Assembly (NCBI GenBank): GCA_903831295.1
Contig: CAIKXA010000103.1
Location: 1 to 32,369, forward strand
Length of the DNA stretch: 32,369 nt
DNA from: an uncultured bacterium
Lineage (GTDB): Bacteria > Planctomycetota > Phycisphaerae > Phycisphaerales > SM1A02
Direction: 5' to 3'
This document shows, in pieces, positions 1-32,369 of the stretch (position 1 is its first letter; each line of letters begins with the position of its first letter). The position numbers and the translations under genes are program-made. The notes under the pieces are model-generated. The model made no database searches. It saw only the letters and a list, made by a program, of their open reading frames with translations, and had not been told where the DNA came from.

Positions 1-1
1 C

Positions 2-196
2 CGCATGAAAATTAAAATGCAAGGCGATCGTTTGACCGTGGTGCTCAACGGAAAAACAGTGCTGGACAACGCTCGTCTTCCCGGCGTGCCCGCGGATGGT
101 CCGATCGCTCTGCAACATCACGGCGCGCCGATTGAGTTCGCAAATATTTATTTACGCGAGTTGCCGGCGCAGCAGTCGACCCCGTCCGCACCGTGA
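2..196 (+). CDS. C-terminal end of a DUF1080 (3-keto-disaccharide hydrolase-like) protein, partial
   Basis: The reading frame is open from the window edge to the TGA at 194-196, so only the last 64 or so residues are present. The stretch MKIKMQGDRLTVVLNGK followed by GPIALQHHG, then IEFANIYLREL, matches the C-terminal beta-sandwich strands of the DUF1080 / 3-keto-disaccharide hydrolase family, whose members usually end with a similar QHHG...FRNIYIREL pattern. Family members are usually secreted or lipoprotein sugar-binding or hydrolysing proteins, and they are very abundant in Planctomycetota. The internal ATG at 5 is not the true start, because the first beta strands of the domain must lie upstream of the window. 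The final QQSTPSAP tail is low complexity. Substrate cannot be told from this fragment. Confidence 0.72.
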   Translation, partial: RMKIKMQGDRLTVVLNGKTVLDNARLPGVPADGPIALQHHGAPIEFANIYLRELPAQQSTPSAP

Positions 197-344
197 GGCG
201 ACGCGCAATCGCTGGCATTGTTGGGGCGCACAGCAGGGCGTTTCACTTTTCAAATGTCGCCCACTAAACATGCGGCGTGGAATTTTAATTCATACTCAGG
301 AACATCGCGTATGTGCCCGACATGCGTGCGCGCCACGAACCACA

Positions 345-386
345 ACTATAAAAATAAAAATCGCCCCAAGGGTTACTTGGGGCGAT
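345..386 (-). terminator. Intrinsic terminator of the rpsP-trmD-rplS operon
   Basis: A perfect 11-bp stem (360-370 with 376-386, core CGCCCCAAG/CTTGGGGCG) encloses a 5-base loop. Read on the minus strand it is followed by a T5-A-T5 tract. It lies 24 bases after the rplS stop codon, so it ends the ribosomal operon. Confidence 0.9.
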
Positions 387-409
387 TGTTCAAAATCAAT
401 GAAAAAGGC

Positions 410-832
410 TTACTCCGCCGCTGGTTGCGGTGTCGTGTCCGTGGCTTGCAAAGCGGCTTCCAAGCCCTTGAGACCGCGGCGTTGATCACGCAAACGACGG
501 CTCTTACCGGTGCGTTCACGCAAGAAGTACAGCTTGGCGCGTCGGGCATCGCCACGACGGACTACATCAATCTTTGCGATGCGCGGCGAATGCAGCGGGA
601 AAATTCTTTCCACGCCTTCGTTGGCAACAATGCGACGCACGGTGATGGTGTGGTTCACGCCACGACCCTTCTCGGCGATCAACACGCCTTGGAAAACCTG
701 CACGCGCTCCTTGTCGCCTTCGACAATTTTGTAATGCACATCGATGGTGTCACCGACGCTGCATGTTGGCAAATCTTTGCCAGCTTTCAGTTGCGGAGAG
801 AGAAGTTGTTCGATTAACAGTTGACGATTCAT
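410..832 (-). CDS. rplS: 50S ribosomal protein L19
   Basis: The protein is 140 residues from the ATG at 832. L19 sits at the 30S-50S interface of the ribosome. The family is recognisable from GDTIDVHYKIVEGDKERVQ, the FQGVLIAEKGRG block and the core FPLHSPRIAKIDVVRRG, ending in the usual basic RRAKLYFLRERTGKSRRL stretch. I chose ATG 832 (MNRQLLIEQL) over an in-frame TTG four codons upstream because L19 proteins begin just before this helix. An alanine/threonine-rich tail of about 25 residues extends beyond the conserved core. It is the last gene of the rpsP-trmD-rplS unit. It starts 92 bases after trmD, and its leader carries two adjacent palindromes (846-866). Confidence 0.96.
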   Translation of the reverse strand: MNRQLLIEQLLSPQLKAGKDLPTCSVGDTIDVHYKIVEGDKERVQVFQGVLIAEKGRGVNHTITVRRIVANEGVERIFPLHSPRIAKIDVVRRGDARRAKLYFLRERTGKSRRLRDQRRGLKGLEAALQATDTTPQPAAE

Positions 833-845
833 GACCAGTCTCAAT

Positions 846-866
846 CTGGATCCAGGACGGATCCGT
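846..866 (-). promoter_or_regulatory. Twin 10-bp palindromes in the rplS leader
   Basis: Two perfect 10-bp palindromes, CTGGATCCAG (846-855) and ACGGATCCGT (857-866), are separated by one base and lie 14 bases before the rplS ATG. In RNA the two GGATCC cores can pair as a 6-bp stem with a 5-base loop. A role in L19 translation or mRNA processing is inference. Confidence 0.4.
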
Positions 867-924
867 TTGGTTGTTCAGCTTTTGCTTTCGCAAATCCGCC
901 GTTCAACACTTTCCACTTGAGTTC

Positions 925-1638
925 TTACGACTCAGGGGTGGCGCTTCCAAATAAATCCGGCCGACGCACACGCGTGCGACTGACCGATTGTTCCAACCGC
1001 CACGCCGCGATTGCCGCGTGGTCGCCCGAGAGCAAGATCTCGGGAACATCCCTGCCGCGCCACGAGCGCGGTCGGGTGAAGTGAGGGCAATCCAAAAGAG
1101 GATTGCCGTGTTCGTCGCGAAGACTGAAGGAGTCTTGCGCGGCCGAACATTCATGCCCAAGAACTCCTGGAAGAAGTCTGGACACCGCGTCGACCACCAA
1201 CAGTGCGGGCAGCTCGCCGCCAGACACTGTGAAGTCGCCGACACTCAGTTCGAGCGGACGAAGCTCTTCAATCGCCCGCTCATCAATTCCCTCGTAGTGG
1301 CCCGCAATCAGCAGCAAACGCGGCTGTTTGGCAAGCCATTCCACGCGAGATTGCCGAAGGGGTTCACCCTGCGGCGTGAGCAGCACGCGGCACGCTGCTC
1401 GTGAGTCTAATTTTTCAACCGCCTCGACCGCGTCGACGAGGGGGTCACACATGAACACCATTCCGGGCCCGCCCCCGAAGGGTCGGTCATCCACCTTTCG
1501 GTGGGGTGAGTTGCTCCACGCGCGAATGTCGTGCACATGACATTCCATCGCGCCGCAACTCGCCGCTCGGCCGGGAATGCTGGTCGCCAAAGGCGTTGCC
1601 ATCATCTCCGGGAAAATGGTGAGGAGGTCAATGCGCAC
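925..1638 (-). CDS. trmD: tRNA (guanine-N1-)-methyltransferase TrmD
   Basis: The protein is 237 residues. TrmD methylates N1 of G37 next to the anticodon using S-adenosylmethionine, through the SPOUT trefoil-knot fold, and so prevents +1 frameshifting. Visible signatures are MRIDLLTIFPEM at the N-terminus, FGGGPGMVF, LLTPQGEPL, the SAM-knot segment AGHYEGIDER, SVGDFTVSGGELPALLVVDA, and the C-terminal FTRPRSWRGRDVPEILLSGDHA. The start is a GTG at 1636-1638 with GAGGA 8 bases upstream, 21 bases after rpsP. In most bacteria rimM lies between rpsP and trmD; it is absent here. All conserved blocks are present, so the enzyme should be active. Confidence 0.96.
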   Translation of the reverse strand: MRIDLLTIFPEMMATPLATSIPGRAASCGAMECHVHDIRAWSNSPHRKVDDRPFGGGPGMVFMCDPLVDAVEAVEKLDSRAACRVLLTPQGEPLRQSRVEWLAKQPRLLLIAGHYEGIDERAIEELRPLELSVGDFTVSGGELPALLVVDAVSRLLPGVLGHECSAAQDSFSLRDEHGNPLLDCPHFTRPRSWRGRDVPEILLSGDHAAIAAWRLEQSVSRTRVRRPDLFGSATPES

Positions 1639-1659
1639 CTCCGTGTTCCTCGAAAGGCG

Positions 1660-2016
1660 TTACTCGCCCTTCGGGGTCTCCTCTGCGGCAGCCGCTGGTG
1701 TTGCCACCACGACTGGCTTTGGATGTTTCGAAACTTTGCTGCGCACGGAGAGCGCCTTGATCGCGGCCGCCGGAATTGTTCCGCCAGCTTTCTTGATCAT
1801 GTTGGCTGCGGTTTGAGATGGCTGCGCGCCCATCTTGAACCAATGCGCCACGCGCTCCATGTTGAATTCAAATTGTTTGCCTTCAGGACCGGCTGGATCG
1901 AACCAACCGAGTTCCTCAATCACCGTTCCGTTTCGAGGGCAGCGCTTGTCAGCGGCGCACAATCGATATGTTGGACGATGAATTCTTCCGAAACGCTTGA
2001 AACGTAATACGACCAC
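1660..2016 (-). CDS. rpsP: 30S ribosomal protein S16
   Basis: The protein is 118 residues, first gene of the minus-strand ribosomal operon. S16 is an early-assembling small-subunit protein. The conserved N-terminal pattern MVVLRFKRFGRIHRPTYR, then DKRCPRNGTVIEELGWFDP and the later RVAHWFKMGAQPSQTAANMIKKAG, identify it. The last 35 or so residues (SVRSKVSKHPKPVVVATPAAAAEETPKGE region) are a Lys/Pro/Ala-rich extension beyond the usual 80-90 residue core. The start is GTG at 2014-2016, preceded by GGAG about 9 bases upstream. It has a long leader with a hairpin and a -35/-10 promoter, unlike most genes of this window. Confidence 0.96.
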   Translation of the reverse strand: MVVLRFKRFGRIHRPTYRLCAADKRCPRNGTVIEELGWFDPAGPEGKQFEFNMERVAHWFKMGAQPSQTAANMIKKAGGTIPAAAIKALSVRSKVSKHPKPVVVATPAAAAEETPKGE

Positions 2017-2042
2017 GTGAGTTCTCCATCAGCCGCCTCCTC

Positions 2043-2077
2043 GGAACCAGTTGATCAGCGATCAACTTGTCAGTTCC
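2043..2077 (-). promoter_or_regulatory. Hairpin in the rpsP leader, possible ribosomal protein leader
   Basis: On the minus strand AGTTGATC pairs perfectly with GATCAACT across a GCT triloop, and an outer GGAAC/GTTCC arm closes it with an asymmetric internal loop. It lies about 27 bases before the rpsP GTG and just before a GGAGGCGG segment. Ribosomal protein operons are often autoregulated through such leaders; that role here is inference. Confidence 0.45.
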
Positions 2078-2144
2078 GTATCTCGGTTGGGCGGGCTTTT
2101 CAGCTCGCCGTGCCGTCATAACGGTGGGCAGGTGCGAATCGACG

Positions 2145-2173
2145 AGTGTAACCAAAGTTTCATTTCACGCCAA
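2145..2173 (-). promoter_or_regulatory. Promoter of the rpsP-trmD-rplS operon
   Basis: On the minus strand, TTGGCG (2168-2173) and TACACT (2145-2150) are spaced exactly 17 bp, a good sigma-70-type pair. Initiation just downstream would give a leader of about 120 bases before the rpsP GTG. Confidence 0.6.
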
Positions 2174-2226
2174 CGGCTTGATGAAATTTCTTTGCGGAGG
2201 GGCGAGAAATGGCGCAAATTGAGGCG

Positions 2227-2892
2227 TTAGCCGCCAAAAATAGTGGCTATGCGCTGGGCGTACTCAATGGAGATAAAGCGGCAGAAGCGTTCGATGGGCG
2301 CGAAGAAGCCCAGCATGCTGAGCGCGAAGATGGCTATCCACCCAAATTGCATGACTGGAGGGCTTTCAATGATTTCTCGGGCGGGGCGTGAAAGGCCGGC
2401 GAGAATGCGTGAGCCATCGAGTGGTGGCGCTGGCAATAAATTGAACGCGGCCAGAAAAAAATTAAGCCAGCCGCCGGCGTATAAAAAGATGTAGAGATTT
2501 TCGTAGATGGGTTTGTTCACAGGTCCGCGTGCCGCCCAAATTCCAAGCGCGGTCAAAGAGATCAGCGCAAGCACAATGTTCATCAACGGGCCGGCGAACG
2601 CAACGGCCGCCTCGCCGCGGCGGCCCCATCGAAAGCGGGTTGGATCAATCGGCATCATGCCCCAGGCAAAACCGGTGAGCGCGAAAAAGATCAACGAGGT
2701 TGGACCCAAGTGTGTCAGTGGATTGAGATTCATGCGGTTCATGTAGCGCGGCGTGTCGTCGCCTTGCCAGATAGCGGCCCAGCCGTGCGCGAGTTCATGC
2801 AACATAATGCTGAGCAAAACCCAGAACACCCAGCTTGCCAGAAGTACTGGACTGGTTTCGTAAAGATCATGGACCCACCAACCGCTTTGCAT
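2227..2892 (-). CDS. M50-family membrane metalloprotease (site-2 protease-like)
   Basis: The protein is 221 residues with about five hydrophobic segments. It is a zinc-dependent intramembrane protease of the M50B type. The HELAH zinc motif is at residues 32-36, inside the first hydrophobic segment. A GPLMN motif follows at 101-105, and NLLPAPPLDG at 151-160 supplies the third ligand, Asp159. No PDZ or CBS domain is present, so it belongs to the small minimal group, whose substrates are mostly unknown. I chose the ATG at 2892 rather than an upstream TTG at 2919 because TACTCT ends 6 bases before this ATG. It lies upstream of rpsP but has its own promoter, and the rpsP promoter lies between them. 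Confidence 0.88.
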   Translation of the reverse strand: MQSGWWVHDLYETSPVLLASWVFWVLLSIMLHELAHGWAAIWQGDDTPRYMNRMNLNPLTHLGPTSLIFFALTGFAWGMMPIDPTRFRWGRRGEAAVAFAGPLMNIVLALISLTALGIWAARGPVNKPIYENLYIFLYAGGWLNFFLAAFNLLPAPPLDGSRILAGLSRPAREIIESPPVMQFGWIAIFALSMLGFFAPIERFCRFISIEYAQRIATIFGG

Positions 2893-2898
2893 TGTGCA

Positions 2899-2904
2899 AG
2901 AGTA
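2899..2904 (-). promoter_or_regulatory. Leaderless-type -10 (TACTCT) of the M50 protease gene
   Basis: TACTCT on the minus strand, 6 bases before ATG 2892, with no Shine-Dalgarno between them. Confidence 0.55.
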
Positions 2905-3040
2905 GAAGATGTTGCCCAAATTTGTTGGCAGTTGACTTTAATTTTTGCGCCTCGGCGCCAACTCGATTTGGCCAGCGCAACATTGCATTGACGCGTGGCA
3001 TGTGTTGGAAAACCGGTGAGGCTAAATATTCAAATGTATT

Positions 3041-4636
3041 TCAGAGTGTCGCAGGAGCGGTCATTCCAGCGACGCAAGTGAAGCGAATGTTTGGTTTGTG
3101 TTGCGACCAATCCATGGTGATTGGATCGCGGTCAAGTGACACAATATCGGCGGCGTGTCCAACTTTGAGTGCGCCGCACGTGTCACTGGCGCGCAGATAT
3201 TCAGCGGCATTGCATGTGAATGCTTGAAGCGCAATTTCGGCGGAAATATTGGATTGAGCGCGTGTGATGGCGCCGCCAAACGTTGCGCCAGTGATGGCGG
3301 TTTGCATGGCCTGCAAGCAGTCGGGTTCCACGATGGGCCAGTCGCTGCCAAAGGCAAGGCGCGCGCCGGCTTGATGGAATTGTTTGAAACAAAAAAAGCG
3401 GTCCATGCGCGGGAGGCCCAGTCGCGTAAGGGCGGGGGCAGCATCAAAATATTTGTGCAGGGGCTGCATGCTCAGCCAGCGATCTTTGCAGCGGGAAATG
3501 TCGCTGGCATGCGCGGTCTGGCCGTGTTCAATGCGCAGCGACTCGCGCGCTCGCACGCCGGATTTTTCAGCGGCGTCGGCCGCGTCAAGCGCGGCGCGCA
3601 AGGCCGCGTCACCAATGGCGTGCACGGACATGCTCCAGCCACGCGAAAGTCCTTCGCGCATCCATTCGGAAAGTTTTCCTGACTCTGCCAGTTCAACGAA
3701 CATTCCTTGTTGCTCTGGCGCGTCGCAATATGGCTCAAGCATGCGCGCGGTGCGCGAACCAAGCGTGCCATCGATAAAACTTTTAAAACCAATAATGCGC
3801 AGCGCGTCGTCGGCGGTGACGCATTGACCCAGACTCCAATCCACGGGCCACTCGCGGTCAAGAATGGTGGCGCGTATGCGCAGGTTCAATTCATGGCGCA
3901 GCGGCGACAGCGTTGAAATAAGGTCGCGCGAATATTCCATGCTGCCAACGGTGGCAATTCCATGCGCTTGCAAGTGGCGCGCCGCGGCGTGCGCGGCTTG
4001 ACGCAAAGCGGCTGAATTTGGCTCTGGAACGCAGGGAACCGCTAGTTTCCACGCGGCTTGTTCCAACAGCAATCCAGTTGGATTTCCAGCCGCGTCGCGC
4101 GCGATTGTTCCGCCAACAGGATCGCGCGAAAGATCCTGGCGTTGCGCGATGATGTTCAGAGCCGCGCTGTTTACAACGCACACATGTTGATCCATACGCC
4201 ACGCAATGGCGGGGCGGTTGCCGCAACTTGCCAGCCAAGTTTGATCGGGCATGCCATCGCTGGACATGTTTCGCGCGTTCGTCGTGGTGTTGCTTTGTGA
4301 AGACACTTGCCAATTTCCTTGGTCCCAACCGCTTGCTTCGAGCCAAGCATCATTGGGCAGCGTCTCATGTTTCGCGCGAATCACGCTCTCAAATTCTTCA
4401 CGAGATGAAACGCCGGCGAGATGCGCCTGTGAAAGCGCGCGGCCGCCAAGTAGCAAATGCACATGCGAGTCAATGAACGCGGGACAGGCAAATTCGCCGC
4501 CATCTATTTCTTGGTCGACGGCGCTCGCATCATCAATGCCCACAATTTTTCCGCCATCCATGGTGATGGACTTTGCAAATGGGCGCGTTGCGTCGCCTGT
4601 CCATATTTTTTGGGCGGTGATCCGTGTGCGTGGCAT
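3041..4636 (-). CDS. YtcJ-type amidohydrolase (amidohydrolase family 3)
   Basis: The protein is 531 residues, metal-dependent hydrolase fold. The metal-binding HVH is at residues 58-60 (FIDSHVHLLLGG). Later come a MSVHAIGDAALRAAL block, an RIEHGQTAH block and the active-site aspartate in AFGSDWPIVEP near residue 432. The beta-sandwich composite domain is formed by the N-terminal 50 residues and the C-terminal VGHAADIVSLDRDP. This family includes exoenzyme-regulatory and N-substituted formamide deformylases, but substrate cannot be assigned. No signal peptide is seen, so it is probably cytoplasmic. The start is the ATG at 4636 (MPRTRITAQK), 7 bases from a -10-like TACGAT. It is divergent from the lipoprotein gene, with only 18 bases between the two ATGs. 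Confidence 0.87.
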   Translation of the reverse strand: MPRTRITAQKIWTGDATRPFAKSITMDGGKIVGIDDASAVDQEIDGGEFACPAFIDSHVHLLLGGRALSQAHLAGVSSREEFESVIRAKHETLPNDAWLEASGWDQGNWQVSSQSNTTTNARNMSSDGMPDQTWLASCGNRPAIAWRMDQHVCVVNSAALNIIAQRQDLSRDPVGGTIARDAAGNPTGLLLEQAAWKLAVPCVPEPNSAALRQAAHAAARHLQAHGIATVGSMEYSRDLISTLSPLRHELNLRIRATILDREWPVDWSLGQCVTADDALRIIGFKSFIDGTLGSRTARMLEPYCDAPEQQGMFVELAESGKLSEWMREGLSRGWSMSVHAIGDAALRAALDAADAAEKSGVRARESLRIEHGQTAHASDISRCKDRWLSMQPLHKYFDAAPALTRLGLPRMDRFFCFKQFHQAGARLAFGSDWPIVEPDCLQAMQTAITGATFGGAITRAQSNISAEIALQAFTCNAAEYLRASDTCGALKVGHAADIVSLDRDPITMDWSQHKPNIRFTCVAGMTAPATL

Positions 4637-4642
4637 CGCTTG

Positions 4643-4649
4643 TATCGTA
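4643..4649. promoter_or_regulatory. Overlapping divergent leaderless -10 elements
   Basis: TATCGT (4643-4648, plus) ends 6 bases before ATG 4655, and TACGAT (4649-4644, minus) ends 7 bases before ATG 4636. The two hexamers share five base pairs of the 7-bp TATCGTA. The whole interval between the two genes is 18 bases. Confidence 0.6.
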
Positions 4650-4654
4650 GAGCG

Positions 4655-5452
4655 ATGCGCAATCAATTTTCAATCGTGTGCAATGGACTGCTGGCGGGAT
4701 TGTTCTTTAGTGGGTTGGTGTCATGCGCCGACGACGCGCCCAAACCCAAGCTTCCAGCGGCGTTTCCCGCTCAAACAACTGCGAACGCGGGCGCGGTTTC
4801 TGCGCCAACCGGCGCGGCGACGAATGCTATTTCAACCGCGAATTCAAATGCGATTCCACCCGCGATTTCAAATGCGATTGCAACCACGAACTCAAATGCC
4901 ATTGCTCCAACCATGCCCGAGGCTGGTCCCTCCGTGGATCCGCTCACCAGTAGCGCCACTTCAAATCCGTCATTGATTGAATTGCCGTCAATCACGCTAC
5001 CCAAGCCGGCGGCGTGGACCTGGGTGAAGCCGTCAATGCAGTTTCGCACTTTGCAATATCAAGTGTGCAACCCGAGTTCAGGAAAAGTTGCGCCATGCGC
5101 GGACCTGATTGTGAGCGTGTTCAAGTTGGGCGATGGCGGCAGTGTGGATGCCAACATTGGCCGCTGGAAAAATCAATTTCAAAATGCAGATGGCGCTCCT
5201 GCGCAACCAACTCGTTCGCAGCGCGTGGTGGCTGGAGCATCCGTGACGCGCGTTGACTTGAAGGGCGCGTGGAAGGGCATGGGCATGGGCGAGGCGCAAA
5301 ATAATTCCGAGCAACTTGCCGCCGCCATCGAGTTGCCGCAAGAAACTATTTACATTCGCATGGTCGGTCCGGAGAGCACCGTGGAAGCCGCTCGAAAAGA
5401 TTTTGAAGCCATGGTGGATGGACTTACGCCGCGCGCGCCGCTTGTGAAGTGA
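4655..5452 (+). CDS. Predicted lipoprotein with an internal 8-residue repeat
   Basis: The protein is 265 residues. I do not recognise the family. It begins MRNQFSIVCNG followed by a hydrophobic stretch and the lipobox LVSC with Cys24, a type II signal, so it should be lipid-anchored in the periplasm. Residues 25-100 are low complexity, rich in Ala, Asn, Thr and Pro, and contain three tandem 8-residue units (TANSNAIP type). The C-terminal 150 residues look folded: AAWTWVKPSMQFRTLQYQV, a Cys pair at VCNPSSGKVAPCADL, and FEAMVDGLTP near the end. It resembles the small planctomycete-type lipoproteins in which a spacer holds a globular domain away from the membrane; this is inference. The ATG at 4655 is set by the lipobox distance and by TATCGT six bases upstream. 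Confidence 0.78.
   Translation: MRNQFSIVCNGLLAGLFFSGLVSCADDAPKPKLPAAFPAQTTANAGAVSAPTGAATNAISTANSNAIPPAISNAIATTNSNAIAPTMPEAGPSVDPLTSSATSNPSLIELPSITLPKPAAWTWVKPSMQFRTLQYQVCNPSSGKVAPCADLIVSVFKLGDGGSVDANIGRWKNQFQNADGAPAQPTRSQRVVAGASVTRVDLKGAWKGMGMGEAQNNSEQLAAAIELPQETIYIRMVGPESTVEAARKDFEAMVDGLTPRAPLVK
4835..4906 (+). repeat. Three tandem 24-base repeats in the lipoprotein spacer
   Basis: Three 24-base units at 4835-4858, 4859-4882 and 4883-4906 keep TCAAATGC at the same phase and encode TANSNAIP, PAISNAIA and TTNSNAIA. The units are in frame, so copy-number change would lengthen or shorten the spacer without breaking the protein. Confidence 0.75.
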
Positions 5453-5572
5453 TTCACCTGCGACGTGCACCGATTATCCGAGTGTGATGAATTTTGTTTG
5501 TCATTCGTGAGGTGATTTGCCTTGCGCAATGGTTGACGCCACGGGGAAGCGGTGAACGCAGCCACGGCGCGC

Positions 5573-5618
5573 AAAAATAAAAACGCGCGGAATGAAAACA
5601 ATTTCAATCCGCGCGTTT
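5573..5618 (-). terminator. Intrinsic terminator of the superoxide dismutase gene, possibly two-way
   Basis: An 11-bp perfect stem (5581-5591 with 5608-5618, AAACGCGCGGA/TCCGCGCGTTT) continues past an A.A mismatch into a further TGAAA/TTTCA stem with a 4-base loop. The minus strand ends with a T5-A-T5 tract. The plus-strand side ends only in TTTGGTTT, so it may weakly serve the convergent lipoprotein gene as well. Confidence 0.88.
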
Positions 5619-5635
5619 GGTTTAACTGAATCAGC

Positions 5636-6424
5636 TCACTTTGCGGCGGCGAAACGCTTGTTCACTTCGTTCCAGTTCACCACGTCCCACCAACTCTTCA
5701 AGTAATCGGCGCGGCGATTCTGGTACTTCAAGTAATACGCGTGCTCCCAAACATCCACGCCAAGAATGGGCGTGCCAAGCGTGTCAATTATGCCTTTCAT
5801 AAGCGGATTATCCTGGTTCGCGGTGCTGACTACTTCAAGCGCGCCGCCTGGCTTCACAATCAGCCACGACCAACCGCTGCCGAAACGTTTCATGCCACCG
5901 TCGGCAAGTTTGGCTTTGAAATCTTCCATGGTGCCAAAAGTTTTTGTAATGGCCGCGCTCAACTCCGCGCTTGGCGCGCCGCCGCTGCCTGCTGGCGCCA
6001 TGATTTGCCAGAACATGCTGTGGTTGAAATGTCCGCCGCCGTTGTTGCGCACCGCTCCACGAATGGCTTCTGGCAACGATGGCAGCGACGCGCACAATTC
6101 TTCGACCGTTTTATTTTGCAGATCAGCGTGGCCTTCAAGCGCCTTGTTTAAATTGTCCACATACGCCTGATGGTGCTTGGTGCGATGAATGATCATGGTC
6201 TGTGAATCAATTGATGGCTCAAGCGCGGCTTCTGGATACGGAAGACTTGGCAGTGTGAATGGCATGTGTTGCTCCTTGTGAGTTGTGGGGTGAGTGGTTG
6301 GCGCGGCGCTGCTGTTGGCCGCGAGTAAGGTTTGCGTGAGTGCCCGCGAGGAGAGCGCCGTGAACGCGCCAAGCCCAACAAGGGAATGGCGCAAAAAGCT
6401 TCGGCGGTTTGCTGCGTCGGACAT
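5636..6424 (-). CDS. sodA: Superoxide dismutase [Mn/Fe] with Tat signal and an internal start
   Basis: The protein is 262 residues. It converts superoxide to oxygen and hydrogen peroxide. Residues 7-12 (NRRSFLR) followed by a hydrophobic stretch and SSRALT form a twin-arginine signal, so this form should reach the periplasm folded. The catalytic part begins at residue 54 ([10 protein letters not shown]). Counting from there, metal ligands are His27, His82 ([11 protein letters not shown]), Asp171 and His175 ([14 protein letters not shown]). The blocks look Mn-type, but metal use cannot be proved. ATG 6424 is chosen because TATCGT ends 7 bases upstream and because the Tat motif follows. An internal ATG at 6265, with AAGGAG 6 bases upstream, would give a standard 209-residue cytoplasmic enzyme. 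Confidence 0.93.
6263..6277 (-). promoter_or_regulatory. Internal Shine-Dalgarno and ATG inside sodA
   Basis: AAGGAG (6272-6277, minus) lies 6 bases before ATG 6265, which begins [10 protein letters not shown], exactly where ordinary superoxide dismutases begin. Nearly all other starts in the window lack such a site. Confidence 0.65.
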
Positions 6425-6431
6425 GTCGCCA

Positions 6432-6437
6432 ACGATA
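6432..6437 (-). promoter_or_regulatory. Leaderless-type -10 (TATCGT) of sodA
   Basis: TATCGT on the minus strand, 7 bases before ATG 6424. Confidence 0.55.
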
Positions 6438-6556
6438 GGGTGCGGCGACGCATTGCGCCACATGTGAAACCACATTTGTTCTTCGGCCGCTCGCACAGTC
6501 ATCGGAGCGCGCTCAAATCGCATGAACTTCGCCATGAAATTGCTTCGTGGATTGCG

Positions 6557-6562
6557 TACTCT
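6557..6562 (+). promoter_or_regulatory. Leaderless-type -10 (TACTCT) of thiD2-thiE
   Basis: TACTCT, 6 bases before ATG 6569, identical in hexamer and spacing to the site before the M50 protease gene. Confidence 0.55.
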
Positions 6563-6568
6563 TGTTCC

Positions 6569-7624
6569 ATGCGAAGCGAATATCGAATTATTGACGCCGC
6601 GGGAAATCGCGCGCGCGAAGGCTTGCGAACGCTGGAGGATGTGCTTCGATTTTCGCTTGATCATGCGGATTTATTGAGCCGCGCCAAGACCTTGCGCCAT
6701 CAGTTGCGCGTGGGATTTGAGCGATTTCCTGCGGGATTGTTGGAGGCCCATCGCGATGCGGCGGGCGACGCGGGCCAACATGTGCACACGCCGCAAGAAT
6801 TTCAGCGGGGTGATGTGCGCGCAGTGGCTGTGGCCGCGGGCAAGCGCGTGATTGAGGCTCTGCGAACGCTTGAGGAAGTTGGAAAAATTATGGACGACGC
6901 GTTTGCCGGGCAAATGGCCGCCATGCGCTATGCAATGTACGACTTGGAACGCGACGCCATTCTTGCGTTTGGTTCGGCCGCGCGTTTTCAACCGCGCGTG
7001 TGCGTGTTGTTGACGGAGTCGCTGTGCAAACTACCTTGGATGGTTGTGCTTCGTGGCGCGCTAGATGGCGGCGCCGACATGATTCAAGTGCGTGAGAAAA
7101 ATATGTCCGACCGCGACTTGGTCGCGCGCGTGAAACAAATCATGGATGTGGCGCGTCCCGCCAACGCACGAGTGATGGTGAATGACCGCGTGGATATTGC
7201 GCTGGCCAGTGGCGCCGACGGCGTTCACTTGGGTACTGGTGATTTGTCCATTCGCGCCGCGCGCAAAATCGCAGGAACAAATTTGCTGATTGGCGCCAGT
7301 ACACACAACGCCGTCGAAGCGTTGGCCGCCGTCACGGAAGGTGCTGATGTGTGCGGCGTGGGCGCCATCTTTGCAACGCAACTCAAGCCCGATCGCTCGC
7401 CATGCGGCGTAGGGCTTGTGGCGGATTTCATTCGTCATTATCCAAACGCACCGCACCTTGCGATTGGTGGAATTTCCGCGCAAAACATTGAACAATTGAC
7501 CGCCGTGGGTTGCCGCGGCGTGGCGGTGAGCGGTGCGGTCTGTGGCGCAAGCAATCCCGCGGCGGTGGTCGCTCACTTGCGCGAAATTCTGTCGCCAAAA
7601 ACTTCGGAGCGCGCCGCAACATGA
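6569..7624 (+). CDS. thiE: ThiD2-ThiE fusion: HMP-phosphate kinase domain plus thiamine-phosphate synthase
   Basis: The protein is 351 residues with two domains. Residues 1-130 match the ThiD2 family: [20 protein letters not shown], then RDAAGDAG and [13 protein letters not shown]. ThiD2 phosphorylates hydroxymethylpyrimidine phosphate and is not homologous to classical ThiD. Residues 140-351 are ThiE, which joins the pyrimidine diphosphate to thiazole phosphate: QVREKN (173-178), [19 protein letters not shown] (204-222), [13 protein letters not shown] and the phosphate loop AIGGI (298-302). The fusion therefore performs two consecutive steps of thiamine synthesis in the cytoplasm. It is divergent from sodA. 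ATG 6569 is set by TACTCT six bases upstream and the ThiD2 N-terminus. Its TGA overlaps the ATG of a 14-codon ORF. Confidence 0.92.
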
Positions 7625-7665
7625 CTTTGCAGTGGTCGCAATCTTTGGAGCGCGAAATATTGTGA
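7621..7665 (+). CDS. 14-codon bridging ORF between thiE and the phnP-like gene
   Basis: [14 protein letters not shown]. Its ATG overlaps the thiE stop (ATGA at 7621-7624) and its TGA overlaps the GTG start of the next gene (GTGA at 7662-7665). It fills the gap exactly. It may only serve to carry terminating ribosomes to the next gene; no peptide function is suggested. Confidence 0.3.
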   Translation: MTLQWSQSLEREIL

Positions 7666-8483
7666 GTCAACTGAACGCCACTTTGACTCTGCTTGGAACA
7701 GGAACAAGTTCTGGCGTACCCGTGATTGGTTGCGCTTGCGCCACGTGCCAAAGCACCGATCCGCGTGACAAGCGCTTGCGCACTGGATCCATGTTGCAAT
7801 TCACCGACGCAGTAGGTCAGCCGCGTGTGATCTTGATCGATGTTCCGCCCGACCACCGCGAGCAAAGTTTGCGCGCGGGCATTGATCGCTGCGACGCGAT
7901 CCTGATCACGCACGGACATGTTGATCATGTATTTGGACTTGATGAAGTGCGCCGCTACAACGCCATGATGCGCCAGCCAATTCCCGTGTACGCCGACAAT
8001 GAAACATGGGAGCAACTTGAGCGCGTCTATCGCCACATTTTTTTCCGTAAGGAAAATAAAAATGATTCCTTCGTGGCCTCGCTCACGCAACAACGCGTTG
8101 CGCACGGCACACAACTGAACTTGCACGGAATTTCCGCCACCGCATTCACGTTGATGCACGGACGACTTCCAATTTTGGGTTGGCGATTTGATTCGCCGCG
8201 CGCTGATCCGTTGTTTCCCATCGCCTATTGCACGGACGTAAACCACATTCCGCATGAGAGTTGGCCGTTTCTGGAGGGCGTGAACACGCTCATTCTGGAC
8301 ATGTTGCGCCCGCGCGCCCATCCGACGCATTTCACATGCGATCAAGCCATTGCAACTGCCGAAAAAATAGCGGCAAAACAAACAATTTTCGTGCATATGA
8401 CCCATGATCTTTTGCATGGCGAGTTCGAGCCAATGCTCCCCTCGGGAATGCGCCTTGGCTTTGACGGCATGAAGATTTCCTAG
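7662..8483 (+). CDS. PhnP-like metallo-beta-lactamase-fold phosphodiesterase
   Basis: The protein is 273 residues from GTG 7662. It has the MBL-fold start LTLLGTGTSSGVPVIGC, a Cys-rich CACATCQ segment typical of the PhnP branch, and the dinuclear metal motif HGHVDH at residues 84-89. Later ligands are the His of LMHGRLPILGW, Asp in AYCTDVNHIP and the final His in IFVHMTHDLLHGEF. PhnP enzymes cleave phosphoribosyl cyclic phosphate, and relatives act on other cyclic phosphodiesters; no phn genes are nearby, so the substrate is open. The GTG start is inferred: GGAG lies 11 bases upstream, and the MBL fold begins five residues in. It probably forms an operon with thiE. Confidence 0.85.
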   Translation: MSQLNATLTLLGTGTSSGVPVIGCACATCQSTDPRDKRLRTGSMLQFTDAVGQPRVILIDVPPDHREQSLRAGIDRCDAILITHGHVDHVFGLDEVRRYNAMMRQPIPVYADNETWEQLERVYRHIFFRKENKNDSFVASLTQQRVAHGTQLNLHGISATAFTLMHGRLPILGWRFDSPRADPLFPIAYCTDVNHIPHESWPFLEGVNTLILDMLRPRAHPTHFTCDQAIATAEKIAAKQTIFVHMTHDLLHGEFEPMLPSGMRLGFDGMKIS

Positions 8484-8507
8484 GCTCGCTCGCCGTCAAA
8501 AATTCGC

Positions 8508-8513
8508 TAAACT
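8508..8513 (+). promoter_or_regulatory. Near-leaderless -10 (TAAACT) of atpG
   Basis: TAAACT, 9 bases before ATG 8523, so the 5' leader would be at most about three bases. Confidence 0.45.
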
Positions 8514-8522
8514 TCTTGCCCC

Positions 8523-9413
8523 ATGGCGCAGATCCGCGAAATTAAAAAACGAATGGTCGCTGTTCGAACGATTCAACGCATCACCAAGACGATGCAGATG
8601 ATCGCCACGGCGAAGTTCACCGCAAGTCTTGCGCGCGCGAAAGCCAGTCGTCCATACATGGAGCGCATCCGCGAATTGGTGGCCGAAGTGGCGGCGCGCG
8701 CCGGTGATGAAAGTCATCCGCTGTGTCTCGCACCTGCCAAGCCAGCCGGCAAAGAACTTATTCTTGTCATTGCCAGCGATCGTGGATTGTGCGGCGCCTA
8801 CAACGGACATGTGCTGCGCACTTCGCTGATCGCTTTGAAGGGCGTCAAGAGCCGCAACGCCCAAAGCGTTGTTGAGACCATCGGTAAAAAAGCCACCGCA
8901 TTCTTTAAGTTTCAAAAAATCGCCGTTGCACAGAAGCACCAATTTGGTGATCGACCAACTTTTGAAATGGTGGAGCCGTTGGCCGAGCGCTTGATGAGCG
9001 AGTATCTCGCGGGTCAATATGACGCCTGTCGAATTGTGTACATGAAGTTTGTCAGCAACAGCAAGCAAATTCCAGAGACTCTGCAATTGCTGCCGATGCG
9101 CGTGCCAGCCGCCGCCATCAAAAGTGAAACCAAGAGCGACGCGAAGAGCGGCGAGGCGTTGTATGAATTCAACCCAAATGCCGGTGAATTGCTCAATGAT
9201 TTACTGCCGCGCGCCGTGAAAATTAGTTTGTTCCAAGCCGTGATTGACGCCATTGTCAGCGAAAATGTAATGCGCATGATCGCCATGAAGGCCGCCACGG
9301 ACAACGCTTCTGGAATCGCGAAATCTTTACACCGCAGTTACAACCGCGCGCGTCAGGGTCGAATCACCACCGAGCTCACGGAAATTATTTCGGGCGCAGC
9401 CGCCTTGGAATAA
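8523..9413 (+). CDS. atpG: F0F1 ATP synthase gamma subunit
   Basis: The protein is 296 residues, normal length. The gamma subunit is the rotating central stalk of ATP synthase. The N-terminal coiled-coil helix MAQIREIKKRMVAVRTIQRI is typical, as are the conserved SDRGLCGAYN (85-94) and the C-terminal helix ENVMRMIAMKAATDNASG with RARQGRITTELTEIISGA. Normally atpG lies between atpA and atpD. Here its neighbours are a PhnP-like gene and a rhodanese gene, and no other ATP synthase gene is present in the window. A TAAACT box close to the ATG suggests its own promoter. A second, operonic atpG elsewhere cannot be excluded. Confidence 0.95.
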   Translation: MAQIREIKKRMVAVRTIQRITKTMQMIATAKFTASLARAKASRPYMERIRELVAEVAARAGDESHPLCLAPAKPAGKELILVIASDRGLCGAYNGHVLRTSLIALKGVKSRNAQSVVETIGKKATAFFKFQKIAVAQKHQFGDRPTFEMVEPLAERLMSEYLAGQYDACRIVYMKFVSNSKQIPETLQLLPMRVPAAAIKSETKSDAKSGEALYEFNPNAGELLNDLLPRAVKISLFQAVIDAIVSENVMRMIAMKAATDNASGIAKSLHRSYNRARQGRITTELTEIISGAAALE

Positions 9414-9554
9414 ATTGACAAGCGCAGTTCAACGTGTGCGCCGCGATTTGCGCCACCCATGCGAACAGTTCGCGCCGCCTGCGGCACATATTCAATTCAT
9501 TATTTAAACACATCGCGTGAAGCGCGCTTGGAACAACGTGTTCGCCTGTAAAAA

Positions 9555-10022
9555 TTATTGCGGTGGCGGGACTTTGTCTGGAGCGCTTGGCGGCGCCGGA
9601 AATCCAGTCTCAAGCGTGTTGCCATCGCGTGTCCATGCCTTCAGGCCGCCTTCAAGTGTGTAGACGTCGCTGAAGTCAAGCTCAATCAAGCGTTTGCTTG
9701 CCGCCTTAGCAATAGTGTCGTCATATGAGGTGTCGTAGACCACGAACAAGTCGTAGCGCCCGAGCACCAACCCAGCCTCCGCCGTCATGCGCGGAAACGG
9801 CAAATTTATCGCGCCAGGAATGTGGCCCTCGGCATATTTTTCTGGACTTCGCGGATCAACCCACACGCTCACGGGGGCGTTCTTCATCATGCTGCCAGGT
9901 TCGTTCATCAATTCAACGGCCTTAAATGGCGTCACATAGGTGATATTTTTGTCGCTGGTGCTTTTTGTGCACGCGGTGGCGGCGGTAATGATCGTGAAAC
10001 AAATGGTCGCAAGTATTCGCAT
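9555..10022 (-). CDS. Rhodanese-like lipoprotein without the catalytic cysteine
   Basis: The protein is 155 residues. The N-terminus MRILATICFTIITAATAC is a signal with a plausible lipobox ending at Cys18. Then comes a rhodanese fold: VSVWVDPRSPEKYAEGHIPGAINLPF, the position of the active loop, and LEGGLKAW near the end. In active sulfurtransferases the loop reads C-x-x-G-x-R; here the corresponding segment is VVYDTSYDDT, with Asp in place of Cys. It is therefore unlikely to carry persulfide and may bind a partner instead. It is divergent from a DsbD-domain gene, 113 bases apart, and stands near an exported redoxin. No TAnnnT box sits before the ATG; a weaker GACAAT lies 6 bases upstream. Confidence 0.82.
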   Translation of the reverse strand: MRILATICFTIITAATACTKSTSDKNITYVTPFKAVELMNEPGSMMKNAPVSVWVDPRSPEKYAEGHIPGAINLPFPRMTAEAGLVLGRYDLFVVYDTSYDDTIAKAASKRLIELDFSDVYTLEGGLKAWTRDGNTLETGFPAPPSAPDKVPPPQ

Positions 10023-10121
10023 TATTTGATTGTCACCGCATTTGGTCCGCGGGGCAACTGTGAAAATAGAATTTCAGTCGCCGCCGCGTTTTGCCATTTG
10101 TGAAACTTGCCGTGGCATGTC

Positions 10122-10127
10122 TATGCT
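10122..10127 (+). promoter_or_regulatory. Near-leaderless -10 (TATGCT) of the DsbD-domain gene
   Basis: TATGCT, 8 bases before ATG 10136. Confidence 0.45.
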
Positions 10128-10135
10128 TTCGTTCA

Positions 10136-11077
10136 ATGATGATCCGTTTTCGTTTCCTGTTTTTAACCGCATGCATGCTTGGCGCCGCCGTGCAAGCATT
10201 TTCAATATTTCAAACCGCTGACGCATCCATTCAGGTAGCTCCAACCAAGTCAAATTTTAAAGCAACGGGTGCCGCAAAGTCCGACAGTCCTGCACAACTT
10301 GTGACAGCCAACTCCAAGACCAGGGTCAAGGCCACGTCCGCGGGTTGGGTGAAACTTGCTGGTGGCGAAACCGCCGCGGTGGTGCGCTTTGAAATAGAAA
10401 ATGGCTGGCACATGTACTGGGAAAATCCTGGTGACAGCGGTGCGCCTCCACTGGCGCAACTGAGTGCGATGCAAGGATGGACTTTGTTGGAGCCAATTTT
10501 TCCGCGGCCTTCTATTTTAAAAACCGCCGACGACACGGAATTTATTTATAACAATTCGTGGGAATGGCTCTTGCCCATCGAGGGTCCCGCGGGCGCTTCT
10601 CCGCCAGCGTGTTCGTTTGATCTTTCATGGATGGTCTGCAAGGAAAACTGCGAAATTGGCAGGGCGCGCGTGGAATTTGCGGCGGCGGTTGGCGACATTC
10701 CTCCGGCGGGCGCGGTTCGACTTGGCCGCTCAATTGCAACTATGGGCGCAACGGCGACATTCAATTCTAAAGATCAAGCCATCACGATTTTTGGCGATGC
10801 GGGCAAGACTGCAAACACAAATTCTAAAAACAGTTCCGCAAACACGGCGCAGTTCATTCCTGCCATCATCCCCGGCGTGTCTCTGAAGTTCACGGGTCCA
10901 TTTCAAGCGAAGCTGCGAGATGAAAAATTCACGCTCAACATTCCAATAGAAATTCAGCCGCAAAATGCTCTGGGAAAGCCGATTGTGTTCAAAGGGTTGT
11001 TTCTTTACGGCCAATTAGACAGCGATTGTTGCGAAAACATTCGCCTTCCATTGAACATGCAAGTTTCCCAACCCTAA
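10136..11077 (+). CDS. Exported protein with a DsbD N-terminal (DsbD-alpha-like) domain
   Basis: The protein is 313 residues. Residues 1-30 are a signal peptide (RFLFLTACMLGAAVQAF). The core resembles the periplasmic alpha domain of DsbD: WHMYWENPGDSGAPP from about residue 91, a FPRPSILKTADDTEFIYN segment, and WMVCKENC with Cys168 and Cys172. In the DsbD alpha domain this region carries redox-active cysteines that pass electrons to periplasmic partners. The membrane beta and thioredoxin gamma domains of full DsbD are missing, so this is a stand-alone domain. ATG 10136 (immediately followed by a second ATG) is chosen from the signal peptide. The next gene downstream encodes a redoxin, suggesting a shared thiol role. 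Confidence 0.82.
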   Translation: MMIRFRFLFLTACMLGAAVQAFSIFQTADASIQVAPTKSNFKATGAAKSDSPAQLVTANSKTRVKATSAGWVKLAGGETAAVVRFEIENGWHMYWENPGDSGAPPLAQLSAMQGWTLLEPIFPRPSILKTADDTEFIYNNSWEWLLPIEGPAGASPPACSFDLSWMVCKENCEIGRARVEFAAAVGDIPPAGAVRLGRSIATMGATATFNSKDQAITIFGDAGKTANTNSKNSSANTAQFIPAIIPGVSLKFTGPFQAKLRDEKFTLNIPIEIQPQNALGKPIVFKGLFLYGQLDSDCCENIRLPLNMQVSQP

Positions 11078-11120
11078 TTGGATTCGCATTTTCCAACGCA
11101 GTTGACCGCATCGAGTGGGC

Positions 11121-11126
11121 TATACT
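11121..11126 (+). promoter_or_regulatory. Promoter -10 (TATACT) of the redoxin gene
   Basis: TATACT lies about 60 bases before ATG 11188, giving a leader of roughly 55 bases. The leader ends in GAAAGGA (11173-11179), 8 bases from the ATG, one of the few good Shine-Dalgarno sites here. Confidence 0.5.
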
Positions 11127-11187
11127 GCTGAGTCAATATTTTGTGTTCAGTTTCTTTGTTTCACCAAACCCCGAAAGGATTCACTTC

Positions 11188-11874
11188 ATGAAGCACTCAC
11201 GTCTGACAGCGTTGCTCACAGGTTCCGCACTTTTGTTTGGCGCCGCCACATTCGCCATGGCTGACGACACCAAGAAGGACAAGAAGCACGACAAGGCCGC
11301 CGACACCACCGACACCAAGGAAAAGCGCGTGAAGGTTGGCGAGCAAGTCCCAAATTTCAGCATGACCGATGTCAACGGAAAGACAATGCAATTCAGCGAC
11401 TTTTCCGGCAAGACCGTTGTGATGGAATGGGTCAATCCAGGTTGCCCAGTGTGCGTTGGAGTGACCAAGGGTGGCCTAGTCACCAAAATGATCGCTGACG
11501 CCAAAGCGATTGATCCCAATGTTGTGTTTGTCATGGTCAACAGCACGGCTGCAACGGCCAATGATCCAAAGGCAACCGCGACTTACTTGGCCGAGCACAA
11601 AGTGGTGGCCAACGCCGAGGTGATTGATGGCAGTGGAGTGATTGGAAAGATGTTCGACGCCAAGACCACGCCCGCCGTGTATGTGATTGATTCAAAGGGC
11701 ACGCTGGTGTACAGCGGCGCCTTTGATGACAGTTCCGATCGTGGCTCTACCCCAGGCAAGACCAACTATGTGATCAACGCGCTCACGCAACTCAAGGCCG
11801 GCGAAAAAGTTTCGCCCGACAAGACCAAGTCCTATGGCTGCGGCGTGAAGTACGCCAAGAGTCAAAATGGCTAA
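11188..11874 (+). CDS. Exported thioredoxin-fold redoxin (AhpC/TSA-like)
   Basis: The protein is 228 residues. The signal peptide (LTALLTGSALLFGAATFAMA) ends near residue 25 and is followed by a very charged linker rich in Lys and Asp. The thioredoxin fold begins at VGEQVPNFSMTDVNGK, and the active site is CPVC (Cys86, Cys89) in MEWVNPGCPVC. Later conserved parts are the cis-Pro region KTTPAVYVIDSKG and YSGAFDD. Such proteins reduce or peroxidatically react with substrates in the periplasm; the exact activity is unknown. Two further Cys-free regions and a C-terminal YGCGVKY complete it. Unlike most genes here it has a leader and a good Shine-Dalgarno, which suggests strong expression. A strong terminator follows. 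Confidence 0.88.
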   Translation: MKHSRLTALLTGSALLFGAATFAMADDTKKDKKHDKAADTTDTKEKRVKVGEQVPNFSMTDVNGKTMQFSDFSGKTVVMEWVNPGCPVCVGVTKGGLVTKMIADAKAIDPNVVFVMVNSTAATANDPKATATYLAEHKVVANAEVIDGSGVIGKMFDAKTTPAVYVIDSKGTLVYSGAFDDSSDRGSTPGKTNYVINALTQLKAGEKVSPDKTKSYGCGVKYAKSQNG

Positions 11875-11902
11875 TTTACAGTTGATTTCATTGTAAAAAC
11901 GA

Positions 11903-11939
11903 AGAAGCCCGGCCTTGCGGTCGGGCTTCTTTTATTTTT
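11903..11939 (+). terminator. Intrinsic terminator between redoxin and dnaN, two-way
   Basis: An 11-bp stem with one G.U pair (AGAAGCCCGGC with GTCGGGCTTCT, 11903-11930) and a 6-base loop is followed by T4-A-T5 on the plus strand. On the minus strand the same hairpin is followed by TCGTTTTTA, so it can also end dnaN transcription. Confidence 0.92.
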
Positions 11940-11953
11940 ACGTCAAGCTGAAT

Positions 11954-13075
11954 TCAAACATTCAGCGGCATGATGACATAGGTGAACTCTTGACCAATGC
12001 GAAGCACGCCAGGCTTGTTGGTGGCTTTCAGTTCAATGGTGACTTCTGGCGCGTCAATAATTTTAAGCGCGTCCACAATGTAGCCAGGGTTGAATCCAAC
12101 TTCGATTGGCTCGCCTTGGAATCCTTCAAGCGGCATTGTGATTTCTGAATCGCCAACATCGGGCGAACTGCTTGACAGTGTCAACTGTGTCGCGGTGAAA
12201 CTCATCCGCACGCCTTTGCTTTGTTCGCTGGTCAGTAAACTCGATCGGCGCACGGCTGCGGTCAACGCCGCTACATCGCATGTCACGCGACGATCATGTT
12301 CCTTTGGAATCACGTCGTCAAAGGGCGGGAAAGTTCCCTCAATCAAACTAGTCACCATCTTCGCGGCGTCGGCGCCACTACCAATGGTGAACACAAGTCT
12401 GCCATCGGCCTTGGCAATTTCAATTGGATCCTCCGGATCAACCGCCAAGCGATTGAGCAAATTGAGCGCCTTTGTAGGCACAATTACGGATGAATCGGTT
12501 TCGGTGGCGGAGATGCAATCGCCCTTGGCAACCGCCAAGCGGCGGCCGTCGGTGCCCACAAGTCGCAGGCGTTTGCCCACTCGTTCAATCAACACGCCGC
12601 CAATGGCGTAGCGATTATTTTCAACCGCGGTCGCGAAAATAGTTCGACCAACCAACTTGCGAAATGTCGCTGCGCTGACGGTGCATTCCGGCTTTGAATT
12701 TATTTGAGGCGGTGCTGGAAATTCCTTCGGGTCGTAGCCGTTGACGTTGAAGCGCATGCCATCGGCCTTGATGGACAAAATAGATTTGTTGGATTCAAAC
12801 GCCAACGTTGTTCCGGCGCATTCACGCGCGATTTGTGAAAGACGCTCCGCTGGCACCAACGCCTCGCCAGGCGATTTCACATCCACACTGGCCACTGGAA
12901 TTTCAAGCGCGATGTCCTTGTCGGCGGCTTGCAGGTATAAACGATTGTCTTTCGCCGTTAACTTGATGCAAAGCAGGGCGGGCACATTTCCGCGTGTCGC
13001 CACAACGGCGGCGGCAATCTGCACAGCTTCAACAAAGGCGGCACGGTCGCAAATCAATTTCATTTGGTCAGCCAT
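11954..13075 (-). CDS. dnaN: DNA polymerase III beta subunit (sliding clamp)
   Basis: The protein is 373 residues, the usual clamp length. As a ring-shaped dimer it tethers polymerase to DNA and also serves repair proteins. Three clamp repeats can be followed: the first begins MKLICDRAAFVEAVQIAA, the second includes FATAVENNRYAIGGVLIE and VGTDGRRLAV, and the third ends in FTYVIMPLNV, the normal clamp terminus that forms part of the protein-binding pocket. It is not next to dnaA or recF in this window. ATG 13075 gives MADQ before the conserved start; the second ATG at codon 5 is also possible. The leader holds two inverted repeats directly before the start. Confidence 0.95.
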   Translation of the reverse strand: MADQMKLICDRAAFVEAVQIAAAVVATRGNVPALLCIKLTAKDNRLYLQAADKDIALEIPVASVDVKSPGEALVPAERLSQIARECAGTTLAFESNKSILSIKADGMRFNVNGYDPKEFPAPPQINSKPECTVSAATFRKLVGRTIFATAVENNRYAIGGVLIERVGKRLRLVGTDGRRLAVAKGDCISATETDSSVIVPTKALNLLNRLAVDPEDPIEIAKADGRLVFTIGSGADAAKMVTSLIEGTFPPFDDVIPKEHDRRVTCDVAALTAAVRRSSLLTSEQSKGVRMSFTATQLTLSSSSPDVGDSEITMPLEGFQGEPIEVGFNPGYIVDALKIIDAPEVTIELKATNKPGVLRIGQEFTYVIMPLNV

Positions 13076-13080
13076 AAGAA

Positions 13081-13117
13081 GTGGTCCACGGGCTGGAATA
13101 GCCCAACTTGAAGTGTA
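13081..13117 (-). promoter_or_regulatory. dnaN promoter with 5'-terminal hairpins
   Basis: On the minus strand TACACT (13112-13117) is followed within about 7 bases by GGGCT-ATTCC-AGCCC (13090-13104) and then by the odd palindrome GTGGACCAC (13081-13089), only 5 bases before the ATG. The mRNA would therefore begin with a stem-loop. No Shine-Dalgarno is visible. Confidence 0.4.
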
Positions 13118-13177
13118 ACCAACAGAAAAAAATATGTTTGGCGCTTTGGATCATTCGACTTGCAAGCCCGCGGCATC

Positions 13178-13183
13178 TACGCT
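13178..13183 (+). promoter_or_regulatory. Leaderless-type -10 (TACGCT) of the zinc-ribbon membrane protein gene
   Basis: TACGCT, 6 bases before ATG 13190; it decides this start over an upstream in-frame codon. Confidence 0.55.
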
Positions 13184-13189
13184 TCAAGC

Positions 13190-13576
13190 ATGATTCTTCG
13201 CCTACTGCAAGCCGTGAATCGGGTCTACCCATTTGTGGTGCTGTTTGGCTACATGGGGGCATTTTTGTTGGCCTTCATCTGCATATTTTCATTTCCGCTG
13301 GGCGCGTTGGTGTTGGTCATCGGCAGTGTGTTGAGTTTGGCGTTCGTGGTTTTCTTTGGCGAAACACTGAGCGGCATAGAAGGAATCTTGACGCGTCGCA
13401 CGTTGAAAAAAAATCGTTGCCCCGCATGCCGCATGGGACCAATTCAAAAAAATGCCGCGACATATCAATGCCTAGGTTGTGGAATTTGTTTTGACATGGA
13501 TGGCGCGCAACTTTTGCAAGATGCCCAAGAAATAGAAGCATCCGACGCGGACGCAAAATTTATTGTTGTTGACTAA
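13190..13576 (+). CDS. Small membrane protein with a C-terminal zinc ribbon
   Basis: The protein is 128 residues. I do not recognise a named family. Residues 12-58 contain two adjacent hydrophobic segments (FVVLFGYMGAFLLAFICIF and LGALVLVIGSVLSLAFVVFF), most likely two membrane helices with a very short turn. After a basic stretch (TRRTLKKNR) comes a treble-clef-like zinc ribbon, CPAC (77-80) and CLGC (94-97), with an extra Cys100. The acidic tail follows. The zinc ribbon should face the cytoplasm given the positive-inside rule. It is divergent from dnaN, but nothing links their functions. ATG 13190 is supported by the TACGCT box. Confidence 0.75.
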   Translation: MILRLLQAVNRVYPFVVLFGYMGAFLLAFICIFSFPLGALVLVIGSVLSLAFVVFFGETLSGIEGILTRRTLKKNRCPACRMGPIQKNAATYQCLGCGICFDMDGAQLLQDAQEIEASDADAKFIVVD

Positions 13577-13606
13577 GGCGTTGCGAACAGCGCGTAAGCG
13601 GGGATC

Positions 13607-13645
13607 ACAAACCCCAACTACAAACCCCAACTACAAACCCCGGCT
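13607..13645. repeat. Three tandem 13-base repeats
   Basis: ACAAACCCCAACT occurs at 13607-13619 and 13620-13632, and a diverged copy ending CCCCGGCT at 13633-13645. It lies between two convergent genes. A GGGG at 13600-13603 could pair with any of the three CCCC runs. No T-tract follows, so it is not a standard terminator. Confidence 0.7.
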
Positions 13646-13678
13646 CAAATAATTTTCAACGATCGATCAAGCCGCGAG

Positions 13679-14263
13679 TCAGTCAGCCTTGGCGTGGGCG
13701 AGCAATTCTTCACACTGCTTTGCCAAGTCTGGACGCCCCGCGAAAATAATCATTTCACCGGCGGGCATCACTTCAATCACCAATGGCGCGCCGTCGCTGC
13801 ACAGCGTGATTCCATGCTCAATTCCGCGGCCATCGCGCAAAATAACTTTGATCAAGTCGCGCAAGGTGTGCGCGTCGGCCAAATTAAATTGCAGCGGATC
13901 GCGCGTGTTCAACTCAACGCTGGCGGATGTGTCCACGCCACGCCACGCGGCGTTGCTGACCATGCCATGGCTCACGGCTTCAAATATCTGGCGCCACTTT
14001 CCAATCGGAATCACATACGTGCGTTGCAGGTGCATTTTATGCACCAACGCCTCCACGAAATTCGCAATGGCATTGCGCGGAACACGGCGCATCTGCGCTG
14101 GCAGCGACTTGATATCCGCGTGATCGTTCGCGGCGACATCAAGCACCACAACGCTTGGCGAATCGGCCAGCTCAAATCGCATTTCTTTCGGAGCGTCCGA
14201 CACCTTGGTCACACCAAGGCGGCGAAGCAGACTCCACGCTTCTTCAAATGTTACGAATTCCAC
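13679..14263 (-). CDS. Conserved-looking protein of unknown function
   Basis: The protein is 194 residues. I do not recognise it. It is soluble, mixed alpha/beta by appearance, with no signal peptide or membrane segment. It starts with GTG 14263 (MEFVTFEEAWSLLRRLGV); a later in-frame ATG (MRFELADSPS, residue 28) is a possible alternative. Notable features are one internal RRVPRNAIANFVEAL segment, a WRQIFEAVSHGM stretch, a PLQFNLADAHTLRDLIKVIL stretch and a C-terminal EMIIFAGRPDLAKQCEELLAHAKAD helix. Codon use looks like that of the neighbours, with many GCG and GGC codons, so it is probably a real gene. It is convergent with the zinc-ribbon gene and divergent from the phosphatase gene. Confidence 0.6.
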   Translation of the reverse strand: MEFVTFEEAWSLLRRLGVTKVSDAPKEMRFELADSPSVVVLDVAANDHADIKSLPAQMRRVPRNAIANFVEALVHKMHLQRTYVIPIGKWRQIFEAVSHGMVSNAAWRGVDTSASVELNTRDPLQFNLADAHTLRDLIKVILRDGRGIEHGITLCSDGAPLVIEVMPAGEMIIFAGRPDLAKQCEELLAHAKAD

Positions 14264-14345
14264 TTTGGGTCTCGGTTGAAGGCCCTACGAGGGCGTGTTG
14301 AAATCCTACAACACTTTTGGCCGACGAGTGCAAGCCAACTTGCTG

Positions 14346-14351
14346 TACCAT
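14346..14351 (+). promoter_or_regulatory. Near-leaderless -10 (TACCAT) of the phosphatase-rpiB unit
   Basis: TACCAT, 9 bases before ATG 14361. Confidence 0.4.
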
Positions 14352-14360
14352 TCGTGCCCC

Positions 14361-14813
14361 ATGAAAACGGCTCTCTTTCTTTGCACTGGAAATACTTGCC
14401 GTTCGCCAATGGCCGAGTCAATCGCCAGATATGTGATTGAGCAGGGCTCCATGGATGGCTTATCCAAGGACATTTTTGTGGCCAGCGCCGGCTTGTCCGC
14501 GGGCGACGGATTGCCAATCAGCCGTGAAACCAGGTTGTCTCTGGAAAAACTTTCCCTGAAACACGACGGTCATAGCAAGCGAGTCACCGCGGCCATGATT
14601 CGCAAAGCCAATGTCACGTTTGTGATGACTCAAAGTCACTTGCTTGCGGCGCAGCGTTTGGTGGATCACGACGAAAGCCAGGATCGCATTGTGCTGCTTG
14701 ATCCCAAGGGTGACATTGATGATCCGATTGGCAAAGGGCAGGCGGCCTACGATTCGCTCTCGGTGCGATTTATGAAAGTGATTCCAAAGCAACTTGCGGA
14801 ATATTTGAAATGA
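14361..14813 (+). CDS. Low-molecular-weight protein phosphatase (YwlE-like)
   Basis: The protein is 150 residues, standard family length. The phosphatase loop C-x5-R is at the very N-terminus: MKTALFLCTGNTCRSP, with nucleophile Cys8 and Arg14. The acid/base aspartate lies in the region DPKGDIDDPIG. Family members remove phosphate from tyrosine or, in the YwlE branch, from arginine. The Thr after Cys8 (CTGNTCRSP) is the same residue YwlE uses to favour phospho-arginine, so an arginine phosphatase is possible, though no McsB kinase is visible. The pairing with rpiB is also seen in Bacillus (ywlE-ywlF). ATG 14361 is set by the loop position. Its TGA overlaps the ATG of a 5-codon ORF. Confidence 0.88.
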   Translation: MKTALFLCTGNTCRSPMAESIARYVIEQGSMDGLSKDIFVASAGLSAGDGLPISRETRLSLEKLSLKHDGHSKRVTAAMIRKANVTFVMTQSHLLAAQRLVDHDESQDRIVLLDPKGDIDDPIGKGQAAYDSLSVRFMKVIPKQLAEYLK

Positions 14814-14827
14814 TTGCGCGTCTATGA
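14810..14827 (+). CDS. 5-codon bridging ORF after the phosphatase gene
   Basis: MIARL. Its ATG overlaps the phosphatase stop (ATGA, 14810-14813), and its TGA overlaps the next ATG (ATGA, 14824-14827). It is probably only a reinitiation step. Confidence 0.2.
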   Translation: MIARL

Positions 14828-14898
14828 AAGTCATCGCGGGAACAATCTTCATGGCGCTCGCAACATGCCCGACAAGCGTGGCAAAGGTGTCGCGATGA
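14824..14898 (+). CDS. 24-codon ORF directly before rpiB
   Basis: It encodes a 24-residue peptide beginning MKVIAGTIFMALATC, mildly signal-like. Its TGA overlaps the rpiB ATG (ATGA at 14895-14898), so ribosomes could pass from the phosphatase gene to rpiB in two short hops. Whether the peptide itself matters is unknown. Confidence 0.3.
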   Translation: MKVIAGTIFMALATCPTSVAKVSR

Positions 14899-15362
14899 AA
14901 GTTGTTCTTGGTTCAGACCACCGTGGCAATCAAGTTGCGCAGACATTGATGACGCAGCTGCGCAGCGACGGTCACGAAGTCAATTTGCTCGGCGATTGCG
15001 GTGGCCAGATGTGCGACTATCCGGATGCCGCGTGGCATGTGGCAAGCGCAGTCGCCAATGGAAGCGCCGATCGCGGAATTTTAATTTGCGGAACTGGTAT
15101 TGGCATGTGCATCGCCGCCAACAAAATCAAGGGAATTCGCGCCGCTTTGGCGCAGGATGAGCTCAGCGCGCAACTGAGCCGCACGCACAACGACGCCAAT
15201 GTTCTGTGCCTCAGCGCGGACTTGTTGGGGCAAACGCTTATGAAACGCATCGTGGACATTTGGTTTCGCACGGCGTTTGATGGCGGTCGCCACGAGCGGC
15301 GGTTGGCCAAGATTGCGATGATTGAAAACGGAAACGATCCGTCGACGCCAAAATCTTCTTGA
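14895..15362 (+). CDS. rpiB: Ribose-5-phosphate isomerase B
   Basis: The protein is 155 residues. It interconverts ribose 5-phosphate and ribulose 5-phosphate in the pentose phosphate pathway, in the cytoplasm. The signature blocks are VVLGSDHRGNQ (Asp8, His9), the catalytic loop GILICGTGIGMCIAANK with Cys65, and RTHNDANVLCLSADLLG. The C-terminal RHERRLAKIAMIE block is typical. The start is ATG 14895, with AAAGGTG about 7 bases upstream and overlapping the stop of the 24-codon ORF. It is the second gene of the phosphatase-rpiB unit and is convergent with pepA. Confidence 0.95.
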   Translation: MKVVLGSDHRGNQVAQTLMTQLRSDGHEVNLLGDCGGQMCDYPDAAWHVASAVANGSADRGILICGTGIGMCIAANKIKGIRAALAQDELSAQLSRTHNDANVLCLSADLLGQTLMKRIVDIWFRTAFDGGRHERRLAKIAMIENGNDPSTPKSS

Positions 15363-15412
15363 AGCGTTCGGCCTGCCACTGTGTTGAGCGCATGCAAAAG
15401 TTGTAAGCAAAG

Positions 15413-15436
15413 AAAATTGCCCCACGCATGTGTGGG
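15413..15436 (-). terminator. Weak candidate terminator of pepA
   Basis: CCCAC pairs with GTGGG (15421-15436) across a 6-base loop, and the minus strand continues GCAATTTTCT. The stem is only 5 bp and the T-run starts 4 bases late, so this is tentative. Confidence 0.35.
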
Positions 15437-15447
15437 AACTCGTGCGA

Positions 15448-16920
15448 CTACAACGCGGTTGACCAGCGCGTGAGCAACTCCACCAATGTTCGCACGCCCC
15501 AACCAGTTGGGCCCGCCGCGCACACATCCTGATTGCTTTCAGTGTTGGCCACCCCCGCGATATCCAAGTGGCACCACGGCACGGATTCATCCACAAAGAA
15601 ACTCAAAAACGCCGCGCCCTGAATTGGGTGCGCCGAGCGCTGCGGATTGCTGTTGATTAAATCAGCGTGTTGCCCGCGCATGAAATCGCGGTGCTGTTTC
15701 CACAGCGGCAAGCGCCACACGGATTCACCAGTGGCGGTGGCGGCATCTTTCACGCGGCGGCGCAGCGCGTCGTTTTCGCAAAATAATCCCGCGCAAAAAT
15801 GTCCCAGCGCAACCACCACGCCGCCCGTCAGTGTGGCAAGATCAATGATCGCGGTTGGCTTCAAATCGCTGCACGCAAAACTCAGAGCGTCGGCCAGCAC
15901 CAAGCGCCCCTCGGCGTCGGTGTTGGTCACTTCAACCGTGACGCCGTTGTGCATGGTGATGATGTCATCGGGGCGATAGCTGTCGCCGCCAACCATATTT
16001 TCCGCCGTGGGCAAAATGCCGGTCACGCGAATAGGCAACTTCAGCGCCGCAATCGCTTGCATTGCGCCAATCACCGCCATGCCGCCGCACTTGTCGTACT
16101 TCATTCCCTTCATGCCGTTGTTCACCTTCAGCGAATAGCCACCGGTGTCATAGGTGATTGTTTTTCCAACCAGAACAATGTGCTCCGCTTTTACGCGCGC
16201 GGAAATTGCGCGCGGCCGATGTTCCAACACAATCATGCACGGCTTGGATGCGCTGGCTTTGCCCACGTTGACAATGCCGCCCATGCCCAGTTTTTGCGCC
16301 TCTTTGAAGCCAATCACGCGCGTGCGCAAACCACTGGCGCGCCCGATTTTCTTGGCTTGTTGCGCCACCCAATCCGGATTGCAAATGTTTGGCGGTGTGG
16401 CGGCCATTGCGCGCGCCTCATTCACACTGGCGGCAATAGTGACTCCGCGAGTCAAACCCGCCAAGAATGTTTTGTCGGAGGAATGCAAATCAAGTTGTGA
16501 AAGTTTGACGGACTTCTTTGTGGCCTTGCCGTCGAAGTTGTCAAAGCGCCATGCGGCCAGCGCAATTCCCTCCGCAAGGCTTTGGCCAAGCGCGTCAATC
16601 GCCGTGGAACGTTTGTCAACTTGGGCGGAAAGTTCAACATCAATGGCCGTCACTTTCATGCGCGCCAGCACTTTCACCAAACGCGCGCCCGCAATACGCA
16701 TGCTGTCTAGCGAGAAATTTTTCTTGTCGCCCAGTCCAAGCGCCAACGTATTTTTTCCGGCCGCAACCACTTCACCGTTGTCGCCGCGAAAGCCGGGATG
16801 AGCAAGCGCAATTTCCATGGCGCCAGCGTGCTTGGAGCCGCGCACGGCTTTGTCGCCAGCGAAGACGCAGATCACAGTGACAGGCTTTGTGGCACGACGA
16901 ACTTTAATGTTTTGATACAT
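15448..16920 (-). CDS. pepA: Leucyl aminopeptidase (M17)
   Basis: The protein is 490 residues, normal for the family. This cytoplasmic hexameric enzyme removes N-terminal residues from peptides using two metal ions. The catalytic C-terminal domain is intact: Lys253 and Asp258 in VGKTITYDTGG, catalytic Lys265, Asp276 in MKYDKCGG, and Asp335, Glu337 and Arg339 in the NTDAEGRL signature. The spacing equals that of E. coli PepA throughout. The N-terminal domain is weakly conserved, as usual. In some bacteria PepA also binds DNA; nothing here tests that. ATG 16920 has TACAAT ending 6 bases upstream. It is divergent from mnmG. Confidence 0.95.
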   Translation of the reverse strand: MYQNIKVRRATKPVTVICVFAGDKAVRGSKHAGAMEIALAHPGFRGDNGEVVAAGKNTLALGLGDKKNFSLDSMRIAGARLVKVLARMKVTAIDVELSAQVDKRSTAIDALGQSLAEGIALAAWRFDNFDGKATKKSVKLSQLDLHSSDKTFLAGLTRGVTIAASVNEARAMAATPPNICNPDWVAQQAKKIGRASGLRTRVIGFKEAQKLGMGGIVNVGKASASKPCMIVLEHRPRAISARVKAEHIVLVGKTITYDTGGYSLKVNNGMKGMKYDKCGGMAVIGAMQAIAALKLPIRVTGILPTAENMVGGDSYRPDDIITMHNGVTVEVTNTDAEGRLVLADALSFACSDLKPTAIIDLATLTGGVVVALGHFCAGLFCENDALRRRVKDAATATGESVWRLPLWKQHRDFMRGQHADLINSNPQRSAHPIQGAAFLSFFVDESVPWCHLDIAGVANTESNQDVCAAGPTGWGVRTLVELLTRWSTAL

Positions 16921-16926
16921 GTGGCG

Positions 16927-16932
16927 ATTGTA
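16927..16932 (-). promoter_or_regulatory. Leaderless-type -10 (TACAAT) of pepA
   Basis: TACAAT on the minus strand, 6 bases before ATG 16920; the closest of these boxes to the TATAAT consensus. Confidence 0.6.
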
Positions 16933-17065
16933 AGCATGTCAGCCGTGACAAGTTGATGCGTCGCTGATTGAGCGCCGCTCATTCGCCAATGAAATTGCGT
17001 GAGTTCTCTTATCGTGCTTGCCGATTGCGTTGCCAAGAACATTTCTGCCGCGCGCGAATCTTCGC

Positions 17066-17071
17066 TAGGCT
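17066..17071 (+). promoter_or_regulatory. Leaderless-type -10 (TAGGCT) of mnmG
   Basis: TAGGCT, 6 bases before ATG 17078. The intervening AGGGAA is too close to the ATG to act as a normal Shine-Dalgarno. Confidence 0.5.
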
Positions 17072-17077
17072 AGGGAA

Positions 17078-19033
17078 ATGGAATCGTTTGATGTCATAGT
17101 GATAGGTGGTGGACACGCTGGCGTTGAAGCCGCGTGCGCCGCCGCGCGCGTTTTGGGCGCGGCCAATCCAAATTCCAACCAAGCAAATACGCGCGTGCTC
17201 TTGATCACAATGGATCCAACCCGCATTGGCGCCATGAGTTGCAATCCAGCCATTGGTGGTCTAGCCAAGGGCCAAATGGTGCGGGAAATTGACGCGCTTG
17301 GTGGAGTCATGAGCGAGGCCACCGATCACGCGGGCATTCAATTTCGCGTGCTCAACGCGTCCAAGGGGCCAGCGGTGTGGGGCCCGCGCGCCCAGTGCGA
17401 CAAGCACGCGTATCCCGCCGAAGTGCAGCGCATTGTGGCGCGCGCCGGCGTGCATGTGTGGGCGGGCACCGTGGACAAAATTCAAACACGCGATGGAGTG
17501 TGCGTTGGCGTCACGCTTGCGGCGGGGGCGCGCAAATTTATTTTGGATCAGAGCTTGCTCGCGGCAAATGAAACGCACGCGCAACAAGCCCGACCTATTT
17601 TTGTGGCGGATGAAAATGCTTCCGCGTCGCATGGCGCCATTGACATTGCCGCCAAGAGTGTGGTGTTGACCACCGGCACATTCATGCGCGCGCTGATGCA
17701 CACCGGCGAAACCAAGACCGCGGGCGGTCGAGTTGGCGAAGGCAGCGCGGTTGGAATTTCCGCGGCGCTCATTTCAATGGGCTTTGAATTGGGCCGCTTG
17801 AAAACCGGCACGCCGCCGCGCTTGGCCAAAGAAACGCTTGACTGGGATAACTTGAAACCGCAGTGGGGCGATGAAGTTCCGCAGATGTTCAGCGACATGA
17901 CCATTGACAGCGCGTTTCCAAAGTTGCCGCAAGTGGAGTGCCGCCAAACCGAAACCAGCGCCGCCATTCACGATTTGGTGCGCGCCAATTTGCACCGGGC
18001 GCCCATGTATGCAGGCGAAATGGAGGCCGAATGCGGTCCGCGCTACTGCCCAAGCCTGGAGGACAAAGTTGTGCGCTTCGCTGAGCGCGATCATCACGGC
18101 GTGTTCTTGGAGCCGGAATGTTTGTTCACCAACGAAATTTATTGCAACGGTATTTCAACAAGTTTGCCCGCCGAAGTGCAGGATGGAATTGTCAAAGGCA
18201 TGCGCGGCTGCGAGCACGCAAAAATTCTGCGCTACGGCTACGCCGTTGAGTACGACATGGTCTGGCCACATCAACTTGATTCCACGGCCGAAACAAAATT
18301 GGTGCCAGGACTTTTTCTTGCGGGGCAAATCAATGGAACAAGTGGCTATGAAGAAGCCGCCGCGCAAGGTTTGGTCGCGGGCTTGAACGCCGCACGCCGT
18401 GCGCTTGGTCTTGACGCGATACGTTTGGGCCGCGACCAGGCGTATCTTGGCGTGTTGCTTGATGACTTGGTTGTGCGCATGCCGCGCGAGCCGTATCGCA
18501 TGTTCACCAGTCGCGCCGAACACAGACTTTCTTTGCGCGCCGACAACGCCGATACGCGCCTTACGCCCATAGGCCGCGAATATGGTTTGGTTGGCGACGC
18601 GCAGTGGAGCGCGTACCAACTTCGTCAGCGTGCCATAGAGGTGATTCGCCTGGCGCTTGACAACGGAAAAATAAACGGCGTTCGCGCCAACGAATGGGCG
18701 CGCCGCCCCGAAGCCACGCTTCAAGAACTCGCCAGCGTCTGCGCGGCGGGCGTGGACATGAAATTGCTCGCGCGGGTCTCCACGGATTTGCGCTACTTGG
18801 GCTATTTGGCGCATCAACGCACCGATATTCGCCGTCAAAAAGAGAGCGAAAACGTGCCAATTCCCCGTGAATTTGATGTGATGCAAGTGCGTGGGCTGCG
18901 CGGCGAGGCCGCCGAGGTAATCAAGCGCCATCGGCCCACAACCTTGGGCCAAGCTGGTCGCCTTGCCGGCGTGAATCCCGCCGATGTCACCCTTGTCGCG
19001 CTCGCTTTGCGCCGCCACGGTACTCTTGCCTGA
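17078..19033 (+). CDS. mnmG: tRNA uridine-5-carboxymethylaminomethyl(34) synthesis enzyme MnmG (GidA)
   Basis: The protein is 651 residues. With MnmE it installs the carboxymethylaminomethyl group on wobble uridine-34 of several tRNAs, using FAD, NADH and methylenetetrahydrofolate. The FAD-binding N-terminus DVIVIGGGHAGVEAA and the following CNPAIGGLAKGQMVREIDALGG are diagnostic. LKTGTPPRL, the GRVGEGS segment, YCPSLEDKVVRFAERDHHGVFLEPE, a LFLAGQINGTSGYEEAAAQG block and the C-terminal helical domain (IPREFDVMQVRGLRGEAAEVI) all agree. It is somewhat longer than the usual 620-630 residues because of loop insertions near residues 25-38 and 160-190. mnmE and rsmG, often near, are not in this window. 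tRNA-Thr follows 57 bases downstream. Confidence 0.96.
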   Translation: MESFDVIVIGGGHAGVEAACAAARVLGAANPNSNQANTRVLLITMDPTRIGAMSCNPAIGGLAKGQMVREIDALGGVMSEATDHAGIQFRVLNASKGPAVWGPRAQCDKHAYPAEVQRIVARAGVHVWAGTVDKIQTRDGVCVGVTLAAGARKFILDQSLLAANETHAQQARPIFVADENASASHGAIDIAAKSVVLTTGTFMRALMHTGETKTAGGRVGEGSAVGISAALISMGFELGRLKTGTPPRLAKETLDWDNLKPQWGDEVPQMFSDMTIDSAFPKLPQVECRQTETSAAIHDLVRANLHRAPMYAGEMEAECGPRYCPSLEDKVVRFAERDHHGVFLEPECLFTNEIYCNGISTSLPAEVQDGIVKGMRGCEHAKILRYGYAVEYDMVWPHQLDSTAETKLVPGLFLAGQINGTSGYEEAAAQGLVAGLNAARRALGLDAIRLGRDQAYLGVLLDDLVVRMPREPYRMFTSRAEHRLSLRADNADTRLTPIGREYGLVGDAQWSAYQLRQRAIEVIRLALDNGKINGVRANEWARRPEATLQELASVCAAGVDMKLLARVSTDLRYLGYLAHQRTDIRRQKESENVPIPREFDVMQVRGLRGEAAEVIKRHRPTTLGQAGRLAGVNPADVTLVALALRRHGTLA

Positions 19034-19090
19034 CTAATTTACTAGGTCACTTCGCCGATGGAGCGCCTTGGCCAATTACTTTCACTTCTC

Positions 19091-19163
19091 GCCACCTTAG
19101 CTCAATTGGTAGAGCACTTGATTTGTAATCATGAGGTTGTCGGTTCGATTCCGATAGGTGGCT
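19091..19163 (+). tRNA. tRNA-Thr (anticodon UGU)
   Basis: The 73-base gene folds as a full cloverleaf: acceptor GCCACCT/AGGTGGC (19091-19097 with 19156-19162), D arm TAGCTCAATTGGTAGAGC type, anticodon loop TTTGTAA with TGT in the middle, and T arm GTCGGTTCGATTCCGAT. The discriminator base is T. The CCA end is not encoded and must be added. It reads ACA codons, and its wobble U34 is in the class of positions modified elsewhere; MnmG itself does not normally act on threonine tRNA. Confidence 0.96.
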
Positions 19164-19248
19164 TTCACTTCTAGGCATTTCAAAAACGCCTGCGCCGCAC
19201 GCGCGTGGGTGCTTGGTAAGTGCGCTGTGAAACAAACGCAATCATTGG

Positions 19249-19254
19249 TAAGTT
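19249..19254 (+). promoter_or_regulatory. Leaderless-type -10 (TAAGTT) of the first GNAT gene
   Basis: TAAGTT, 6 bases before ATG 19261. Confidence 0.5.
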
Positions 19255-19260
19255 GATGTC

Positions 19261-19710
19261 ATGTCTGACCAATGTCCTTATGTATTTCGATGGCTTGAAT
19301 CGGACCAAGACATTGCAAGCGCGTTTGATCTTATGCATGAACTGCGCAAAGAATTAAATCGAGAAACTTTTGTGGAGACGGTGCGCTCCATTGCGTCGAC
19401 CAACGGTTACCGACTCGTTGGCGGATTCGCCGATGCAAAATTAATTTCACTCGCGGGTGTTCATCACAACCACGGACTGTCGCGCGGCTCGCATTTGCGC
19501 GTGGATGATTTGGTGGTGACCAAGCCGCTGCGCGGTGGCGGGGCGGGCCGCGCCATGTTGCAATTTCTAGCGCGCGAGGCCAAACGCCTTGGGATTCCAG
19601 CGCTGCTGCTTGACGCGCGCGATGAGGCGAAGCCATTTTATTCCAAGCTTGGATTTGAATATCGTCAGTCCACACCGTGCTCCGTGCTGGTGGATCAACT
19701 GTTGGCGTAG
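19261..19710 (+). CDS. GNAT-family N-acetyltransferase
   Basis: The protein is 149 residues. The acetyl-CoA-binding motif A is clear: LRVDDLVVTKPLRGGGAGRAML (about residues 79-100), followed by an REAKRLGIPALLLDA strand and FYSKLGFEYRQ, the usual end of the fold. The N-terminal half (DIASAFDLMHELRKELNRETF) gives the variable substrate part. The acceptor cannot be predicted; relatives acetylate amines, antibiotics or protein N-termini. It has its own TAAGTT promoter box and is convergent with the arnT gene, with only 7 bases between the stops. Confidence 0.85.
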   Translation: MSDQCPYVFRWLESDQDIASAFDLMHELRKELNRETFVETVRSIASTNGYRLVGGFADAKLISLAGVHHNHGLSRGSHLRVDDLVVTKPLRGGGAGRAMLQFLAREAKRLGIPALLLDARDEAKPFYSKLGFEYRQSTPCSVLVDQLLA

Positions 19711-19717
19711 CGGCGCG

Positions 19718-21394
19718 CTATTTCACTTGGGCAAACAACGCCACGGAAACATCGCCGTCAATAAATTCACTTTGTGTCATGGGCGCGCCAGGAGCTTGAA
19801 ACGCTTTCAAATCATTGCGCATAGTCACCAACGCAACAGAGCCAGTTTTTTGCGCCAGCGCAATTTGCGCCAATACTTGTTCGCGGGTGATGAAGCGCGC
19901 CTGCTCATTGGGCAACTTCAATTCATTGTCCAACTCGCCGCCTGGTCCAATGATGGTCATGTCAAATTTTTTACTGGTATAAGCCACACATGTCGCCATG
20001 TTGGCGTCCACAATAAGTGTGTGCGCTTGGGCAATCGCCTGAGACTGTGTGCGTAAAGTCTCAACGCCAACTTTGCTTTTCTCGAGCAAAGCATCGGGGA
20101 ACAGCATGCCAGTAATCAGAAGCAACGGCGCGGGTGAAAATGCCATACGCAACAGACGGTTCGTTGGAACGCTTGCTCGCTGAGCCCAATGATCAAGCGC
20201 CGCCCACGATAGCAACGCCAAGGCAATCAAGCCAAAGCGCCATGTTGAGTTGTCGCGCCACAATGGATCGCTATACAGCCATTGATGGCCAGTGAAAATG
20301 AATGACGCGAACAGCACAGCTGCGGCCACCAGAAGCCAGCGACCAACTTGATCCGCTTGCGATGTTTTGAATAAAGTGGAACTGTAATAGTTCAGCAATG
20401 AAGTTGCGATGAGGATGGAAAATGCGGGGAAAATAGGCAAAATATAGGCTGGCAACTTTCCACTGCTGGCGCTGAGCAGCAGCAAAGGCAAGGCAATCCA
20501 CGTGGCGCACAACGAAGCGCCGCGTCCGCAAAAAAGTGACGTACGAAAGCCGCTCCAGACTTTGCCAATGTTCAGCGACCACAGCAGCGCGCCTACGGGA
20601 ATCATGGGCAAGAAATACCACCATGGCTCTGGATGTTGATTGCTGTCTGGCGAAGTGAAGCGGCGCACATGCTCCACCCAAAAGAAATAATCCCAGAAGC
20701 CTGGATTATGTTTGTGAATTGCAATGATCAGCGGCGCCGCGACAATCGCCGCGGTCGCGATGGGAATCAACGGTAACACGAATAAGTCACGCCAACGCAT
20801 TTGCCAAATCAGCCAACCGCCCGCGATGATTGCGGGAAACGCCAGCCCAAGAAATCCCTTGGTTAAGAACGCGCCCGTGGCCGCGACTCCGCTCAGTGCT
20901 AGAAACAATATGCGCCAACGGCGCTCTTGATCCGTTGCGGCGTACACAAAGAACGCAACACAGACTGTTAGAAATGCGCTAAATATCCCATCAAGAATGG
21001 CGATATTGCCAAACACCCACGGAAAAAGCAGGGTGAGTTGAACCGCTGTTGCGATCATTCCAATATTTGGAATTTTACAAATGCGCTGGGCGATTTTTCC
21101 TGTGGCAATGGCCGTCACCAACGCCGCCAACGCCGGCGCAAATCGCAATCCCCATGCGTTCTCTCCAAACACTGCCATTGACGCCGCGGTGAGCCAATAT
21201 CCAAGCGGTGGTTTTTCGTAGTAGCGCAAGCCCACAAGTTTCATTGACCACCAATCTTTACTGTGCAACATCTCAAGAGCGATCGCTCCGTAGCGCGATT
21301 CATCTGGTGAAATAATTGGCCGCATAGCGAGCGGCAATAAATACAGCAATACAAATAGTAGATAGATGTAACCCGTAATGGCTCTTGCGCTCAT
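19718..21394 (-). CDS. arnT: Lipid A 4-amino-4-deoxy-L-arabinose transferase-like (ArnT/PMT family)
   Basis: The protein is 558 residues (E. coli ArnT has 550), with about 12 membrane segments. It belongs to the GT39/GT83-type glycosyltransferases that take the sugar from undecaprenyl phosphate at the outer face of the inner membrane. The first periplasmic loop carries the motif PIISPDESRYGAIALEM, with the catalytic acidic residues, then YYEKPPLGYWLTA, both typical of ArnT. The C-terminal 150 residues form a soluble-looking periplasmic part (TLIVDANMATCVAYTSKKFD). The start is ATG 21394, which overlaps the arnD stop as ATGA. Its position last in arnBCADT supports transfer of Ara4N to lipid A. 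Confidence 0.88.
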   Translation of the reverse strand: MSARAITGYIYLLFVLLYLLPLAMRPIISPDESRYGAIALEMLHSKDWWSMKLVGLRYYEKPPLGYWLTAASMAVFGENAWGLRFAPALAALVTAIATGKIAQRICKIPNIGMIATAVQLTLLFPWVFGNIAILDGIFSAFLTVCVAFFVYAATDQERRWRILFLALSGVAATGAFLTKGFLGLAFPAIIAGGWLIWQMRWRDLFVLPLIPIATAAIVAAPLIIAIHKHNPGFWDYFFWVEHVRRFTSPDSNQHPEPWWYFLPMIPVGALLWSLNIGKVWSGFRTSLFCGRGASLCATWIALPLLLLSASSGKLPAYILPIFPAFSILIATSLLNYYSSTLFKTSQADQVGRWLLVAAAVLFASFIFTGHQWLYSDPLWRDNSTWRFGLIALALLSWAALDHWAQRASVPTNRLLRMAFSPAPLLLITGMLFPDALLEKSKVGVETLRTQSQAIAQAHTLIVDANMATCVAYTSKKFDMTIIGPGGELDNELKLPNEQARFITREQVLAQIALAQKTGSVALVTMRNDLKAFQAPGAPMTQSEFIDGDVSVALFAQVK

Positions 21395-22389
21395 ACTCGT
21401 GCAAGCGTATCCGTTCGAACGCAAACCCACCCTTCACGGCCGGAAATTTTTCCGGGACCGATTGAGCCAATTTCAATTTCCGTCATGGGGCGCTTAACTA
21501 CAAATGGTGAGTTCGATTGATCGACCGCAACTGCAGGGGAGGAGCCACGAAGTGAATTTGTGGTGGCGGGCGTTTCGAGCAGCATGTCTCCAAGCGGCCC
21601 AAATGTGTGGCCCGCCGCCAATGCTTGATCCAAAAACGCCTCAAAACAATAGGATTTTGAGCCGCCTTCGCTTTCCGCATGCACAGTGAGCACATGCGGT
21701 TTGTCATCGGACATCAGTTGCAACAAGCGGGCGTTCCAAATCTCATCGCGATTTTCCTTGGGCAGCGCCGCCTCGTCATATGTTGGCAAGTCCACCGGAA
21801 TCTGAGGCTGATCCAGCACGGACTTTCCCACGCGCGGCCGAAACGCGCGCGCAGGTCCACGGCAGTCGCTACGAAATTGAAATTGCCGCGAGCGTGCAAA
21901 GTTCAACACCCGCTCACTGCAGCGCCAACCTGGACACGCCGCGCTTTGCGGCTTCTGTCCCAAGACTTCCTCAAAGGCGTCGCATGCCAAAACCAATTGC
22001 GCTTCAAGCGCCTCATCAGAAAGTTTTTCAATGCCAACTTGCCATAGGTGATGGTCCCACGCATGCACTCCAACTTCGTGTCCAGCTTTCAGCGGCATGC
22101 GCAACTGTTCCTTGAAGTGGCGGCTGATCACGGTGCCTGGCCACAATGTTCCGCGAAACAAAATGTCGTAGCCGTACAACGATGCCGCTTGGGAGCGCAG
22201 CATCTTCAGGAAGAAAGCGGGGCGCAGAAGTCGCCACGCATGTCGACCCATGTTGTCGGGGCCAAGCGTTAAATACCAAGTGGCACGAATACCGCGCGCC
22301 TCTAAAATGCGCAGTAAACGCGGCAAACCATCACGAGTTCCGCGCACCGTATCCACATCCACACGCAGCGCAATGGGGGCAATGGCCAC
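21391..22389 (-). CDS. arnD: 4-deoxy-4-formamido-L-arabinose-phosphoundecaprenol deformylase (ArnD)
   Basis: The protein is 332 residues, about 35 longer than E. coli ArnD. It removes the formyl group from undecaprenyl-phosphate-Ara4FN, making the pathway irreversible. The NodB-like polysaccharide deacetylase fold has the ArnD-specific blocks ALRVDVDTVRGTRDGLP with metal-binding Asp, TLGPDNMGRHAWRLLRPAF, LRSQAASLYGYDILFRGTLWP, and HEVGVHAWDHHLWQ with the His ligands. The C-terminal extension after VDQSNSPFVV is low in conservation. The start is GTG 22389, 12 bases after the arnA stop, without a clear Shine-Dalgarno, so translation is probably coupled. It overlaps arnT by 4 bases. Confidence 0.92.
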   Translation of the reverse strand: MAIAPIALRVDVDTVRGTRDGLPRLLRILEARGIRATWYLTLGPDNMGRHAWRLLRPAFFLKMLRSQAASLYGYDILFRGTLWPGTVISRHFKEQLRMPLKAGHEVGVHAWDHHLWQVGIEKLSDEALEAQLVLACDAFEEVLGQKPQSAACPGWRCSERVLNFARSRQFQFRSDCRGPARAFRPRVGKSVLDQPQIPVDLPTYDEAALPKENRDEIWNARLLQLMSDDKPHVLTVHAESEGGSKSYCFEAFLDQALAAGHTFGPLGDMLLETPATTNSLRGSSPAVAVDQSNSPFVVKRPMTEIEIGSIGPGKISGREGWVCVRTDTLARV

Positions 22390-22401
22390 GGCGTGGTTGC
22401 T

Positions 22402-24447
22402 TTAGTGCGAAGAACTTCGGGACGCTGGAACTTTGTTACCCGCCGCCGCGCCCGTTGCTGGCGTGTTTGGCGCCGTCAAGTTGTGCGTCTTGGCGTGTTG
22501 GCGAATGAACCAATCCAAAGTTCGTTCCACGCTTTGACGCGTGGAAATCTTTGGCGTCCAACCTAACGCGTTCTTGGCGTTGCGAATACTTGGCGTGCGG
22601 TGCTGCACGTCCTCGTAGCCCTTGCCGTAGTAGCGGGCGCTTTCAATTTCCTCAAAGCCGGCGAACGGCGGAAAGCATGCGCGCAGAGGATGGCGATCAA
22701 AGGCCTCAACCAACATTTCCGCAAGCTCGCGAATGCTCGCCTCATTGTCTGGATTGCCAATGTTGAAAATGCCGCCAGTGGCTTTGCCATCCGTGTTCTC
22801 AATGATGCGGTACAAGCAATCCACGCCCTCGTCGACATCGGTGAAGCAGCGCTTCTGTTCGCCGCCATCCACCAAAAGAATTGGCGTGCCTTCAACCAAA
22901 TTTAAAATCAGTTGCGTGATGGCGCGAGAAGAACCAATGCGCGCTGAATCAAGCGTGTCCAAGCGTGGCCCAAGCCAGTTGAATGGACGGAACAAACTAA
23001 ATTGCAGGCCGCGTGTTGCGCCGTATGCCCAAATCACGCGGTCCAAAAGTTGCTTGGAAGCGCTGTAAATCCAGCGTTGCCGATGGATTGGCCCGGTGAC
23101 CAAGTTGCTGGTTTCCTCATCAAAGTGCTCGTCCTTGCACATGCCGTACACCTCGCTGGTGCTTGGAAAAATAATGCGCTTGTTGTATCGCACGCAGTCG
23201 CGCACCACGCGCAGATTCTCCTCAAAGTCCAACTCAAACACGCGCAATGGATTTCGCACGTACTCAATCGGCGTGGCAATGGCCACCAACGGCAGAATCA
23301 CATCGCACTTACGCACGTGGTATTCAACCCATTCGCGGTTGATGGAAACGTCGCCCTCGATAAAGTGAAAGCGGGGATGATCCGCGACGTTGCCAATGTT
23401 ATCCGAGCGCAAATCCATTCCGTAAACTTCAAAACTTTCATTCTTCAACAAGCGTTCCGTCAGATGGCTTCCAATGAAACCATTCACGCCAAGAATTAAA
23501 ATGGAAGTGGTTTTCTTTTGCGATGACAGAACGCGCTTGCCCAAGCGCATCTTCGCGACCAAGTTCATGTCTTTGGCGATCTGCGCACCGGAACTCCACA
23601 CGCCATCGGCGGGTTGTCCCTCCACAATTTCAATCGCGCCATTTCCGCACGCCACAATCATTGGATCGGCGCTAAGAATTTCGCCAGGCTGGCCCGATCC
23701 TTGCGCGGTTTTTGTGCTCCACACCATGAACTTGCGCTCGCCCGCAAAGGTGAACGCACCTGGCCACGGAAAAGCCACGGCGCGGGTTAAATTGCGTATT
23801 TCCTCGGCGGATTTGGTCCAATCAATGTTGCCGTCTTCTGGAGTGCGGCGACCAAATGAGCTGGCGTTTTTCTCTTCTTGCGGGGTGCGCGGCGCCTTGT
23901 TGGCTTTGACCAGCGGCAGCAACTCATCAAGCAAATCGCTGGTGGCTTGGCTCATGCTGGCGGTCAATGTGCGCGCGGTGTCGGCAATGTCAATCTTCAC
24001 CTTGCGCTGTCCAATGATGTCCCCGGCGTCAGCCTTGTCGCTCATGTAATGCAGAGTCACGCCAGTTTCAGTTTCGCCATTCACAAGCACCCAATTAATC
24101 GGGCAACGGCCGCGATACTTGGGAAGCATGGCTGAGTGCAAATTAATGCAACCCTTTGGAAACAACTCGCGCACTTTCGTGCCAACCATATTTCGATAGT
24201 GGCATGACAAAAGCAAATCGGCCTTCATCTCTTTGATGCGCTCAACCCAAATTGGATGGTCAAGTTTTTCTGGAGCGAACACTGGAATGCCAGCGGCCGC
24301 GGCCTCGCGCGCCACGGATGTGTACCAACCACCTTCGGATGGATCATCTCGGTGCGTGAACACCGCGACCACATCAAGACCATTTCGAATTGCTGCTTTC
24401 AGCCCCGCGGCGCCAAGTTCGTGATAAGCCAATACGACGGTCTTAAT
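22402..24447 (-). CDS. arnA: Bifunctional UDP-Ara4N formyltransferase / UDP-glucuronic acid decarboxylase (ArnA), ATT start
   Basis: The protein is 681 residues. The C-terminal domain oxidatively decarboxylates UDP-glucuronic acid; the N-terminal domain formylates UDP-Ara4N. With an ATT start at 24447 the N-terminus reads [12 protein letters not shown], aligning without gaps to E. coli ArnA. The formyltransferase residues then fall at exactly the E. coli numbers, Asn102, His104 and Asp140. The next in-frame candidate, TTG 24432, would lose the first beta strand. The frame is closed by TAA four codons before the ATT, so no ATG, GTG or other TTG is available. AAGGA ends 6 bases before ATT. Decarboxylase residues Ser431, Glu432, Tyr461, Lys465 and Arg617 are all present. 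The last 30 residues are a Thr/Ala/Ser-rich tail not found in E. coli. Confidence 0.95.
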
Positions 24448-24467
24448 GTGGTTTCCTTAAAAAAAGT
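24448..24467 (-). promoter_or_regulatory. Shine-Dalgarno before the ATT start of arnA, with a -10-like box
   Basis: AAGGA (24454-24458, minus) lies 6 bases before ATT 24447. A TACTTT box (24462-24467) just upstream could be an internal promoter giving a short leader. The 100-base gap to arnC is the only large gap inside the cluster. Confidence 0.55.
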
Positions 24468-24547
24468 ATGTGAAACAAAGTGAGATTTGATGGGCAATTC
24501 CATTTGCCAATCTAGACAGTGAACAATTTCAACCAATCAACAATCAA

Positions 24548-25546
24548 TTAAGCCATGGTTCGCGCGGGCGTGAAAGCGCCAGCCGAGCCCTGTGATGGTA
24601 CTTCAGCCAGCGTCTCTCCCACAACATTGTCAAGAATGTAGCGGGGGCGTTCACGCACGTCCGCATGGATGCGGCCCACGTACTCGCCCATCAATCCAAG
24701 CGCCACAAATTGCGCGCCAACAAAGAAAAACAGAATTGAGAACAGCGTGAACACTCCGTTGCCGGCCCATTCCGAGCCAAGCACCACCCGCAGAAAGAAC
24801 AGCATCAATGCAAAGCCAATGGCCATTGCGGAAATACCGCCGCCCACCCATGTTAAAAGTCGCAGCGGACCCGCGGTCATGCAGGTGAGCAAATCAAATT
24901 GTAAATTCACAAGTTTGATCACGGAGTAATTGCTGTCACCCGCGGCGCGCGCGGCGTGCGCCACTGGAATTTCCGTCACGCGCTTGGCGAACAAGTTAGC
25001 CAGCACAGGAATGAACGTGCTGCGCTCGCGGCATTGCAACATGGCGTCCACCACGCGTCGTTTGTAGGCGCGCAACATGCAGCCGTAATCGTGCATCTGC
25101 ACGCCGGTGGAGCGGCGCACGATTGAATTGATGATGCCGGAGAAAAGTTTGCGCGCGAACACATCTTGGCGATCGGCGCGAACGCTGCCCACAACGTCGT
25201 AGCCGTCGTCAATGGCGACAAGCAACTTTGGAATTTCTTCTGGCGGATTTTGCAAGTCCGCGTCAAGCGTGACCATGACGTCGCCTTGCGCGTTGGCGAA
25301 GCCGCACAAAATTGCGTTGTGTTGTCCGTAGTTGCGGTTGAGAATCAGCGACTTTATTTCGCCGGGATATGTTTTGGCGGCCTCGACCAACATTTCGCTG
25401 GAGCCGTCGCGGCTTCCGTCGTCAATTAAAATAAGTTCCCATGGGCGATCAAGCGTGCGGCACACTTTCACGCAGCGCTCAATCAGTTGCGGCAAATTCA
25501 AACGCTCATTGTGAACGGGAATGACAATTGAAACGCTCGACTTCAT
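24548..25546 (-). CDS. arnC: Undecaprenyl-phosphate 4-deoxy-4-formamido-L-arabinose transferase (ArnC)
   Basis: The protein is 332 residues (E. coli 322). It transfers formylated arabinose from UDP-Ara4FN to undecaprenyl phosphate at the cytoplasmic face of the inner membrane. The GT2 fold is evident: VSIVIPVHNERLNLPQL, ELILIDDGSRDGS, NYGQHNAILCGF and TLDADLQNPPEEIPKL with its DxD motif. MHDYGCMLRAYKRRVV is characteristic of ArnC. Two membrane helices follow near residues 235-290, with GEYVGRIHADVRERPRY at the end. The start ATG 25546 overlaps the arnB stop as ATGA, so the two are translationally coupled. Confidence 0.93.
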   Translation of the reverse strand: MKSSVSIVIPVHNERLNLPQLIERCVKVCRTLDRPWELILIDDGSRDGSSEMLVEAAKTYPGEIKSLILNRNYGQHNAILCGFANAQGDVMVTLDADLQNPPEEIPKLLVAIDDGYDVVGSVRADRQDVFARKLFSGIINSIVRRSTGVQMHDYGCMLRAYKRRVVDAMLQCRERSTFIPVLANLFAKRVTEIPVAHAARAAGDSNYSVIKLVNLQFDLLTCMTAGPLRLLTWVGGGISAMAIGFALMLFFLRVVLGSEWAGNGVFTLFSILFFFVGAQFVALGLMGEYVGRIHADVRERPRYILDNVVGETLAEVPSQGSAGAFTPARTMA

Positions 25547-26730
25547 CGTGTTGATCCTGTCACGGCCACTTTGGCCACGCTTTTTGGAAGCACTTCTTTA
25601 ATGGCGCCAACCACATCAAGCACGTCCTCGTTGGCCATGTCTGGAAACATTGGAAGTGTGCATATTCTGGCTGAATTCCACTCGGTATTGGCAAGGCGAC
25701 CCGCGGCCTCTGGGCGATTTTCGCGGTACCAACGGTGCGTGTGCGACGCCAAGAAGTGAATGCCTGTGCCAATATTTTTCGCCTTCAGCGCTTCCATAAA
25801 TGCGCTGCGCTCCATTCCGCAGCGGCGCTCATCAACGCGCACCACCAACAAGTGCCGCGCATGTTTGTGCGACCACGTTGGGTCCGCAAGCATGGTCACG
25901 CCATCAATGTTGGCAAGTTGCTCGCGGTACATCATGGCCAACTCTTGGCGACGCGCGATCAACGCGTCAAGCCGTGGAAACTGGCTCAGCGCCAACACCG
26001 CGTTCATGTCCGGCATGTTTTGTTTATAGCCAGGTTGCTGCACTTCGGCTTGCGGCGAGCGACCTTGTTGCGCGCGATCATGCGCATCAACCGCAAGTCC
26101 GTGAAATCGCAAGCCACGAATCTTTGCGGCAAGCGCGCTGTCATCGGTCACAAGCACGCCGCCTTCACCACTAGTAATTGTTTTAATTGGATGCAGCGAG
26201 AAAATAGCGGTGCCGCCATTTCCAATTTCGCGCCCCTTGTAATGCGTGCCAATCGCATGCGCGGCGTCTTCTAAAAGATGCACGCCTTTGCGCGCGCACA
26301 AGGCGCGAATTGGATCAAGATCAACCGGCGCGCCGGCATAATGAACTGGAATCACAACTTTGGTGCGCACCGTAATCGCGGCTTCAAGCGCATCGGGTGA
26401 CGCCAACAGCGTGTCGCGGTCGGCATCAACAAAAACATTTCGTCCGCCAAGCAACTCAACCATATTTGGAGTTGAAACCCAAGTCATGGACGGACCAACA
26501 ACTTCGTCGCCAGGCTTCAGACCAATCGCCTGCAAGTACAAATGCATGAGCGCGGTGGCGCTGGTTGCGGCCACGGCTTCCTTGGCGCCGCAGCGAGTGG
26601 CAATTGCGCGCTCCAATTCCGCGACCTTGGGACCGGTGGTAATCCAACCGCTGCGCAAAACCGCAACGACCGCTTGAATGTCCGCCTCGGAAATGGGTGC
26701 CTTGCAAAACGGAAGGAAAGTTTCTCGCAT
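25543..26730 (-). CDS. arnB: UDP-4-amino-4-deoxy-L-arabinose-oxoglutarate aminotransferase (ArnB)
   Basis: The protein is 395 residues (E. coli 379-385). This PLP enzyme of the DegT/DnrJ/EryC1 family transfers an amino group from glutamate to UDP-4-keto-arabinose. Similarity to enterobacterial ArnB is dense: SGWITTGPK, TSATALMHLYLQA, PSMTWVSTPNMVELLG, IPVHYAGAPVDLDPIRAL, LEDAAHAIGTHYKG, and the PLP lysine 183 in FSLHPIKTIT. GIHFLASHTHRWYRE and NTEWNSARICTLPMFPDM follow. It is the first gene of the minus-strand arn cluster. TATCAT ends 9 bases before ATG 26730. It is divergent from the aldose epimerase gene. Confidence 0.94.
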   Translation of the reverse strand: MRETFLPFCKAPISEADIQAVVAVLRSGWITTGPKVAELERAIATRCGAKEAVAATSATALMHLYLQAIGLKPGDEVVGPSMTWVSTPNMVELLGGRNVFVDADRDTLLASPDALEAAITVRTKVVIPVHYAGAPVDLDPIRALCARKGVHLLEDAAHAIGTHYKGREIGNGGTAIFSLHPIKTITSGEGGVLVTDDSALAAKIRGLRFHGLAVDAHDRAQQGRSPQAEVQQPGYKQNMPDMNAVLALSQFPRLDALIARRQELAMMYREQLANIDGVTMLADPTWSHKHARHLLVVRVDERRCGMERSAFMEALKAKNIGTGIHFLASHTHRWYRENRPEAAGRLANTEWNSARICTLPMFPDMANEDVLDVVGAIKEVLPKSVAKVAVTGSTR

Positions 26731-26739
26731 GAGCCAAGG

Positions 26740-26745
26740 ATGATA
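26740..26745 (-). promoter_or_regulatory. Near-leaderless -10 (TATCAT) of the arn cluster
   Basis: TATCAT on the minus strand, 9 bases before ATG 26730. No obvious PmrA-type direct repeat was seen upstream by eye. Confidence 0.5.
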
Positions 26746-26871
26746 GTGGAAATCCTTGATTTTCCCAATGGGCAGTTGGGATTTTTGATGTTTCGAAGTG
26801 CACTTTCTAGTGATCGGAACAACGACGCTTCAATTCAGTCAAGGCGTGGGTTTTTCTTTTGCGCAAATTGG

Positions 26872-26877
26872 TAGTTT
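26872..26877 (+). promoter_or_regulatory. Leaderless-type -10 (TAGTTT) of the aldose epimerase gene
   Basis: TAGTTT, 6 bases before ATG 26884. Confidence 0.5.
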
Positions 26878-26883
26878 GCTTGC

Positions 26884-27918
26884 ATGGACATCCGAACTAT
26901 CCGTTGCGCAAAGTCGCAAAGCCAACTTGTGGTTCATGCGGACGCTGGTTGCGTTGCCACCAGTTGGCAAGTGCGCGGTCAAGAAATACTGGCGTTGCCA
27001 GTGGCGCTTGCGGAGTTTTTAAAGTCGCAAAAAACGGGCGGCATTCCGCTGCTGTATCCATACGCCAATCGATTGCGCGCGGATCATTTCACGGCGGCGG
27101 GCAAAGCGGTGGACTTGTCGCGTGACGCAAACTTAAAGCGCGACGGCAACGGATTTCCCATGCACGGCTTGCTCATTCGTTGGCCGGATTGGGTGGTTAC
27201 GCAGCCCGCGCCGGATGAATTGCAGGCCAGCATTGTGTGGGGCGACCATGCGCCATTATTCGCCGCGTATCCATTTGCGCACACATTGCGGTTGCGCTGG
27301 AAGTTGGGACAGGGCAAGAATGAAAATGCGAATCAAATAGCGGATCAGATCAAGCATCCGCCGACCAATCCAAATACTGATGAACCCCCGCTTGCCAGCA
27401 TGCTGACGGTGACCACGATCATTGAAGCCGACAAGGGTCAGGATGTGCCCGTATCGTTTGGCTGGCATCCGTATTTAGTGTTACAAGATCGCTCCAATAC
27501 GAAGTTGCAGCTGCCCGCTCGTCGCGCCATTGCACTAGAGCAAAACGGTTTGCCAATTTCCAAGTCAACGCCCGCGCCTTGGTTACCCACATGCGCGCAA
27601 TCGGCGGTTGCGCCGCTGGATGATTTATTTGAGTTGGACATGCGCGGCACAAGTGGGGTAGAGCTTGGCAACGCGGCAGCAAGTCAGCTGGGTTCCATTG
27701 AAAAATCCGCGCCGACCGCCGCCATCATTGCGCCGCATCAGCGCGTTGAAATGAAATTTCTAAATGGCTATTCGTTTATGCAAATTTATTCGCCCGCAGG
27801 CGCCAACTTTGTCTGCTTTGAACCAATGACCGCCACCATTAGCGGCTTGTGTGACGGTGCCGCAGTTGTGAAAGCTGGCGACACATTCACGGCCGCGTTT
27901 GAATTGCGCGTCGCATAA
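26884..27918 (+). CDS. Aldose 1-epimerase-family protein
   Basis: The protein is 344 residues, galactose mutarotase-like beta-sandwich. Typical blocks are GGIPLLYPYANRLRADHF with the substrate-binding Asn-Arg, FPMHGLLIRWPDW with the catalytic His region, VPVSFGWHPYLVL with the second His, and FVCFEPMTATISGL with the catalytic Glu near the end. A 30-residue insertion rich in Asn and Pro (about residues 145-170) is unusual. The family interconverts alpha and beta anomers of aldoses or sugar phosphates; the sugar is not evident. There is no signal peptide. It is divergent from arnB, which may be coincidence, and convergent with a GNAT gene 24 bases away. Confidence 0.85.
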   Translation: MDIRTIRCAKSQSQLVVHADAGCVATSWQVRGQEILALPVALAEFLKSQKTGGIPLLYPYANRLRADHFTAAGKAVDLSRDANLKRDGNGFPMHGLLIRWPDWVVTQPAPDELQASIVWGDHAPLFAAYPFAHTLRLRWKLGQGKNENANQIADQIKHPPTNPNTDEPPLASMLTVTTIIEADKGQDVPVSFGWHPYLVLQDRSNTKLQLPARRAIALEQNGLPISKSTPAPWLPTCAQSAVAPLDDLFELDMRGTSGVELGNAAASQLGSIEKSAPTAAIIAPHQRVEMKFLNGYSFMQIYSPAGANFVCFEPMTATISGLCDGAAVVKAGDTFTAAFELRVA

Positions 27919-27942
27919 ATTTTTACCGCAGCAACGCCACGC

Positions 27943-28626
27943 TTACTTACGCAACTGAAATTCCGGAGGCGGCGGACATGCGGGGTTCACCCACTGAATC
28001 AGTGCCGACCACCCCGCGCTCTCCTCATCATGTGGCAAATAGCCGTGAATGGGGCGAACCACTTCCCAGCCATCTTTCAAGTGCACGGTCAACACCGGGT
28101 CCACAAGTTCACCGCGCTCAACAGCATCCACATATTGGTCCGGGGTAAAGGCATCTTTGTGTTGCGAGTATCCAGACAAGCGGCTGCCCGCCACCGAACG
28201 CCATAAATTTTCATTGCGCACAAGTTCACGAGTGATGTCAGTCAACGCGCGCGCCACGCTGTGATGTTGGTGCCGCGGATGCACCATGATGTCGGCGCAG
28301 TACAGCGAGTGGCCTTTGGGATTGTGATCTTCAAAAGTTCCGTGGGCAGTCAAAATATCCCACGAATCATCCAGATGAAAATCAATCATGTTCAATCGCA
28401 ACGTGAAATGCGCACCCGCAACTTCGCCAGTTGGAATGTGCTGCGCCACAAATTGCCCCTGCGAAAAAACCAAGTGATGTTCGGCAAGTTCTTGCGGCGT
28501 GTAAGGCACATCGTGCGGATACACCAGTGAGCAAATTTCAATAATGGCCTGCATGTCGCCAGGTTCCATCAGACGAATGTGGTAGTCGGGGTGAAGTCCG
28601 TTGGAATGATGCGTTATGTCTGGCAT
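27943..28626 (-). CDS. GNAT-fold acetyltransferase-like protein
   Basis: The protein is 227 residues. The N-terminus HIRLMEPGDMQAIIEICSLVYP is a typical GNAT beginning. The central part LYCADIMVHPRHQHHSVARALTDITRELV corresponds to the acetyl-CoA-binding motif, although the glycines usual in R/Q-x-x-G-x-G/A are replaced (RHQHHSVARAL). The C-terminal part (GWEVVRPIHGYLPHDEESAGW) is longer than in simple GNATs. Substrate is unknown, and activity cannot be taken for granted given the altered loop. ATG 28626 is chosen over an upstream GTG because TATGAT ends 6 bases before it. Confidence 0.72.
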   Translation of the reverse strand: MPDITHHSNGLHPDYHIRLMEPGDMQAIIEICSLVYPHDVPYTPQELAEHHLVFSQGQFVAQHIPTGEVAGAHFTLRLNMIDFHLDDSWDILTAHGTFEDHNPKGHSLYCADIMVHPRHQHHSVARALTDITRELVRNENLWRSVAGSRLSGYSQHKDAFTPDQYVDAVERGELVDPVLTVHLKDGWEVVRPIHGYLPHDEESAGWSALIQWVNPACPPPPEFQLRK

Positions 28627-28632
28627 GTTTGC

Positions 28633-28638
28633 ATCATA
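28633..28638 (-). promoter_or_regulatory. Leaderless-type -10 (TATGAT) of the second GNAT gene
   Basis: TATGAT on the minus strand, 6 bases before ATG 28626. The 250 bases from here to the next gene hold no other feature I can support apart from a TAAACT box and a 5-codon ORF at 28853-28883. Confidence 0.55.
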
Positions 28639-28884
28639 AGCGCGCGCATTGTTGCTATCGTTCACAACATAATGCGCAACAAAGCAGGCGTGCTCAAACG
28701 GACCGCCGAGGGTCTGGCCGCAAGAAATCCGTGAGCTTTGATTCGACCAGTTTGATTGTGAATGTGTTCGCAGGAATTGTGGGCGTGGAATAGTTCATGT
28801 AGGGAAAGAAGCAGTAGAAAGTAATTCCACCGATTTCCGACGCGTGTGCGGCTAAACTTGTTCACATGCATGTCGCCGTGTGAC

Positions 28885-28890
28885 TATCTT
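28885..28890 (+). promoter_or_regulatory. Leaderless-type -10 (TATCTT) of the beta-repeat membrane protein gene
   Basis: TATCTT, 7 bases before ATG 28898. Confidence 0.5.
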
Positions 28891-28897
28891 TGTCCGC

Positions 28898-29371
28898 ATG
28901 AATGAAATGCAGAAACAAATCGCGTCGTTGCAAAGCCGTGTCAAGTATCAGCGCCTGCTCAACATAGTGTTGAGCGTGTTGGTGGTCATGTTGTGCGTGG
29001 GTGCCATGAAGCCTTACGGAGTGATCACATGCGATGGCTGGAATGTGCAGGACAAAAATGGCAAGGCGCGCATCACGGCTTTCACGCGTGACGATGGCGG
29101 GGCGTGCATGTGGTGGTACGACATGAACGGCCGCGTGCGCATGGACGCAACGACCCGAGTGAATGGCTACGCGGGCTTGCAGGTGTATGACAAGGCCGGC
29201 AAGCAACGCGTGGCCACGTTCTCACGTGATGACGGCGGAGCGGGTGTTGCCTGGAGCGACGCGAATGAAAAAGTTCGTATCACAGCCGGAAACAATGCTG
29301 ACGGGTTGGTGATGCTGCCCACAAAAGATTTGGAAATTGCGCCCGCGAAAGATTTATCCGACGCAAAATAA
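28898..29371 (+). CDS. Membrane-anchored protein with short beta-strand repeats
   Basis: The protein is 157 residues, no named family recognised. Residues 1-20 (MNEMQKQIASLQSRVKYQRL) look like a short coiled-coil helix. Residues 21-40 are one membrane helix (LNIVLSVLVVMLCVGAM). The rest, outside the cytoplasm by inference, is built from repeats: KARITAFTRDDGGACMWW, RVRMDATTRVNGYAGLQV, KQRVATFSRDDGGAGVAW and KVRITAGNNADGLVML. Each is a basic start, a strand, an acidic turn and a second strand, alternating with D-x-N/A-G-K links. This layout resembles small stalk-like proteins common in Planctomycetota. ATG 28898 is supported by the TATCTT box. It is convergent with the transglutaminase-like gene, 16 bases away. 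Confidence 0.72.
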   Translation: MNEMQKQIASLQSRVKYQRLLNIVLSVLVVMLCVGAMKPYGVITCDGWNVQDKNGKARITAFTRDDGGACMWWYDMNGRVRMDATTRVNGYAGLQVYDKAGKQRVATFSRDDGGAGVAWSDANEKVRITAGNNADGLVMLPTKDLEIAPAKDLSDAK

Positions 29372-29387
29372 TTGCGCGTGGAGCGCA

Positions 29388-30650
29388 TCAACGCAGTGGT
29401 TGTGCTTCCGCATTCATAATGTCTGTGCTCGCGCCAACATGCCCCATGTCCCAGTCGGACGTGGTCTCTATCAAAACCATTTGCGTGCCGTTCACATTGA
29501 TGCGCTGCTCGCCTTCAAACATGTCGCAACCAACTGCCAGGCACATGTGCGGCGTGGTGTTGTTCATGCAGTACACCAACGCCACTGGCGTGCGTTCGTC
29601 CACACTGCGGATAAGCGTTGCCAACAGCAAACTTTTCGAATCGCAGTCGCCGCCGTCAAGCAAAACTTCCCCAGGCGTGCGCAAGCCGCAGCGATAATTT
29701 CCATCCTTCACGGAGTCATTGCGTCCATCATCCACTTTGCGATAGGGAATTGCGTTCTGCACAAAACTAGTCAGCGCCTCAATGCGTTGGCGCGCGCTTG
29801 GCCTTCCTCGTTGCCCGCTCCAATAGGTGTCAATCACCGCGTTTGCAACATCGCGCACTTGCGCCAAGGAGCTATCAAGAATCCATTGATGATCCGGCGA
29901 GATGCTTTGCGCCGAGCAAATAATTCCGTGCTGGGCCAAAGTTTCCGTGATTGCTTTTTCAATCGCCGCCTGCGAGCCATCGCCAACTCGATACGCCACG
30001 GAATCAAGCGCATGCTCTGGAAATCCAAAGTAGCGCTCAAACGAGTCGGCCCACGCCTCATTCACCTTGGCGGAAATACGGATGGTCATGGGCGTGCAGT
30101 CGGCGCGAAGAAACTTTGTGTCGCCTTCGCGCTTGGCAATGCACGCTTGGTCATCGGTCCACAAAGAAAATTGTAAATTTTGCAAACGCGAACGCGGCGC
30201 CAGAAAAATATGTTGCGATTCGTACCACGCGCGGAAGTCCGCATTTTGTGTCAGGGCGAGCGCGCTCTCAAGCGCGGCGGTGGCGGATTCGGCCGTGACC
30301 GGAGCGGCGGGGGTTGTGTTGTCGTTTGTGTTTCCAGCCGCGCCACCAGTTGCTGGAACAGTGGTCGCGCCAGTTGCCGTTGTGGCCGCGGGCGCAATCT
30401 CACGCGCAACCGTGCGAGTCATGGAGCCTTTGCGAATCGGCCGCTTGCGATCCGGTGAACGCATGCCGCTTGGTGAGGACATGGGCGTTGCAGTTTGATT
30501 TGCAGTGACCGTGGTGGCTTGCGTTGTTGAAGTGGGCGCTGGTTCAGTTGGTTCCAAGGCAAAACAAGAACGCATCACTTCACATGGCGCATTCAGCGCG
30601 AACGTGGCGACCAAGATCGCGGTGTACAAAGTTGGCGTGTTGTTTTTCAT
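29388..30650 (-). CDS. Exported transglutaminase-like (papain-fold) protein
   Basis: The protein is 420 residues. Residues 1-25 form a signal peptide (TLYTAILVATFALNA). A 100-residue Thr/Ala/Pro-rich spacer follows, then a folded region from about residue 135. The catalytic core shows Cys336 in LLDGGDCDSKSLLLATLI, His368 in TTPHMCLAVG and an acidic third residue in LIETTSDWDMG, matching the Cys-His-Asp/Glu triad order of bacterial transglutaminase-like cysteine proteases. Preceding blocks NAIPYRKVDDGR and RTPGEVLL fit that family. It may crosslink or cleave proteins in the periplasm; which one is unknown. The ATG at 30650 is preferred to an in-frame GTG five codons upstream. No good TAnnnT box or Shine-Dalgarno is seen. 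Confidence 0.8.
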   Translation of the reverse strand: MKNNTPTLYTAILVATFALNAPCEVMRSCFALEPTEPAPTSTTQATTVTANQTATPMSSPSGMRSPDRKRPIRKGSMTRTVAREIAPAATTATGATTVPATGGAAGNTNDNTTPAAPVTAESATAALESALALTQNADFRAWYESQHIFLAPRSRLQNLQFSLWTDDQACIAKREGDTKFLRADCTPMTIRISAKVNEAWADSFERYFGFPEHALDSVAYRVGDGSQAAIEKAITETLAQHGIICSAQSISPDHQWILDSSLAQVRDVANAVIDTYWSGQRGRPSARQRIEALTSFVQNAIPYRKVDDGRNDSVKDGNYRCGLRTPGEVLLDGGDCDSKSLLLATLIRSVDERTPVALVYCMNNTTPHMCLAVGCDMFEGEQRINVNGTQMVLIETTSDWDMGHVGASTDIMNAEAQPLR

Positions 30651-30722
30651 AATTCGTTCTTTCACAGTTTCAATTGTGCGTCACGCATGGCTGCCATTGC
30701 GCTAGACCTTCAAGTATTCAGT

Positions 30723-32084
30723 TTAGCACTTCGAACCAATTGTCAGAAATGGTTTGATGAACAAAAGAATTGCAACGGCGGCGATTGAGGCAAGGATTGC
30801 ATTCAAGCCTCCGTCCATCACGCTGGCCACAATGCTCCAGCCAGCAAGCGCCATATAAATAATTGGCGTCACTGGATACAACGGCACGCGAAAGGGGCGC
30901 GGCGCGTCGGGCATGGTTCGGCGTAGAACAAGCACCGCGGCAACGGACAGAGACGAGAAAAAATTCACCAGCACCGTGAGCAGCCCAAGAATGTCATCAA
31001 GATTTCCAATCGCAAGCGACGCAAGGCTGGCGGTCGTGACCACAACAAGCGCGCGCGTAGGAACTCCATTGTCTTTGCGAACACCCGTCCACGCAGGAAT
31101 CTCGTGCGCGTGCGCCATGGACTCAAGTATGCGAGCGCCAGTGATCACGCCTGAAACAAGCGTTGAAAAAAAGAGCAGCGCAATCACGCCTGTCATGGCG
31201 TCTCCCATTGCTGTTCCAAAAATCAAGCGCGCGGCAACGCCACCAATGGCTTGCATTGGCGCGCCATTTGTTTCAAGCATGGCGGCCGGATCAATTACGC
31301 GCAGAAACACAAGATTCACGCCGATATACAGCGCAAAGACCAGCACGATTGCGCCAATGATGGATAGCGGAACATTGCGACCTGGCCGCTTCATGTCGCC
31401 CGCAATATCCGCGCCAGTGGACCAACCCAGATATGCGAAGCTGACAACAAGCGTTGCGCTTGCCACGGCGCCAGAAATAATTCCTGGATGCGTGACGGCC
31501 TCTGTCAAAACAGGCGCGACCATGCGCGATTGGATTGGCCAGAAAAGTCCCGCGCACACAAACACAGCCACAAATCCAATTTTAATAATCGACAGCGCTG
31601 TGTTGAATTTGTAACCCGCATGTAGTCCAAATAGTTGCGACACGAACGCGGCGGCAATAGTGAGCGCGGCAATCAGGTTTATATTTAGCGGTGTGGGAAG
31701 AAGTTGGTTCACATATTGCGCCAACAGCAATCCCACAACCGCAAGCGAAAGAAAGTAGCCGCACAAAATAGTGACCATAGCCACCAAATATCCGGTGGTG
31801 CGCCCAAATGCGCGGCGCGCAAATTCAACGCTGCCGCCAGAGCATGGAATCATTGCGCCAAGTTCTGCAAGCGATAGGCCGCCACACAAAGCGAGTATTC
31901 CGCCAATGATCCAAGCGGCAAGAATATTTTCCGCGGTGCCAAGCTTGGCGCCAAATTGTCCGGTGAGTGAAAATATTCCGCTGCCCACCATGGATGCGAC
32001 CACAATTCCAGTTGCGCCAATGGAACCAATCACGCGAAAGTGATCTGGTTGTTTATGTTCGCTGTTCAGTTGCGTACTGCTCAT
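30723..32084 (-). CDS. APC-superfamily amino acid permease
   Basis: The protein is 453 residues with about 12 hydrophobic segments. The first helix carries the substrate-binding loop GATGIVVASMVGSGIFSLTG, and helix 6 carries AYLGWSTGADIAGDMKRPGRNVP, the two signatures of the APC (LAT-like) group of the LeuT fold. GGLSLAELGAMIPCSGGSVEFARRAFG in helix 2-3 is also typical. It is a secondary transporter of the inner membrane, probably for amino acids; specificity is not visible. ATG 32084 has TAATCT ending 6 bases before it. There are 72 bases to the transglutaminase-like gene downstream, so they may share a transcript. Confidence 0.92.
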   Translation of the reverse strand: MSSTQLNSEHKQPDHFRVIGSIGATGIVVASMVGSGIFSLTGQFGAKLGTAENILAAWIIGGILALCGGLSLAELGAMIPCSGGSVEFARRAFGRTTGYLVAMVTILCGYFLSLAVVGLLLAQYVNQLLPTPLNINLIAALTIAAAFVSQLFGLHAGYKFNTALSIIKIGFVAVFVCAGLFWPIQSRMVAPVLTEAVTHPGIISGAVASATLVVSFAYLGWSTGADIAGDMKRPGRNVPLSIIGAIVLVFALYIGVNLVFLRVIDPAAMLETNGAPMQAIGGVAARLIFGTAMGDAMTGVIALLFFSTLVSGVITGARILESMAHAHEIPAWTGVRKDNGVPTRALVVVTTASLASLAIGNLDDILGLLTVLVNFFSSLSVAAVLVLRRTMPDAPRPFRVPLYPVTPIIYMALAGWSIVASVMDGGLNAILASIAAVAILLFIKPFLTIGSKC

Positions 32085-32090
32085 GGTGTC

Positions 32091-32096
32091 AGATTA
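32091..32096 (-). promoter_or_regulatory. Leaderless-type -10 (TAATCT) of the APC permease gene
   Basis: TAATCT on the minus strand, 6 bases before ATG 32084. Its intact form means any foreign junction at the window end lies beyond 32096. Confidence 0.55.
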
Positions 32097-32146
32097 GATG
32101 ATGTCGTCGATGAAGCCACGGGCGCTCAAACAACTGGCGACACTGC

Positions 32147-32369
32147 GTGATCATGGCTGCTACCACAAGCTACGGATGTAAAGACAGCAACACAAAAACT
32201 TTGGATGTAAGGCCACAGCCTGTTTCCGGTTTTACGATCAATAACAATAGTCAGTGTTTAAGCGGAAACAGTTTTGTATTCACAAACACGGCAACTGGTG
32301 CAATATCATATCTTTGGAAGTTTGGCGATGCAACTACATCAACCTCTACTTCTCCTTCGCACAGCTACA
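32147..32369 (+). pseudogene. Fragment of a PKD-domain adhesin-like protein, frameshifted and cut by the window end
   Basis: From about 32147 the frame reads VIMAATTSYGCKDSNTKT, then PQPVSGFTINNNSQCLSGNSF, then YLWKFGDATT and SPSHSY at the edge. This is the end of one PKD repeat and most of the next, in the style of Bacteroidota surface and gliding-type proteins (GCKDS, SQCLSGN, WxFGD, PSHSY). Just upstream the same kind of sequence (TTGD) is in another frame. One missing T near 32141 would restore TTGDYCVIMAATT, a normal repeat end. No signal peptide, promoter box or start codon context is present. Base composition is visibly AT-richer than in the rest. It is either the decayed end of an acquired gene or an assembly artefact at a contig end. 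Confidence 0.6.

Follow-up and report, generated by a model that had tools for sequence, protein, structure and literature searches.

Does the hexamer TAnnnT, standing a few bases ahead of many start codons in a planctomycete, mark genes that are transcribed without a leader? The question is raised by a 32,369-nt stretch of DNA (the window) from an uncultured lake bacterium of a freshwater Phycisphaerales lineage (Planctomycetota). A sequence-only reading had named 13 starts whose ATG is preceded by TAnnnT at exactly 6 or 7 bases, and four more with distances of 8 (DsbD-domain gene) or 9 bases (atpG, phosphatase gene and arnB). Re-measurement of 18 window starts reproduced all of these values (Table 1). 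We consider it about 90% probable that the box at 6–7 bases represents the -10 element of housekeeping-type promoters with transcript starts at the A of the ATG, as one of two initiation modes coexisting in the lineage.

A Shine-Dalgarno (SD) core, defined as pieces of AGGAGG of at least 4 bases located 3–12 bases upstream of the start, was absent at 18/18 boxed window starts, as had been proposed. When any ATG close to the called start could count, the box stood at 6–7 in 13 of the 32 called window genes, against a mean of 2.0 and a maximum of 6 for permuted patterns (T, T and A placed among six positions in the 59 other possible ways). The description of the layout as that of “most genes” holds in the window under a wide criterion (18 boxed starts at 6–9 among 32 called genes) and fails under the strict one (13/32). 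Boxes were also more frequent in the window than elsewhere in the genome, with 12/27 vs. 54/264 transcription-unit-first genes boxed (Fisher p = 0.008).

Table 1. Boxes and one internal SD site at window starts, with strand and distance to the start codon.
Gene	Site and coordinates	Strand	Distance to start	Relatives
M50 peptidase (Pfam M50)	TACTCT 2899..2904	-	6 nt, ATG 2892	spacing 6 in 7/7 aligned
Amidohydrolase	TACGAT 4644..4649; overlaps divergent gene's box	-	7 nt, ATG 4636	spacing 7 in 7/7
Lipoprotein (lipobox LVSC)	TATCGT 4643..4648	+	6 nt, ATG 4655	6 or 7 in 7/7
Superoxide dismutase, Tat-signal form (sodA)	TATCGT 6432..6437	-	7 nt, ATG 6424	
sodA internal SD site	AGGAG 6272..6276	-	6 nt, in-frame ATG 6265 (mature SOD form)	
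ThiD2/ThiE fusion (thiDE; earlier thiE)	TACTCT 6557..6562	+	6 nt, ATG 6569	no aligned relative
atpG	TAAACT 8508..8513	+	9 nt, ATG 8523	kept in 2/2
DsbD_N-domain gene	TATGCT 10122..10127	+	8 nt, ATG 10136	kept in 2/2
Zinc-ribbon protein (by eye; no Pfam match)	TACGCT 13178..13183	+	6 nt, ATG 13190	box in 2/2, spacer diverged
LMW phosphatase	TACCAT 14346..14351	+	9 nt, ATG 14361	2/2
pepA (M17)	TACAAT 16927..16932	-	6 nt, ATG 16920	spacing 7 in single relative
mnmG	TAGGCT 17066..17071	+	6 nt, ATG 17078	3/3 close relatives
GNAT (GNAT1)	TAAGTT 19249..19254	+	6 nt, ATG 19261	2/2
Gene 21394 (absent from earlier list)	TACGCT 21404..21409	-	9 nt, ATG 21394	6/6
DegT/ArnB aminotransferase (arnB)	TATCAT 26740..26745	-	9 nt, ATG 26730	4/4
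Aldose epimerase	TAGTTT 26872..26877	+	6 nt, ATG 26884	spacing 7 in 5/5
Earlier GNAT2 (no Pfam match)	TATGAT 28633..28638	-	6 nt, ATG 28626	5/5, as TATAAT
Earlier beta-repeat protein (no Pfam match)	TATCTT 28885..28890	+	7 nt, ATG 28898	5/5
APC permease	TAATCT 32091..32096	-	6 nt, ATG 32084	4: spacing 6 in 3, 9 in 1

An independent sample was drawn from the same genome outside the window (40 stretches, 532 kb, 21% of the genome), with genes and starts called by a simple in-house program that overlooked some genes or cut them short. The box at 6–7 was found at 63 of 411 genes (permuted mean 19.8, maximum 36) with a sharp peak at spacing 6, such that the distance profile is not flat and the proposal that the hits exceed chance applies in and beyond the window. 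TAnnnT at spacing 6 was the strongest of ∼19,840 pattern and spacing combinations before transcription-unit-first genes, occurring at 39/264 with 4.8 expected (z 14.9). The strict box at 6–7 was expected at 14.3 of the 264 first genes, an excess of ∼16%; at 6–13, 97/264 were boxed with 29–55 expected, an excess of 20–29% depending on the background used. Divergent genes were boxed in 27/106 cases (permuted mean 7.2), and operon-internal genes (same-strand gap ≤20) were near background (5/95, mean 3.5). A TTGACA-like -35 element was not found, with at least 4 matches in 5/54 boxes vs. 33/176 control boxes. C at -1 was considered as an initiator and rejected: it is just as frequent at operon-internal starts, and so does not point to a transcript start. 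A mixture model of starts, fitted without supervision, was dropped when it converged on motifs of the coding sequence in this genome.

The stronger proposal, that most genes of the lineage use leaderless initiation by default, is unlikely in light of these proportions. The strict box does undercount: it marked 12/81 genes on the D. radiodurans plasmid MP1 (permuted mean 2.7), from a species reported to be about one third leaderless (PMC12340547), and it would miss further genes that have weak boxes or wrongly called starts. However, the excess stays within 16–29% of first genes, SD cores were present at 42/265 first and 20/94 internal genes (6 and 2 in controls), and the anti-SD tail of 16S rRNA was intact in 12/12 relatives read.

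Box and distance were kept among close relatives while the spacer drifted. Sixty-four ortholog rows were obtained for 16 of 17 box genes, with the same spacing in 52 and a spacing within one base in 63; these rows are not independent, as near-identical genomes are included (L005 and L172 are alike before arnB). Across the 36 rows of spacing-6 genes, the T, A and T were 97–100% identical and spacer positions -4 to -1 only 53–61%. Reading frames were conserved.

Opposing genes provide a further view of the layout. The amidohydrolase (4636, minus strand) and lipoprotein (4655, plus strand) have boxes that share 5 bp and start codons 18 bp apart. Within the family, 13/30 loci pair the amidohydrolase head to head with a homologous lipoprotein gene that is boxed too, the start codons being 16–25 bp apart (in three of the 13 the amidohydrolase box lies at 12); this count leaves out L340, where the boxed partner is 67 bp away. 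The pair is kept, with gaps of 16–25 bp, across four genus labels and amidohydrolases down to ∼46–50% identical. A second head-to-head pair has an 18-bp gap in four loci (L020, L026, L030, L061), and in five others (L018, L040, L048, L059, L068) two frames as long as pepA and mnmG are separated by 25–32 bp, noting that the list of CAT..ATG pairs from the survey includes open frames that are not genes. These arrangements make it fairly probable that, at the level of the order, a single symmetric seven-base TAnnnTA can act as the promoter of two opposite genes and also select the transcript start and the start codon of each; the intergenic region would then shrink to 16–20 bp, and the upstream promoter DNA of each gene would fall within its neighbour's coding sequence.

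The RNase P RNA gene offers a calibration, as its product is an untranslated RNA that lacks a start codon. Ahead of the 5′ end of this RNA, the box was found across the order at 6–7 in 17/29 loci (permuted mean 1.2, maximum 10) and at 5–10 in 24/29 (mean 3.5, maximum 15), with one locus left out of each set due to a cut flank; at the RNase P locus of genome G000, TAnnnT was absent at that position. These counts bear on the reading that the hexamer acts in the RNA, as a binding site for the ribosome or for S1 within a normal leader, rather than as a promoter. In the genus, a protein carrying six S1 domains is encoded (a 589-aa frame in G000, contig C72) and IF3 is present in 15/16 genomes, and AT-rich bias before planctomycete starts has been attributed to leaderless mRNA and/or S1 (PMC5397173). 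An RNA element would nevertheless have to account for an identical box and distance before an untranslated RNA, near-background counts at operon-internal genes, which need ribosomes too, a box common to head-to-head genes in both directions and a drifting spacer, and we regard it as very improbable. Chance combined with selective choice of ATGs that happened to follow TAnnnT, which draws on starts picked partly by the box, an upper-tail window and in-frame alternative starts (e.g. sodA), is already contradicted as a full explanation by the peak that start-neutral counts against permuted patterns keep in independent DNA and by conservation of box and spacing in relatives, and still helps to explain why the rate in the window is high.

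Leaderless transcription in this freshwater Phycisphaerales lineage thus appears well supported, because of the position and enrichment of the peak, its near-restriction to first genes, the conserved box and distance and the box before RNase P RNA; the spacing of head-to-head genes likewise supports the original claim that the box marks a leaderless layout. Under our preferred reading, TAnnnT at 6–7 would serve as the -10 element of promoters without a TTGACA-like -35, transcription would begin at the A of the start codon, and the mRNA, having neither leader nor SD site, would presumably be translated by direct recognition of its 5′-terminal AUG or GTG. From boxes at 8–13, transcripts with leaders a few bases long would result. 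Two modes would coexist, with leaderless initiation at about one fifth or more of transcription-unit-first genes and the rest SD-led or unclassified, and at some head-to-head pairs one symmetric TAnnnTA box would serve both genes. Where the transcripts begin, which polymerase and sigma factor make them and how they are translated are inferences from the DNA.

The boxes also bear on gene annotation. For sodA, the leaderless-type exported start and the internal SD start are both kept; the box lies at 6–9 in 14/14 same-genus loci (the window's own included), from a scan in which 3/42 loci without the motif were left out. The earlier suggestion that boxes can fix start codons was upheld where examined: the box-chosen start gives sodA a Tat signal and gives the gene at 4655 a lipobox signal peptide. 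Many genome bins of lake planctomycetes could have their gene starts corrected in the same way. The double start of sodA suggests that one gene may supply an exported and a cytosolic enzyme through two initiation modes.

Applied to other genomes, the same pipeline gave 73/265 for this genome (permuted mean 23.5), 22/115 for the same-genus G014 (mean 5.4) and 4/89 for E. coli K-12 (mean 5.6). The trait is patchy among planctomycete samples, since 100-kb samples, including that of the same-family G050 (2/60, mean 1.3), showed no clear peak; the others were G037, G042 and G065 within the order, G165 in the same class, and G111, G140 and G161 from three other planctomycete families. G028 had a peak at spacing 5. 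Among mnmG loci (5/80 partial or broken copies left out), TAnnnT occurred at 5–11 in 45/69 (permuted mean 9.9), frequently as TATCCT. At 6–7, 28 were observed against a permuted mean of 2.7 and a maximum of 27; the mean is the fairer null, because shifted TATCCT sub-patterns count as permutations and bring the maximum near the observed value. In survey loci without mnmG, which are partly homologous to one another, the 6–7 count exceeded the permuted mean in 10/10 clades and the permuted maximum in only 5.

We found no earlier report of leaderless-type starts in this order. This kind of gene start is already known; the lineage and the two-way arrangement look new. The results extend the patchy distribution of leaderless initiation by one order. 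With a boxed lineage beside planctomycete samples that lack a peak, gain and loss of the trait can be tested, and the head-to-head pairs are a small natural system for testing two-way promoters.

In the survey of Zheng et al. 2011 (PMC3160421), TANNNT ∼12 bp before the start codon was read as a -10 box, and TA-led genes were less frequent where many genes are operon-distal. The groups that it lists as having leaderless genes (207/953 genomes) do not include Planctomycetes by name, a word absent from the main text. The starts described here resemble those TA-led genes in having TAnnnT ∼6–7 bases before the start above chance (in the 532-kb sample), in the lack of SD cores at boxed starts and in their concentration at transcription-unit-first genes. 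They differ from classical SD-led genes, whose core is absent at the 18 boxed starts yet present at other genes. In Deinococcus-Thermus, TANNNT adjacent to the ORF was tested by experiment as the -10 motif for leaderless mRNA, with a spacing requirement and coexisting RBS genes (PMC12340547); our lineage belongs to a different phylum, has the frequent TATCCT form at mnmG and has one box common to head-to-head genes. Nakagawa et al. 2017 (PMC5397173) placed one planctomycete species among low-SD species and read the bias as leaderless mRNA and/or S1; box, spacing and gene-level evidence are given here, whereas none was found in the accessible sections of that paper. Lastly, at bidirectional promoters, the commonest distance between opposite transcript starts that share a -10 element is 18 bp (PMC12825309, PMC10268837; the word “leaderless” is not used in the accessible sections of the former), a spacing that the start-codon gaps of 16–25 bp fit. 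The likeness would lie in one -10 element between opposite transcript starts, as the boxes and start-codon spacing in 13/30 loci suggest; the difference is that the start codons themselves are 16–25 bp apart, and so the box would fix both of them.

The sequence-only reading had placed TAnnnT 13 times at 6-7 bases and four times at 8-9 bases before window starts, and these counts were borne out on re-measurement; one further boxed start was found on the minus strand at 21394 (spacing 9). We read this box as a -10 element and give spacing as the bases between box and start codon. None of the 18 boxed window starts had a Shine-Dalgarno (SD) core at 3-12 bases. In a start-neutral count, which accepted every ATG between positions -300 and +60 relative to the coding-only start and did not pick starts by box, 13 of 32 called window genes were boxed (mean 2.0 and maximum 6 over 59 permuted placements of T, T and A in six positions).

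The genome was sampled outside the window in 40 stretches (532 kb, 411 genes), where 63 genes had the box at 6-7 (permuted mean 19.8, maximum 36). A flat distance distribution would have refuted the sequence-only reading; in this sample the distribution is not flat, and peaks at spacing 6: among 264 transcription-unit-first genes (divergent, or with a same-strand gap >20), 39 boxes were at 6 and 15 at 7, with a shoulder to ∼12 and 1-8 at each spacing of 0-5 and 13-30. A motif-free scan of first genes ranked TAnnnT at 6 top of ∼19,840 pattern/spacing combinations (39 vs 4.8, z 14.9); for the 95 genes with a gap ≤20 the best z was 5.6, and TAnnnT was outside the 14 best combinations. The 54 boxes of this outside sample have a weak G two bases upstream and a T downstream; no -35 element was found (at least 4 TTGACA matches in 5/54, control 33/176).

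Strict boxes were present at 6-7 in 54 of the 264 first genes (permuted mean 14.3) and at 6-13 in 97 (permuted mean 54.9; TAnnnT at 14-21, 29), and subtracting background from these counts gives an excess of ∼16% and 20-29%, respectively. Inside the window 12 of 27 first genes were boxed (Fisher p = 0.008). The window is thus an upper-tail sample, and the proposal that most genes look leaderless does not carry over to the genome. With ATG and GTG starts, the same pipeline returned 73/265 for the window genome (permuted mean 23.5), 12/81 for D. radiodurans plasmid MP1 (mean 2.7) and 4/89 for E. coli (mean 5.6). Since about a third of D. radiodurans genes are reported as leaderless in the available text of PMC12340547, yet MP1 gave only 12/81, the strict count is probably too low; the window genome is in the same range as D. 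radiodurans. A sample from another family (G028; L142-L151) had its TAnnnT peak at spacing 5 (12/106), not 6.

As an untranslated RNA, RNase P RNA lacks a start codon; in other bacteria it begins at its transcript start. Among 29 loci of the order (the best 30 loci from 59 matching genomes, less one with a cut flank), TAnnnT was 6-7 bases before the model 5' end in 17 (permuted mean 1.2, maximum 10) and 5-10 before it in 24 (permuted mean 3.5, maximum 15); the locus of the window's own genome had no TAnnnT at these distances. Other planctomycete groups, also represented by 29 loci, had two at 6-7 (permuted mean 0.8) and 13 at 5-10 (permuted mean 3.4), mostly 8-9. The placement in the order links the box to a predicted start of transcription 7 bases further on; in genes that position would be the A of ATG.

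Orthologs of 16 of 17 box genes tested gave 64 rows, which come from genomes of the same genus and from named loci that are near-identical, and are partly non-independent (L005 and L172, for example, read alike). All kept the ATG with TAnnnT at 6-11; spacing was identical to the window in 52 and within one base in 63. In the 36 rows of spacing-6 genes, T, A and T were 97-100% identical and positions -4 to -1 53-61%. The spacer keeps its length and not its sequence, matching expectation for a spacer that is never transcribed. For mnmG, 75 of 80 loci were examined and 69 had a candidate start; 45 of these had a box at 5-11 (permuted mean 9.9), often TATCCT, with 26 at 6 and starts divided into 32 ATG and 13 GTG. 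With mnmG excluded, the 6-7 count exceeded the permuted mean in 10/10 clades of survey loci and the permuted maximum in 5/10.

Window features with start sites and boxes
Feature	Coordinates	Strand	Box	Remark
amidohydrolase	start 4636	-	4644-4649	overlaps lipoprotein box in TATCGTA
lipoprotein	start 4655	+	4643-4648	overlaps amidohydrolase box in TATCGTA
sodA	5636-6424	-		leaderless-type Tat start 6424; internal SD start 6265
formyltransferase/epimerase fusion gene	22402-24447	-		

The amidohydrolase and lipoprotein start codons are 18 bp apart, and the entire intergenic region (4637-4654) holds one putative two-way -10 box common to both genes. A boxed divergent partner lay 16-25 bp away in 13 of 30 amidohydrolase loci of the family (the best 30 of 98 genomes with a match, 101 searched; window copy included). 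Each of these 13 partners, one of them the window lipoprotein, matches that lipoprotein (blastp E at most 4e-45), and the loci span four genus labels (g1, g128, g144, g13); the three g144 loci have the amidohydrolase box at 12. CAT..ATG pairs that had a gap of 10-60 bp and were boxed at 6-9 in each direction numbered 6/510 in the window genome, 18/1548 in named loci, 9/173 in genus loci, 0/288 (G014, same genus), 0/54 (E. coli), 1/59 (MP1) and 0/101 (other planctomycetes). In published bidirectional promoters (PMC12825309, PMC10268837), the two transcript starts that share a -10 are most commonly separated by 18 bp. First bases of paired start codons in the genus are 17-21 positions apart, as would be expected of such a promoter if its transcripts were leaderless.

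In another divergent pair (L020, L026, L030, L061) the start codons are separated by 18 bp, and the boxes, at 6 and 7, overlap in TAGTGTA-like sequence. Start codons 25-32 bp apart with a box each side also occur in L018, L040, L048, L059 and L068, between frames whose lengths match putative pepA and mnmG; in the window, 157 bp lie between the pepA and mnmG start codons.

SD cores at 4-10 bases preceded 42/265 first and 20/94 operon-internal genes of the window genome (controls 6 and 2), and were commoner in E. coli (35/89 and 27/50). The 16S tail with CCTCC was intact in 12/12 relatives read, five of the same genus; a 16S match was present in 19/31 genomes and absent from the window's own bin. 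S1 domains were found in 16/16 genus genomes and IF3 in 15/16. The fusion gene has ATT where 6/6 aligned relatives have ATG after AAGGA; the ATT may be a rare start or an error in the sequence.

In sodA, the upstream start opens a Tat signal (motif RRSFL), and the in-frame internal ATG, six bases after AGGAG, begins the mature enzyme (Sod_Fe domains). The mature motif was found in 39/42 SOD loci. Tat signal, box and SD occurred together in 16 of the 39, including 14/14 genus loci, and Tat and SD without box in five; in the remaining 18, the mature start had an SD core in 14 and none in four. We infer that through this double start a single gene may yield both an exported and a cytosolic enzyme. 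The literature, as far as its text was available, yielded no report of such sodA-type double starts and one match concerning other genes.

The window is contig C103 of an 84% complete genome bin (2.48 Mb, 120 contigs). Among named relatives, mnmG places lake bins nearest (e.g. 'Phycisphaerales bacterium Baikal-deep-G174', 94% protein identity), and an mnmG tree (77 rows) grouped the window among Phycisphaerales records; the source is treated as a freshwater Phycisphaerales planctomycete.

For the trait in Phycisphaerales no earlier report was found, nor for head-to-head leaderless pairs in bacteria, in literature of which part was seen and whose scope did not extend to subscription papers and preprints or, for the former, to the all-phyla Figure S7 of PMC12340547. 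Judging from the accessible portions of these sources, leaderless TANNNT genes are of an already known kind (PMC3160421, PMC12340547); the 2011 survey's list of groups with leaderless genes omits Planctomycetes (PMC3160421), and one planctomycete species stands among low-SD species, with leaderless and/or S1 bias (Nakagawa et al. 2017, PMC5397173). PMC6640164, on an archaeon, contains all three of the terms leaderless, bidirectional promoter and divergent transcription.
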